This document shows, piece after piece, positions 1-64,000 of a DNA stretch of 64,000 bases. A program made the position numbers and the translations under genes. The DNA lies in NCBI GenBank assembly GCA_033439265.1, contig JAVTVX010000024.1, positions 5,397,001 through 5,461,000 of the forward strand, read 5' to 3'. Positions within the stretch are counted from its first letter, which is position 1, and every line of letters starts with the position of its first letter. This stretch comes from Dillenia suffruticosa. Its lineage: Eukaryota; Streptophyta; Magnoliopsida; Dilleniales; Dilleniaceae. Below the pieces are notes generated by a model that ran no database searches, was not told where the DNA came from, and saw nothing but the letters and a program-made list of their open reading frames with translations.

Positions 1-663
1 TTTTAGGTGTAACAAAAAATCAACAATAATTCAAGATGATAGCTTTTAATTACTACTTTTTTTATTAGATGTATTTTCTGGAAAATCTTTTTAAAGAAAT
101 TAGAAATGGTAGATCAACATAATACTTCAAATAATAGTTTTCAAAAAGTATCGTCCCAACCGGCTGGACACATACCCAGACCCAAAAATGGTTTTAGAAA
201 AACCTAAAATTCAAATAATTGGGATATTTCAAAAGTATTATTTGGTGTGTTGATGGATTTGAGAGGGGTGGGTCCATCGTTTGTCTGAAAGCAATTAATT
301 GAAGTGGAAAATAAAGCGGAGAAGACTTGGTCGAAAAGCAAAGGTCAGGGTCAGGTATGCTACTTTTGTGTATCCTTCTTTCCTTTACCTGCGCTTCACG
401 CTTGTCAACAATAATTGGCCTTTTTTCTCGTGATGACGAGTCATAAGCATAATGTCGTCCACTATGCTTTCTTTTTCTCTTTTAAGCCAAAAATTAAGTC
501 ACTGATTAAATGCCATTCCACACTTTTAATTATAACGACAACAAATTAATCATTTAAGAGATGAAGATAATTAAAAAAGATAAATAAATAAATATAAAGA
601 TAAATAAATACACAAATAAATCAAAATAAATAAACAAAAAAATCAAATTCAAAATCAAAATAA

Positions 664-695
<32 letters not shown>

Positions 696-1110
696 CTAAA
701 ATATGATAGTTTAACTTGTATGGATTTTTCTACACCATTTATTCTTATTCAACGTCACTTTTTTGTCTAAATCTTTAATTATCATATTTTTACGAATAAC
801 TTGTTTCTAAATTTTTAATGATCTATCCGTATATTTTAATAGATTTTCTATATTTAAGTTCTCGATTTTCTTAATCAATGTCTTTATTGGTTTTCTTTTA
901 ATTGTTTATTAAAAAATTTTAATTTAATTAAAAAATATTATATATGAAATAAGATAAATCTGAAATTAAAATAAAAAGAGGTGGGTCTTAGTTGAGAAAA
1001 AATCGAATAGGCACCGCTTTTTATTTTCCTGCTCTAAGCTTATGAATTATCGCACTAAGTTACTGGAAAAGGTGCCAAATCGATACCCCATTGGCCATTT
1101 CCCACACAAG
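1..1110. other. AT-rich intergenic DNA upstream of the first array gene
   Basis: I see no gene here. The stretch is AT-rich, with A-rich runs at about 560-660 and a perfect (TA)n tract at about 668-694. Nothing resembles the conserved minus-strand tail block found upstream of later array copies, so this edge may be the original border of the array. Confidence 0.5.
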
Positions 1111-1160
1111 ACAAGACACCCCATTCACTTCAAAATGGTTCTCCCCACTATGCCATTCTC

Positions 1161-1200
<40 letters not shown>

Positions 1201-1218
1201 GGGAGGGAGGAGGGAGAG
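1110..1218 (+). promoter_or_regulatory. 5' leader of array gene 1 with (GA)n tract
   Basis: A CCCCATT / CCCCACT-containing leader runs into an uninterrupted (GA)n tract at about 1165-1197, which ends 21 bases before the ATG. An upstream ATG at 1135 opens a short reading frame through the GA tract that stops at TGA 1198-1200, so the main start remains 1219. Every other tail-bearing array gene has the same arrangement of leader, GA tract and ATG. Confidence 0.5.
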
Positions 1219-1575
1219 ATGGGGTTCGAGGCAGAGAACATAATGGATTCAATCATGGAGAAGTTGAAGGAATTGCTACTATGGCTGGAGAACATAGGAC
1301 AGTCTTTACTTAACAAGTTTGATGAGTTGTTTCCTCCAGAGACAAGGGATGAAAAGCTGCTCCAGTGGCTCAAAATTGGCGCACCGTTTCTGATTGGTGG
1401 AATCTTTCTTATCCTACTCTGTTGCTGCTGTAGGCGCTGCTGTTGTGGAAGAAGTACTAGAATGATGATAGCTCCAGGAAGAAACCCTCTTAGAATGCCT
1501 AGAAATGTTTTTGAGAGTAACCCCAAATCCTATTTTAGAAACCTCCGTGCAAATCCATCCACTAATCTTGTCTAG
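1219..1575 (+). CDS. Array gene 1: small single-pass membrane protein, shortest form, no 11-mer repeats
   Basis: The 118-residue protein is of unknown function. Visible parts in order are a helical N-terminus (about 1-34, MEKLKELL core), an LFPPETR turn (38-43), one strongly hydrophobic segment (about 53-68), a CCCCRRCCC cluster (68-76) at the membrane edge that could be palmitoylated, and the family tail (MIAPGR, then FESNPKSYFRNLRANP) at about 82-113. It lacks the amphipathic 11-residue repeats of later copies, so it may be closest to the ancestral form. The start was chosen because it directly follows the (GA)n leader, as in its paralogues. A decayed second copy of the tail lies downstream at 1650-1738. 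Coding status rests on conservation across the array; no function can be assigned. Confidence 0.7.
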   Translation: MGFEAENIMDSIMEKLKELLLWLENIGQSLLNKFDELFPPETRDEKLLQWLKIGAPFLIGGIFLILLCCCCRRCCCGRSTRMMIAPGRNPLRMPRNVFESNPKSYFRNLRANPSTNLV

Positions 1576-1649
1576 CAAAACGATAAACCAGTTTGAGTGG
1601 TGTCATGGGGTTTGTGGTTCTATGTTTCTTAGATCAGTTTGTTGTGTCT

Positions 1650-1738
1650 GGAAATATCTTTGAGAAAGACCCCGGATCCTATTTTAGAAACCTTATTGCA
1701 AATCCATCCATTCGTCTCAGATACTGTATAAACCTATG
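1650..1738 (+). pseudogene. Duplicated copy of the C-terminal tail in the 3' flank of gene 1
   Basis: Read in frame, this piece gives IFEKDPGSYFRNLIANPS and then a stop at about 1738. It parallels VFESNPKSYFRNLRANPS inside gene 1 about 147 bases earlier. It has no start codon or membrane part. It may be a local duplication that decayed or, less likely, an alternative terminal exon; I see no convincing splice acceptor right before it. Confidence 0.55.
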
Positions 1739-1924
1739 AATGAGAGAATTGGGTTTAAGGTTCCATGTTTCCTTTTTCATTTTTCATATGATGGGCGTGT
1801 TTGTTGTGTTATCTGTATGAACATGTATTCTGAAGTTATAGTTAAAAGTGAATATTCCAGCAGGTTTGGCTCCATTGGTTACCGAGTGGCTTATTATCCC
1901 TTGTCCGCTGTCTTATCGTAAAAG

Positions 1925-2397
1925 CCAATGTTATTAAAATTGGACCGAAACCGCCGGTTCAACCATTTTTTTTAACAATTTTACGGTTTGGTTGAATAAA
2001 AATATCTTTTTACAATTGAACCGGATTGAACCGACGGTTCAACCGCTGTTCAACCATGAAAGGAGGTTGAATCGTCGATTTTAAAAAACCGCGCTCTAGG
2101 TTAAAACCTAAAAAAAATTGTTTTTAAGATTTTTTAATTTTTTTAATTTTTATGAGACGTGATACTATCAATTTTTGATATTATGTTTTTGATTTATATT
2201 TTATATGATTTTATAATTTAGTTATTTAGTTCTTAATTATCAATATGAGTTTTAAAAGTAATTATTGATTATATATATATATATTTAATTATTATTAAAA
2301 AATCAACGGTTCAATCATATTGATTCACGGTTCAATCGGTTCAACCATATTTTTGAATTTTACGGGTCATTACACGGTACGGTTCTGATAACATTGG
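1925..2397. mobile_element. MITE, probably hAT-like, with terminal inverted repeats and target duplication
   Basis: The element starts CCAATGTTATTA and ends TGATAACATTGG, which are near-perfect inverted termini. It is flanked by CGTAAAAG on the left and GGTAAAAG on the right, an 8-base duplication with one mismatch if the outer G is counted. It is about 470 bases long, non-coding and full of CGGTTCAACC motifs. It sits in the 3' flank of array gene 1. Confidence 0.65.
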
Positions 2398-2528
2398 TAA
2401 AAGCTTTTTTTTTTTTAAATAAATATTATTAAGCCAAGAAAATAAGCAAAGAAACCACTTCATTGCACAGCCAACTAATAACAGGGCAAACATAACATAA
2501 AAATACACGGTACCAGTATTCATTTGCG

Positions 2529-2625
2529 GCGAAGGTCACGAAAATAGGTATGGAAGGGTCACGCTCAAAATCACCCCCCGGAATAAAAGGTCTCTACCGG
2601 GAGCCTTCATTTGCTTCTCAGGTTC
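2529..2625 (-). pseudogene. Minus-strand tail block 1 (decayed array paralogue)
   Basis: On the plus strand it reads GGTCACGAAAATAG, then GGGTCACGCTCAAAATCA, then GGGAGCCTTCATTTGCTTC. This is the same order as the other blocks (GGTCACGGAAATAG, GGTCATGCTCAAAATCAT, GGAGCTTTCATCCATTTC). In reverse complement it matches the FEHDPASYF tail found at 13.2, 17.5 and 26.7 kb. It lies directly head to head with truncated plus copy 2, which suggests a deletion joined the two. Confidence 0.55.
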
Positions 2626-2633
2626 AGAAAAGA

Positions 2634-2928
2634 GACGAAGTAAGCCATACCCAACAAATACTACTGCTCTCATATCTAATCGGACGTCTTGCTCTTGTCA
2701 TATGTTTTTTGTGCTGTGAATTTGGTATTGCTCTGATTATAAACTTCCTCAGAGCTTGCTTTACGTATATCTTCAAAAACCGTAAAGCTTGCTTCCGCAC
2801 TAGAAATGGCAAAGGAATGGTTAAGATGATGAAAGCTCCTGGAAGGCCTTATATGATCCCAAGGACAGTTGTTTGAGGCTGACCCAAAAGGCTATTTCAT
2901 CAACTTAGGAGCAAATCCTTAGATTTAT
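2634..2928 (+). pseudogene. Array copy 2: truncated and frameshifted
   Basis: An open frame gives a hydrophobic stretch (about LLLSYLIGRLALVICFLCC), a short FLRACFTYIFKN repeat-like part and then KMMKAPGRPYMIPRTVV, where it stops. One missing base relative to the paralogues (expected GTGTTTTTGAG, found GTTGTTTGAG) throws the rest out of frame. The next frame still reads FEADPKGYFINLGANP and ends at the usual stop, at 2921. The N-terminal helix, PPE turn and GA leader are absent; the upstream part is replaced by minus-strand tail block 1. It is a non-functional relic or at best a tail-less product. Confidence 0.65.
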
Positions 2929-3390
2929 GACTTTTTCTGTGTTAATCCTTCCTAGTATGTTGATGTCTTATGTTATTTTTTCTTTTTTCTCATCTGACGT
3001 TGCTTCATTTTGTGCTTCTACCATGAATTTGTAAAAACTCCTCTGGTGGTTGGTGTCTCTATCTGATTTCTAGTGGCTTTTTTCTGTCTTACTGGTTGAT
3101 TGGAGGTAAGGAGTCTCTCTCTCTCTCTCGATCCTCTTTGCTGGGTACATAGGAGTGGTGGGGGGTGACAATCCATTCCACCGAGAAGATATGATGGTAC
3201 TCGATTAGGTTACAGTGTTGATAAAGTAAAAGCGAAGAAATGTTGACTTGATGAGGCAACAACATTCATTATCCCCAACAAGAGCTACGTATCTGTAGCT
3301 ACAATGCTTAAATTAAATGAAGTTTACAGCTAGACAAAAAAGTAGTGTTGGCATTTTGATTCATCAAGATTTGATATTTATTTACTAGAA
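2929..3390. other. 3' flank of array copy 2
   Basis: No gene is seen. The stretch resembles the 3' flanks of other array copies (ATCTGATTTC, TTGGTGTCTC pieces). A (CT)n tract lies at about 3113-3129. Confidence 0.35.
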
Positions 3391-3394
3391 AAGT

Positions 3395-3463
3395 ACGCAG
3401 TAATGTGAAGGATATAGCATCCTGTTCCTCTCTCAAAATCATTCCTTGGATGTACTACTTCCA

Positions 3464-3506
<43 letters not shown>

Positions 3507-3513
3507 TCTCTGC
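3395..3513 (-). pseudogene. Candidate minus-strand tail block with (GA)n leader
   Basis: On the minus strand a (GA)n tract (plus-strand CT at about 3468-3511) runs into a frame reading VVHPRNDFERGTGCYILH. The part around AAGGAATGATTTTGAGAG matches AAGGGATGATTTTGAGCA of the other minus blocks. The rest is too diverged for certainty. If correct, the minus-strand partner once had the same GA leader as the plus genes. Confidence 0.35.
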
Positions 3514-3837
3514 CTAGTTTTTGTTCTTCGGTAAGGATTCATGTAGTCTTTGGATGATGTCATGAGTTACAAATTTTTATTTTGTAATACTTACTCTAAA
3601 AATATTATTAATATGTTTTGAATAATCATCAAATTAAATTTAGAGATAGATTTTTTCGTTACAAAATTTCAAATTTGAAATCTAAATTAAAAATTTTTAA
3701 TATTTTATTATTAAATTCATACAAGATTAGTGTAGATTCCGATCTTAGCTTTACTGTGGATGTGGAGCAAGGAGTTTTGTCTTCTTGGAACTTGGAAATT
3801 ACATATTCTTTTCCGACGGATTTGAGCCATACGCTGG

Positions 3838-4085
3838 GTCCAGATTATAAATCCTATCAATACGTCCCAGGAAAAAATTTTCGTTTCATAATTTGATAAT
3901 TTCTTAATATGATAATTTCATATTTAAATCTCTATACAATAAAAAAAAAATACTGAGTGTAGATTATAAATCCTTATTATATGTCCCAGGAGAACAATCA
4001 GGTGATATAAATTTTCCTTTCGCAATATGATAATTTCACAATCTGATAATTTTATATTTAAATCCCCATACAATTAAAAAAAAAA
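3838..4085. repeat. Tandem duplication of a unit of about 125 bases
   Basis: Two adjacent units share AGATTATAAATCCT, then a TCCCAGGA motif, then ATTTGATAATTT-type AT sequence, and each ends in an A-run. A related ending occurs at about 16780-16860, so the unit may be a tRNA-type SINE tail that landed twice or was duplicated. Confidence 0.5.
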
Positions 4086-4189
4086 AAATCCTTACAGTAC
4101 AGCCCATGTCCAGTCTTATGCTAAATGATAATTGGTTTTTGAAATATCCGGCCCGCTGAAAAAATTTTTGAGAGAATAAAATTAGTAAT

Positions 4190-5520
4190 AAATTCATCCA
4201 AAAAATATTTAATAGGTATGAAAGATTAAAGAAAAAATATTGAATTTTAAAATTAATTCATTTTATTTTTTTAGTATATTGATTAAATTTTCTCTCTCTA
4301 AAAAATAAGATTAAGATATTTTCTTTTTAAAATTAAGTATATTAATTTTTTTCTCTTAAAAAATTAATTTAACTTACACTTTCTCCGATTAAAAACAGAT
4401 TTTAAACTCTTTGTCTCTCTTTAAAATATAAAATTAAAAATCTAACTTTTAAAAATAAATATATTACTTTTCTCTATTTTTATAAGTTAACTTAATTCAT
4501 ACTTTTTTCCTTCCAAATAAATTGCTTTTAAGTTTTTTTCTATTTACAAAAATCAAAACTTAATTTTTCTATTTAAAATTAGGCACATTAATTTTTTTTT
4601 CGGTAAAAAAGTTAATTTTATACATTTTTTCTGTAATCACAGTGATTTTAAGTTTTCTTTTAAACCAAAAAAAAAAATCAAATTTAGTTTTTCTCCTTAT
4701 AAAAATAAACATATTAATTTTTTTATCCCTAAAAAATTCAATTATTTTACATTTCTCTATCTAAATATATTGACTTTAAAGTTTCTCCAAAAAACAAAAT
4801 TTAGTCTTTCTCTTTCTCCAATTAAGCACATTATGATTATCTTGTCTTTTTTTAAATGTATTGGTTTTTTAAGTTTTTCCTCTTAAAAACAAAATTTATT
4901 TTTTTTATTCAAAACTAAATATATTAATTTTTTCTATAAAAAATAAATTTAATTTATATTTTCTTTCCACAAATGTATTGACTTTATGTTTTCTTTCTCT
5001 ATAGGAATCAAAAATAGTTTTTCTCTTTATATAACTCATCATTTTCTTATTTTAAAAAAAGTCAATTTAATCTATATTTTCTCTCTTCAAATATATTGAT
5101 TTTAATTTTTCTATAAAAAACAATAATTTTGTTTTTCATGTATAAATAGATATATTAATTTTCTATCTCAGAAAGATAAATAATTTATCTGAATTTTCTC
5201 TAAAAACAATAATTTTTTTCTCTTAACACATTAATTTTATATTTTCGCTTTAAAAATTAAATGTAATTTTTTCTCTTTAAAATTAAATACATTAATTTTT
5301 AAATTTACTCTAAAATATATATACTATTCTCTCTCTAAAAAGAATAATTGATTTTATATCCTATTTATCTAACCACATTTATTTTGAATTTTCTCTCTAA
5401 AAATCAACTCTCTCTAAAATTAACATATTAAGTTTCTCTCTCAGAAAGATAAATAATTTCAATTTTTATCTCTACACATATTAACTTTAAAATTTTCTCT
5501 CTAAAAAGACCAAATCTAAA
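4190..5520. repeat. Degenerate quasi-periodic AT/CT-rich tract
   Basis: More than 1.3 kb of recurring pieces of the form TTTTCTCTCTAAAAA, AAATTAA, ACATATTAATTTT, roughly every 50-80 bases and heavily diverged. It has no reading frame and looks like an old minisatellite. Confidence 0.5.
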
Positions 5521-6718
5521 ATCATTAAAAGGGAGAAATTCTTTTTTTTTTTTCATTTTATATTGTTTATTGTTTTTGGGTTTTTCTCCTCGTGTTACCC
5601 TTTCTCCACTAGTGTAACATTTACCCCTATCGCATGAAAAATCATAGAGTAAAAATAATGACAGAAAACAAGATAAATTCTAATGGATAATTTTTCACCA
5701 TTTTTTTACCTCAGCCAAACATCACTTGAGATGATTGCTAAATGGAGGTGCCACATGTACCATAATTCGATAAAATTTAGGTTAAAATCATAGTAATAGA
5801 AATCAGTTAGATATGTTCAAAACCTTAAAATTTTGATGAAAAATATGATTAATAAAAGTAAAATTACCTCAATATAAGAGTATGGTAGGTGGGAGCCCCT
5901 TATGATACCACCCAAAGAAAATGATAGTGATGGTTGCCCGGTTATCCTAATTTTCTTTAGGAAAATGAAAAGAAAATTCAATAATTGCTTTCTTTTTATT
6001 TTTTTTTTATTTTAGACTGAATTTTAATATTTAGTAAGTTAATATATATTTCGACTTTTTCAAAGATTTGGATATCAGATCCGGGACAGCGACGGGTTCT
6101 CAGCGCTTACAAGGACGGAGGGATATAATTTTACCATTGTAATTTTAAAAGCAGGTCAATTAACTTTAATTATGGGCACATAAGAGAGAAAATGTTGATT
6201 TTTTTTCACATAAAGTTAATAAAATAAATATTATATATATTTATATGTAAGTAATTTTGCTTTTTGAGATGAAATGTGGGAAGTAATTTTCTTTTTCAAT
6301 AACAAGAATACTGTTTACTATTCCATATCTAATGAAGGGATCTTCTATAATTTCATGTGCAGGTATATATATATACATACATATTGACATACACACACCA
6401 ACATCTAGTTGATGTGTCACTGGTATCCGATCTCATGTTTGAATATTGTATATAAAGAAAATAAATATGGGAGAATTTTGTTCCTAAATAGATTAATTCG
6501 CCTCGAATCGAATTTAATCAGATTCAAATGATTAGTTTATATCTATGTATGAGTGTGCGTGTATATACACATATGATTGTGAGTTTATACAAGTTAAATT
6601 ATGATTGAAGTGCCACAATCCCCTAAATATTTTCCGTGGGATGGTTGATAGCCCCTTTATGGAATTGAAAGCTACATTTGCCTAAGCATCAGTATGGCCG
6701 GCACGGCCCAACTTTTTC
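5521..6718. other. Intergenic, no feature recognised
   Basis: AT-rich sequence with A/T runs and a (TA)n tract at about 6364-6375. I see no gene or clear transposon end here, and the conserved leader and GA tract found before other array genes are missing ahead of the copy at 6801. Confidence 0.4.
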
Positions 6719-7565
6719 GTGGAAACCCAATCCTTCTGCCCAACCACTTTCCGTTGCTCTTTGGAGTTCATGATGGAGAAAATGATAATTATGTTATGTT
6801 ATGGAGAAGAAAGAGAGAATCATGGAAATGAAAGTGATGGAAAACATAGTGAACCATGTCATGGAGATGTTCAAGGTGTTGTTGGTGCTGTCGCAGATTT
6901 TTGGTTCTTATCTGCTGCACAAATTTGGCGAACTATTTCCTCCAGAAACAATAGGAGAGAAGTTTCAGCAGTGGAACATCATGAGCTATGTTATGGAGAA
7001 AAAAGAGAGAATGAGGGAACTGAAGGTGGATGTGATCATCATGGAGAAATTGGAGGCATTGTGGTATCACAATTTTATGGGGAAGTTTCAGGAGTGGAAG
7101 ATGATTCTGATGAACTTTTTTATGCGGACAAAAGATAGAATAATGGAGATGAATATAGATGGAATCATATTGGACGAATGGGGCGAATTATTGGTGGTGT
7201 TACAGAATTTTAGGGATAATCTGCTAAAAATTTGAGGAAGGGTTTCCTCCAGAAACAAGAGTAGAACAATTGCTCAAAATGTTTCTTGCGAGTCTTGTCC
7301 TTCTCATATGCATGGCGTGCTGGGTGTATGGTATTGTTCTGGTCATAAAATTTCTCCAAAGTTGCTGTATGGTATTGTTGGTGTTTATGTGGAAACTGCT
7401 CCTTGCGTGCTATAGGTGTTTGTGCTTTTGCTTTGCAAGGGTGAAAGAGAAAGGAAAGGTTAAGATGATGAAAGCTCCTGGAATGCCTTCTAAAATCACC
7501 CCCTAGAAGTGCTTTTTAGGCCAACCCAAGAGCTTATTTCAGAGGGTTGCGTGCAAATTCTTAGT
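6719..7565 (+). pseudogene. Array copy 3: N-terminal domain in triplicate, frameshifted
   Basis: One open frame (6801-7235, 144 residues) holds three successive versions of the family N-terminus: MEKKERIMEMKVMENIVNHV with LFPPET, then MEKKERMRELKVDVIIMEKL, then TKDRIMEMNIDGIILDEW. It then stops just before the third PPE turn. A shifted frame continues GFPPETRVEQ, a hydrophobic segment (about 7270-7370), a Cys-rich part and KMMKAPGMPSKITP, then a stop at about 7503-7505. One base out of frame the tail persists as ANPRAYFRGLRANS. A 5-base duplication (GTTATGTTATGG) near 6795 also breaks the usual MNYVMEKKE start. It is probably a fusion of several copies by unequal exchange, now a pseudogene. 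Confidence 0.65.
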
Positions 7566-7999
7566 TTCATGTAAATCTTTACTAGGGGTTTTAATGGGGG
7601 GTTTTGTTTTCTGTTAGCTTTTGTGATGGAAAATTAGCTTGAAATTGCTGTTTGTAGGATGATTTGGTGGTGTCAAGTGGCGTATCTTTCCTTATTTGTA
7701 TGGCAGGAAAAAGTATGTTAACTTATGAGTTCATGGCCTGTAAAGGTCTTGGGGTTGCATGACAATCGACAAAGTTCCTATTTTGAAGGACAGAACAATT
7801 TGACGGAGGAGACATTCTATGATGCCCATGATATTAATAAAAAAAATAGCCATGGGTTATAGCCATTGCATCTTTATATAACATATATCATTTTCTCTTC
7901 GCTATTCATTTTAAAATAATGACAATTAAACAGTAATACAATGATTATCATTCTATGGGTATCAATATCAATCTACGAGACCTAACACTTGTTGACGTA
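7566..7999. other. 3' flank of array copy 3
   Basis: Non-coding. It contains the GTGTATCTTTCCTTATTTGTATGGCAG-like flank shared with the 3' regions of the copies at 14 and 24 kb, so it belongs to the duplicated unit. Confidence 0.4.
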
Positions 8000-8165
8000 T
8001 GTAGAATTGTCACCTTCATCTCTTAATCAGGTCAGAAGTTTGAATCCCCCTGAACACGAAAAAAATAATATTGGGAGATCCACTATCATAAAGTGGGTCC
8101 TACAACGATTGATTCAGACTAATCGAGATAAAATTTTAGATATTAAGTGATAGCCGAACTAAAGT
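8000..8165 (+). mobile_element. SINE-like repeat
   Basis: A pol III B-box-like GAAGTTTGAATCCCCC at about 8035-8050 is followed by a tail with CAGACTAATCGAGATAAAATTTTAGATAT. That tail is related to those of the better-defined SINEs at 60.8 and 61.1 kb. The ends are not clear. Confidence 0.35.
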
Positions 8166-9400
8166 AAAAAAAATATATATCAATCCACCAGGATTTCAAA
8201 AAAGTCATTTGAACTGGGAATTGGGCTGGCGGGGCGACTAGGGATACCATCGCTTGGAACAAGAGGGGTTCAAAAACTTTTTTTCTTTTTTTTTTGGGTA
8301 CAGGGGGGTTCAAAAACATTTGATAATGTGACAAAGTGAAATCCTAGCTTTGGTGATGTGAACAATTGAGAGTTTTATCTAGTGCTGCAAAAATTCTACA
8401 TTCTCGTAATATTTACAGAGGTCAGTATTACCACTCAAGATTTTGAGGTTTTCATTCTTTTTTTTTCTTGGTTACCTCGTTATATAAAACCATATTTTGA
8501 TTAATTTAATTTGAGTATTTATGAGAACCCTATTTAAGAGTAATCCAATCAATATTAATTTTTTTATTCTTAAATTTTGAATCTAAAACTTAATTATAAA
8601 TTTAGCATCTCTTTAGTTTTGAGGTTTTCATTGAATGCCAAGTGTCACCGATTGAAGTTTATGTTAGGCTCTCAATCGATAACCCTACTTAGACCTTAGA
8701 TCCTTAAGAGTTGATACTCATGAGAAAGGCAGCAACCATTTTGTATTGCTTACTGCTCACTTATTTCTTTAAATTCTTGAGCTTAAATATGGGTTGGCAA
8801 CCAGACTGGTTGTTCTTTTGGAGCAGGTTTAGACAGGTTATGAAAATAAAGAAAATAGATTTGAAAAAGTAGGTTTGAGGAAATCAATGTTTTAATAAAT
8901 TTTATAATAATCGAATCGAATTAATCGGGAAATGATATTCGATTGATTAAAAACAATGAAAAAGCTCTTAGACCGGGCCCAAACTTTACGGGGCTATAAA
9001 ACCTCACCTTCCCCCGCCGTATATGCAAAATGGCAATTTTGTATTGGGTGTGCTTCAACACAAAGGACGGTCTTTGATTGGCCCTAGGCTCCATAATTTC
9101 TTCTTACCTGTCCCTGTTGGGCCTTGCTTGACCCGGATGTAGAAAATATATATATATTTTTGTCAGATATCATATTTTAATTAATTTAATTTAAATATTT
9201 ATAAAAATTTTATTTAAGGGATAACCCTTTCATGATTTTTTTTTAAAATTTTAAACTTAAAACTTAATTAAAAATTTTAGTATTTTTCCGTTGATAAAAT
9301 ATAAAAAATATTTCACTCCCATTCAAACATGTGCAGACCTTCACTTACAAATATTTCAATTCGATTTTTGAAATTGAAACAGCAGCATCATGATCAATCA
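8166..9400. other. Intergenic with dispersed repeat tails
   Basis: No gene is supported. Two related pieces of the form ATTTTGATTAATTTAATTT.GAGTATTTATGAGA.CCCTATTTAA lie at about 8490-8600 and 9165-9290. The same type recurs at about 19530-19690, so it is a dispersed repeat, probably SINE tails. Confidence 0.4.
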
Positions 9401-9409
9401 TTTCGATTA

Positions 9410-9585
9410 AATGCCTCCCACCAGCATTTCCATATAATTCCAGAAAAAGATATGGTACCCCTAGGCACTGGCATAATAACAAATACCAGTCTAGCTATTG
9501 AAAGAGCTAACGAAGTCATGCTCAAAATCATATCTTAACAAGTACAAGTACTCCTAGCTAGGAGCTTTCGTCCATTTCTCTCGGT
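9410..9585 (-). pseudogene. Minus-strand tail block (9.5 kb)
   Basis: In reverse complement the block reads YLYLLRYDFEHDFVSSFNS and then a stop. The ACTTGTACTTGTTAAG and ATTTTGAGCATGAC stretches are almost identical to blocks at 13.2, 17.5 and 26.7 kb. A GGAAATGC..GGGAGGCATTT motif of the shared 3' flank lies about 100 bases further on. No membrane segment survives. It lies about 0.65 kb upstream of, and divergent from, the gene at 10200. Confidence 0.5.
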
Positions 9586-9607
9586 TTTTCCTTCTGTTTT
9601 TTTTTGG

Positions 9608-9626
9608 GTGGGGGGGGGGGGGGGAT
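9608..9626. repeat. Poly-G run
   Basis: A run of about 16 consecutive G after GGGT. It is a possible G-quadruplex or simply a slippage tract, and is striking in this AT-rich setting. Confidence 0.7.
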
Positions 9627-10074
9627 TTCCAACCCTAGTATTGGTGAGAGCTAATATCTATTATTATCCGCCAGATGATCAGTAAATTCTTAAGATATAT
9701 AATATAATGATTTTAGTTATAATAATAGTTTTACCGTAAAAAAATAACTTTTATCATATATAATTTCTATAACAAGATCTATGAGTTTAGTTGAATGTAT
9801 GTTCTAAGGCGCAGTGCAGATCTATATTATCGATTCATAAAAAAATATAAATATAAATATAAATATATATATATAATAGTTAAGTTATGAAAAAAATTTT
9901 CAACATTGAATAAGGTTTCTCCATTCCCAAATCGAGAAGATATGCTATTAGTTAGATACATAGACTTCTTCAATAAAATTGGATTTAATGTTGTTTAATA
10001 ATTATAATGTTCACAAAATGCATAAAAATTAAAATTAAAAAAAAAAACGATTTCGAAGCACCCTGTTTGATTTA

Positions 10075-10150
10075 ATCAATGTGACCCTACTTTTTCCATG
10101 TAAAGACAAATTTTCTACTTATGCACCTTCCTATCATAATTTTTTATTTT

Positions 10151-10199
<49 letters not shown>
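10075..10199 (+). promoter_or_regulatory. Conserved leader plus (GA)n before array gene at 10200
   Basis: AATGTGACCC, then CATGTAAAGACAA, then CACCTTCCTA matches the leaders at 13.9, 18.2, 24.2 and 29.7 kb. A (GA)n tract (about 10153-10199) touches the start codon. The upstream ATG is followed at once by TAA here, so no upstream frame forms. Confidence 0.55.
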
Positions 10200-10203
<4 letters not shown>

Positions 10204-10730
10204 AGATGGAGAACATGATGAACTATGTCATGGAGAAGAAAGAGAGTATAATGGAAATGAAGGTAGATGAAAACATAGTGATTCATATCTTGGAAAAGCT
10301 GAAGGAGTTGTTGGTGGTGCTTCATAACTCTGTTGCTCATCTGGCACACAAACTTGATCAAGTGTTTGCCCCAGGAACAAGAAGAGCAGGGAAGCTTCAA
10401 CCTCAACAATGGATTCCATTTCTGATTTGGACTTTTGTCTTTATCGTGTGCTCCAAATGCATCTTCAAAATGTTCAAATCTCTCTTTAAGTGTTTCTTCA
10501 AAGTGATCAAATATTTCTTCAAGTATTCCTTCAAATGTATCCATACTTGCCTTAAGATTATCTTCAAAAGTTTTTTCAAACTGCTTAAAGAGTGGTTGAA
10601 GTCTCTCTTCAAATTCCTCATGTATTCCTTGAAGATGATGAGAGCTCCTGGAAGGTCTTACAGAAACCCTACAGGTTTTCTTGAGGCTAACGCAAAAGGT
10701 TATTTTGAAAACTTCCATTCAAATCCATAG
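10200..10730 (+). CDS. Array gene at 10.2 kb: membrane protein with five 11-residue repeats
   Basis: 176 residues, unknown function. In order: MENMMNYVMEKKESIMEMKV N-terminus, helix LEKLKELLVVLHN (about 31-43), VFAPGTR (55-61, a variant of VFPPETR), one membrane segment (about 71-84), then five 11-residue units from 87 to 141 (CIFKMFKSLFK, CFFKVIKYFFK, YSFKCIHTCLK, IIFKSFFKLLK, EWLKSLFKFLM) that place Lys about every third or fourth position on an aromatic helix. The tail RAPGRSYRNP..FLEANAKGYFENFHSNP closes the protein. The first ATG abuts the GA tract; a second in-frame Met two codons on is equally possible. It pairs divergently with the minus block at 9.5 kb. The long antisense frame across it is a mirror of the repeats. 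Confidence 0.75.
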
Positions 10731-11150
10731 ATTTTTGCATGAATTTTAGTATGTTATTATTCAGTAGTTTTATGTTGATGGGGTTCTGTATTTTTGCATT
10801 CAAATCCCGAGAAATTGCAGTCTGGAGTAAGATCTAGTGAAGTCAAGTAGTTGCTGGCTGTGTGTGTGTGTATCTTTTTTCCCCCTTTAGATCTTGTTGT
10901 TGGATGCTCTTAATGTGATTAGTTGATCTCACGTTTCCATGTTAGCTAATTAGCTAAAGGTTTTATGTGTTTACTTATTCAAACTATATAACAGACAAAA
11001 ATAATAGAATTTTTTTTACTGCCTTCCTATAAGCATTGTACTTGAGAGTATATTCACTGTATATCTCAAGCGTTAGCCACTTTACACACATATATATATT
11101 GAATAATACATAATATTTCTTGATTCACTCTCTTTTCAATATATGATACA

Positions 11151-11200
<50 letters not shown>

Positions 11201-11500
11201 ATTCTTCATTCTTAGGAGTGGAGTTCTCTCTGATAATAATAATTACAAGATGTTTTACTATTTATATTTAGTAGAGATTTAACATTCAAAGCTAGCCACC
11301 TCACAGACTTCTTCCAAGTAATTAGTTGGCCATAAAGATAATCTATGACTAATGTTGAACCACAATAAAAGTAATTAATGGTAAAATTTTTGATTTCACC
11401 TATCTGGCGGTAAAACTTTTGGTAATACCCATTATGAAACAAATATCTAAACGTAGGCTTTAGATTTTAAGTTGGGTATAAATCTTGATTTAGATGACGA
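10731..11500. other. 3' flank of gene at 10.2 kb and intergenic DNA
   Basis: No gene is seen. Contents are a (GT)n tract at about 10858-10871, a (TACA)n microsatellite at about 11151-11192, and otherwise plain AT-rich sequence. Confidence 0.45.
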
Positions 11501-11504
11501 ATCT

Positions 11505-11680
11505 TGACATAACGGTTGAGTTGTTTTTTTGGTGATCTTGAAATCACGAATTTAAGACGTGAAAATATCATTTTTACAAAAATATAAGAGGAAGACTGCG
11601 TATATATACGTCTTTTATTCCCTTATCCCGTACTAAACTGGAAATAACTTTGTGTTTCGGGTGAGTTTTTTTATAAACCT
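11505..11680 (+). mobile_element. Au-type tRNA-derived SINE, diverged
   Basis: The order GGTTGAGTTG, GGTGATCTTGAAATCACGAA (B-box region), AAGAGGAAGACTGCGTATA and TTATCCCGTACTAA follows the known layout of plant Au-like SINEs (GTGACC..GGTCACGGGTTC, then AAGGCTGCGTAC). It is strongly mutated and the boundaries are uncertain. Confidence 0.45.
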
Positions 11681-11900
11681 AGACCTAGCATCATACTCGA
11701 GCAAAAATTTTCCAATCTTGCCTGCCAGGTAAGCCCTTAAAGCGGCCGGGGCTTGGGATTGAGTCTACCCTTCCCAATGTGGGGTATGTATAAAAGTTCT
11801 CATTTGGTCGAGAAGATAATCATTCCTTTCACTGCCTAGAAATGGTTGGTTTGTCACTTTTGTCCATAAAATGAAAAGTTTCCTATTTAGCTCCTTACTT

Positions 11901-12689
11901 TAGAGATGTGTCAGGGTCGGTTTGAACCCGAAAACCAGCCCAGCTTACAAGGAAAAAGCCCGATTCCTAAACCGGATCGGAGCTACAGTAACTCGGTCCA
12001 GCTTAAACCGGGTACTGTAGCGGTTCGAGCTGGTTCAATCGATTTTGGAACTAAAAATCAGCCCGGCCACGGAACCGGCCCTGGCACGGAACCGGCCCAG
12101 GCACGGAACAGGCCTAGGCCCGGAACTGGCCCGGCTGGGCCGGTTTCAACGGTTCCTTGTCCCTCATTTTTTTTGAATTTTTTTTTCCAATTTTACCCCT
12201 CCCAACAGTTATAAAACAGTTAGTTTTGAGATTATTTTGGTCCATAAGGTCAAAACATTTTCCTATTAATATCTTACACCCAATTTCTAAAATCTCCACA
12301 ATAAAATATATCTCTCTTTCTCTCACATTTATATTCTCTCAATACTAATTTTTAATTTATTTTTTTATAAAAAGTGAATTAAAAAAAACAAAATGAAAAA
12401 ATAAATCATTACATGAGAGTAAAAAAAAACAACAAAATTAAAAAAAATAGAGTTACAAAAATAAAATAAAATTAAAAAATAGAGTTACAAAAAAAAAGAA
12501 TTAAAAAAAGGCAATAGAGAAAAAAAAATTAGGGCCGAAATGGGCCCGACCCGGTGTGAACCAACCGGCCAGTTCCGGTTCAACGGGTTGGGCCGGTTCA
12601 ACTAAAAAATTTTTTGAAACCGGCCCAGACTGGCCTAGGAACCGCAGCTAGCCCCGCCTTTGAACCGGACCGGCCCGGTTACAACTCTA
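11901..12689. mobile_element. Non-autonomous hAT element with 8-base target duplication
   Basis: The termini are TAGAGATGTG on the left and CAACTCTA on the right (inverted TAGAG ends). They are flanked by CCTTACTT (11893-11900) and CCCTACTT (12690-12697), an 8-base duplication with one mismatch, as expected for hAT. GC-rich CGGCCCGG-type subterminal repeats at both ends enclose an AT-rich core. It has no transposase; the open frames inside are repeat artefacts. Confidence 0.8.
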
Positions 12690-12697
12690 CCCTACTT

Positions 12698-13030
12698 GCT
12701 ATATATGGTCTTTCTTTCTTTTTGCATATTAAACTAGAAAAAATGAAATAAAAATTAAAATAATTCATCACTCTAGAGTTCAGCAGACAATATACTCCAA
12801 CTAAAACTATACCATTTAAAGGGTGTAAAGAGAAAAGCACAACAATGAGAATACTCATCATAAAGAGTTTTGTTCCAAGTACTCTCATGTCGAATTTATA
12901 ATTTAATAAATATTCTTATTTAAATTACAAATGCTAATATTCTAAGGTGTCCCCTTTTAACAAAAGCCTTCACTCAATATTTAATCCGACTATCATTAAC
13001 AATTTATTTTATTTTATTTTTTTTGTGTGT
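12698..13030. other. Intergenic, nothing recognised
   Basis: Short AT-rich stretch between the hAT element and the minus block at 13.2 kb. Confidence 0.4.
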
Positions 13031-13039
13031 ACAGACATC

Positions 13040-13245
13040 ATTATCAATCATTCCATGAAAATACCTCCAATCACATAACATATACCCATATAATTGCCAA
13101 AAAAAAAAAACCATTAATGTACTTATAGCATATTAATAATTAAATGTACATGCTATTAATTCGTGAAAGGTCACGGAAATAGCTAAGCAATTTCAGGGTC
13201 ATGCTCAAAATCATCCCTTAACATGTGCAAGTACATTGAGGAAGA
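13040..13245 (-). pseudogene. Minus-strand tail block (13.2 kb) with its conserved 3' flank
   Basis: In reverse complement it reads YLHMLRDDFEHDPEIA and then a stop. The nucleotide match to the 17.5, 23.2 and 26.7 kb blocks covers the tail, and a second conserved motif TTGGAGGTATTT..ATGGAATG lies about 110 bases downstream on the minus strand (plus about 13050-13072). No membrane segment is left. It lies about 0.75 kb upstream of, and divergent from, the gene at 13979. Confidence 0.55.
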
Positions 13246-13859
13246 TAAAAGAAAAAGACACAAATGGCTGGTTGGATTAAATAATTAAAATTTTTTCTTC
13301 CTTTTTTCGACTTTTATCTGGAAAATTCAATAGTATTATGACGATTTTATCTGTAATAAATTAGTGTTTCCCAAAGAAAGGTTCTTTGAAAAGACTCATG
13401 TTGGAGAGGTTAGATATCTTATAGATATATATTTTTTATATAAATAATCAAATAATTACATTAGAATCAATTAAATTTGATTAAAGTCGAGTTGGATTTT
13501 TAAAAAAGTCTCTTGATATCTATTTTCTTCGTATATAAAACTCAAACCCAGGATTATATATATTTAATAATGTTAGACTAGAAAAAAATAAAGTAGACAA
13601 ATATTATCTAGAACCGTAATCTAGTTTTCCAATGACAGTGTTGCATAACGTTTCTCTACCCCCAAACTTCAAAAGAAATATTATTACTCTCAATTTTATT
13701 TATTTTACTTCATATTTTTTAATTTTTTATGACTCTAGTGTGTCAATTGTTTATTAAATAATATTCCTTTTTCATAATTTTGTTTAGACGTAACTGCAAC
13801 ATATAAAAACTAGTGAACAATAAAACAAGGAGAATTTATTTAGAATACTCTATATAATT

Positions 13860-13935
13860 GGAAAGTCATGTGATCCCACTTACACATGAAAAGACAATTC
13901 TTATTCTTAGGCGCCAAGCTACTTCGCTGCATTTT

Positions 13936-13978
<43 letters not shown>
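13860..13978 (+). promoter_or_regulatory. Conserved leader plus (GA)n before array gene at 13979
   Basis: CATGTGATCCCACTT, CATGAAAAGACAATTCTT and GGCGCCAAGCTA match the leaders of its paralogues. The GA tract (about 13939-13978) ends exactly at the ATG. The upstream ATG at 13886 is in frame here and would add 31 residues, including an Arg-Glu repeat from the GA tract. I prefer 13979 because most paralogues lack such an extension. Confidence 0.55.
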
Positions 13979-13982
<4 letters not shown>

Positions 13983-14440
13983 TGAAGAAGATGGAATGCA
14001 TCATGAACTATGTTATGGAGAACTGCAAAGAGAGAATAATGGAACTGGAGATTGATTGGGATATTGTGATAGAGAAATTAAAGGAGTTCTTGGTGGTGTT
14101 ATACAACTTTGTTGCTTCTCTGCTGCAAAAATTTCAGGAAGTGTTTCCTCCAGAAATTTTTGGATTCCTAGTTGAATTTCTTGTCATTCTCATTTGCATT
14201 GGTATCTGTGCAATTGGTCTTCTGCTTATCAATGTGATCTCTAAGTATCTCCCAAAAATGGTCAAGGAATGCTTCAAGTATCTTGCCAAAGCAGTCAAAG
14301 CCTGGTTGAAGTCTCTCTTCAAAATGGTCAAAACCTCCTTGAAGATGATGAGAGCTCATGGAATGCCTTGTAGAGTCCCAACAACTGTTTTTGAAGATAA
14401 CCCAGAAGGTTATTATGAGAATTTGTGTGCAAATCCTTAG
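13979..14440 (+). CDS. Array gene at 14.0 kb: membrane protein with three clean 11-residue repeats
   Basis: 153 residues, unknown function. It has the N-terminus MVKKMECIMNYVMENCKERI, helix IEKLKEFLVVLYNFVASLL, VFPPEIFGF (56-64), a long hydrophobic segment (about 64-86) and three near-identical 11-mers at 89-121: KYLPKMVKECF, KYLAKAVKAWL, KSLFKMVKTSL. The tail is MMRAHGMPCRVP..VFEDNPEGYYENLCANP. The repeats have a 33-base period at 14243-14341. An in-frame upstream ATG (13886) could give a 184-residue form. It is intact, with a leader like its neighbours. Confidence 0.75.
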
Positions 14441-15015
14441 ACTTACGACTTTATAACATTAGATCTTTAGTTGTGTTTTCATGTGGTTTTGTGGTAGGGT
14501 TCTCCTTTTGTTATGTGGTTTACTTCAACTTGTTTAGACTTTAGACTAAGAACTGGTGTCGTTGAGTCTGGTAGTTGGTGTATCTTTCCTTATTTTTGTG
14601 GCAGTAAAATGTTTTGAGGTTTGTAGAAATTTTCGGACTCCTCATTTTCTGAACTTCTTGTTTTTTTTTTTTAAAAAAAATAAATCACCGATATCCGATA
14701 ATCATGTTTGGTCTAAATAAATCTGGTTCAAATCAAATTCGATGTTTAAAAATTCTTACAGTATTAGTTTTCTCTATACACATAACTCAAACCGATATCT
14801 TATTTAAAAGAAGTTAGTAACTAATTAATTAATTGATATCTGATAGTCATATTAAATTCGGATAAGCCAAACCTGATGCTGGTTTAGTTTGGTTTAGTCT
14901 GTTAATTTGTTTATTCTCTTAATACAAAATTGGCCACGTCGGATTTAAATTAGGTCCAAGTTGAGTTAAAAATAAATTTGCCTTGTCCAAACATAACCCG
15001 GCCTGCCGAGCATGT
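14441..15015. other. 3' flank of gene at 14.0 kb and a dispersed repeat
   Basis: The array-type 3' flank (GGTGTATCTTTCCTTATTTTTGTGGCAG) is followed by a dispersed AT-rich repeat at about 14690-14830 (ATCCGATAATCATGTT...AACTCAAACC), related to pieces at 13.5 and 42.0 kb. No gene is seen. Confidence 0.4.
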
Positions 15016-15018
15016 CTC

Positions 15019-16201
15019 CACTATCAGAAAATGGGTTTTCAGTGATGAAAAAATCCATCGCTAAAAGTCCATTTTTCATCATTGAAGAGTATTAGCGACG
15101 GATTATTTTCGTCGTTAAATCAATCACTGATATTTACATAGTTAAATCAGTAACAGATTTAGCGACGGAAAATTTTCGTCATTAATATTAACGACAGAAA
15201 ATAATTCGTCGCTAAATATGCTAAAAAAAAACTTCACTCAACCTGTCCATCCCCCTTAATTCCTGAAAAACTGCCTCCAGCTCGCCTCGAACCAGGAACA
15301 AAAACACTTGTATGAACAACACAACAACCAAGCCAAACTCGATATCTAATCATATTACTATTTTTTTTACTTATTATCTTTATTTCATATTTGTCATAAA
15401 ATAAAATAATATAAAATTATAATTTTTTAATAATAATAAAATAATATAAAATTATAATTTTTTAATAATAATAAAATAATATAAATTTATAATTTACTAT
15501 AAAATAATGAAATAATTTTATTTTATCTTAAAATAAAATAATAAAAAATTTTAAAAAATAAAATAATATTATCCTTCTACAAAATAAAATAAAAATAAAA
15601 ATAATTATATTAAAAAATTAAAAAAATTAAAAAAAAATTAAAAAATTAAAAAATTAAAAAATTAAAAAATTAAAAAAATTAAAAAATTAAAAAAATTAAA
15701 AAATTAAAAGAATTAAAAGAATTAAAAGAATTAAAAGAATTAAAAGAATTAAAAAATTAAAAAAATTAAAAATTAAAAAACAATCTGTCGCTAATCTGTC
15801 GGTAATCCGTCGCTAATTTTTTCGTTGGTAATCCGTCCATAATTTTTCCGTAAATAATTTGTCGCTAATTTTTCCGTAAATAATCCGTCGCTGATAGGTT
15901 TATAAAAATTTAAAATTTAAAAATTTTTTAAAATTTTGAAAAAAATTTAAAAACGTTTAAAAATCTATCGGTAATCCGTCGGTAAAATTTTCATAGGTAA
16001 TCATAAGTAATTCATCACTGATAGATTTACAAAAAAATTAAAATTAAAAAAAAAAAAAATTATACAAAATCCATTGCTAATCCGTCGGTAAAATTTTTGT
16101 CAGTAATTTATCGTAATTCTATCGCTATTACCGACGGAAAAAAATCCGTCGTTATTACTATCAGTAACTTTTTATCGTTGAAAATCTATTTTCTAATAAT
16201 A
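15019..16201. mobile_element. Non-autonomous CACTA (En/Spm) element
   Basis: It begins CACTATCAGAAAATGGGTTTTCAG and ends with its imperfect inverse (GAAAATCTATTTTCTAATAATA). It is flanked on both sides by CTC (15016-15018 and 16202-16204), the 3-base duplication typical of CACTA. Both ends carry many subterminal copies of the motif CCGTCGCTAA or CCGTCGGTAA in both orientations. The core is an ATTAAAAA-type low-complexity tract (about 15350-15780). No transposase is present. Confidence 0.8.
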
Positions 16202-16204
16202 CTC

Positions 16205-17189
16205 TCTTCTTTCTTGTAAAAGTCTCGAGCTCAAAAGTCTCGATCACGAGTACAAGCCTTTCTTTATGATAAATAAAAAAACATAACCCAGCCGGCACAT
16301 TGGTGTCTTGTTAGGTCCTAGCGTCCTTTGATGGTCCACTAAGTTGCGTTGAGCTTAATGATGGTCGTTAGACGATCCAATGGTCACAAATCTCGTAGGT
16401 CAACACCAATTAAAATTGAAAAAAAATTTTTCAAAATATTGTTAAACTGAAATTGTAAAACATCTTCTCAGATGTTGTTAAACTGGTTTCCTATCTGTTT
16501 CTAAGATGAAAAACGATCGACAAAATGCAGCCACAGTGCTCCATGGTCAAAAGATCAAAATCACATAATGCAATTGAGCATAGTCTTTGTGGGTGGTGGA
16601 GGCCTAGCCTCGTGCATTAGGTCTGTAGCCACAATAGGCCTGGGCCCACAATTTCCGTCTCTGCACCCCTTTCGGCCCAGTCCAACCCGGCTTGGGCTGC
16701 CAAAGTGCATTGTTGCCCCCAACATTTGGGACTTAATTGTGCGGGGAAATAAAAATGCAAAATGTTTCGAGCGATAATTTAATGTTATAAATTATTCTCC
16801 CATAATGCAATAATTTCATATTCAAATTTTTATATAATAAAAAAAATTAAAAATAAAAATGCAAAATACAATTTTACCATATTGTCCTCGATCAATGTCG
16901 CCAAATTGACAAGTTGGCAATGCAACATTTGGGTCGATTTCCCTCTTTCATTTTATTTTATTTTTAGCTATGCAAAAGGAGGAAATAAAATACAAACTCC
17001 TAAATATCGAATAATCATCCGAATCAAAATTTTTGGTCAATACCCATTTAGTATAGTGAATAGCAACTAAAGCCATTCGATGCCTCATTTGATTCCAAGT
17101 CATTTTAGATATAGAGATTTGTCACGGTGAACACAATTCTAGTGGTTTAGTGGAAGTCTTTCCAATGGCACAAAGTGATTGAAATGTGA
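16205..17189. other. Intergenic, no gene supported
   Basis: Mixed unique-looking sequence. The frame at 16568-16777 has no recognisable domain and lies in locally GC-richer DNA. An A-rich tail at about 16830-16860 resembles the repeat tails at 3.9 and 4.1 kb. Confidence 0.35.
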
Positions 17190-17281
17190 TCCTACAAATA
17201 GTTTAGTGATCATAATCTCATTTCCAATTTGAAATTTGAAAATCTTATGTTCAAATATTTGTGTTAAAAAAAAAAAAAAAA
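17190..17281 (+). mobile_element. Short tRNA-type SINE-like repeat
   Basis: ATAGTTTAGTGATCATAATCTC (A-box-like) and TATGTTCAAATATTTGTG (B-box-like) are followed by a 15-base A-run. Too diverged for a family name. Confidence 0.35.
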
Positions 17282-17405
17282 GGGTGTGCGGGTAAAACAA
17301 GGTACATCAAACATGAAAAACTTGGACAAAGGAAGAGCAGCAAAGACAATCATTAGTACCCTTTGTACATTAAAACTTTAATTTGACTATGGAACCCAAC
17401 TAGGA

Positions 17406-17666
17406 CTACATCATTATTATTCCAAGCAAATACCTCCGAAAATGACCCCCAAAAAAAATTATAGTACCACACTCGGCAGCATATAAATAAGGTAGTACCT
17501 TACCGTTATTGGTGGATGTCATGGAAATAGCTAGAACTAGCAAGGTCATGCTCAAAATTATTTTGCTTAACACGTACAAGTACCTTGCGACCACAGAATC
17601 CTCCATTTTCTTGGTTCTTGAGGGGTTTGTTAGGAGAGTCCCAACCCAAGATGCCCAAGCACACAA
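17406..17666 (-). pseudogene. Minus-strand array paralogue (17.5 kb), longest open frame of the minus series
   Basis: The 86-residue frame reads CAWASWVGTLLTNPS (end of a membrane segment), then RTKKMEDSVVARYLYVLS, aligning with NKKMVKAP of the block at 31.4 kb. It then runs out of frame. One base over, the tail reads NNFEHDLASSSYFHDIHQ and a stop at about 17505. So at least one frameshift separates the KAP-like and FE.DP parts. The shared downstream motif CGGAGGTATTTGCTTGGAATAATAATG is at about 17414-17440. It is about 0.6 kb from the divergent gene at 18272. Probably a pseudogene, though the membrane end and tail are still legible. Confidence 0.5.
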
Positions 17667-18144
17667 GTTTTAGCTCTTGCCATATAATGTTAAAAAGTTT
17701 TTAATAAGTGAAAATAGATTTGACGTAATATAGTTTTTTTAGTTATTATAAAATGCATCAATAAAATTATGTGAGGCCAAACTCCTTTTTTTATAATTGT
17801 TTTCATAAATTAAACATTATTTTTTGTGAAATCTAGAACAAGAATCATTTTTCTCATTATTTCACCCAAATTCTTAAATAAAGTCTGGAATTCGAGTATT
17901 CTATATAGAGAAAACGGATGCTGACCTAATCTGACTTAAATCGGATTTAGTTGAGTTAAAAATGATTATAGAATATCGATAATTTATTTATTTTTTTTAA
18001 ATCTTATGATAATATTAAATGCAACAAAAAACTATTATTACACTCTTCTTATTGAAATTTTAAATGATTGCAAAAGATAAGACATAAACTCAGAGAAAAA
18101 CGATAAGAATTTTTTCATGAAAAAAGGAGAAGTACCTTATTTAA

Positions 18145-18222
18145 TCGACCCATGTCATCTCACATTTTTATGAAAAGACAATTCTTTTCTTGGGCGCCTT
18201 CCTAGTTTTTTCTTTGGGAGAA

Positions 18223-18263
<41 letters not shown>

Positions 18264-18271
18264 AGGGAGGG
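18145..18271 (+). promoter_or_regulatory. Conserved leader plus (GA)n before array gene at 18272
   Basis: CCATGTCATCTCACATT, TATGAAAAGACAATTCTTTTC and GGGCGCCTTCCTAG match the other leaders. A GA tract lies at about 18228-18257, followed by a GGGAGGGAGG spacer. The upstream ATG ends at TAG after 11 codons. Confidence 0.55.
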
Positions 18272-18787
18272 ATGGAGAACATGATAAACTATGTGATGGA
18301 GAAAAGAGAGATTCTAATGGAAATGAGTGTAGACGAAAGCATAGCGCACATTGTCCTACAAAAATTGATAGTGCTACTGGTGCTTTTACACGACTTTGGT
18401 TGTTATCTTCTACATGTATTTGATCAAGTGTTTGCTCCGGAAAAGCTGGAACTATGGATTCCTTTTGGAATCATCATGCTCATCCTTTCTTGGTGCTGCA
18501 AATGTTGTTGTCATCTGTGCATGGAAATGATCAAGGCTTGCTTCGAGTACTACCTCCATATGTTACTCGAAACTCTCAAAGCTTGGTTCGTGGGTGTGTT
18601 CAAAGTGCTCAAAGATTGTTTCAAGTGTTTCGGCAAAATGCTCAAAGTGATCTTCAAATGTTTCGGCTTTTGCTGCTCCACAAGCGGGAAAGGAATGGTT
18701 AAGAAGATGATGAAAGCTCATGGAAGGCCTCATAGAATCCCCACAAGTGTTTTTGAGATTGAGCAGAAAGGTTACTTCTTTAAGTGA
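18272..18787 (+). CDS. Array gene at 18.3 kb: Cys-rich membrane protein with a shortened tail
   Basis: 171 residues, unknown function. N-terminus MENMINYVMEKREILMEMSV, hydrophobic helix (about 30-48), VFAPEKLE (53-60), membrane segment (about 61-75), then CCKCCCHLC (75-83). An amphipathic region ends in two clear 11-mers (VFKVLKDCFKC, FGKMLKVIFKC at 109-130) and a GFCC cluster. The tail KKMMKAHGRPHRIPTSVFEIEQKGYFF ends early with a Lys and lacks the NLHANP end. The open frame is intact. It pairs divergently with the minus block at 17.5 kb. An overlapping plus frame (18454-18702) is a shadow. Confidence 0.75.
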   Translation: MENMINYVMEKREILMEMSVDESIAHIVLQKLIVLLVLLHDFGCYLLHVFDQVFAPEKLELWIPFGIIMLILSWCCKCCCHLCMEMIKACFEYYLHMLLETLKAWFVGVFKVLKDCFKCFGKMLKVIFKCFGFCCSTSGKGMVKKMMKAHGRPHRIPTSVFEIEQKGYFFK

Positions 18788-20228
18788 CTTTATGTCAACT
18801 TTTACTGGTATTTTTATGTCCTGATTTTATTAATGTTGTAAATTTAATGTCGTGTACTCTTGAAAGACCTGTGAGAGCATGCTACACAGGGTATTTTGCT
18901 TTTGTTATGGGGCTAGCTTGAAATGGTTGTCTAGAGTATGAGCTGATTGAGGTTTGAGTCAAGACTAATAGTTGGTCATAGAATTGAAGAAGTTGGTGTT
19001 GTGTGTTTTTTCTTCCAAGTGTCTCCATGGCAATATGAGCATGTTAGTGTGCAGAAATTCAATAGTATCTTCCTTTCATTTGTCATATTTGTGTTGATTT
19101 TGTTTATGTGAATGTTTTGATCTGAAATGTATGCTAGACAGTTTACATCCTACCAAAGATTGATTCTGAACAAAAGTCTACAATTTTTAGGATATTAATA
19201 TTTACAGAATTTGTAATTGTTAAATTAACTAATCACTATTTTAGAATAGTAAAATTAATTAATAGTTGTTAAATGAAGATCCAACGATCACAAATCCAAG
19301 GGAAGCCCAAGCCAAGCTAGTCCAGAAAATCAAACATCTCATTTAGAGAGAGAAAGAGCCCGAGTAGAGGTTTGGGCCCGAAGAGGATTACATGATCATT
19401 AGGCCCGGCCCGAGCTCAAAATTTCCCTCTTACCTTTTTTCGTCGGCCCTCCCAGCATCATCAGGCTTGACTACGTACCCAATCTGGTACCTTCTTCTTC
19501 GTTATTTATTTTTTATTTTTTATTTTTTTACTGATATTTAAAATTATATTCTGATTAATTTAATTTAAATATTTATAAAGACCCTATTTAGGGGTGACTC
19601 TCCTAGTATAATTTTTTTTTATTCTCAAATTTCAAATCCGAGATTTGAGTCAGAAATTTAACATCCAATCTTACTAACTCAACTGTGAGTTGATACCTAT
19701 TCTGTTACTTTATGGAACGCTACGTTAATTTGAATTTGAAGTCGAAAGGTAGCTTGGGGAAGATTATTTGTAAAATGATGAGATCCTAAAGAGAAAAAGC
19801 TAAGGAATTTTAGAATCTCTCTCTCTCTCTCTCTCTCTCTCTGAAATTTTGCACGGCAAGAACTTTTGGAGAAGAACTTATCACCACCCATCTAAAATCT
19901 TAAAGAATTATGAAACCCTCTTTGCAAAATTTGCATGAGGGTTGAAGCTTGTCATCAATTTTAATATCTTTTGAGGTATCAATTTGGATTATGATAAAAA
20001 ATAAATAAATAAAATAGAAATAAAATTTTCAATTTTGATAGAAATCATTTATTCAGAATTCGATTCCAATTCATTTTGATTATTGTGGTTTGAAACCTTT
20101 GTAGATACTACTATAGATTATAGGAGATATTCCTAAGGGGACAAGCTAATGGTACAAATTCTTCTTCTCTGATCTGGAAATTTCAGATTCAAATTTTTGT
20201 ATAAAAAAATAGATTATAGGAGATAGTT
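18788..20228. other. 3' flank of gene at 18.3 kb and intergenic DNA
   Basis: No gene is seen. Contents are the array-type 3' flank to about 19100, a dispersed SINE-tail-like piece at 19530-19690, and a (CT)n tract at about 19817-19842. The minus-strand frame there has no family resemblance. Confidence 0.4.
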
Positions 20229-20610
20229 GTAACGATTTTTTGTAAATGTGGAGATTTATAAATATGTGACAAAAAAATATAAGTGGAAGAGAATCTCATA
20301 TTGGTTGGTAAGTGAGGGAGGAGGTGAGTTTCTTGTCTATAAAAATTGATGGATCCTCCCCCTTTACTTAAGGTATCCCAAAATTGCCTCTCATCTCTCT
20401 TAAGCCAATTTTCATTTCTCTGTCTCTTGTAATATTTTATTAAATATTAATAAAATATTATTATAATAGTATCCGTAAACATATTTGATTAAATTTTATT
20501 AAATTTTAATGTTTTTTCTTTATAATTGTTATTGGATATAATTGTAGTGATATATTGTATTATTAAATTACCATTTTTAAAGAAAATTATCCCGAGATGA
20601 TTTTAATATT
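20229..20610 (+). repeat. Copia LTR, left copy (direct)
   Basis: Starts near TGTAACGATTTTTTG and includes CTATAAAAATTGATGGATCC, CCCAAAATTGCCTCTCATCTC and TGTAGTGATATATTGTA. It matches the copy at 22.3-22.7 kb in the same orientation and the one at 20.64-20.96 kb in the opposite orientation. Ends are approximate. Confidence 0.6.
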
Positions 20611-20639
20611 ACAATTTATTACTACAATTATACCAAACA

Positions 20640-20960
20640 ATAATTATTAAATAAAGAAAGAGTACTAAAATTTAATGAGATTCGGTCAAATATGCCTACG
20701 TTTTATGATACTACCACAATAATATTTCAGTAATATTCAATGAACTATTACAAAAGAGAGAAAAATTACCTTAAGAGAGTTGAGAGGCAATTTTGGAATA
20801 CTTGAACTAAACAGGGGGAGAATCCATTTTTATAGGCAAAAAACTCACCCCATCCCCTATTTACCAATTAATATGGGATTCTCTCCCACTTGTATTTTTT
20901 TGTCACATATTTACAAATCTCTACCTTGGCAAAAAATTTTACAACTCTCTCCTACAATAT
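20640..20960 (-). repeat. Inverted copy of the same LTR
   Basis: In reverse complement it shows CTATAAAAATGGATTCTCCC, CCAAAATTGCCTCTCAACTCTC and the TGTAAAATTTTTTGCC start. With the left LTR it forms an inverted repeat with arms of about 300 bases and a short spacer, able to fold into a long hairpin. Confidence 0.55.
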
Positions 20961-21548
20961 ATAGTATTGTCTACAATTTTTTTTTTCAATTTTTAATAAT
21001 ATTAATCAAGTTTAAACAAAATTAAAATTTGACCACAGTCACTACTTTGTCATCATCTCATAGGATTCTTAGAGGTTGAAATTTTCTAAATTATAACTCT
21101 TTTTGTCAAATGAATTGCACTCTGCCTATTATAATGTATTTTAATGTATTTTTGTTTTTTGTTTCAGTTCACCAAGCCCCTTGAAGCCAAATTGTTTCCT
21201 TCGCAATTTCTATAATTGCTGTGTATTTTGCCTCTGTAGAAGACAATTCCAACTCACTAGTGCCTTTGCAAGAGTAAATATATAACTAGTAGTTGATCGA
21301 TATTTGTCTAAATTATTAGTATAATCATAATCATAATATCCAACTATGTATTAACAATTTTGCTTGTCCTGTTGAAATATCAAATCAAAATTCACGGTAT
21401 TCAGAATGTACGGTAGCATCAATTTCAAAGTTTGTCAATACTTCTTATCAAGATTATGCATGTAACTACTCACATCAAAGAATATTTAAGTAAGCCAATA
21501 AAATGTTTTGGTATTAATAAAATGTCAAAACCAGTTAGTACTTCACTT

Positions 21549-22180
21549 ACTCCTCATTTCATCTTAGTTCATCCTTGTTACTAAAGAATGATATAGAATA
21601 GGAATACATGTCAAAAGCACTGTATGCAAGTACAGTTGGTAATCTAATGTATGCTATGATGTATACAAGACCTGATATTTCATATATAGTTGGAGTTGTA
21701 AATAGATACATGCATGATCCTGGAAAGGAGTATTGGCAAACTGTGAAATGGATTTTACAATACATTCTGAATACCGTGAAACTTGATTGGATATTTTAGC
21801 AGGACAAGCAAAATGATCAATGCATAGTTGGGTATTGTGATTCTGACTATACTAGTGATTTAGACAAACGTCGATCAATTACTGGTATATATTTACTTTT
21901 GCAAAGATACCAATGAGTTGAAAGTCTACCTTATAGTCAATAGTTGTTTTGTTTTCTCTAAAGATAGAATATATGGCAATTACAGAAACTTTGAAAGAAG
22001 CAATTCAATTTCGAGGGATGATTAGTGAACTGAGACTGAAACAAAAACACATCAGAGTGCATTGTGACAGTCACAGTGCAATTCATTTGGTAAAGAATCA
22101 AGTTTATCATTTAAGGATGAAACACATCGATGTTCTTCATCACTTCGTACAGGAGATTTTGGAAAAAGGTAGATTATAAT
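21549..22180 (+). mobile_element. Copia pol 3' remnant (RNase H region)
   Basis: Frames read SKALYASTVGNLMYAMMYTR with PDISYIVGVV, then YCDSDYTSDLDKRRSITG, then VHCDSHSAIHLVKNQVYH and KHIDVLHHFVQEILEKG. These are the conserved end of Copia pol (RT end and RNase H, including the CDS.SAIHL.KN motif). Several stops and shifts interrupt it. Upstream pol and gag are absent; the left LTR lies about 1.3 kb away. A dead element. Confidence 0.75.
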
Positions 22181-22324
22181 CCAAAAAAATTCAAATTTTG
22201 AGAATTCTACTATATGATGATAAAAGTAGTGAATACACTCGATCTTCGATTTTGTTTGAAGTTAATCAATATGAATGAAAATTTAAAATTTAAAATTGTA
22301 AACACTACTTTAAATTGTAAAAAA

Positions 22325-22715
22325 GAGTTGCAAGAATTTTTTGCCTGAAGATTTGTAAATATATGGGAAAAAAAATATAGGTGGGAGAGATTCCGAGGTT
22401 GGTTGATAAGTGGGGGATGAGTTGAGTCTCTTGCCTATAAAAATGGATTCTCCCCTCTTTGGTTCAACCATCCCAAAATTGCCTCTCATCTCTTTTAAGT
22501 CAATTTTCTTTTCTCTTTCTTATAATATTTTATTGAATATTAGTAAAATATTATTATGATAGTACCTAAGAATATAGTTATATTTGCCCAAATTTCGTTA
22601 AAATTTGATATTCTTTCTTTATTTAATAGTTATTGTTAAGTATAATTGTAGTGATATATTGTACTATTAATTTTTTTTATTGAAAATTATTCTGAAATAA
22701 TTTTTTAATATAATC
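22325..22715 (+). repeat. Copia LTR, right copy (direct)
   Basis: Contains CTATAAAAATGGATTCTCCC, CCCAAAATTGCCTCTCATCTC and TGTAGTGATATATTGTACTATT in the same order as the left LTR. It follows the pol remnant directly, as a 3' LTR should. Confidence 0.6.
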
Positions 22716-22721
22716 ATTCGC

Positions 22722-22922
22722 ATGCTATTTACACCCGAACTTCCGCAACAACCTTTGACAGAAATGGGGAAGGATGGATCATATTTAGATCTATCTAAGG
22801 AAGATCTTGTGCTCCTCTGCTTCGCTATTCCATGTTTTAACTCTCCCAACTCATGGAATGAAGAACTCTGTCCCAGGGAATGCAATACCAGTGGTTCGAC
22901 GGTGTTTTTCTTTTTTGCATGA
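22722..22922. other. GC-richer patch with short open frames on both strands
   Basis: A 66-codon plus frame and a 72-codon minus frame overlap just after the right LTR. I recognise no domain in either, and the match to neither neighbour is clear. It could be a fragment of an unrelated gene. Confidence 0.2.
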
Positions 22923-23084
22923 GGTCGTAATTAAAGTCAAATTTTAAATTATTTAAATAATTTTTGTATAAAAATTTTACCTAGAAAATAAAATAATAAT
23001 GTTACCCAGAAAAAGCAGAACAGGAAGGAAAGAATCTACTGCCTAGTACTGAGAAAATTTTTCATAAAGTATTTCAATTTCACC

Positions 23085-23345
23085 ATGGAACCAACGAATA
23101 CTGCCACTGCTTCTTACATTCCGAACAAATACCTCCAACCACATGGCATTGGCGAATACAATAAAAACATTATAGTTCTACTTTGCCATAGTATATGATA
23201 TTTATTAGTGGAGGGTCACGGAACTTGGGAGGACTTTGGAGGGTCATGCTCCAAATCATCTCCTCAAATGTACAAGTACCTTCCTATGAGCCTTCACCAA
23301 GTTTATTGTCCCCTTGAGGGTTTTCAAAGTGAGACTTAATGAACC
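23085..23345 (-). pseudogene. Minus-strand tail block (23.2 kb)
   Basis: In reverse complement: NLVKAHRKVLVHLRR, then, shifted, DDLEHDPPKSSQVP and a stop. The KAHRK part corresponds to KAPGR of the plus genes and D.EHDP to FE.NP. The downstream conserved motif GGTTGGAGGTATTTGTTCGGAATG is at about 23120-23143. The spacing to the divergent gene at 24273 is about 0.95 kb. Confidence 0.55.
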
Positions 23346-24145
23346 CCCAAAAAAAATCTCACAATTCTCACGGATGGCCTTGTGTGTTTTGGTAATGTTG
23401 TGTGTATCCCCGTAGGTCTTGCTAATTTTGTAATATTTCTCCTCGGTTAAGGGTATGGAATGTTAATTTTGTAATGTTTTTTAACCTTCGAACAATCTAA
23501 TGGATAAAAGTATTAGATTTCTTAATCAAATTTTAATTTTGAATATTATGAAGAGAAAAGACTATATTGAAAGAGTTCTATCTTAAATTGAATTTGATAA
23601 CATTCGGATTTGATTAATTGAGATATAACACTAAATGTCGTTTGGTTATAAAAAAATAAAAGTGATTTTTATGTTAACGTTACGTGGATTTAATAATAGA
23701 ATATTAAATTTTTTTAATTAAAATTTTAAATTTAACTATTAATTATAAACTTGGGTTTTTTCGCTTTCTTTATTCTCTAATGGGATTTGAACAGTATCCA
23801 ATTATATTTGCGGCAACTGTGGATTGTCCTTCGCCACATATTTTGTCAAGAAAAAATTAATATGATTTTAGATATCTCATAAAAATATTTCAAAATTATG
23901 AAAAATAATGTTAAAAAATTCTTATGAAAGGCAATTTGACAATTAGATCATGAAGACCATCATTAGTAGCAACAGCAATGACTATCATATCTTTGTTCCC
24001 AAGTCAAATGAGATATCCTTAATTCTAAGGAATATTTTATAACTTTATTTATATGATCTTCATTTTCAACAATTGGAAAATATATTTGTAAAAGAATATA
24101 AAAAATATAAACCAGAACTTTATCGATGACATTAAAAAATTGGAA
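23346..24145. other. Intergenic between minus block and gene at 24273
   Basis: No gene is supported. AT-rich, with plain A/T runs; the minus frame at 23963-24181 has no recognisable content. Confidence 0.4.
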
Positions 24146-24147
24146 AA

Positions 24148-24215
24148 CCCAATGAGGCCCCACCTCTTCATGAGAAGACAATTTTTCTTCGTGGGCACCA
24201 TCCTAGCTTCTTCGC

Positions 24216-24268
<53 letters not shown>

Positions 24269-24272
24269 GGAT
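24148..24272 (+). promoter_or_regulatory. Conserved leader plus (GA)n before array gene at 24273
   Basis: GAGGCCCCACCTCTTCATGAGAAGACAATTTTTCTTCGTGGGCACCATCCTAGC is shared with the leader at 29.7 kb at most positions. The GA tract covers about 24220-24265. The upstream ATG enters the GA repeat out of frame with the gene. Confidence 0.55.
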
Positions 24273-24743
24273 ATGGAGAAAATGATTAACAATGTTATGG
24301 AGAGAAAAGGGAGAATGATGGAAATTAATGTAAATGAAAACACTGTGAACCTCATACCAGAAATATTGAGATGGTTATTGATGGTGTTACAAAGGATTTT
24401 CGATTATCTGCTGCGCAAATTCGGTCAAATGATACCTCCAGAGATGTTCGATGAAATGCTTCCTTACATGCTTGGAATACTTGTCTTCCTCATGTGCTCT
24501 AAATGCATCTTCAAAATGATCAAAGCTGGCTTCAAGTATATCTTCAAAAGCATCACAAAATTCTTCAAGTACTTCTTCAAAGCACTCTTTTGGTGTTTTT
24601 ATTGCTGCAGCACGAGAAATGGGAACGGAGGAACGGTTAATAAGATGATGAAAGCTCATGCAGGGCCTTATAGAATCATCCCAATAAGTGTTTTTGAGGT
24701 TAACCCAAAAGGTTATTTCGAAAATTTGCATGCAAATCCTTAG
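24273..24743 (+). CDS. Array gene at 24.3 kb: membrane protein with three 11-residue repeats and full tail
   Basis: 156 residues, unknown function. N-terminus MEKMINNVMERKGRMMEINV, helix to about 48, MIPPEMFDE (53-61), membrane segment (about 63-76), then CIFKMIKAGFK, YIFKSITKFFK and YFFKALFWCFY (78-110), a CC pair, a basic/Gly linker, and the tail KMMKAHAGPYRIIPISVFEVNPKGYFENLHANP. The tail has one extra residue in HAGPYR relative to its paralogues. The frame is intact. The CSKCIFKM start of the repeat block is shared with the gene at 10.2 kb, pointing to recent common ancestry of the two. Confidence 0.75.
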   Translation: MEKMINNVMERKGRMMEINVNENTVNLIPEILRWLLMVLQRIFDYLLRKFGQMIPPEMFDEMLPYMLGILVFLMCSKCIFKMIKAGFKYIFKSITKFFKYFFKALFWCFYCCSTRNGNGGTVNKMMKAHAGPYRIIPISVFEVNPKGYFENLHANP

Positions 24744-25679
24744 AATTCCATGCATGAAATTTTTACTGCGTTATTCTTTTACTTGTATGTTGTTGTGTCC
24801 TATGTTGTTTGTGTGATAAAGGTTGCTTGACATTGTTGCTGTTTAGAGTCAGACTCTGGCAGAGTCAAGTATAGTAGTTAATCTCTTATAAATTTTATAA
24901 ATGAAGATGTTACTGTTGGTGTATTTCTATGGCAGTAAAATTTTGTGGCTTTTCAGACATTTTAAAGCTTCCTGCTTGCTTGTTGATTTACTATTTAATT
25001 GATGCTAATGTTTTTCCAGTCCAGTGGGGATTTTCGAATTCTGTATTATCAAGTGTTTCTTGCTTCTGTCTTGTTCTAATAAATTCATTAAAGTTTTTCT
25101 TCTCACGACGTCACATTAAATCCAAACTGGAGCGACTTCTGATTCTTTTTCCTTCTTAAGTTTTTCGTTTGATTTGTGGGGTTTGGAGATATTTTTCTTT
25201 TTATTTTGGTTCTTACACAAGGGAAAAGGGTAAAAATTGAACTTCCGTCATAAGGCCCGGTTCGATTTTGTAGATATTGGAAGTTTAAGGATGAGAAATT
25301 TGTGTTATATCGTAAGTAGAGGTATTTAAACAGACCCAAATTGCAATTTATCGACAATGCTTGTCCCACAAATAAAAATGTTGGTCCTATAGTTTATATA
25401 ATCACATTGTTATAAAATTCCACACCTTAGCTCCATAGAGTTAAAATCTGATAATAAAATTTTAGTTTTTCCTTTAAAAAAAAAAAAAAAAATCTATCCC
25501 TAAAAGTTATAAAAGAGAAAGTATACTAAAGTCTTGTGAATTTAGTACTAGAACACTAAACTCTTTTAACTAAAATCTCCTATTCGAGAATAAAAAAAAG
25601 GGTTGAGAGAGTGTCTCTAAATTGATTTTCATAAAACTCAAATCGAATTAGTCAAATCTAGATTCTAACCATGAAGTAA

Positions 25680-25722
<43 letters not shown>

Positions 25723-26685
25723 AATAAAAGAGGAGGCCTATCTTTGGGCTGTCGCCGAGCTCAAGGTCTGCTTTGATCGCTTTGCTTGGGCTTATGTTTG
25801 GGCCTTGCCCGAAGATCGACAAGCCCACCAATGCTTATTGCGTTCCCTTTCTATTCTTTTTTTTTACACAAAATTTAAATTCTGAAACTAAAGATTAGGC
25901 AACGGGGTTGTGAGTATTTGGCTATTCGTTAGGCACACTTGTTGTGACTATTTGGCTATTCTTTAGGGACACTTATTGTGTTCCCAATACTTGAATAATT
26001 TTTGTTTATATATGATTTTAGAAAATACAAAATTTATTTAATGAGTTATAATTTAATTAATATTATTTTTGATATTTTTTGAATAAAATTCTCGAATTTG
26101 AGTATTCTTATATGATAAAAAAAAATCAAATTTGCTCGGTCACATCACTTCCATATTTAATGTTGTTTCCCATAGCCACTGTAGCCATGAATCTTTCATC
26201 TTCCTAAAATACTTTATATGACCCAATTCCCCAATCCTAACCTAGAACCTTTTACGAAATCCTATGAGCAACGACGTTTACTTGGGATCAGTTTACGAAT
26301 TTGTGACACCATAATAAAATCGTTACCTACGAGACCCAACATTTAAATTTATTATTTTATTGCACATAATGAGAAATATTCTTTTTGCTTTTAATGTCAA
26401 CAGAAAAATAGTAACAGAATAGTGAAATTCGGGGGATGATATATAAATAACCTTCACAAGCTTATTATTAGATAAAAAATTTAAAAATATAAATTGGACC
26501 AATCAAAATTTTGGAAAGCATTTCCCTTTCAACATAATTTGATTCTTCCATGAGATAAGAATTGACCATATTACCAACTATATAAATCGTTCCAACTGGC
26601 AATGAGAAAGATAAAAAAAATAAAAAAAAATAATAAAGAAAGAAACATAGAGTACCACTAGTCCATGAATATAATAGCACCAGAC
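24744..26685. other. 3' flank of gene at 24.3 kb and intergenic repeats
   Basis: No gene is supported. Contents are the array-type 3' flank to about 24950, a SINE-tail-like piece at about 25500-25680, a (TAA)n microsatellite at about 25679-25717, and a short tandem duplication at about 25908-25980 (TTGTGA.TATTTGGCTATTC.TTAG twice). The frame at 24929-25159 looks like chance. Confidence 0.4.
25679..25717. repeat. (TAA)n microsatellite
   Basis: About twelve uninterrupted AAT/TAA units in AT-rich intergenic DNA. Confidence 0.9.
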
Positions 26686-26689
26686 TATT

Positions 26690-26850
26690 TCTTCGTGCAG
26701 GTCACGGAAATGGCTAGCAGGGTCATGCCCAAAATCATCTTTTTGACATGTACGTTCAAGTCCTTCCTAGGACCTTTCATCCATTTCTATGGCTCCTTTC
26801 GGGTTTCCACTTTTCCGAGAGGGACGCAACCCGACCCGAAAATGCCAGGC
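26690..26850 (-). pseudogene. Minus-strand tail block (26.7 kb), best preserved tail
   Basis: In reverse complement: EPxKWMKGPRKDLNVHVKK, then, shifted one base, DDFGHDPASHFRDLHEE. This lines up residue for residue with the plus tail (KAPGRPYRIP, then FE.NPKGYFENLH). The frameshift lies between the two halves, at the same place as in several sister blocks. It is about 1.2 kb upstream of, and divergent from, the gene at 28038. Confidence 0.6.
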
Positions 26851-27925
26851 CTTCAGTAAAATGCTAATTTTAGTGATTTTCAATTACACCCTTTGCAGAT
26901 CTTCAGCTCCCCCCCCCCCGGGTTCTTGGATCGCTCCTACCTCTCATCTATCATGCACAAGCACCCTTTGTATATAGTTGGTTTTACTCTTGATTACTAA
27001 TTTTCTTTTTATTTAATTCTACTTGTAATATTTGTCAGTTAAAATAGAATTTTTTTTTAAGGCTGTGAATTTTATATGTTGACAATGGTTAGCCCAAACA
27101 ACATTGTATACGATCCAAAAGTAAAATATTTTGTTATTTAATTACTTTTTGATAAATGATTTTTTTTTTTTTTTTGGTTTAGTTGAATATTTTTTTATCT
27201 GAAAATTTAATATAGAATGTCAGCAATGGGGTTTTGTGCACTAACACTGGTTTTTGACTTATAATCGAGAGATTCTGGGCTCGATTCTCACCCATGAAAT
27301 TTTCTTGCCTCTTTACTTCCCATTCTTCCGATCTTCTTCTAGGCCTCCCTTGTAACCGAAGAAAAATGTTATATATATATAGCATGTCAATTTACATTAT
27401 GATAAATGAAAAGAAAAATCAAATGATATTTGATATAGCTATGTTTATCTTATGGACAAATATGACTTCCTAAGATTAACTTATTTTTCTTTTATACTTC
27501 TTTTCATGTGATGTTGCATCTTAGTTTCTAAGAATTATGACCATTCAGCCGAAATAAATAACAATTCTTATATACATATATATATTGAAAAAAATTCATA
27601 TATGACAAGTTTCATGAGGTTCGATAGCTTTAGACATTGTTAAAACTTTATGATATCAAATTAAGAAAAATAATATAAAAAATAATTTCTTTAAATATCG
27701 GGTCATCCTTTTTACTTATGAAAAATTTTGTGAAGACATTTTTCTCCCAATTCTTCGTTTTGTCGAAATTGAAAAGTGGTGTTATTAGCTCTCAATGCAT
27801 TATCATAAATCTTTTTATTGAACAACTTTATTAAGATTTGCATTGCTCAAACGATTGCAAAACATTTAAAGCCATATAAAACAATAAGAACATTCTAAAA
27901 GCACCTTGACCTTTTTCATTTACCA
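26851..27925. other. Intergenic, upstream of gene at 28038
   Basis: A C-run lies at about 26912-26921. A B-box-like GGGCTCGATTCTCACCC at about 27277-27293 hints at a SINE remnant. The stretch ending about 27850-27890 (GATTGCAAAACATTTAAAGCCATA) is shared with about 29612-29635, so the conserved promoter zone extends at least 120 bases above the leader. Confidence 0.4.
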
Positions 27926-27978
27926 TGGGACCCCACCTTGATGATAAAAGATATATATTCTCCCGCTTCACACTCTCT

Positions 27979-28012
<34 letters not shown>

Positions 28013-28037
28013 GGGAGGAAAGGAGGGAGGGAGAGAG
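27926..28037 (+). promoter_or_regulatory. Conserved leader plus (GA)n before array gene at 28038
   Basis: CATGGGACCCCACCTTGATGA and then a CTCTCTCT / (GA)n junction at about 27971-28009, with a GGGAGGAAAGGAGGGAGGGAGAG spacer before the ATG. The upstream ATG ends at TGA just before the GA tract. Confidence 0.5.
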
Positions 28038-28493
28038 ATGGTGAAGAAGATGGAGAACATGATGAACTACGTTATGGAGCGAAGAGAGAGCATAATGGGA
28101 ACGAATGCAGATGAAAACATATTGCACTGTGTCATAGAGAAATTGAAAGAGTTGTTGGTTCTTCTGCTGCACAAATTCAGCCAAGTGTTTCCTCCAGAAA
28201 GAAAAGCGGAAAAATTGGTTCTCCAAGTGCTTCCATTTCTAGTGGGAAGTTTTTTCTTCTTCATAGTCTACAAGAAGTGCTGTTGTCTTTCCTTCCTCAG
28301 AGGATGCTTTAAGTTTTTCTTCAGATTTCTTGAAGCTTTGTTTGAAGCCATCCTCTTAACATTCAAAAACACCTTTAGAGGTTTCTTCAGAATGACCAAA
28401 GCTATATTCAGAGGTTCCTTAAGGTTTGTGAAACATTGCTTTGTGGGTTTCTTCAAAATGCTCAAAGCTTTGATCAAGTGTTTCTGCTGTTGA
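28038..28493 (+). CDS. Array gene at 28.0 kb: tail-less form with four 11-residue repeats
   Basis: 151 residues, unknown function. N-terminus MVKKMENMMNYVMERRESIM, helix IEKLKELLVLLLHKF, VFPPERKAEK (50-59), membrane segment (about 63-78), CCC, then an aromatic basic region closing with ILLTFKNTFRG, FFRMTKAIFRG, SLRFVKHCFVG and FFKMLKALIKC (105-148) and CFCC. The frame stops at TGA where the paralogues continue into the KAPGR tail. The tail's remains follow the stop (GAAAGCT, AAGTGTTTTTGAATTT). The gene at 29.8 kb ends the same way, so the loss predates their split or was shared by exchange. Confidence 0.75.
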   Translation: MVKKMENMMNYVMERRESIMGTNADENILHCVIEKLKELLVLLLHKFSQVFPPERKAEKLVLQVLPFLVGSFFFFIVYKKCCCLSFLRGCFKFFFRFLEALFEAILLTFKNTFRGFFRMTKAIFRGSLRFVKHCFVGFFKMLKALIKCFCC

Positions 28494-29115
28494 AAGCTAA
28501 TGGGAACGAAGGCCTTCTAGAATCTCAATAAGTGTTTTTGAATTTTATTAGACTCATGACTTTGCTATGTTTATATTTACTAGTTATTGGGGTGTTTCCT
28601 CATTTCTTATTTTGTTTATGGTACTGCTTGATACTGCTGTTTAAGAGTATTTATGCATAAACATGTTGGTGCTTTATGTGTATTTTTATTTTTAGTTCAA
28701 GTGATTTAGTTCTAGATTATACTTTTTCTTTATACAATAGGCATCCAACCCTTGGTATAGGTGAGATTTGAATTACAATCTTTGCATAGGTAAGATTCGA
28801 ATTACAAAGCCCTTAATACAGTTTTAAAAAGATTTAAACTAGTTAACAATATGATCATATTTAATAGTGTGTATGGTCCTCCCCAAATTTCAAAAATAAT
28901 TCTTGATATTACTCATAATGTGTTTTACAATTTTCCATTTAAAAGAAATTAGCCAATGCAATTTCCCCTTCCCCCCAAAATATATGCTTTCTATCTCTAG
29001 ATCTTTCCCTTGGTAGAACGACCATGTTTTGTGCGTATTTTTCCATCCGAAGTATTTCTATGAAGGAGAAGTTTGTAGCTTTGGCATAAATTTTCAAGCT
29101 TCGCACCTTCCTACA
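28494..29115. other. Intergenic, 3' flank of gene at 28.0 kb
   Basis: Array-type 3' flank with tail remnants to about 28555, then a short internal duplication at about 28752-28810 (GGTGAGATTTGAATTACAA / GGTAAGATTCGAATTACAA). No gene is seen. Confidence 0.4.
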
Positions 29116-29117
29116 TT

Positions 29118-29365
29118 TTTGTAGTGCCAAATACATCCAACCCCAAGAACATAGCATATCCATATAGTGGCATACATACATACATACATACATACATACA
29201 TACATACATACATACATACAGTACAACTAGCTTATAAGTAATAGCACTTGCAATTTAATTTGTATAGGTCATTGGAATAGCTTTTGGCGTCGTGCTCAAA
29301 ATCATTTCTTAATTGTTTACAAGTTCTTACAGGGACCTTACTTTATTTTCAGGGTTTTCATAAGT
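29118..29365 (-). pseudogene. Minus-strand tail block (29.3 kb) with internal (TACA)n
   Basis: In reverse complement: KVPVRTCKQLRNDFEHDAKS, then YSNDLYKLN in one frame to a stop. The FEHD core is intact. A (TACA)n microsatellite (about 29172-29220) has expanded between the tail and the conserved downstream motif GGTTGGATGTATTTGGCA (about 29122-29139). About 0.4 kb separates it from the divergent gene at 29772, the tightest pair in the array. Confidence 0.5.
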
Positions 29366-29611
29366 ACCCATTGCCTTAGAATTGCCCCAATATCAATTAA
29401 AATTTTGACTAATATTAGAGGTACCAATACAGGGTAAATTTGATCGTATGTCTAAGATTTTTATATATTATCAAATAAAAGATTGAGTGAGGAAGGATTC
29501 AAGTCCAGTTTGGCTAAGTCATAAAAATTTTTACAAAATTGAGTCTCAATTTATTTTATTTTATTTTATTTATTTTTCTTTCAACAGTGATATGCGTTAT
29601 TGTTTTTCAAA

Positions 29612-29771
29612 TGATTGCAAAACATTTAAAGCCAATAAAAAATGATGAGAATTTTTTCAAAGCACCCGGTACAGTTGATTCATGTGACCCCACTTCTTCA
29701 TGAAAAGACAACCTTTCTTCTGGGCACCTTCCCATTTCAATATTTTCTCAGAGAGAGAGAGAGAGAGAGAG
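29612..29771 (+). promoter_or_regulatory. Conserved leader plus (GA)n before array gene at 29772
   Basis: GATTGCAAAACATTTAAAGCCA (about 29612-29633), then CATGTGACCCCACTTCTTCATGAAAAGACAACC and GGGCACCTTCCCA, then a short GA tract (about 29751-29771) touching the ATG. The upstream ATG at 29700 is in frame through the GA repeat and would add 24 residues. Confidence 0.55.
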
Positions 29772-30188
29772 ATGAAGAAGGAAAACATGATCAACCATGC
29801 TATGGAAATGCAGATAGATGAAAGCTCAGCATTGAAGGAGTTATTGTTGGTGCTACACAACATTGTTGCTTGTCTGCAGCACATGTTCGATCAAGTGTTT
29901 CCTCCAGAAACAAGAGCCGTCCAACTGTTCCCATTTCTAATGGGTACCTTCGTCTTCTTCATTCTCTTCAGGTGTTGCTGCCTCGACGTGTTCAAAGCTT
30001 GCTTCCGTTGTTTCTTCAGAATGCTCAAAACTATCTTTGGAGGTATCCTCACAACTATCAAAAACACTTTTAGGTGTTTCTTCACAACCCTTAAAGCTTG
30101 CTTTAGAGGTTTCTTAAAATTCATCAAAGATTGCTTTGCGGGTTTCTTCAAAATTGTGAAAGCTATGTTGAAATGTTGCTGCTGTTGA
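29772..30188 (+). CDS. Array gene at 29.8 kb: tail-less form with five regular 11-residue repeats
   Basis: 138 residues from this start, unknown function. The N-terminus is shortened (MKKENMINHAMEMQIDESS). Then come helix LKELLLVLHNIVACLQHMF, VFPPETRAV (42-50), a membrane segment (about 53-66) and RCCC. Five regular units span 81-135: FFRMLKTIFGG, ILTTIKNTFRC, FFTTLKACFRG, FLKFIKDCFAG, FFKIVKAMLKC, followed by CCC and a stop. The DNA repeats with a 33-base period at 30012-30176. After the TGA, tail remnants remain (GAAAGCT...AGCAAATCCTTAG). The Cys-Cys ends before and after the repeats are candidate acylation or disulfide sites. Confidence 0.75.
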   Translation: MKKENMINHAMEMQIDESSALKELLLVLHNIVACLQHMFDQVFPPETRAVQLFPFLMGTFVFFILFRCCCLDVFKACFRCFFRMLKTIFGGILTTIKNTFRCFFTTLKACFRGFLKFIKDCFAGFFKIVKAMLKCCCC

Positions 30189-30865
30189 AAGCTCGTAGTG
30201 GGTCACCTAGAATCACGAATAAGTGCTTTTGAGCAAATCCTTAGATTCATGACTTTTACCATATTAATATTTGCTATTTGATGGGGTTGTGTGCTATGTC
30301 CTCATTTTGTTATGAGGTTGCTTCAAATTGTTGCTTAGAGTAAGATCTTTGTCCCATGTATAATCTAGTAGTTATCTTAGAATTTATCGCCGAAGATATG
30401 TTAGCGTCGTCTGTGGTTTTTCATTTCCAAGTATTTTACTGGAAGTATTTTAATGGAAGTAAAAGTCTGTATGTTTAAAGAAATTTTCAAGCTTCTTGCC
30501 TTTCTTTTTTTATGCATGAATTATCTATGATTCTAATGGTATTGATATCCATTGTTGGGTGACAGTTGGATTATTTATGATCCAACCACCGTGGATTATT
30601 CTACCATTCCATATAGAAAGGGTGATTTAATAAGATTTCATAAATCTCTTCATTTTATTAATAAATTCATTCTTTTTCAAGTAAATATTGATTCACGATA
30701 AAACTTTTGTGAATGTATTGAATTCTACTGCATAAATCTAATTAGAATTGTTTACTCAGGTTTAAAATGTTCTAATAACTAAATTTAAAAGATAAATTTT
30801 ATAGGAAAATTAAAGTGTAATGCACTAACCCACCCAAACATTGGGGTCTTAGACAAAATTCATGA
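30189..30865. other. 3' flank of gene at 29.8 kb and intergenic DNA
   Basis: Tail remnants to about 30243, then the array-type 3' flank (TATTTTACTGGAAGTATTTTAATGGAAG, a short internal duplication). No gene is seen. Confidence 0.4.
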
Positions 30866-30965
30866 CTTAGAGGGAATAGCTTAGTTGGTAGAGCTTGCAT
30901 TTGAAGTTGGTTTGTTGCCATTACGAGTTGAATGCACCATTTGGGTTGGCACTAATGTTACCATG
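30866..30965 (+). mobile_element. tRNA-derived SINE or tRNA pseudogene
   Basis: GGGAATAGCTTAGTTGGTAGAGC is a good tRNA D-arm/A-box. Downstream ATTACGAGTTGAATGC is a weak B-box. The anticodon arm cannot be folded convincingly, so this is a SINE head or relic rather than a tRNA gene. Confidence 0.45.
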
Positions 30966-31284
30966 TCTCTGCCTCCAAGAAAGGTGATTATTAAACAATA
31001 GCAAACCATGGTCCTTGAATTCCCGAAAAGGAAATTCATATGCACATGGAGAAGTACATCACACTATAGAAAAATCAGGACAAGAGCATGGAAATATCAC
31101 ATGAACCATCTCAAATGCTTAGTCAACATTTTAATAGATCATATAGAGTACTAGTACCACTCTTCATTCTTCCAAGAAAGACCCACAATCACTCAAACCT
31201 TCAGCATACAAAAACTAGCATCATAGCATATAGTGCTTCATTAGTAATATTGTTGCCCAATAGTGCATATATGATAAGGTACTA

Positions 31285-31515
31285 TTTGTGATGTTAATTT
31301 GTGGAAATTGAAAAAGTAGCCAACAGGGTCACTCTCAGAGACATCCCTTAGTATGTGGTAGCACAGTCCGGAGCTTTCACCATTTTCTTGTTACTTGAAG
31401 AGCTTGCTGGATAAAGACTAGATATGCCCCACGCCACTATGGCAACAACTGCTACTGCCCCATCAGCGCTTGCTATGTCAAGGGCTTCGTTCCTTTCCTT
31501 TCTGGAAAACAATTG
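31285..31515 (-). pseudogene. Minus-strand array paralogue (31.4 kb) with membrane segment
   Basis: In reverse complement: ADGAVAVVAIVAWGISSLYP (hydrophobic segment), then SSNKKMVKAP, then a stop near TTY. One base shifted, RDVSESDPVGYFFNFHKL matches the tail VFE.NPKGYFENLH. This is the copy that best shows that the minus blocks had the same layout (membrane segment, KKMVKAP, tail) as the plus genes. No plus gene follows it within 2 kb, so it may mark the right border of the array. Confidence 0.6.
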
Positions 31516-32143
31516 ATATCTTCTTCCCCACCTGTATTCTTAGTGGAGAGAAGATTTCGTTTATATAAGAATGGTAACACCTCGCGTTTGATATTATAAC
31601 TTCTATTACAGTATTTAATTCCAACTTTATTAAAAAAAAATAAAATGTTGAAAATTAATCTATAGGTATTTAAACGATAGAATTCAATTGGAAAAAAAAA
31701 TTAAAAATTAAATAAATTAAACTTAACTTTTTATTTGTTTTTAAGCTGAACGCAATAGTTAGTGTGAAAACCGAAGAGTTGTGAGGTGGTCCAATTTCCA
31801 TGGCGCCCTAACATAGAAAAATTTAAGCACAACTAACGATGTCGGCTAACTAAAGGATGATAATGTATTATTCAATGTTTTGGTGGCATTTGAATAGATT
31901 ACATGCGGATAGTGAAGAGTTAAGGGTTGGTGCACCTTCCATTGGTGCCTTAACTAGCTAGAGCAATTTACCATCTTGGCCGATTAAATGATTAGAATGT
32001 ATGTCTCTCAAAGACACGGCTCAAGCATAAAGTCTTTTTACTTTTATTCTCTTTTTTTCTGATTCGATATTATTTGATTATATTTTCTTATATATAAAAA
32101 AATGATTAGAATGTATTACATCATCATAATCATTTATTTATAT
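31516..32143. other. Intergenic, right edge of the array
   Basis: AT-rich with no gene. It contains a loosely duplicated segment at about 31850-31990 (TAAATGATTAGAATGTAT / TAAAGGATGATAATGTAT). Confidence 0.35.
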
Positions 32144-33990
32144 TTTTTTTGTTAGAAGGGACGGGAAGCCTAATCTCTAAATAAGGCTAGACCCCGAATA
32201 TTATAAAGAAGCAATTGATACACTTCACTTGGAGAATCGACTAAATCATGAATCCTAGGAGGGGTCGAACGTTCAAGTTTTGCTAACACATCAGCATGTC
32301 TATTACATTCTTTAGGAATAAACAAAACTCTATGTACGAGTGTTTTCTGCATCTACTTTTGGCATTCTCTCAAGACGAGTCCATTGGCTCAACGGTAGAA
32401 GACAACGCTGCAACTAAGCTCTATAAGTCTCACTCCAAAACCAGCAAAAATAATTTCTTTCTCATCGAGAAATATAGACCTTCACTTACACCCCACAACT
32501 CTGCCATAAACACATCGGCCAATCCAAGATTCACTGTGAATTACCCCAACCAAAGGCCAAATTCATCCCTAATAAGACCCCCTGACTCCAGCTACCCGAT
32601 CATACTCAGCGGATGATCCATCTGCATTGAGGTTATAAAATTCAATTGGCGGAGGACACCACTTTATCCGGCTACCTGGTGGTGGAGGTGTTTTCAAAGT
32701 CCCCACAATCGAATGCTAGCCCTCCCCTAGCATAAGCGAAAGCTATAGCCCCAACCGCCTTTGCAGAGAAAGGAACATTTTTAAAGAACTTGCATCTAAC
32801 TTTCCAGATTGCTCACAATGTATACACAAAAAATGACAACCAGGGAACACTCCTATGCAAGACATGTAATCTACGGTTCTGGAGAAGCCAATCCTTCACC
32901 TGATTTTGACCCAGGTCAAACCGTCTCAACCAAGAAGATCTAAGCATGTTAGTCCAGACTCCTCGTGCCTCCCTGCAATCTCTCAAAAGGTGGGTCAATG
33001 ACCTAAGACCACATAAAGGACAAAGTGAGTTCAAGGTGAGACCCCGGTAGTCCCGTGTGGTGTTAGTCATTAATGCCCCATCAATATCTACCATACAAGC
33101 AACCTTACTCTTTCCTGGCACCTAAGACGCAACACCCAACGATAACATTGGTCTCCGCATCCCCCCATGCGTTAAGGGTCCGAAATAATTCATAGGCAGA
33201 TTTGACTGTGAAATTCCTAGATGACTCGTGAGCCCAACAAACTGAATCTATAGCTTTAAATCCTGAAGAATTTGGACTACGTGAATTTTCTCTACAACAT
33301 CTGCTGGAAGCACCCTTGGTAGGTGCGGCACATCCTATTGCCTGTCCCAAGCAATGAACTGATCCACTTTGGACTCATCGATGATTTCTGTATTATCAAC
33401 AGCCCCATGAATCAATTTCATAAAGGACTCGATCTGACCCATAAATCATTCCAAAATTTAATATCCAACCTATTTCCAAGCCTCCACCTCAACCCTCATA
33501 GCAAGCCATCCCGAATTTAAAGCGAACCATCCGGAGATTTGGGACAATGTATAAAGTCACCATTCTGCAGATACTTCTCTTTAAAGACCTTACACCACAA
33601 AGGCAAACCCTCCACGATTAGACGTCAACCCAACTTTGCCAGAAGGGCTTGATTGACATCCTGGGCTTTACGAATTCCCAAGCCTCCTTGCCTCTTCGGT
33701 TGACAAATTATATCCCAACTAATTGTATGGATACGACGGGAATTCTCTAATTCTCCCCAAAGAAACTGATGAGTCACCCTATCCAATTGATTACAAATCC
33801 GAGTAGGTAGCTATGTAGACCGCATAACATAAGTTGGAATTGCAGATGTAAAGGATAGGATCAAGGTACGCTTTCCTACTAAGCTCAGGTATCTAGATTT
33901 TCAAGCCAACATCCTTCATTGAGCCCTTTCCACCAAGTACCAGTATTTATCTTGATTAATCCACTCCTGAATTATCGGCACCCCTCAAAT
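32144..33990 (-). mobile_element. L1-type LINE, 3' part, degraded
   Basis: Reading leftwards: RT end (KRTLILSFTSAIPTYVMRS, about 33870-33800), QGGLGIRKAQDVNQALLAKL, then NFTVKSAYELFRTLNAWGD (33200-33160), a zinc-finger zf-RVT region with CPLCGLRSLTHLLRDCREA (33030-32970), and an RNase H end ECNRHADVLAKL (about 32310-32275). Stops and frameshifts are scattered throughout. A T-run at about 32140-32150 is the poly-A end read on the opposite strand. The endonuclease and most of RT are missing (5' truncation). Confidence 0.75.
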
Positions 33991-34402
33991 ATATGCCACG
34001 GTCATTTGTCAATGGAAACTGACATTGTTATGCTAAATAGGGAGAAACAAAAGGTTTAATAGTTGGTTCATTAGTATTGATCAGATTCAAATTTAAAAAA
34101 ATTAATTTTGATTTATTTAATAATTAAAAAAAAATTACTCTTAAACCACAAACCTTCCATTAAAAGATAATAATATATTACATCAATTTTGAATATTCTA
34201 AAGTTAAAAGAAGAAGCTAACCACTGCACTTTATGCTTTATAACGTAGATTTTCGATAAAAAATTTTTATGACAGATTCTTATTAAATATATATTAATGA
34301 CATTTTATAATGAAGAATATTCCAAATAAACCCATTTAAAAGCTATCCAAGTTCATTACATAAATAGTTAAGCCATTCCCCGCGCGCAAACACACCACAC
34401 AA

Positions 34403-34457
<55 letters not shown>

Positions 34458-35760
34458 TGACATAAATAACACTAAATTTTCTTAATCAGAATTTGAATTT
34501 TAAGAATAAAAAATAGTGTCAAAAGAACTCATCCCTGAATTAGACCCTATAATATTCGAATCAGATTATTTAGATAACTCGGTGGTGAAGTATAAAAATA
34601 AAAATTGTTTAACATGAATTCCAAATTAAGTATAAACAACGTCTCACAATTATTCGAATCGAATTAGTTAAGATTTTAAATATCGATAGTTAAATAATAA
34701 AATAAAAGAACCCGGACAACTTAACTGTCGTCCAATAATCGGACTAGGCCTAATTCCTTGACAAGCATGCCAAATTTCATTTTCACCTCTTTGATTGGGC
34801 TCTTATATTTTGGCAAAATTATATTCATAATACGATGCATTACTTCTTAAGCAATTGCAAGATTTTATATCTCAAGTAATTTAATTTATATTTTCATACC
34901 TACTAATCATGAAATAATTTTAAAAATTAATTTTAATTTGAAAAAGGGTAACAGTTTATCTTCAATTTCAAATTGAAACTCAGATGTTCGATGAAATGCT
35001 CTAAAGAGTTTATCCCCGCTAAGCCACCCACTTTTTGCTAAGACTCGACAGCCAAAAATTTTGCTTCTCGTATTTTTATTTTCTGTTATCATTCTGCAGA
35101 TTTGTAGCAGGCCATTTGGTTGACATAAGTGGAAATGCTGGCCATCGTTTGTATTTGGTAATGCACATTTATTCGGACAAAGACTCCACAGAATTTTTTT
35201 CCATGTCTTTAATCGCTTTTAATGTTAAAAAATCGGTTGTTGTAGAAATGACCTGTGAATTGGAGTCCAAATCAGTTTTTTTTATGACTCTTGTCAATTC
35301 TTCCTAGTTTACCATCTGGATCACACCTCTTCAATGTCACAGTCATAACATTTTGCCACTGATTATGAGTTAAACGTTTGAATTTGAACCTTAAGTGTTT
35401 GCTGAGCCCAAAAGGCACTTGCGGGAAGATTTCTCACAGCAACTTCCTTTTTTGTCGCCCTTGGTTGGCAAGGTAATCTATAGTTCCATCTGAGTACAAT
35501 CCAAAAAGGGTTAAAATCACAAAGAACTGATTACAGTCATCTAAGGATCTGAACAAGGATAAAAAGAGCTTCATGTTAAATTAAAAGTATTGAGAGATTC
35601 AATAAAATGAAATTGCATTACAATGGTTAAAACCTGAAAGATAATTACATGGGAGACAGCCACAAAATGTGAAACCAAACACCCAACACTTTGCAAATCA
35701 AACTTTGATCGGGAAATCGAAGACTAGGCCTAGGTAAATTAATTAACTAAATCTAATCTG
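33991..35760. other. Intergenic
   Basis: No gene is supported. It holds an (AT)n tract at about 34405-34451 and a SINE-tail-like piece at about 34480-34690. The plus frame at 35035-35307 (90 codons) shows no domain I know. Confidence 0.35.
34405..34451. repeat. (AT)n microsatellite
   Basis: About 23 uninterrupted AT units. Confidence 0.9.
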
Positions 35761-38010
35761 TTAACGACCAGTTGGAACTATCAGCTCAGAAAACTCAGCC
35801 CCTGCTGTTGGATCCGAATTGTTATTCTGAAGATGACGCTCGCCATCAATCATCACAGACATCTGAATAGCAAGGTTTCCGTTGTTTCCCGCCATTTCAC
35901 CATGCTCCTGTTGCTGCTGCCGCCGCCGCCAAGCAAGTTCTAGATTCCAAAGTACATTTCTCCTTGTTGGCCGTTCACTTCCCTTGTCAGCCAAGCACTT
36001 CCTTGCGATTCCTCTGAAAGTCTTCAAGCATTAGGCATGATAGTTCCAGCTATGTTTGGGTCTATAATCCGATCAAACGTACCATTTTGATGACAATGTA
36101 AGACCCACTCCGCCAAATTCACCTCATCGTATTTTTCGTCCTCCTGTTACCACAATCAGTAGCATACCAGGCCGCGAACAGAGCACCTCATACAGAAACA
36201 CTCCAAATGAGTACACATCAGACCTCCGTCAACTTACGCCTGTGGTAGTACTAGGGATCCAAGTACCCAAATGTACCTTTCACAGCTGTGCCGACATGGG
36301 ACATCCAGTTTGGACCTATTTTTGATAACCCAAAATCTGAAACCTTAGCCACCCAATTCTCATCTAACAAAATTTTTGTTGACTTAATGTTGCGATGAAT
36401 AACTGTTTCTTTTGTGCTGGAGTGAAGGAAGTGCAAGCCTCTTGCTGCACCAATGCTAGATCTCTGACCTTTTATCCCATGGAACTGGAGGCTTACATGT
36501 GTTCGATAGATGATCATGTACAGTCCCCTGAGCCATGAAATCATAGGCAAGTATCATCTCTTTGTCTTCCATGCAATAGCCAATTACAGAGACCACGTGA
36601 CGATGACGAAGCCTGGAGAGAATGTTGGTCTCACTGCGAAACTCATTCAGACCTTGGCTGAAACCTGGATTCACACACTTTACTACAACTTTGGTTGATT
36701 CTCCATCAATGCTACCATTTATATACTTTCCCAAATCCACCCTCATAGATGAGGCAATTATTTGAGAAGTTACCAGTGGCTAACCTCAATTCCAATAGTG
36801 AGAAGCATCGACATTGCTCTGATGAGGGCCACAACATTGGATTTCTTGTTTGCCACTTTGAAGCATAAAAGCACCACAGGGCAACGAAAGAAGCAGCAGG
36901 CAAAACATATAGAGCTATCAAAGCGTAGAATCTGGCAATCATTAGAATCCTATATGGATTGAAAGAGGTTTTATGAGCATGAGTATCAATTACTCTGAAT
37001 GGATATGGTCCACCAAGGTTGTTTTTGGTATCAGATAACTTGAGTATCTCCAGCCCGTTTAAGATTGGTTCATAAGAGACTGTCACGCTCACGCTCTGCA
37101 TGAAAATAGACAGACTCTGAGTTTCTCCACCAGGTCCTGTACAATTAACAGTGTAATCTTGATAAACAGGAACCCCCCGATTATGGCACCAATGCATCAC
37201 ATCCGTGTGATCATCTACAATTTGACCATTGAAAAAGATGAAAAATACCCCCATGATGGTCACTGGTAATTGCGCTCACGATCTCACTGAAATGAAACCT
37301 AATGAGGTAGTGGAAGCCAGAATCAATTGGGAATGACCAGTGAAGATAGTAAGTTCCATTTTGTTTCCAGCCTCCTGTCCTGGCTGTTGCATAAACTACC
37401 TTTAGGGCATAAATGCTGGAACAGTTGAGCTATAAGGATGTCAACTTCTGACTTGAGAGTCAAGCCAAATTCACCCGCAATCAGGTAACTATAATCATCT
37501 GCCCATGGACGAGATAAACCTGCATCATGATCAGGACTGACTGAACACCCGCCAACATTAACTCGATAAACTGTCTCAAGGGCAGTTGAACTGATATTTT
37601 ACCCAAGGTAAAGGTTTTCCGGAATAGAAACGACCTGAATCATACTAATAAAGCCATGACAGCCCTGAGAATTTGGTGATGGGGTGATAGTTAAGTGATT
37701 TGCCGTCCACTTTGACACAGTATTTCTTAATGACGTGAAGCTTTAACAGGAAATGTTGATGAAGTTGTTCTCATCAGAGAATACTAACCAGAAGTGATGG
37801 AGAATATTGCTTTAGATATGTCGTAGCCTGGACAAGAAACCGGGTACAAATAAAGACGAATGAATTTGGGGCCACTTGAGACTACGAAGATATGGTTGGA
37901 CTTGTTGAGAAAGATGCAAACTCCTCTTTTTGGGAAATTAGGGCCTCGAGGATTGGAAATTGAGGTTCTTTACACCTCTTTGGATGAGAGCTTGGCTTTA
38001 GATTTGTAAT
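35761..38010 (-). pseudogene. CrRLK1L (FERONIA-like) receptor kinase pseudogene
   Basis: Reading leftwards: malectin-like remnants (GPKFIRLYLYPVSCPGYD at about 37870-37815; GGWKQNGTYYLHWSFPIDSG at about 37370-37310; GLEILKL at about 37045), a membrane segment (about 36915-36860), the kinase start with FGKVY, then [88 protein letters not shown], and the end FRGIARKCLADKGSERPTR. Functional members sense cell-wall and RALF signals at the plasma membrane. Here the frame breaks at least five times, the glycine loop lacks its first glycine, and the catalytic Asp of HRD is Asn. It is clearly a relic. It lies about 1 kb downstream of the CAT gene on the same strand. Confidence 0.8.
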
Positions 38011-39006
38011 AAGGAATCCATGTGTGGCCAACAGACGACTCAGTTTCTGTTGAAGACTCAATCAAGGATGGTTGTTGTGGCAATGAAAGCAGACTCATCT
38101 GCACTGCAGAGAAAGAAACTCCTAGATGGATGGTGAAGTGAAAAATGAGATATGCAAACGGAGAAACATGGAAAAACCTGTCTGTTACTATTCATGATTG
38201 GGAAAAAAAATGTGCAAATGAGTGATGAATTTCTCCTTGCTCTTTAGATTTTTTTTTTCCCTTGAGTTGGAATAAGCAAAAGAGATGAAATATGGATATT
38301 CCCCTGATACGCATTAATGGTGAGCGCAAACCTTTAACAGTCAAACGTAAAACCAATGGTAAAGATTCTGTCGTAGAGAAAACCTATTTGTAGTCTCACT
38401 GTGGCTTCTGCTGTGTTTCTAAGTCACCATAGAGGGGCTCTGTCGATATAAATCATGCTCAAAGTCTTTGATGCCGCACACACAGTTTAACATTGCTGGG
38501 AATTATCCAAGAACCAGCCCTTCCCTGCCTTGCACGAGATATTATAAACACTAAACTAGGAGATTTATGTGATTAAGCATTACAAGTTCCCACAAGCGGA
38601 ATCTCTGTGTGCACTCAAGGGTTCTGTGGGAGACTTACACAACAGTAACACCATAATGTCCATTATGGCAGGCTCCTGCAATACAGGGTCTACGTGTAGT
38701 GCAATGTTCAGTTAACTAGATTACATATCAAACATCAAAAAACAGAGTCTGATTTCTGAGTAAATGTCAATAGTTGGACAGGAAAAGATGGCAAAGAGAC
38801 AATTGCCCTCAGCCTGAGACCACTGCATCACATCAGCATCATCAATGGCAAATCAACCCACTTATACATAACACAAATGTAGATTTTATTTGCAATATCA
38901 GAGGAAATTCACCTATGCATATACAAACATTGATTACATGGGCATTATCAATGGCAAATCACCTGTACCTGTACATAAATAATCAATCATAGACCAAACT
39001 GGCCTG
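38011..39006. other. Spacer between CAT 3' end and the kinase relic
   Basis: No gene is supported. The first part (to about 38250) may be the decayed 5' end and upstream region of the kinase. The remainder is unique-looking, with a short repeated piece at about 38815-38860 and 38940-38960 (ATCAATGGCAAATCA twice). Confidence 0.4.
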
Positions 39007-40782
39007 TTATTGTGATCTATTACTGTCGTTTGCTTCATTTACATGTTCAAGCTTGGGCTCTTCTTGAATTCGATGAGCCACATCATAGGTTGCATGAACA
39101 CCAACAAAAAGATAGTAGAAAAGCATAATAATGCTACAAATAAAGAACCTCAGGAATGCTGCATAACCCAGTGAACAAATTAGAAACACATTCATTGTAA
39201 TAGACAGTGCAGGCATCCAAGGAACAAGTGGAACTCCCCAAACGGTTGGAGCATGTCGTTGTGGAAGCAAAGCCATTCCAAGTGATCCCAGGAACCAAAA
39301 TGCACCAGCAACCGCATAACCAATCCATGAGCTCGAACCTAAACTCCAAAGTATAGAAATCGCAACTGATGAACCTAAAATAGTGGAGAGACACACAAGA
39401 AATTTGACCAGATCATGCTTTGACGTGGAATCCTTCACATAATACCGTCTAACAAGCAAAGCAACAGCCATAAGCATGAATATGAACAGAGTACTTAATG
39501 AAAAAACACTGGACAACACATCCAAGCTGGAGAAGAAGGCGAAGCCCACACTAACAATCGTAAGCAACAAAGTTGCATTAACTGGCGTTTTAGTTTTTGG
39601 GTGAATCCAAGCAAAAAAGGGAGGAATCATATGCGATCTAGCAATTTGAGTAGTATATCGAGCTTGCCCAAGACCCCCAACCAACATGCTCGTAGTCATT
39701 CCCTTCAGAGCACAAATAGCCACCACATACTTGGCCCACGTTATCCCAATCTTATCAAAAACAATAGAATATGCAGCATTTGGATCAATCTCCGTATACT
39801 TCTGCATCATAGTAAGTCCCAAAGCCATCAAGCAATAAACAACTGTAATCCCGGACATGGAGCCAACCAAACCGATGGGTATATCCCTTGCGGGGTTTTT
39901 GGTTTCTTCTGCCATTGTAGCAACCATGTCAAAACCTGTATAAGACCAATACACAACAGCTGCAGCATTAAAAACCCCGTCTGCTCCATACGGGAAAAAT
40001 GGCACCAAATTTGAAGTCTTCCCATAGACAAACGCGACAATGATGATAAACAAAATAATTAGTGAAGTCACCACCGAGCTAACCCAATTTAGGATAGAAG
40101 TATTCCTTGTACTACTCATTACAAAACCGTTTGCAATAAGTAGTATTAAAACAGCGACTGGGTCTAACATATTAAACCCTTCTGCCAAACCATTGGCCCT
40201 AAACCTCAGAAAATCCGCATCGCTCTTAATCAAGGTCGCGAAATAGGAAGACCAAGCCCTACCCAAACCAGCAGCACCAACAACGGCCTCTAACAGAATA
40301 TTACCAGCAGCAATGAATGCAACAAAATCACCCAATTCGATCCGAAGATATGAAAAAGACCCACCTGCCACAGGCACTTCAACACCGAATTCTGTATAAC
40401 AGAAAACCGAAAGCAAAGCAGAGAGACCTGAAAGCGCATAGGACACAACAATGGCGGGTCCTGCATGATCACGAGCTTCTTGACCTGTGATGACGAAAAT
40501 GCCGGAGCCAACAACGGATCCGAAACTCATCCACATCAAATCCCACCATGTTAGGCACTTCTTAAGATTGTTAAGGCTCTCCTTTTGGAGATTGACAAGC
40601 TCGTTCTGGTCCGTTGAGCGGTTAAGAAAACGGTCTTTGAGCCGACTCCCTGTTTGTAAAAACGCCGCGGAGTAGGAGGAGAATGATCGGAATGACTCCT
40701 CCGGGTAGAAGTCACGTTTTGTAAATCTCCAATAAGATCCATGGGTTTGGGATGATTCGGGATTCTGGGCTTCTGATTCCAT
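39007..40782 (-). CDS. Cationic amino acid transporter, CAT1/CAT5/CAT8 type
   Basis: The 591-residue protein is encoded without introns and is complete. It belongs to the APC superfamily, which moves Lys/Arg and other amino acids across the plasma membrane or tonoplast. The N-terminus (1-75) is cytosolic and contains YWRFTKRDFYPEESF. Next come about fourteen hydrophobic segments. The broken first helix GSVVGSGIFVITG (88-100), the loop FGVEVPVAGGSFSYLR (132-147) and the signature EETKNPARDIPIG (292-304) are all present. The C-terminus is short and hydrophilic. N-terminal wording and length fit the plant CAT1/5/8 clade; I cannot separate the three or give the membrane. The ATG is the first in frame, with a (CT)n tract (plus-strand GA, 40960-40984) in the likely 5' UTR. 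All other frames over it are shadows. Confidence 0.92.
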   Translation of the reverse strand: MESEAQNPESSQTHGSYWRFTKRDFYPEESFRSFSSYSAAFLQTGSRLKDRFLNRSTDQNELVNLQKESLNNLKKCLTWWDLMWMSFGSVVGSGIFVITGQEARDHAGPAIVVSYALSGLSALLSVFCYTEFGVEVPVAGGSFSYLRIELGDFVAFIAAGNILLEAVVGAAGLGRAWSSYFATLIKSDADFLRFRANGLAEGFNMLDPVAVLILLIANGFVMSSTRNTSILNWVSSVVTSLIILFIIIVAFVYGKTSNLVPFFPYGADGVFNAAAVVYWSYTGFDMVATMAEETKNPARDIPIGLVGSMSGITVVYCLMALGLTMMQKYTEIDPNAAYSIVFDKIGITWAKYVVAICALKGMTTSMLVGGLGQARYTTQIARSHMIPPFFAWIHPKTKTPVNATLLLTIVSVGFAFFSSLDVLSSVFSLSTLFIFMLMAVALLVRRYYVKDSTSKHDLVKFLVCLSTILGSSVAISILWSLGSSSWIGYAVAGAFWFLGSLGMALLPQRHAPTVWGVPLVPWMPALSITMNVFLICSLGYAAFLRFFICSIIMLFYYLFVGVHATYDVAHRIQEEPKLEHVNEANDSNRSQ

Positions 40783-40957
40783 TTTCTTTGGAGCTGTTGT
40801 GCTCCTGATTTGAGAGTTGGTTAATGGGGCGCTTTTGCTGCATTCGTGTTTGAATTGGTTTTAAAGGGAGAAGCAAAGGAAGGGTTCTTGAATTTGGAAC
40901 TGTTAAGTGGACACATTAAGAATCCAGCCTAAAATGGTTAGAAAGTGACAGAGGGGC

Positions 40958-40989
<32 letters not shown>

Positions 40990-41050
40990 CGAAATTCCGT
41001 TTTAAACGGATGGGAGATATATACGCGGAGCTCTCGTGTCGTGCTGTCTG
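40783..41050 (-). promoter_or_regulatory. 5' UTR and proximal promoter of the CAT gene
   Basis: On the minus strand a (CT)n tract (plus 40960-40984) lies about 180 bases ahead of the ATG, a common plant leader feature. A TATATATC stretch (plus about 41013-41023) further up could serve as a TATA box. Confidence 0.4.
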
Positions 41051-42670
41051 TCCAAAACTGAAAGATATTACAATTAGCAAATTCAGAACGTTGTTACTAT
41101 GACTAGATTCTTAAAAACACGTAATTTCCATTTTTTTCCTTTTTCCAATATTTTAGACAACGTGTGAGATTCCACACCGAAAAAAGAAAAGAAAATATTC
41201 CGTTTAAATATAAATGGAAAAATAAAACATTATTAAACCTGAGTTGTGATTAGTATTATTCAAAATATTTTGTGGTTTAATTTTTTTTCCCCAAATTTAG
41301 TCATCAGGTTCATTTCAAACTTCACTACTTTTTAACATGAATACCCTTGATCCTTTATCGTAGTAATATATGGGTCATTAATGGATAATTGGTCTAGTAG
41401 AATGTGGTACTGTTTTTGAATTTGACTCATAACTTGGGTATAAAAAAAATTACATTAGGAGGATAACTCTTTCAAATAGACCACTATAAATCTCAAATCG
41501 AATTAATCAGAATATTATTTCATATACTAATTTGTATAGTATCAAAAATAAAAAAGTAATACATGGGCCCAACCTTTTCAAAGGGGCTTGATCATTCGAC
41601 AGGCCAAGCCCAATATTTTTGTGCTTTTTATTCGCCCCACACAATTAAAAATATATATATATGTTTAGAAAATGTAACGGGTTCAGCTGTTATCCTGGAA
41701 GACGCGGGGCTTGAGACCGAGTAGTGCCAGCCATCACGGTTCTGGCTTGGGTTGAAGCGCAACATTTGTGCGCCATCCATGGGGTGGACAAATAGGCGTA
41801 GATTGGATGTGCCTGCCAAAGCGGCTGGTTGAAATGTCTGGCTTGGGTCTATGCAGGGCCAAGTGACTCGGCACAGTCGAGCAGGCTGTGCTGATACATA
41901 CATACATACATACATATATATTTATACATACATATATATATACATACATATATATTTATACATACATATATATATATATATATATTACTGGTATTTGATA
42001 ATCATGTTGAAATCGATTAAATTCGATTCGAATCGTATTGATCTCTTAAGAGTTAAAAACTCTCTTGACACCCGTTTTTGTCGTACATAAGACTTGAACA
42101 TGAGTTAAGGGTTATCAATGTCCACCCATTAAACCAATTAAATATTTGTCCTGATATAAGATGACTAAAAAATTGTTCTTCTTTAGCTAACATTTATTTG
42201 GCTGTTTTTCAAAAACTCCATTAAAAATTCCTAGTGCTTGAGACCCTTACAAAAGTTTGTAGGGACCAATGGTGATTTTAGAAATCACTCTGTATGGAAT
42301 ATATATTGTTCGTATTCCATACTCTCTAGGATTACGTTTGAAGATTCATCACGAAATATCCAACATTTTAATTATATTTATGATTATTGCTGGCTGAAAA
42401 ATTGATTTGCCAGGAGCTCATCTAAACTTCCTTTCTTACAGAATCAATCCTTTTATAGCCTTGAGGGATACAATGTAGAGCCAAATTTTAACTCTGTAAT
42501 CCAAAATTTTAATTGTGGTAAATTAGAGTATTACATTCTAGTTATATGGAATGCACTTATTTTGGATATTACCAAAATGTTTATTTATTTATTGTTCACA
42601 AATAACAATCTCGACCCATTACAATTAAAATATAAACCGGTAAATAGGTTGAGTCGAATTGTAATTCAAA
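41051..42670. other. Intergenic between CAT and the P450 cluster
   Basis: No gene is supported. It contains a SINE-tail-like piece (41440-41530), a GC-richer patch at about 41690-41890 of unknown origin (GACGCGGGGCTTGAGACC, GCGCAACATTTGTGCGCC, a small palindrome), a compound (TACA)n/(TA)n repeat (41895-41987), and another dispersed repeat at 41990-42110. Confidence 0.4.
41895..41987. repeat. Compound (TACA)n / (TA)n microsatellite
   Basis: TACA units, then TATATATTTATACATACA repeated about three times, then pure TA units. Confidence 0.85.
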
Positions 42671-42675
42671 TGTCA

Positions 42676-42893
42676 AAGATGTAGAAGTGTTCGAAGAATT
42701 TAAAGTTCTCACATCAGAAGTGATTTCCAGGATAGTCTTTGGAAGCAGCTACGCAGAAGGGAAAAACATCTTTGACATGTTGATGGAGTTATCCGTTATA
42801 CTGGTCAGAAATAATTACAAAATCAGGTTTCCTGGAATTAGGTATATTCATGTTCAGGAAGTCATGCAGTTGTCTGAATATGAAAGAAGCTGA
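42676..42893 (+). pseudogene. CYP749A-like P450 fragment A (exon 3 only)
   Basis: EVFEEFKVLTSEVISRIVFG, then SSYAEGKNIFDMLMELSVIL and NNYKIRFPGI match exon 3 of the intact gene at 48587. The donor (TTAG before GTATATTC at about 42841) is preserved. The beginning of the exon and all other exons are absent nearby. It is an orphan exon left by partial duplication. Confidence 0.7.
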
Positions 42894-43941
42894 TGTAACA
42901 GACTAAAACTATGTAACAGTCTCCTGTTAATGTGAAGGAAAGACATGTTTTGACTACTGGTGGTATTATTGACTTGGGCTTTCACCTTGCCCTTTGTGAA
43001 TCAAACAACCCTGGTGCACACGCAGAAGACAGAAGCTACTGGACGACTTGGATGTTTGATTACATGTGGCTCAAACAAATACTTCACTATTTCTTTGGTT
43101 GTCCGAGCATGACTCAAATCTTTTGGAAGCCTATCAGCTCCTTTTTTTTAATACTTTCTTCAATCATAGAATTATGTTAAAAGCTTGCCAAAAATAGAAA
43201 AAGTTAGTCTAATTGATGTTGAAATGCTTATATAGTAATAGGTAAATATACCGAAAAACTCAAACACTAAAAATGATGAATTTAATTTAGTATAAATGTT
43301 TTACTCTTTGAGAAAAATGATAGTAGCGATACGTATACACGTCACAATAAGTCCTATTTACTCTGCTATCCCCCGCAACAGATCACTTTGAAGGCGTAGT
43401 TAATCTTACTCTGCTCAATGCTAAAGTCTGTGTTCATAATAGCATAAAGGGATGACCTGAACATGCCATGAAAACAGAATAAAAAACGAAAAGAAAAGTT
43501 CTCCTATTTCTCTCTACCTCCACCCTTTGATTCATCGTTTCATATTTAAACTTGTTCAAGGTATTTTATTATCCATGTTGAAATATTTTAGTATTGTAGT
43601 TTATGTATTAAGGATTTAATCTAATTATGGATAGTTTTATTATTATCTAATCTGTCATCGCTTTATAAAAAACTTATACCATAATGACATCTTTATAAAT
43701 ATCAAACCGCAAAAGCTGTATTGTATTGGACAAATCGAAAGAAAACATCTGACAACAGAACTTTGAAGCCAGTCAAAGTAATACAATAAAGAAAATGTCA
43801 ACTTTAGCGCCAAACTTTCAAATTTCTACACTGATATGTTTCTGTTTTGCTAGAATAGCACAATGTTTTCATCTATAAATACGCAGGACTGCCAACACCT
43901 CTGTACAACAGAAGCCACTACAACCAACTAGGACTTGGCTC
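42894..43941. other. Intergenic inside the P450 cluster
   Basis: Nothing recognisable. The frame at 42932-43180 has no known domain. The last 100 bases before 43942 resemble the leader of the intact gene (CCACTACAA.CAA.TAGG.ACTGGC.CAT). Confidence 0.4.
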
Positions 43942-46900
43942 ATAATTGAGGCAATCATCGACGCCCTGATGATTGCATTGTGCATTTTGTGTTTGTATGT
44001 CCTTTTTACTCTGTGTAACCTTCTCAACAAAGTATGGTGAACACCTCTTGGTTTACAACGTCAGATGGCTTCCCAGGGAATTAGAGGCCCTCCAATACAA
44101 GTACCTATATAGAAATATGAAAACATGCAACTGTTACATTTATTTTTAATATTATGATATGATTTTTGAATTGGTAAGACCTTTTTATTTTAGGAAATCA
44201 AAATTGGAGTTTGAATCAAAATGGACTTAAAGAGCTATTTTTTTTAGCTAAATTATTCAAGATATCAATTGGATCTACAAAGAAAAGAAGAAGCATCTAA
44301 AATGGAAAACTTATTTGCAATAAAAATTTTATTTCAAGTAAAATTACTTAAAAGAGTTATTTATTTTCTATTTTTTTAAAGAATATTTAGAGATCTAGGT
44401 GAAAGAGAAGACACTTTTAATTTACTTTAGGGCCTTATGCATATAAATATACCAAGAAGGGGACGCAGCATCATCACTCATTCAATTCACCAAAAGGGAG
44501 GCGGCTGCACAAGGTGAAAGTCCATACAATTTAGCAGCACATTCTCCCTTTGGTTTTAGGTTTTATTTTTTCTCTTTTCTTTTCTCTTTAATACATTTTC
44601 TTCTTTCTTTTGTTTATTCTCAAGAATAGCTAATTTCTTTATTTTGATTCAAGAGGAATTTCATTAATTGTATTCATTGTGAGGTAATGTGCTTTATTTA
44701 AATTCTTACATTTTTAATTTAAGTATTCGTCGATTCTTTATTTATTTTTATAAATGATTGATATTGGTTAATCTGATAATTTAATTCAATATCGATTTTC
44801 TACTACATCTAGGATTTTAGTTATCCGTAATTGTTATGAATAAATGGTACGAATAGCAAATAGGTTATTTATATTTATGGGTCGTTACTAATATTCATTT
44901 TAACCTAAAAAATCAATAGAACAAAATCGAATAATTATAAGACTATCATGGTTATTTATATTTTGGTTTAACTATTTTCACAAATCTTAATGCTGTCATT
45001 ATATTGATATGGAACACTATCGTACCCGGTCTATTAATAATAAGTTTTGATTGGATATTGGATTTGATCAATCAATTTAAAAAAACGCAAGATTTATTAC
45101 GGCTATCCTAATAGATCTAAGGTTAAATGCTTGAATCGTAAGAATAATATTTTTTTTAACCAATGATCAATAAAACAATCATATGTGTGAACCCTGAGAT
45201 CGGATGTTTAGCATATTAAATTTACTCTCCAATTTTTAGTATTTTTGCATATTTGATTTGTTTTTAATTTTATGTATTTAATTTTTGATTTAGGATTTAT
45301 TTTATAAACCTCTCATTTTATTTTGATATTAACTAAGAGATTAAGTTACTATAGTTCTCGTGGGATTTGATCTGGTACCGCTATTGCTACAAAATTGTTA
45401 TATTGGGGAATCAGTATTAATTTGAGGATTTCGACAACCCGATCAAAATACTAAAGAAATCCTCAAAATGAGAAGTACCTCTATGCACACTCCTATGGAG
45501 CTATTATCCCATGACATATTTCCCAGAATTTTTCCTCATGTTCCTGAATGGACCAAGATCTATGGTATGGTAACTAACCCTTCATGACTTGTATAATAAT
45601 TTGTCTTCTCAGCAGTATTTTCTTTGGAACAGGTGAGAATTTTCTCTATTGGTATGGCGCACTGCCTCAGTTACTAGTTATGGAACCTGCGCTAATCAAA
45701 GACATATTCAGCCGCAGAGAGAAACCAAAATCTGACGGTTTTGCGACGAAACTAATTGGTGATGGACTTATAAAAGCAAACGGTGAAGAATAGACAAAGA
45801 AGCCAAGGCTAGCTGAACATGCCTTTAATGGGGATCATTTGAAGGTAAACTTGCACAAAAGTAACCATTTCCTTGTTCATTGTTCTTCTATAAATTTTTT
45901 CTAACAATAGGGAAATATATGTCGTGAATCTATGGTATGATTGGAGCAATGATTGTAAGTGCAAAAGCGATGCTAGATAGATGGAAAAAGCAAGAAGAGA
46001 GAGAGAGAGAGAGGCATACGGAGAATTCAGGGTTTTGACGTCAAAGTCATCTCAAGGACAGCTTTCGGAAGCAGTTATCTATACGGGTTGAGAAGATGAT
46101 TAAGATGGGTCTCATCCTGTCAAGAAACAATTTCAGAATTCAAATCTCCGTCATAAAAGTACATATAATGCCTAAAGCGGTGTTGTCTGACATTTTCCGT
46201 TTTCTGTGCAGAAAATTATTTATATCAGGAGATGATACTGAAGCAGACGAACTGGGCCAATCTATCAGATGCAACATATTGGAGATTATTAAGAGTAGAG
46301 AAAAGAAGATAATGGCCGGAGAGTTTGACAACTATGAGAATGATTTTCTTGGATCACTTACGAAGGCCTGCCATGATCCTCATGAAATAAAGAGGATTAC
46401 AGAGGATGACTTCGGTTGATGAGTGCAAGACATTCTACCTTGCAGGACATGAGACTACTACAAGCTTCCTGTCCTGGACGATGTTTCTCTTACCAATGCA
46501 CACATATTGGCAAGGAAAAGCGAGGAAAGAGGTTATTGAAATAATGGACGTGCAAGATCCAACAGCAGATGGGATTTCAAAGACTGAAGATTGTAAGCAA
46601 TAGAAAACATATCCAAACTACATAATTCTATCATCCTATTTCCCTAACTTTTCTTATCTCCTTTCTGCAGATGAGCATGATCATTAACAAATCTCTGAGT
46701 CTGTACTCTCCGATTGCGAGCATGCCAAGAACTTTTGAAAAGGGAACAATGCTCAAGAAGAATAACATTTCCAGCTGACAAAGATGTTGTTCAACCATTG
46801 TCACTTCACCACAACCCTCAAATATGGGGTGAAGTCATTCTTCTCTTTAAACCAGAAAGATTTGCAGAAGGAATTGCTAAAGCTGCCAGGAATAACGATG

Positions 46901-47067
46901 CTACATGTCTTTCTTTTGGTTGGGGAGCTCGTACTTGTGTGGGCATGAACTTTGCAGCAAATGAAGTTAAAATTGCTCTTTCAATAATTCTGCAACGCCA
47001 CACGTTCACACTCTCAGCCACTTATGTCCGCTCTCCAGTACATCTTCCCACCATTTGCCTAAACTAG
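43942..47067 (+). pseudogene. CYP749A-like P450 pseudogene B, with an LTR-like insertion
   Basis: All five exons can be traced. Exon 1 (43942-about 44105 and 45440-45564) has ATA instead of ATG and a stop at VW* where the intact gene has VWW. It is split by an insertion. Exon 2 (about 45632-45845) reads ENFLYWYGALPQLLVMEPAL and has TAG for Trp at NGE*. Exon 3 (about 45935-46095) has several shifts. Exon 4 (about 46210-46592) reads AGHETTTSFLSWT after a shift near 46410. Exon 5 (about 46672-47067) keeps FGWGARTCVGMNFA but is frameshifted after FEKGTM. Not functional. Confidence 0.85.
44112..45437. mobile_element. Insertion in exon 1 of P450 pseudogene B, probably a solo LTR
   Basis: About 1.3 kb of AT-rich DNA without frames separates two halves of one exon. 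The right part (CTCGTGGGATTTGATCTGGTACCGCTATTGCTAC at about 45358-45391) has the look of the R/U5 part of plant Ty3-type LTRs. Exact ends and a target duplication were not resolved by eye. Confidence 0.5.
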
Positions 47068-47489
47068 GGGTTCAAATAAAACTCCACGCAATAGAGGCAG
47101 GGCATGCAGTTCATCATAAAGCAGAACACACTTGCATGCAATGAAGGACTAATAAACAACTCTGATATCCCAATTCAACACATGAAACGAGCACACCCTA
47201 TGGTCCATGAAGGACAGATGTAGCAGAAATGATCTTTTTTTGTGATTTATTAAGAAGCCGATGTCTTTTAATGTAATAAGGCAATTCTCCTCAAATGATA
47301 GAGGATAAGGGAAGATCCCTTGTATTCCAATGTAGCCTTGCTAAGGTCATCACACTGCAAACATTATATAATGTGTGAACATAGAAGAGGTGCTCGTTAT
47401 TTTATGACTTTCAACTACATGGCAGTGACAGTTTGTTTTTGTGATCACCTTGATATGGAAGTGTTAGATTTATTCTACATGTATGTATA
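47068..47489. other. 3' flank of P450 pseudogene B
   Basis: No gene is seen. The frame at 47320-47502 has no recognisable content. Confidence 0.35.
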
Positions 47490-47971
47490 TGCAGAAGCGT
47501 GAAAATTAATTCATCAAAATTTTTTGGGCCATACCTCGATGTATAGATTTTCAAAAATTAACCGAATTGCGAACCCTCAAACAAACTGCATGATCCGGAA
47601 GGTGATCACAAAATCAAACCACCACCACTGTGTCACAACGCCTCAATTCATAATCCGGTAAACTCAATGACGAGAGAAAATTTCCTACTCAAAATTTTCT
47701 CGATCGCTTGGTAATCTTTTCACTCTAGAGAATGTGTTTTTCTCTCTTTGACTATTTTTTCACACAAACGATGATCACTTTATTTAAGCAATTCTCAATT
47801 ACTTAGTTCTCTCAAAAACCTCACGTTTTTGAGAAGTTAACACACGTTAGAAGAGAGATAAATTATTTAGGGAGAGTTTAGGATTATTACCCATTATCTC
47901 AATTCAAATTTAAGTAAAATTTAAATTGTTTTAACTTGTGGTAAAAAGTCCCATGGACATATTTACCAACA
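47490..47971 (-). mobile_element. LTR-like block, possible solo LTR
   Basis: On the minus strand it starts TGTTGGTAAATATGTCCATGGG and ends TTTTCACGCTTCTGCA, a TG..CA pair, with a CCACTGTGTCACAACG-type interior. I see no flanking duplication, so the boundaries are tentative. Confidence 0.35.
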
Positions 47972-48379
47972 GGAAGCTTTTGGCAACCACTCTCCCCGTA
48001 AGAAAACTTGTGCCAAACAGAACTTCCAGGAACAAGAACTTCGATGTCATTCCAGTAAATTGAAATGAACCCTACCCTATGTACTCAGCTATTACTTGTA
48101 GTGGGCACTATGAAAGCTTAGTTGCTATTATCCTTAGTAATGATGATTATGGCTAGTAACATATTTTAATTGAAGAACCATTTTTTTTTATCTTGACTAA
48201 CCGGTATCAACCTACAGGAAAATCCATTCTAGCTAAAATTGACCAGGATTTCTCCTGACGTCGGACACGTCAAGCCTTGGAGAAGAAAAAAAGGAGTCCA
48301 AAATGATCCTGAAATTGTATATCTTGCTCTCCAATCAGTTAAAAGCTCTTGCTCAGCAAATTGCTGCCAGCCACAGAAA

Positions 48380-48586
48380 GTGCCCCCCACTGAAGCAGAC
48401 CCTTGAGGCTTATCTGATTAATGGAAAAAAACGAACACGTCACTGCAGATACCAAACCTCCAAATATAAGACGGCCAGATTTTGCCCCTTTCTGAGTTTT
48501 TTCACCAATCTAGAGTACACAACACTGGGAATCTAACACCTCTCTCGATATAATATAAACCACTACAAGCAATTAGGCACTGGCCC
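48380..48586 (+). promoter_or_regulatory. Promoter and leader of the intact P450 gene
   Basis: A TATA-type box GATATAATATAAACC lies at about 48547-48561, some 30 bases before ACTACAAGCAATTAGG and the ATG at 48587. The leader resembles that of pseudogene B, so the region duplicated with the gene. Upstream to 47972 I see no other gene. Confidence 0.45.
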
Positions 48587-50740
48587 ATGATCAAGGCAGT
48601 CATGGATGCACTGGATTCTCGGAATGCTCCTACTATTTTCATCGTCTTATGCATCTTGTTTGTGTATTTCCTCCTTAATCTTCTCAAATTTCTCAACGAA
48701 GTGTGGTGGACTCCTCTTCGCATACAGCATCTGATGAGTTTGCAAGGCATCAAAGGCCCTCCATACAAGTTCCTCTTCGGGAACACCACAGAAATCCTCA
48801 AAACGAGACCTAGTCCTATGCCCATGGAGCTGTCGCATCACATCTTCCCCAGAATTCGTCCTCATGTTCCTGCCTGGACCAAGTTATATGGTGCGGTCTG
48901 GTTGCAGTTAAGAAACATTTATAATTGACACAATGATTTCTGTATGATTTTTTTTTTTTTTTTTGGAAAACAGGAGAGAATTTTCTCTATTGGCATGGCC
49001 CCCAGCCAAAATTGGTAATTACTGAACCTGAGCTAATCAGAGAAATATTTAGCGGGAAAGAAAAACCAAAATCTGAAGCTTATGAAAAGAAGCTAGTAGG
49101 AGATGGGATTCTACGAGCAAATGGTGAAAGATGGTCTAAGAAGCGAAAGCTTGCTGTGCATTCCTTTAATGGGGACCACTTGAAGGTAATCTCATTCCTT
49201 TACGCGAGAACTTGTAAGAGTTTCTATTCTAATCTAACAAAGGGGAGATATTGGATACAGGGTATGATTGGAGCTATGATCGTAAGCGTAAAAATGATGC
49301 TAGAGAGATGGAGAGAACACGAAGGTAGAGAAATTGAAGTATATGAAGAATTCAGGGTTTTGACATCAGAAGTCATCTCAAGGACAGCTTTTGGAAGCAG
49401 TTATCTAGATGGGAAGAACGTATTCGAAACACTGACTGAGTTGGGAGTCATCCTATCAAGAAACAGATACACCATTCCATTTCCAGTCATTAGGTTGGCT
49501 CCTCTCCGGGCTTTCTAGTTTTGTTGATTTCAACTTTTAGAATGATAAGAAGGCAGCGGTCGGTCGCCCCGGATACCGGACGGTGTCCAAAACATGGTAC
49601 CAAAAAATATATATATATCATATCATCACCATAAGAAACCTCGAAAATATGTGATGCTCTACCAAACTTGTTGAAACAAAATTCGTTTTAAGGATATTAG
49701 TTAGTAGTCTTAGTAGGTAGCTAATCCATATTACAGATTTAACTCTACTCATAGGAAGCCTCTACCTGTTTATTATTAAACACTTAATAATCAGCTCATG
49801 ATTTACATTTCTCCGCTTTTTGGAACAGAAAATTATTTAAATCAAAAGATGATGTCACAGCAGAGAATCTGCATCAAGATATTAGATGCTCCATATTGGA
49901 AATCATTAAGAGTCGAGAGAAGAAGTTAATGGCTGGAGAACTCGACAACTATGGGAGTGATTTTTTGGGATCCCTTATGAAGGCCTACCATGAAACTGAT
50001 GAGACCAAGAGGATTACGGAGGATGACGTGATTGATGAGTGCAGGACATTCTACCTTGCTGGATATGAGACAACCACAAGCTTGCTGTCCTGGACAATGC
50101 TTCTCTTAGCAATGTACCCCGATTGGCAAGAGAGAGTGAGAAAAGAAGTGCTTGAACTATTTGGTGAGCAGGATCCAACTGCAGAGGGGATTGCAAGACT
50201 GAACACTGTAAGCATTAAAACCATAGTCTTTAAAATTTTAGAAATTAAAAAAAAAAGGCTACATATTTCCAATGTCTTAGTTTCCTTAATTTTCTCATCT
50301 CCCTTGTGCAGATGAGCATGATCATTAATGAATCTCTAAGGCTATATACACCTATTGCAAGTATCCCAAGAAGAGTTAAGAGGGGAACCACAGTCAAGAA
50401 CATAACATTTCCAGCTGATATGGACATTATTGTTCAACCATTGTCAGTTCACAGCAACCCTCGAGTATGGGGAGAAGATGCTCATCTCTTCAAACCAGAA
50501 AGATTTGCAGAGGGGATTGCTAAAGCTACGGGGAATAACATGGCTGCCTTTCTTGCTTTTGGTTGGGGACCACGTACGTGTGTGGGCTTGAACTTTGCAG
50601 TAAATGAAGCCAAGATTGCTCTTTCAATGATTATGCAACGCTACACATTCACACTCTCACCAACCTATGTCCACTCCCCAGTTCATGTTCTCACCATTCT
50701 GCCTGAACTGGGGGTTCAAATCGTACTCCATGCAAACTAA
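48587..50740 (+). CDS. Cytochrome P450, CYP749A-like, intact five-exon gene
   Basis: Splice model: exons 48587-48890, 48974-49185, 49261-49493, 49829-50207 and 50312-50740, all with GT-AG junctions and matching phases, give 518 residues. This heme monooxygenase would be anchored in the ER by the N-terminal hydrophobic helix (about 15-33). Landmarks: WWTPLRIQHLM and GIKGPPY hinge (40-61), I-helix AGYETT (327-332), K-helix ESLR (383-386), KPERF (437-441), and heme loop FGWGPRTCVG with Cys466. Closest in my memory is the eudicot CYP749A group of the CYP72 clan; the substrate is unknown. It is the only copy in the window without stops or shifts. Three decayed relatives flank it, evidence of tandem duplication. 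Isoform start and exact junctions need transcripts. Confidence 0.88.
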
Positions 50741-51859
50741 GCTGGGTACTGTGTTATGTGTAAAGCACATGAACATAAGCTGGGTACCATGTCGTGTAAA
50801 GCACATGCTTACTTAAGAATCCTATATGTGTGCAAGATACGGGACAACAATATCAACAGAAGCTTATTTATGATAAGACTAGAAAACTTCAAGTGATTGA
50901 AAGCTAGATTGGTAAAAGAACAGGACCAGTGAAAAACTCTGATATGCAAATTCAACACAATGAAACAATATATTGAAAATAATAGCACTGAAAAAGAAAG
51001 AAAATAAAGGAAATTCTGTCCCTACTGCCATGCTATCAGGGCATCCTTGTGTCCTGTTGCCAAATTGGCTTTGGGTTCACAGGGAACAGAAATACCCAAA
51101 TGAATCCACTCTCAATTCTGTCTGGCTTTTTCTATTTCTTGTTGTCTATAGTAAAAAAAATCTAAGTATGAACATTAAATTTTATGCAAGATAGATAAAT
51201 AAATAAAACAGTAAAGTGGCCAAAACAAACAGCATACCATAAGTAATCAGAAAAAGAAAAATCATAACGTAAACACACCAAGAGAAATCTCCCAAGGATA
51301 TTCAAAACTTCAAAATTCTTCTCTTTGTTTTTTCCCCCTCTTCCTCATTTTTTTTTTTTTTTCCTTTCTTTTTTTTTTCTTTTTCCACTTCTCTATGATA
51401 AGGTGAAACATGGACCTCCAGGATTTATTTCAAGGGCAGATCACCACAGAATTAATTATCCAAAATAGAAGCTCAACTACATGAAATTTTAGTCCCACTT
51501 TGGTTCCATATGTTTTCTCTTATCTGATGAATCTTGTTGTTAATGTCCTCAGCACATTAGAGACAAGGTCAGGAAATGTGCCGCAGCATTTGAAAGAAAA
51601 TGAACGTGAGGCATCTATTATTGGCAAAGTGGCGGGCAATAAATTTCTGCATAACTTACTAAATTCTTCAATTCACATAGCTTTGAGCCTTTGATGCTGT
51701 ATGAACATAAAATATGCAAATACATCCAAACAAAAGCATCCAGTCCTTTGAAATCCATGCAACGTTCAGGACTCTTTTCCCTTTATAATGCCAGAAAAAG
51801 AAACAAAAATAGAACCATCCCATCAGAGTTCTCTCCTTGTAGCACAACAGTCATAATCA
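50741..51859. other. Intergenic between P450 copies C and D
   Basis: 3' flank with GCTGGGTAC.GTGT.ATGTGTAAAGCACATG repeated twice at about 50741-50810, a pyrimidine-rich tract at about 51330-51390, and no supported gene. Confidence 0.4.
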
Positions 51860-53229
51860 TGGTGCTGGTTCAAGAAACACCAGTAATATTAACACCACGC
51901 TGCCTATTTCTATACATTATCTCAGTCCTGGTGGCATTCCTTAACAAAGTATGCTGGACACCTGTTCGCATAAAAAAGCTAATGGAATCCCGAGGAATCA
52001 AAGGAGCTCCTTACAGAATTCTTCAGTGAAGCACTAGGGAAAGCATGGATATGAGAAGGGTTTCCACAATCAAACCGATGGAGCTATCTCACAACATATT
52101 TCCGAGAATTCAGCCTGACATATATGCATGGACAAGACAATACGGTAAAAGAATATCACTGCCTATTATTTAACAAAATCTGAATATTACAGCATCAATA
52201 ATTTAATTATTCTAGTGACCTTTCCCATTTCAACATCTCCAATTTTCAGTTACGGGGAAGAATTATCTAAGTTGGTAAGGCCCAAAAGCTGAATTGGTTG
52301 CTACAGACACGAAGCTGGATAAAGAGGTAATCAGTGCTTCAAACCGAGAATACACAAAAATAAAAACTGAAGGACACATAAAGAAGCTATAAAGAGATGG
52401 CCTTGTGGTTTCTCATGGCGAAAATGGTCTAAGATATGGAAACTGGCCAACCAAGCTTTTCATGGAGACAGTCCCTAGGTATTCTTGCTTCCCCCACCGG
52501 TGACCCCTTCTGACTGTTCAGTTTCAATGTTATTCTGGTGGCCATTAGCATTATACTCCTTATATGAGCCCAATACTGAGTCAATACTCTCATAGAAAAA
52601 GGAGTCTGGACTTTCCTCTTATTTGGGGGGTGAGCCCTCATAAAAAATGACATCGCAGGAGTCTAGACTCAATTTCATTTTCTTTGTGGGGGTGAGTCAT
52701 AAACCAATGACATCGCAGGATATGGTTCCAGTAATGATCAAATGCACAGAGCGATGCTAGAAAGGTGGAGAGCTTATGAAGGTAAGGAGATTGAAGTATT
52801 CAAAGAATTTCAAGTACTAGAATTGAACGTGCCTTCAGCAACAGCTTTTGGTAGCAGTTATCTTGAAGGGAAGAACATAATTCCAGTTGCTAAGAAGGAT
52901 GGCTGTGGTTATTTTAAGATTATTAAGCTCTCTATCCTCCCAGGCAAATGTGAATGGGCAAGAAGAAGATAATAATCTTGGTTTAAATAGTTATCCTCTG
53001 CATTTATGCGTATTAGCCACTGATTGCTGGAAACTATTAATGTCACCTGATGATGTAGAATCAGAGAAACTCGAGAAAGAGGTTAAAGACTCCATATTAA
53101 GGATTATCAGGGACAGAGAGAAGAAAGCAATGACAGTTTTGGAAGTGATTTTCTTAGATTACTCATAAGAGCGAATCAGGATTTGGATAAGAGAAAGAGG
53201 GTTACTGACCAGGATATGATTGGTGATAT

Positions 53230-53267
53230 TGTTGTATGACACACGAACAAAGTAATATGTACTGATT
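53230..53267 (-). repeat. Left LTR, first piece (before the LINE)
   Basis: TGTTGTATGACACACGAACA matches the right LTR start at 58700 with few changes. After position 53267 the match ends and LINE sequence begins. Confidence 0.75.
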
Positions 53268-56200
53268 GGGGCATTTCCCCCTTAGCGACATGTTGTATCG
53301 GATCCCAAGTGTAGCGACAAGTTTACAAGAGACACTAGGGTACCGGTAAATAAGTTAGTCCATGAACATATAATTCGCCTAGCCACTTGTAATATAGGAT
53401 TTTTGATTGGCAAGTTAGGAGAGATAGGAGAAACAATGAAAATACGAAAAATTCATATCATGTGTCTTCAAAAAACTAAGTGGGTGGGGGAGAAAGGTGA
53501 AGTAGTGGAACCTTATAGTCATAAGTTTTGATATACAGGTAGGAATAGTACTAAAAATTGGGTAGAAAGAATTATACATATGGATCTATTAGAGGATGTA
53601 ATAGAGATAAGAATGAAGGAAAATTGAATTATGCTTGTCAAATTAGTAGATGGAGAAAATGTAATTAATATAATCAGTGTACATGCATCCCAAATAGGTA
53701 TAGATGAAATTAGTAAAAAATAATTTTAAAAAAATTTAGATAAATTTATACAAGACATACCTAGTAGAGAGAAGTTATTTACCGGAGGAGATCTAAATGG
53801 ACATATAGGAGAAAGGAATGAAGGATTCAAAACTGTACACGGAAACTTTGGATTTATTTATAGGAATGAGGCGGGAGATACCATGTTAGAGTTTGCCACA
53901 ACATTTGATCTGATACTTGTAAATACCATTTTTAAGAAAAAAGAAGTGCACTTAGTTACATATAGAAGTGGGTCTAATGTTAGTTAAATAGATTTCTTTC
54001 TCACTAGGAGAAATGATAGAATGACCTGTAACGATTGTAACGTTATATCGGGAGATAATGTAGCAACTCAGTATAGGCTCTTAGTCTTAGACATATGTGT
54101 GTCTAAAAAATAAAAGAAGTATCGTCCATTTGTAGTGTCAAGAATTAAGTGATGAAACCTAAAAGAAAAAAAGGTAATGACCTCCTTTAGAGACAAATTA
54201 ATTCAAATAGCAAATTGGTCCGCTAATGATGATTCAGAAACAATGTGAAAAAAATGTCTACTAATATTAAGAGTATAGATAGGGTGGTTCTTGGTATATC
54301 TAAAAGTCAAACACTAATGAGCAAGTAATCATGGTGGTGGAATGAAGAAATACAAACTACTATCCGAATCAAACGAGATTATTATAGAAACTGTAAAGGT
54401 AATAATAATAGCAATGCATATGAAAAATATAAAAATGAAAAAAAAAAAGTAAAAGGGATTATCCGATAATCAAAGAGTAAAATGTATAATGAACTATACA
54501 ATAGAGTGGAGACTAAAGATGAAGAAAGAGAGATCTACAGAATTGCCAGATTAAGGGAGGAAAATGGAAAAGATCTAAATGATATTAAATATATTAAGAA
54601 TGAAACAAATAATATATTTGTAAAGAATAAAAACATAAGAAAACGTTAGAGAAATTATTTTGATAATCTCTTCAATGTTAAGAGTACAACAGATATACGA
54701 AATATCGAAATACGTATAGAAAAGATTAATAGAGATTTTAAGCGTAAAATTCATTTTCATGAAATGAAAAAGCCTTTAAAGAGAATGAAGAATAATAAAA
54801 TCATAGGACCAAATGACATTCCCATAGAAATATGGAAATATTTAGGTGAATTTGATATAATAATGTTAACGGAAATTTTCAACAAAATTTGACAAATTAA
54901 GAGAATGCTCCAAATATTCTACCAAAAAATAAAAAGAATACCCCAAATATAGAGAAAGAGTATAATTATACCACTATATAAAAATAAAGGAGATATACAA
55001 TATTGTTCGAACTATAAATAAATTAAACTTATAAATCATACCATAAAATTATGAGAGAAAGTGATAGAGTATAGATTGAGATTGGAGATAAATGTGTCCC
55101 AAAATCAATTTGGATTTGTGTCAAAAAAATCTACCAAGAAAACAATCCATTTGTTAAAACATTTGATATAGAAATATAGAGTACAAAAGAGAGACCTGCA
55201 TATGGTATTCATCGAACTAGAAAAAACATATGACAGACTTCCTATAGACGTATTATGGTGGATACCGATGAAAAAAGAGATTTTCTTAAAATATATTAAT
55301 CTTATTAGAAATATGTATGAGAGAGCTGCAACCAATGTAAAAATTTGCGAGAGTTTGAGCGATAGATTTTCCATTAATATTAGCCTCCATCAAAATTCGA
55401 CATTAATTCACATCGCTTTTGCAATAATGATGGACGAAATCACAAAAAATTATTCAAAATAAAATACTATAGTGTATACTTTTTGCAAATGATAATGTTG
55501 GTTGATGAAACTAGTAAAGATATTAGTGTTAAATTAGAATTATGGAGGATAATACTAGAATTCAGAGGGTTTCAATTGAGTAGATCGAAAACTGAGTATA
55601 TAAAATGTAAATTTAGTGATAATCATCAGAATAATGAAGAAACGATTAGTTTAGATCGACAAAATATACCAAAAAGTAAACGATTTAGATATCTTGGTTC
55701 CATTATTCAAAATGATGACAATATAGATTGAGATTTAAATCATAGAATTCAAGTGGATTGGATGAAATGGAGAAAGACATTCAGAGTTCTTTGCGATCGA
55801 ACGATATCACTGCATTTGAGGGAAAGTTCCATAGAACAGTAGTAAAACTTGTACTATTGTCTGATATTGAGTGTTGAGCTATTAAACAATAATAAGAACA
55901 AAAATGGATGTAGTAAAAATGATAATACTTAAATAGATGTGTGGTAAAACTAGAAAATATAGAATTAAAAATAAAGAGATTTGTAACAAGTTGAGAATTA
56001 ATTCAATTGTAGATAAGATGCGTGAATATCATCTGAGATAATTTGGGCATATGCAAAGAAGATCCAAAAATGAACAAATTAGAAGAATCGAGAAATTAAA
56101 TATAAGTGATATAGTAAAACGTAGAGATAAACCACTGAAAATTTAGATACAAATTATCCGAAAATATAATAGTTAAGGGTTTAAATGAAAAGATTGCATT

Positions 56201-56363
56201 GAATAGGAATGAATGGCGTAAAAAAATCTGCACAAATCAAACTAACATATTATATATATTATTTTATTTTATTTTATTTTATTTTTTTAAATCATCTCTA
56301 TGCTTGTCTTTCAAATGACCGACTCTAAATGTTGGGATTAAAATTCAGGTTATTGTTATTTTT
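53268..56363 (+). mobile_element. RTE-clade LINE, near full length, dead
   Basis: It starts near GGGGCATTTCCCCCTTAGCG, as plant RTE elements often do. The endonuclease part reads LATCNIGFLIGKLGE, MCLQKTKW and FTGGDLNGHIGERNEGF (about 53385-53815), then LDEV-type HLVTYRSGSNVS with a stop before IDFFLTRRN. RT shows NQFGFVSKKSTKKTIHLL, MVFIELEKTYDRLP and SRSKTEYIKCKFS (about 55105-55620). The catalytic FADD box reads FAND (about 55480). Stops and shifts are frequent. The 3' end GACCGACTCTAAATGTTGGGATTAA, then a GTTATTGTTATT tail, is typical for the clade. Confidence 0.85.
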
Positions 56364-56469
56364 TCAAGGTATAACAAAAATATATAGAAAATATCTTCTA
56401 AAAATCTGGTCCGTTGAGCGATTATTCAGCAACTTCATAACTACAGCAACCTAAGGCACATTTCCAACA
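56364..56469 (-). repeat. Left LTR, second piece (after the LINE)
   Basis: TCAAGGTATAACAAAAATAT through TTTCCAACA matches 58938-59044. Compared with the right LTR, about 200 bases (equivalent to 58738-58937) are missing at the LINE insertion point. Confidence 0.8.
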
Positions 56470-56489
56470 CTCCTCCTTACCTTAGAAGT

Positions 56490-57273
56490 TGCAAAGGTCT
56501 AATTTGATTCTCAAGATTTCAAGTCTTTAGCTTCTGAATCTTTCTGCATGTACTTCTACATGGCTTCTTGTAACTGTATCTCCACATCAATGCTGCGAGC
56601 TTGTACTATAAAGTAAAGCTCAGAAACTTTAGAATGTTGATCTGTTAAGTCGACTATAGTCTTCATGTGTGAAGCAAGTTGTTCGGTAACAATTTTCTTT
56701 TCATTAGTTGCAAAGCTCAGCAATTCCTCAAATACATTAACCTTGCTATTAGCTGTGAGTTTGTCTCAACTAGCAGCTCATTTTCCAAATAAGACTGTGC
56801 AACCTTAGTCTATGCTTCCAATTTTTTGTTTGGAGTTCCCTATTGGTAGTTTCCAAAGCACCCACCTTCATTAAACTCAACTCTAATTCTTCCTTTAAAG
56901 CTATAGACACCTCAGCTGCCTCCACTATTTGCACTTCATAACTCTTTACTTTATCTTCAAGAGTTTGCAGTTTCTTGTACAATATTTTTGCCTCAGTGTT
57001 TTTGCTTGTGAAATTCACCATTTCTTCTTGGAGTTTCAATTCTGAATCTTTGGCTAAGGTTTCGAGCTCCAAGTTCCTTGAGGTGGCTTGCTCTAACACT
57101 CTTTCTTGTTGCTGCAATTGTTCCTTAGCAGATTTAAACTTTTCCATTTGCTTGCTCTCTTGGATTTCAGCAGCCATAAGATCTTTTTCAATACATTCTA
57201 GCTTTTCCCATGTCAAGCTCAGCTCATTCTGCAGAACTTCCAACATTGGCACACCTTTCACCAAATATTGTTT
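56490..57273 (-). pseudogene. Captured host coiled-coil gene fragment inside the Copia element
   Basis: From about residue 165 the 331-residue frame (57765-56770) changes from protease to a long heptad-type coiled coil: LTWEKLECIEKDLMAAEIQE, KSAKEQLQQQERVLEQATSR, LYKKLQTLEDKVKSYEVQI, ALKEELELSLMKVGALETTN. Past the stop the other frame continues LTANSKVNVFEELLSFATNE, MKTIVDLTDQHSKVSELYF and KDSEAKDL. The wording is like the repeat region of plant myosin-like coiled-coil proteins of the PICC (At2g32240/At1g05320) type, recalled from memory. It has no intron-like breaks in this stretch, suggesting capture from a spliced transcript. Confidence 0.65.
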
Positions 57274-57872
57274 ATTGCTAGAAAATGCTATTTGCTCCTC
57301 CTCCAATAGATTTAGAGCAAAGCTTTTTGCTCTCATTTTCACTTTGAATATACCTTTGCCTGTTGCATCTTTGATTAAGCACCATTTGTCTTCAAATATG
57401 ACTTTGAAGCCGTTTTCAGCCAGCTGGCCAACACGAAGCAGGTTTTGGTCAATGTCAAGGACATATAGAACGTCAGTAATATACTTCAAACATGTTAAGC
57501 CTTCCATAATCATAGTTTCTTTGCTCTTGACTGAAATAAATTCACCATTTCCAATTTTTACTTTGGAAATGATTGTTTTATCAAGCTCTTTAAAGAGCTC
57601 TTGGTCATTGGTCATGTGGTTTGTGCATCCACTGTCAATTAGCCAGGAATCGCTGGAGCTATTATTTGTCACGAAGTATGTTGCAACAAAAAGATCCTCT
57701 TCTTGATGTTGTTCGGTAGAAACTTTTGCCTTTTCATGTTGTTGAGACTTGCAAATCCGCTCCATTTGTCCAATCCTACCACAATTCCTGCACTAGACAT
57801 CAGGCGTCCACCAACACTTCTTATGTAGGTGATTCGTTTTTTTGCAATGTAGGTCAGGTGGATAGGTCTCAA
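57270..57872 (-). pseudogene. Copia zinc knuckle and aspartic protease
   Basis: A knuckle CRNCGRIGQMERIC (about 57790-57750, His replaced by Gln) follows a TAG stop. Then WLIDSGCTNHMT (active-site DSG, residues 41-52 of the frame) and VLYVLDIDQNLLRVGQLAEN form the protease and pre-integrase start. It is fused in frame to the captured coiled coil at about residue 165. Confidence 0.8.
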
Positions 57873-57926
57873 CCTTGTTTTTGTTGTTGATGCCAGCCTT
57901 GTTGTTCTTCTTTTCTCTGCCTTCTC

Positions 57927-58654
57927 CTAAACTTTTTCCTTTGCTTGGAGAGCACCCTTCATGGATTCTTCCTTTCTCATCATTCTCCTTTGCTCTTGTG
58001 CCTGTAATGCATTCACCAATTCTGCCAAGGTTATGCTCAACAGATCCTTAGATTCTTCTAATGAAGAAATTTTAGACTCATACTTTTCAAGCAAAGTTAC
58101 GAGAATTTTTTGTACAATTCGTTCATCAGAGAAATCCTTACCAAGCAACCTCACCTTGTTTACTATGCTCATTAATTTGTCAGAGTAGTCTTTGATAGTT
58201 TCTGTCTCCTTCATTTTTAGCATTTCAAATTCCCTGATCAAGCTGTGTACCTGCATATTTTTTGTTCTTTCATTGCCTTGGTATTCCTTTTTGAGGTAGT
58301 CCCCAACATCCTTTGCCGACTCTAAGTGCATGACCCTTGTAAATATAGTGCTTGAAACAGTAGAGAATAAGAAGGCTTTAGTTTTGAATTTCCCAATCTT
58401 CCTTTCTTTGTGGATCTTCAGTTGGGTTATCGTAGGATTCGCTGGCAATGGTAGTCATGATAATCTTCTTCTATTGCTTCCCAAAGATCAAATGCCTCAA
58501 GATGGACTGTCATTTTAACAGCCCAGGCTTGATGATTATCACCATCAAAAATTGGTGGTGCAATATTGGAGAAAGTTGTTTCAATTTCCATTTCTTGAAA
58601 CTTATGTGTTTCCTTTTTTTTTTGGTAATTGTGTTTTTTGGAGTTTGGATTCAC
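57927..58654 (-). pseudogene. Copia gag (UBN2 type)
   Basis: PPIFDGDNHQAWAVKMTVHL, EAFDLWEAIEEDY, then after a shift ARVMHLESAKDVGDYLKKEY-like IFTRVMHLESAKDV, LIREFEMLKMKETETIKDYS, DKLMSIVNKVRLLGKDFSDE and LVNALQAQEQRRMMRKEES are typical Copia gag. One frameshift near 58440 separates the first 70 residues from the rest. Confidence 0.85.
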
Positions 58655-58699
58655 TTAACTCACAAATCCCTTAAGAAGATGACTCTCATACCAATTTGT

Positions 58700-59044
58700 T
58701 GTTGTATGACACAGGAACAAAACAATATGGACCAATTTAAGTTGTAATTTGGCAAAGAATTGACAAAACATTTTATAAGAGCAAAGAAAATTATTTGGCA
58801 ACTAAGAGAGGAACAGAACTTGGAATCTTTAGTACATTTTTATTAATTCCCTGTATTTGCTCTTTATATAGAACTAAAGCAAAACAGAAAAGCAAGAAAA
58901 TTTGCTAATTTTAAACTAAATTTAAAGTACTCATAATATCAAGGTATAACAAAAATATGCAGAAAATATCTCCTAAAAATCTGGTCTGTTGAGCAATTAT
59001 TCAGCAACTCTATAACTGCAACAACCTGAGGCACATTTCCAACA
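58700..59044 (-). repeat. Right LTR (5' LTR of the minus-strand Copia element)
   Basis: 345 bases, TGTTGTATGACA to TTTCCAACA, with inverted TGTTG..CAACA ends. The primer-binding site lies just to its left. Confidence 0.85.
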
Positions 59045-59743
59045 GATGAATGCAAGACATTCTACACAGCGGTGTACATGAAACTACTACAAACTTCCTA
59101 ACCTGGACTGTCTGTCTGCTAGCTACTCACGCAGAGTGGCAAGAGAAAACGAGGAAGGAGGTTTTGGAAATATTTGGCCATGAAATCCGACCACAGATGG
59201 AATTGGGAAAATGAAAATTGTAAGTGAACTGTCCGAACCTTCTGAACTTTTATTTATTTTGCAAGAGGCACATTCTTAGTCACATTTCTTTTTCTCTCTC
59301 ACATCTTCACGAAGATGGACATGATTGCAAATGAGTCCTTTAGACTCTATCCTCCAACCGATGTCATCTCAAGAGAAGTTGAAAGGCATGTTCAACTGGG
59401 AAACATTCCTCTTCCATCCCATACACTGGTGAGAATTTCACCTCTAGCAAGTTATCATGACACTCAAATATGGTGAAACGATGTTCACCGATTCAAGCCA
59501 GAGAGTTTTTCAAAAGGGGTGGCTAAAGCAACCAAAGATAATGCAGCAGCACTCATTCCATTTTTATTTGGACCTCGGATTTGTGTGGGCTATAATTTCA
59601 CTATTACTGAAGCCAAGATTGCTCTTTCCATGACGCCGCGGTGCTATGCTTTTACCACCTCACCCACTTGCGTTCATTCGCCTATTAAGCTCCCAACAAT
59701 TCGCCCACAACATGGTGTACAAATAATTCTACAGGCACTATGA

Positions 59744-60115
59744 GCTAGCCTGGCAAATTAATATATTAGAAAGTTAAGCAACTTGTGATTGCAAGCACTA
59801 AATTATGTAATTTTACCACTGAGAACAGAGCTTGATGTTTTGAAAAAGTATGCCAAATCACCGCTCATCTTGTTAATTCCAAAGTATCTTAGCCTCTTAG
59901 GACTATCCAAAACCCATTGAATCAATCTCAGGAAAAAAAAAATATCGTATTTATCTCCAAAATATTTTCCTACATCTACCCTGAGAGAGAGAGAGATTCA
60001 TTACATCATCTTCCATATAATGAGGTGTATGTAAATGTAGCTCTTGACCATCATCAAAAGTTCATTTGATTTGTTCTTACAATTCAACCTCAATAATCTC
60101 TTTTTTTGTAATCTT
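59744..60115. other. Spacer after P450 pseudogene D
   Basis: No gene is seen. A short GA tract lies at about 59983-59995. Confidence 0.4.
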
Positions 60116-60139
60116 CAGACCACAAAGTTAGGCTGCAGG

Positions 60140-60480
60140 TTCCACATATTGAACATTGATGAGTCCTTAATCTCTATCCTACTATTTTCAGTGTGCTTAG
60201 AAATGTAGGAAGTTAAAGAAAAACTGGAACTTTTCCATACCACTCGAGGACATGATCATTTAGACACTAGCAGTCTAGTAATAACCGTTGAATTTATATC
60301 AGGGTGAATTGTGTCAAAGGTTGCTATGGCCCTCCGGAATAGCGAATTTTAGGGACCTCATTGTTGTGTTTGGTTTGAACTTTGCGGGACAAGTGCCATA
60401 AGAATAGCTCATTCTCACCTTCACCCGCGTCCATGGCTTCAAATCATACCCCATGGATTCTAAACTGGGTCAGCAACCAC
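60140..60480 (+). pseudogene. P450 last-exon fragment E
   Basis: AACATTGATGAGTCCTTAATCTC resembles the NESLRLY start of exon 5. TGTGTTTGGTTTGAACTTTGC resembles CVGLNF, and CATGGATTCTAAACTGGG the C-terminal LPELGV region. Most of the exon between is lost or scrambled. Confidence 0.45.
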
Positions 60481-60766
60481 AAACGTATGGCATACTTATA
60501 CCTTAAAAGATAAATTTAGATTTCTAGAATAGGTTCAGGGGCCAATAACACATGAAAAATATGTCTGCATAATTTTCCATATGAATGGGAGGAGATAACT
60601 AAAATGAATCCTACTTCCATAACTATTCCCATTCCATGACTAATATTGCATGCAAAATCTAATTTTTCTTTTTTGCTAATGCTGGTGAATATCACTGCCA
60701 ATGAATCTCTTAGTCTTTATTCACCTGTTTGAGTACATCTCAAGAGAGGTTGAAAAGACCGGTTCA

Positions 60767-60958
60767 CCAACGATCAGTTGGTTTAGTGGGATGTGGCGCT
60801 AGGTCCCTTAACCAAAATCCCGAGTTCAACTCTCGACTTGGGTATGGAACAGACTACGTTGGGAGGGTAGCCCCCCTAAATGGGTCATTGCAGGTCCCAG
60901 ACCGGATTAGTCGGAATATGATTCCGGATATCGGTTGATATAGTACCCAAAAAAAAGG
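60767..60958 (+). mobile_element. tRNA-derived SINE in P450 fragment F
   Basis: GTTGGTTTAGTGGGATGTGG (A-box), CCCGAGTTCAACTCTCGAC (B-box), body GGGAGGGTAGCCCCCCTAAATGGG, tail CCGGATTAGTCGGAATATGATTCCGGATATCGG, and an A-run. The flanks GACCGGTTCA (60757-60766) and GGCCGGTTCA (60957-60966) are a target duplication with one mismatch. It shows where the P450 exon was split. Confidence 0.65.
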
Positions 60959-61124
60959 CCGGTTCAACTCGGGAATCTCACTCTTCCACCTGATAGGTGA
61001 GTGAGAATCTCGCTGCTTGCAAACCATCATGACCCTCAAATATGGGGAGCAAACATCCACCTCTTCAAATCGGAGAGATTCGCAAAAGAGGTGCTCAAAG
61101 CTACAAACAATAACCCAACAGCAT

Positions 61125-61381
61125 AGCAACAGACAGCTGACCTACTGGGAAGAACACTAGGTCTCTTGATCAAAATTTGAGTTCGAATTTTGGATATGGA
61201 AACAACTATATTGGGGGAGGAGTTTCTCCCAAAAAAAGGTCTGACTGTAATTCAAATTAAATTAGTCAAAATATGACTCCCCCAAAAAAAGGTCTGACTG
61301 TAATTCAAATTAAATTAGTCAAAATATGACTCTGAATACTGATTGATAAGAAAGTGTTCCATGACGCCAAAAATAAAATAA
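61125..61381 (+). mobile_element. Second tRNA-derived SINE with internal tandem duplication
   Basis: B-box-like TTTGAGTTCGAATTTTGG at about 61178-61195, body GGGGGAGGAGTTTCTCCC, then a segment of about 51 bases (CCCAAAAAAAGGTCTGACTGTAATT...ATATGACTC) present twice (about 61227-61278 and 61279-61330). The flanks AACCCAACAGCAT (61112-61124) and AACACCAGCAGCAT (61382-61395) look like a target duplication. Confidence 0.6.
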
Positions 61382-61559
61382 AAACACCAGCAGCATTTAT
61401 GCCATTTGGCTTGGGCCCTTCACGTGTGCCGGCCTAAACCTTGGCTTGACTGAAGCCAATAATGATTTTATTTCCAATGTTTATGCTTATGCACCAATGA
61501 AACAAATACATACAGATATGTCCAATAGTTTTACGTTAATGCACCAATAATGATTAGTT

Positions 61560-63420
61560 CTCTAGGAAAGAGCCATACAATAATGTTTGATGCACGTTAA
61601 GTATTTTTGGTGAAACGGAAGAACAACAAAGCAAGGGCAGGGAGACCCGCCCCACCCAAACTACCAACAAAAACGACCACTCAAGACATGCTTCATACTC
61701 GTCATACGATGTTTCCCCCATCCCACGACGTTTTCCTCCAAGATCTTGTTCAGCTCCTGCAGCAGATGAATATGGTGACTCCTCTGGGAGCAATTCTTCC
61801 CATATTGGCCCGGCGATCAGCACCGCTGTTCATCTCTCTGAACATGTGCTGTGCACTCCCAAGCCATCCAACAGCTCTCTGCAATCTTTAACAATAAGGA
61901 GAGAATGATTCTCCTGATCTAGATTCTCCAGAAGATGGACTAACGGAAGACAATCCACTTCCACTTGAAGATTCCTTATCTACATGTCTCTAGCAAGCTT
62001 CCGCCTTTCTCTTAATCCCTACAGCTCAGCTGTCATTGCATCAGCTCTACCTATGTTAACAAAATAGCCTTTCACCCAGCTGCCATCCTCCCTCCTTAAC
62101 ACACCACCAGCACTGGCTTGCTTGGAGAAAAGGTCAACAGAACCATCCGAATTAGTTTGATCATCCCTTCACCTGGAGGCTTCCAATTAACCCCGACTGC
62201 AGAAATCTCTCTACCAATTTTCCTGTCCTTAAAGGCTTCCAACCAAGATTTGCAAATGCAGCTAATCTTCCTCAGCAGAGCTTGGTTGTCCTATTTCTTG
62301 TTCTCCATGACTAGCAAGCACCTCCTTTTCCACAAAGTACAAACTACGGCAGAGAAAGGGATCCCATCTTTCAACTGAATGAAACCTTTTTTGCCGCCAG
62401 CTCCCCATATTCTCCTCCCAAAACTCTCCTCTTCCGTCACGATCAGCACCATGCAACTGCCACACTTCCCTAGACTCTCTACAGTCCCTGAGAACATGGA
62501 TCAAGGTCTCCTCCCCCTCCCCACACAACTGACTGGAGTCATCATTTGTCAAACCCCTCCTCTTCCTTTCAACATTGGTTAAGCATCTTCCCCGTTCTGC
62601 TGTCCAAAGAAAGAACCTCACTCTCTCCGAACTTTTGGTCTTCCAAACTCGGCTCCAATCCTCCTCACTTTGGGTACTATCAGAATGGTTGGAAATCATT
62701 AGGTCATAGGCGCTGGCAACCGAAAAATCCCCATTGTTTGTCCCTCTCCAAACATTGGCATCCTTCTCACTTCCTATCCTAGAGATCATAATACCAATAT
62801 TTCCTCAATCCTGTCTTCAGTAATCCATCTCCTGAGATCCTGAACCTTCCACCTGCCCTCCCTATTGATGAAATCCCCAACTTTAAATTGAGGCAGCTCC
62901 CTTTCCTGTGGATGAATGGCATGATCCAGAAGGCTTCCCTCCCCAACCCACCTATCCTTCCAAACATCAATGTCATCCCCTCTAAGACAATCTCTACTAA
63001 TCAGGATACCTCTCCAAACACTTGACCCTCCCACACCTCTTCTGCAGCTGAACAGACTCCCCCCGCTAAGATATTTGGCTCTAACCACCTGACACCAAAG
63101 AGTGTCTTTCTCCTTCGCCACCATCCAACTGAGCTTAGCAAGTATTGCCAAATTACTCTCCCGCATCTTACAAATCCCCAGCCCACCCAACTTCTTAGCT
63201 TTACACATAGTATACCACCTTACCAAGTGAATTTTCCTCTCCCCATCTTTGCCTACCCACAGAAAATCCCTATTAATCTTATCCAACTTGTTGCAGGTTT
63301 CACTTGAAAGCCAAGCCGTTTGCATTGTGTACATAGAAATGGTGGTGGTTACGGCTTGGATGAGCGTCTTCCTCTTTGCAATGCTCAAGACCTTATTTGT
63401 GTTGTACAGCCGGTGTTTCT
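61560..63420 (-). mobile_element. L1-type LINE, 3' part (RT end, zf-RVT, RNase H)
   Basis: Reading leftwards: RT end KRKTLIQAVTTTISMYTMQT, then LGGLGICKMRESNLAILAKL and VWKDRWVGEGSLLDHAI (63388-62786). Next frame 62789-62262: VWRGTNNGDFSVASAYDLM and SERVRFFLWTAERGRCLTN, the zinc-binding C..C..H..C region ending HVLRDCRESREVW. Then RNase H traces WKPPGEGMIKLI, SKPVLVV and the C-terminal ELLPEE region down to about 61560. Frameshifts occur at the frame changes. The 5' half is missing. Confidence 0.8.
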
Positions 63421-63832
63421 AGAGAATAATCTTTGTAGGATATTTGTCTCTTTTGATTGCATATCTTGGTCATCTTTTCTTCTCTCTTTTCTTTGTTCTA
63501 GTCCTGAGGATACCTTATCCTTTCATGATGATCTTTTTCCTCCATCCTTGCAATAATCTCTCTTTTTGCATACTAATAATAATAATTCCTTGAAATAATC
63601 TCTCTTTTTCCATAATAATAATAATAATAATCCTTAGCACATGATATATCAATTATTTTTTAGTACTTTTCTAAGGTCCATTATTCTACCAACAAAATAC
63701 AATAATAATATATTGTCCCCTGCAAAGTGAACTACAATTGCTTCCTTTCAAAGAATCCCGATAGGATGCCCTCTATGCTAGAATACAGGTTGCCAGACAA
63801 AAGCTGTAATCAACAAATTGAAGGTTACAAAC
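63421..63832. other. Spacer and probable 3' UTR of the terminal gene
   Basis: Contains a duplicated AATAATCTCTCTTTTT.CATAATAATAATAAT unit (about 63553-63632). No other gene is seen. Confidence 0.4.
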
Positions 63833-64000
63833 CTACTGGTGCCTCTCAGCACCACTAGGTCCCCCACCATGAAGGGCGATATCCTTCAACACACTTGCGT
63901 ACTTCCATCCCGTGACCCCTAAACCATGTGCCAGCAACATGGCCTCCAAGTCATTCTGCATGCCTATTAACCCATAGTAGACAGACAGAACGCAAACACC
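63833..64000 (-). CDS. Last exon of an unidentified gene, running off the window
   Basis: From the window edge a single minus-strand frame stays open for 55 codons to a TAG at 63833-63835. It reads VYYGLIGMQNDLEAMLLAHG, then LGVTGWKYASVLKDIALHGG, and a short hydrophilic end. Composition and codon use look like a real protein rather than chance, and it is unlike the AT-rich surroundings. I do not recognise the family. The exon start lies outside the window. Confidence 0.5.
   Translation of the reverse strand, partial: GVCVLSVYYGLIGMQNDLEAMLLAHGLGVTGWKYASVLKDIALHGGGPSGAERHQ

Follow-up and report, generated by a model that had tools for sequence, protein, structure and literature searches.

A tandem cluster of PF28138 genes in Dillenia suffruticosa and the 11-residue cationic amphipathic units carried by one of its branches

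Background

Amphipathic helices that make 3 turns per 11 residues, are composed of tandem units and expose one polar stripe occur in perilipin 4 and alpha-synuclein, and the same properties are found in six genes of the array described here. Three turns per 11 residues correspond to 98.2 degrees per residue. The likeness is one of geometry and no sequence relation is claimed; the plant units differ in being joined to a membrane-spanning helix and in being rich in Phe, Lys and Cys. Perilipin 4 units are described as the least hydrophobic of these helices and as devoid of large hydrophobic residues (PMC5889406). A second point of comparison is offered by the executor resistance proteins, which are described as small (113-342 aa), as predicted to span the membrane and, Bs3 excepted, as having no homology to known resistance proteins (PMC9061838).

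The genes of the array belong to the plant family PF28138. The initial annotation had treated the family as uncharacterised and could match it to no named function; databases do list it under this Pfam accession, although the analysis found no function for it. In the open-licence literature searched, PF28138 returned no paper, the tail-motif strings of the family returned three, none of them on plant proteins judging by title, and, going by the listings, nothing usable emerged on plant membrane-protein repeats, small tandem membrane families or Dillenia genomes.

Results and discussion

Inventory of the array

The window, i.e. the whole stretch of 64,000 nucleotides that was analysed, contains a tandem array of related small membrane-protein genes within positions 1219-30188 of the plus strand, with seven intact frames (118-176 aa, in agreement with the initial annotation and confirmed by ORF reading) and two broken copies (Table 1). 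In broken copy 3 the N-terminal module and its two repeats (domain E 9e-14, 0.46 and 0.13) are followed by a stop, after which the remainder continues in another frame with one more stop ahead of the tail. Runs of (GA)n of 22-47 bp precede all seven intact copies and end 0-28 bp 5' of the start; none was found upstream of copy 3. On the minus strand of the window no convincing copy of the family was found: three tail-like matches (29259-29339, 31292-31363 and 26689-26748; E 0.006-0.06) were dropped because they lack the APGR core and adjoining family sequence, and could be old tail remnants.

Table 1. Positions of the array features within the window
Feature	Positions	Strand	Description	Evidence
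Copy 1	1219..1575	+	118 aa; ordinary short form without 11-residue units	ORF, held-out profile (E 1.1e-51), tree, AF2
Tail-only fragment 3' of copy 1	1650..1712	+		E 0.0002
Copy 2	2646..2919	+	broken; N-terminus unrecognisable; frame change at about 2870, ahead of tail	
Copy 3	6770..7563	+	broken; N-terminal module 6795-6977	
Copy 3, weaker repeats of N-terminal module	6975-7097, 7104-7229	+	same frame as module	
(GA)n run	10153..10199	+	abuts start of copy 4	
Copy 4	10200..10730	+	176 aa; complete tail	ORF, held-out profile
Copy 4 units	10470..10634	+	five	lag-33 identity 0.59 vs 0.18-0.43 (seven other codon lags)
Copy 5	13979..14440	+	153 aa, or 184 with the in-frame ATG at 13886 as start; complete tail	ORF, held-out profile
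Copy 5 units	14246..14344	+	three	lag-33 identity 0.68 vs 0.14-0.33
Copy 6	18272..18787	+	171 aa; tail shortened (..KGYFFK*)	ORF, held-out profile
Copy 6 units	18527..18658	+	four	lag-33 identity 0.52 vs 0.15-0.34
Copy 7	24273..24743	+	156 aa; complete tail	ORF, held-out profile
Copy 7 units	24507..24572	+	two full	lag-33 identity 0.73 vs 0.26-0.51
Copy 8	28038..28493	+	151 aa; tail not in frame	ORF, held-out profile
Copy 8 units	28302..28466	+	five	lag-33 identity 0.48 vs 0.17-0.38
Copy 9	29772..30188	+	138 aa, or 162 with the in-frame ATG at 29700 as start; tail not in frame	ORF, held-out profile
Copy 9 units	29997..30161	+	five	lag-33 identity 0.64 vs 0.18-0.36

Membership of PF28138

A profile search recovered 189 relatives; among the 120 listed, 115 carry the PF28138 label and all named sources are flowering plants. 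A stand-in family profile, free of window sequences and built from those 72 of the 115 labelled relatives that have at most 150 aa, picks up each of the seven intact proteins (E 1.1e-51 to 8.2e-9, against 0.63 for the best of 350 shuffles). Family and array share the ENxMNxVxEKLKELL N-terminal helix, the FPPE turn, a single membrane helix and, in those copies of the array that keep them, a Cys cluster and the tail MMKAPGR..MPR..FESNPRSYF; the tail motif MMKAPGR...FESNP..YF is present in 109 of the 120 listed relatives. By a rough motif count, 12 of these 120 have two or three PPE motifs (compare copy 3), and Handroanthus relatives with two tails were also seen. Neighbouring locus-tag numbers suggest that PF28138 genes are clustered in several other species as well.

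In the tree, copies 4-9 form a separate group and copy 1 is of the ordinary form, pairing with P0073 of Dillenia turbinata (support 100/99; 87.5% identity over 72 residues). P0073 was deposited as Nucleolar protein 14; its second half has no match in the window at E 10, and we regard the entry as a gene model joined in error. The spacing from PPE to tail has a median of 44 residues in the relatives (110 of 120 parsed) versus 62-96 in copies 4-9 (in copies 8 and 9 measured up to their stop), the longer spacing being due to the 11-residue units. Genes of PF28138 form a cluster to which the branch of copies 4-9 adds cationic amphipathic units of 11 residues, located between the membrane segment and, where kept, the conserved tail.

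The initial annotation had described at least nine plus-strand copies with one layout, of which the array and its seven frames stand but the layout is not common to all copies. Copy 1 starts with MGFEAENIMDSIMEK and has no MNYVMEKKE block; the tail is complete in copies 1, 4, 5 and 7, shortened in copy 6 and out of frame in copies 8 and 9, where decayed tail-like sequence lies 3' of the frame. The Lys/Phe/Cys region ascribed to every copy likewise exists as 11-residue units in copies 4-9 and is missing from copy 1.

Coding constraint

The seven intact copies look like protein-coding genes, as had been proposed, since their frames are open even though about 39% of the nucleotides differ in codon-aligned pairs; a neutral simulation with substitutions only left 21 of 400 frames uninterrupted at branch length 0.2, and 92 of 400 when the branch length was 0.1. 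Values of dN/dS (NG86) range from 0.16 to 0.66 with a median of 0.42 in 18 of the 21 pairs (for the remaining three dS was not computable). The neutral simulation has a median of 0.75 and a 5% point of 0.50; 14 of the 18 pairs lie below 0.50 and four at or above it. Codon position 2 differs least (0.32 vs 0.40 and 0.46; neutral simulations 0.36 vs 0.37 and 0.39). Because dN/dS is just moderately under the neutral simulation, some copies may, by this measure, be decaying. The initial annotation had held that dN/dS near 1 for all pairs, or a lack of homologues with the same layout in other plants, would speak against it; dN/dS is not near 1 in the computable pairs and many flowering plants have such relatives, so neither point tells against it.

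Membrane segment and predicted fold

In all 72 labelled relatives of at most 150 aa the best 19-residue Kyte-Doolittle window exceeds 1.6; in 69 the C-terminal side is the more positive one and in 69 at least three Cys surround the membrane exit. All seven intact copies exceed the same window value, and six of them carry the more positive charge on the C-terminal side, the exception being copy 6 with a net charge of -2 on either side of the membrane segment. By the same count, at least three Cys lie at the membrane exit in copies 1, 4, 8 and 9, and fewer in copies 5, 6 and 7. Several family features are worn within the array, namely the charge of copy 6, the Cys count of copies 5-7 and the tail, missing in copies 8 and 9.

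The AF2 model of copy 1 (50 sequences; mean pLDDT 80.5) has two long helices and a tail consisting of a hairpin plus short helices. For copy 4 the mean pLDDT is 60, and its long helix is accordingly a low-confidence prediction. Foldseek found no match for the copy 1 model at E 10. A PDB profile search with 50 relatives gave four matches up to E 10, which were put down to chance (best E 0.12, tweety homolog 2); neither search pointed to a partner, and copy 7 as a single query matched nothing in the protein database or PDB. For the family proteins submitted to NCBIfam and to a Pfam set without the PF28138 model, no match rose above cut-off, and PF28138-labelled relatives likewise match nothing in that Pfam set; weak Pfam matches below the curated cut-offs (Scramblase, 0.004, copy 3; Pep1_7, 0.33, copy 6; viral proteins) were set aside.

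The 11-residue units

Each of copies 4-9 contains two to five full units of 11 residues (33 bp), and copy 1 none; the run of units had been overlooked in the initial annotation. In all six long copies DNA identity at lag 33 exceeds that at seven other codon lags, and TRF reports period 33 at 10462-10535 (copy 4), 18601-18667 (copy 6) and 30069-30153 (copy 9). At the protein level, again in six of six, charge is autocorrelated at lag 11 (p ≤ 0.003) and the maximum of the hydrophobic moment lies at 97-98 degrees (p ≤ 0.0005 by shuffling). The K/R residues of the units fall on one stripe (resultant 0.85-0.90).

The 3-11 helix amphipathicity with 11-residue periodicity that characterises perilipin and synuclein helices is present in every long copy, and this common geometry (PMC5889406) invites the reading that the units coat lipid droplets or sense curvature as those proteins do. 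We consider this decidedly improbable: the units are rich in Phe (up to 15 in 59 residues) and, compared with perilipin 4 by its published wording only, do not have its weak hydrophobicity (PMC5889406), and the upstream membrane-spanning helix is ill-suited to simple monolayer coating. A mean hydrophobicity of 0.49-0.77, a moment of 0.58-0.71 and a net charge of +5 to +12 would fit a strongly membrane-active helix, and one may imagine cell-death proteins in which a cationic Phe/Lys helix, restrained by the tail, permeabilises membranes in the manner of an antimicrobial peptide or executor. The loss of the tail from two copies agrees with this, as do the small size and predicted membrane spans that are also described for executors (PMC9061838); but the spread and clustering of the family across flowering plants require no defence role, and we deem the idea unlikely. 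On the defence or reproduction role suggested initially, the analysis turned up nothing for or against.

A different explanation holds that copy 1 is functional, that copies 4-9 are loosely constrained duplicates and that slippage by 33 bp produced the repeat incidentally. Two copies are broken, three more have a missing or shortened tail, and dN/dS rises to 0.66, as drift would have it; yet six frames are open over 138-176 codons despite deep divergence, the charge register is retained in every long copy, codon position 2 is least variable beyond the neutral simulations, and relatives from Davidia, Vaccinium and Camellia have comparable units. There seems little chance that drift accounts for the array.

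The repeat tests covered nine of the ten relatives with a linker of 58 or more (P0085 being left out), on stretches cut by hand. Lag-11 identity and helix-band moment both pass in four of the nine (P0029, P0072, P0079 and P0080) at an uncorrected threshold of 0.05, at which P0080, a sequence outside the tree, would be the first to drop out upon correction. P0103 passes for lag-11 identity only, P0115 and P0076 for the moment only, and P0078 and P0117 for neither. The distribution of repeat-bearing sequences on the tree needs four changes, counting as repeat-bearing copies 4-9, P0029, P0072 and P0079 only and omitting eight of the 62 rows (P0006, P0007, P0019, P0061, P0068, P0084, P0086 and P0102).

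Proposed mechanism

As the likeliest mechanism, with the chances evenly balanced, we infer that these proteins are membrane anchors with a long cationic helix lying on the membrane and a conserved tail that docks a partner. The N-terminal helix and the single membrane helix would form the anchor and leave the basic C-terminal side in the cytosol; in copies that retain it, the Cys cluster past the membrane segment may carry lipid modifications and tether this side to the membrane. A long helix made of the 11-residue units would lie within the cytosolic leaflet, its lysines facing the surface and its Phe, Leu and Cys buried. The number of units would set the strength and area of membrane grip or bending, and the folded tail would dock a conserved partner. 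In copies 8 and 9, which are without the tail, the membrane-gripping part alone would remain.

Conclusions

More tentatively, and with the balance of probability against it, about four lineages of the family may have repeatedly grown a lipid-binding 11-residue helix, the repeat number tuning its grip and loss of the tail yielding a pure remodeller or disruptor. If true, plants would make a membrane-tethered counterpart of the animal perilipin and synuclein helices, in the order anchor, helix and tail. The 11-residue arm provides a concrete, testable handle on the role of the PF28138 family. In the array, one protein is available in natural variants that carry from 0 to 5 full units, some with the tail and some without it.

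The array and its coding constraint

An ORF scan of the window gave seven intact plus-strand frames of 118-176 codons between 1219 and 30188, which are linked by pairwise DNA and protein comparison; the same comparison brings in c2 and c3 as broken copies alongside the intact c1 and c4-c9. A profile scan of both strands found no further full copy in the window, and weak minus-strand matches were rejected as family copies. In all seven intact copies the start codon is preceded, at a distance of 0-28 bp, by a (GA)n run 22-47 bp long. Ahead of its first stop, the broken c3 holds an N-terminal module together with two weaker repeats of this module. The conserved C-terminal tail (MMKAPGR...FESNP..YF) is present but shortened in c6. 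Long antisense open frames lie over c4 and c7, and their richness in Phe and Glu is expected from reversed Lys/Phe codons.

Mean differences at codon positions 1, 2 and 3 of codon-aligned intact pairs are 0.40, 0.32 and 0.46; the corresponding values from 60 neutral simulations, aligned as the real pairs, are 0.37, 0.36 and 0.39. Such simulations were needed because protein-guided alignment pushes dN/dS downwards, the neutral median being 0.75 and not 1. For 18 of the 21 pairs (dS was not computable for c1 versus c7, c8 and c9) dN/dS is 0.16-0.66; the 5% point of the simulations is 0.50, with 14 pairs below it and four not. Under substitution only, the neutral frames remaining open numbered 92 of 400 for a branch length of 0.1 and 21 of 400 for 0.2; most neutral frames would have been closed by substitution alone.

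Features of the window
Feature	Position	Strand	Remarks
Tail-only fragment	1650-1712		Profile scan
Open frame over c4	10134-10718	-	Antisense
Nested inverted and direct repeats	20225-22711		Length about 60-500 bp, identity 73-84%; possibly non-autonomous mobile element
Open frame over c7	24387-24755	-	Antisense
Receptor-like kinase pieces	36251-37254	-	Separate frames; kinase domain in 36251-36544; no Pfam match in 36712-37254
Amino-acid permease gene	39007-40782	-	Intact, 591 aa; AA_permease_C; read as cationic amino acid transporter type
Cytochrome P450 tandem copies and fragments	45507-50740		Presumably CYP714-like; similar pieces at 52087, 59433, 61025
PF00067 (cytochrome P450)	49929-50312, 50312-50737		Pfam match
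Copia-type retrotransposon pieces	56770-58331	-	gag, Pol_BBD

The tandem P450 pieces are also marked by repeats within the window (D6, D10, D12-D16, D19).

Family and relationships

As sole query, one window protein retrieved no relatives from the protein database, an alignment of seven retrieved four, and aligning those four with c1 raised the number to 189 (E up to 1). Among the 120 matches listed, 44 of which were read by eye, 115 are labelled PF28138, a Pfam family of small plant membrane proteins; a profile built without window sequences recognises all seven intact window proteins. Named sources among these matches include Persea, Asimina, Acorus, palms, grasses, Macleaya, Protea, Saxifragales and asterids; for many matches the source carries no name. 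No named rosid (Arabidopsis, Populus, Vitis) was seen among the 120 listed of 189, possibly through loss, or else through limited candidates and matches listed; scoring in the search was confined to the 7993 candidates with the most shared words, and absences among its matches mean little. Closely numbered locus tags suggest tandem clusters in Handroanthus (CDL12_16357/59/60/61), Daucus (DCAR_0727388/89), Lonicera (LguiA_000464/465) and Acorus (CPB15g01655/57).

In a 62-row tree (seven window proteins and 55 of the 120 relatives, hand-picked for named genera) the window copies fall into two groups: c1 with the Dillenia turbinata relative P0073, and a six-member clade made up of c4-c9, each with support 100/99. 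Judged from this one gene and the species label of P0073, the window probably comes from Dilleniaceae or a nearby lineage. P0073 is deposited as Nucleolar protein 14 and its first 86 residues match c1; it is likely a fused gene model.

An 11-residue repeat

In c4-c9 the membrane segment is followed by tandem 11-residue units (in c9, ACFRCFFRMLK-TIFGGILTTIK-NTFRCFFTTLK), which in c8 and c9 run straight into a stop, with tail-like but decayed sequence after it. Charged residues recur at lags 4, 7 and 11 in all six copies (p <=0.015; lag 11, p <=0.003); for lags 15 and 22 the same holds in five of six each (0.05 level). In 6/6 the hydrophobic moment is highest at 97-98 degrees, near the 98.2 of three turns per 11 residues, a peak that in shorter stretches is indistinguishable from a plain helix (100 degrees). 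At the DNA level, lag 33 exceeds seven other codon lags in every copy; Tandem Repeats Finder gives independent calls of period 33 in c4, c6 and c9, and none in c5, c7 and c8. Colinear units of c8 and c9 are 67-85% identical, against 42-76% for off-diagonal pairs, which suggests that the repeat predates their duplication.

AlphaFold models c1 (50 sequences, mean pLDDT 80.5) with helices 3-37 and 40-75 and a tail made up of a small hairpin (82-84, 92-94) plus two short helices; the c4 model (seven sequences), with long helices 68-108 and 112-147, is of low confidence (mean pLDDT 60.2). Profile search gave no solved structure below E 0.1, nor did Foldseek with the c1 model at E 10. The evidence presented here is at the level of sequence architecture, constraint and recurrence; mechanistically, the repeat helix may lie in the membrane, with cysteines that would be lipidated and a tail that might dock.

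Recurrence of the repeat

The stretch from the PPE turn to the tail has a median of 44 residues in relatives (110 of 120 parsed) and reaches at least 58 in ten. Nine of these ten were tested, and four (Davidia, Vaccinium, Camellia and the database relative P0080) show both periodicities at 0.05; the other five do not show them together. A further tree of 54 rows was built on a short alignment of 107 columns, most of the linker being left out, and its bootstrap is not fully settled; on it the nine repeat-bearing rows (c4-c9, Davidia, Vaccinium, Camellia) need four changes, a number also forced by the well-supported branches. Because four changes are needed, the repeat arm most likely arose several times.
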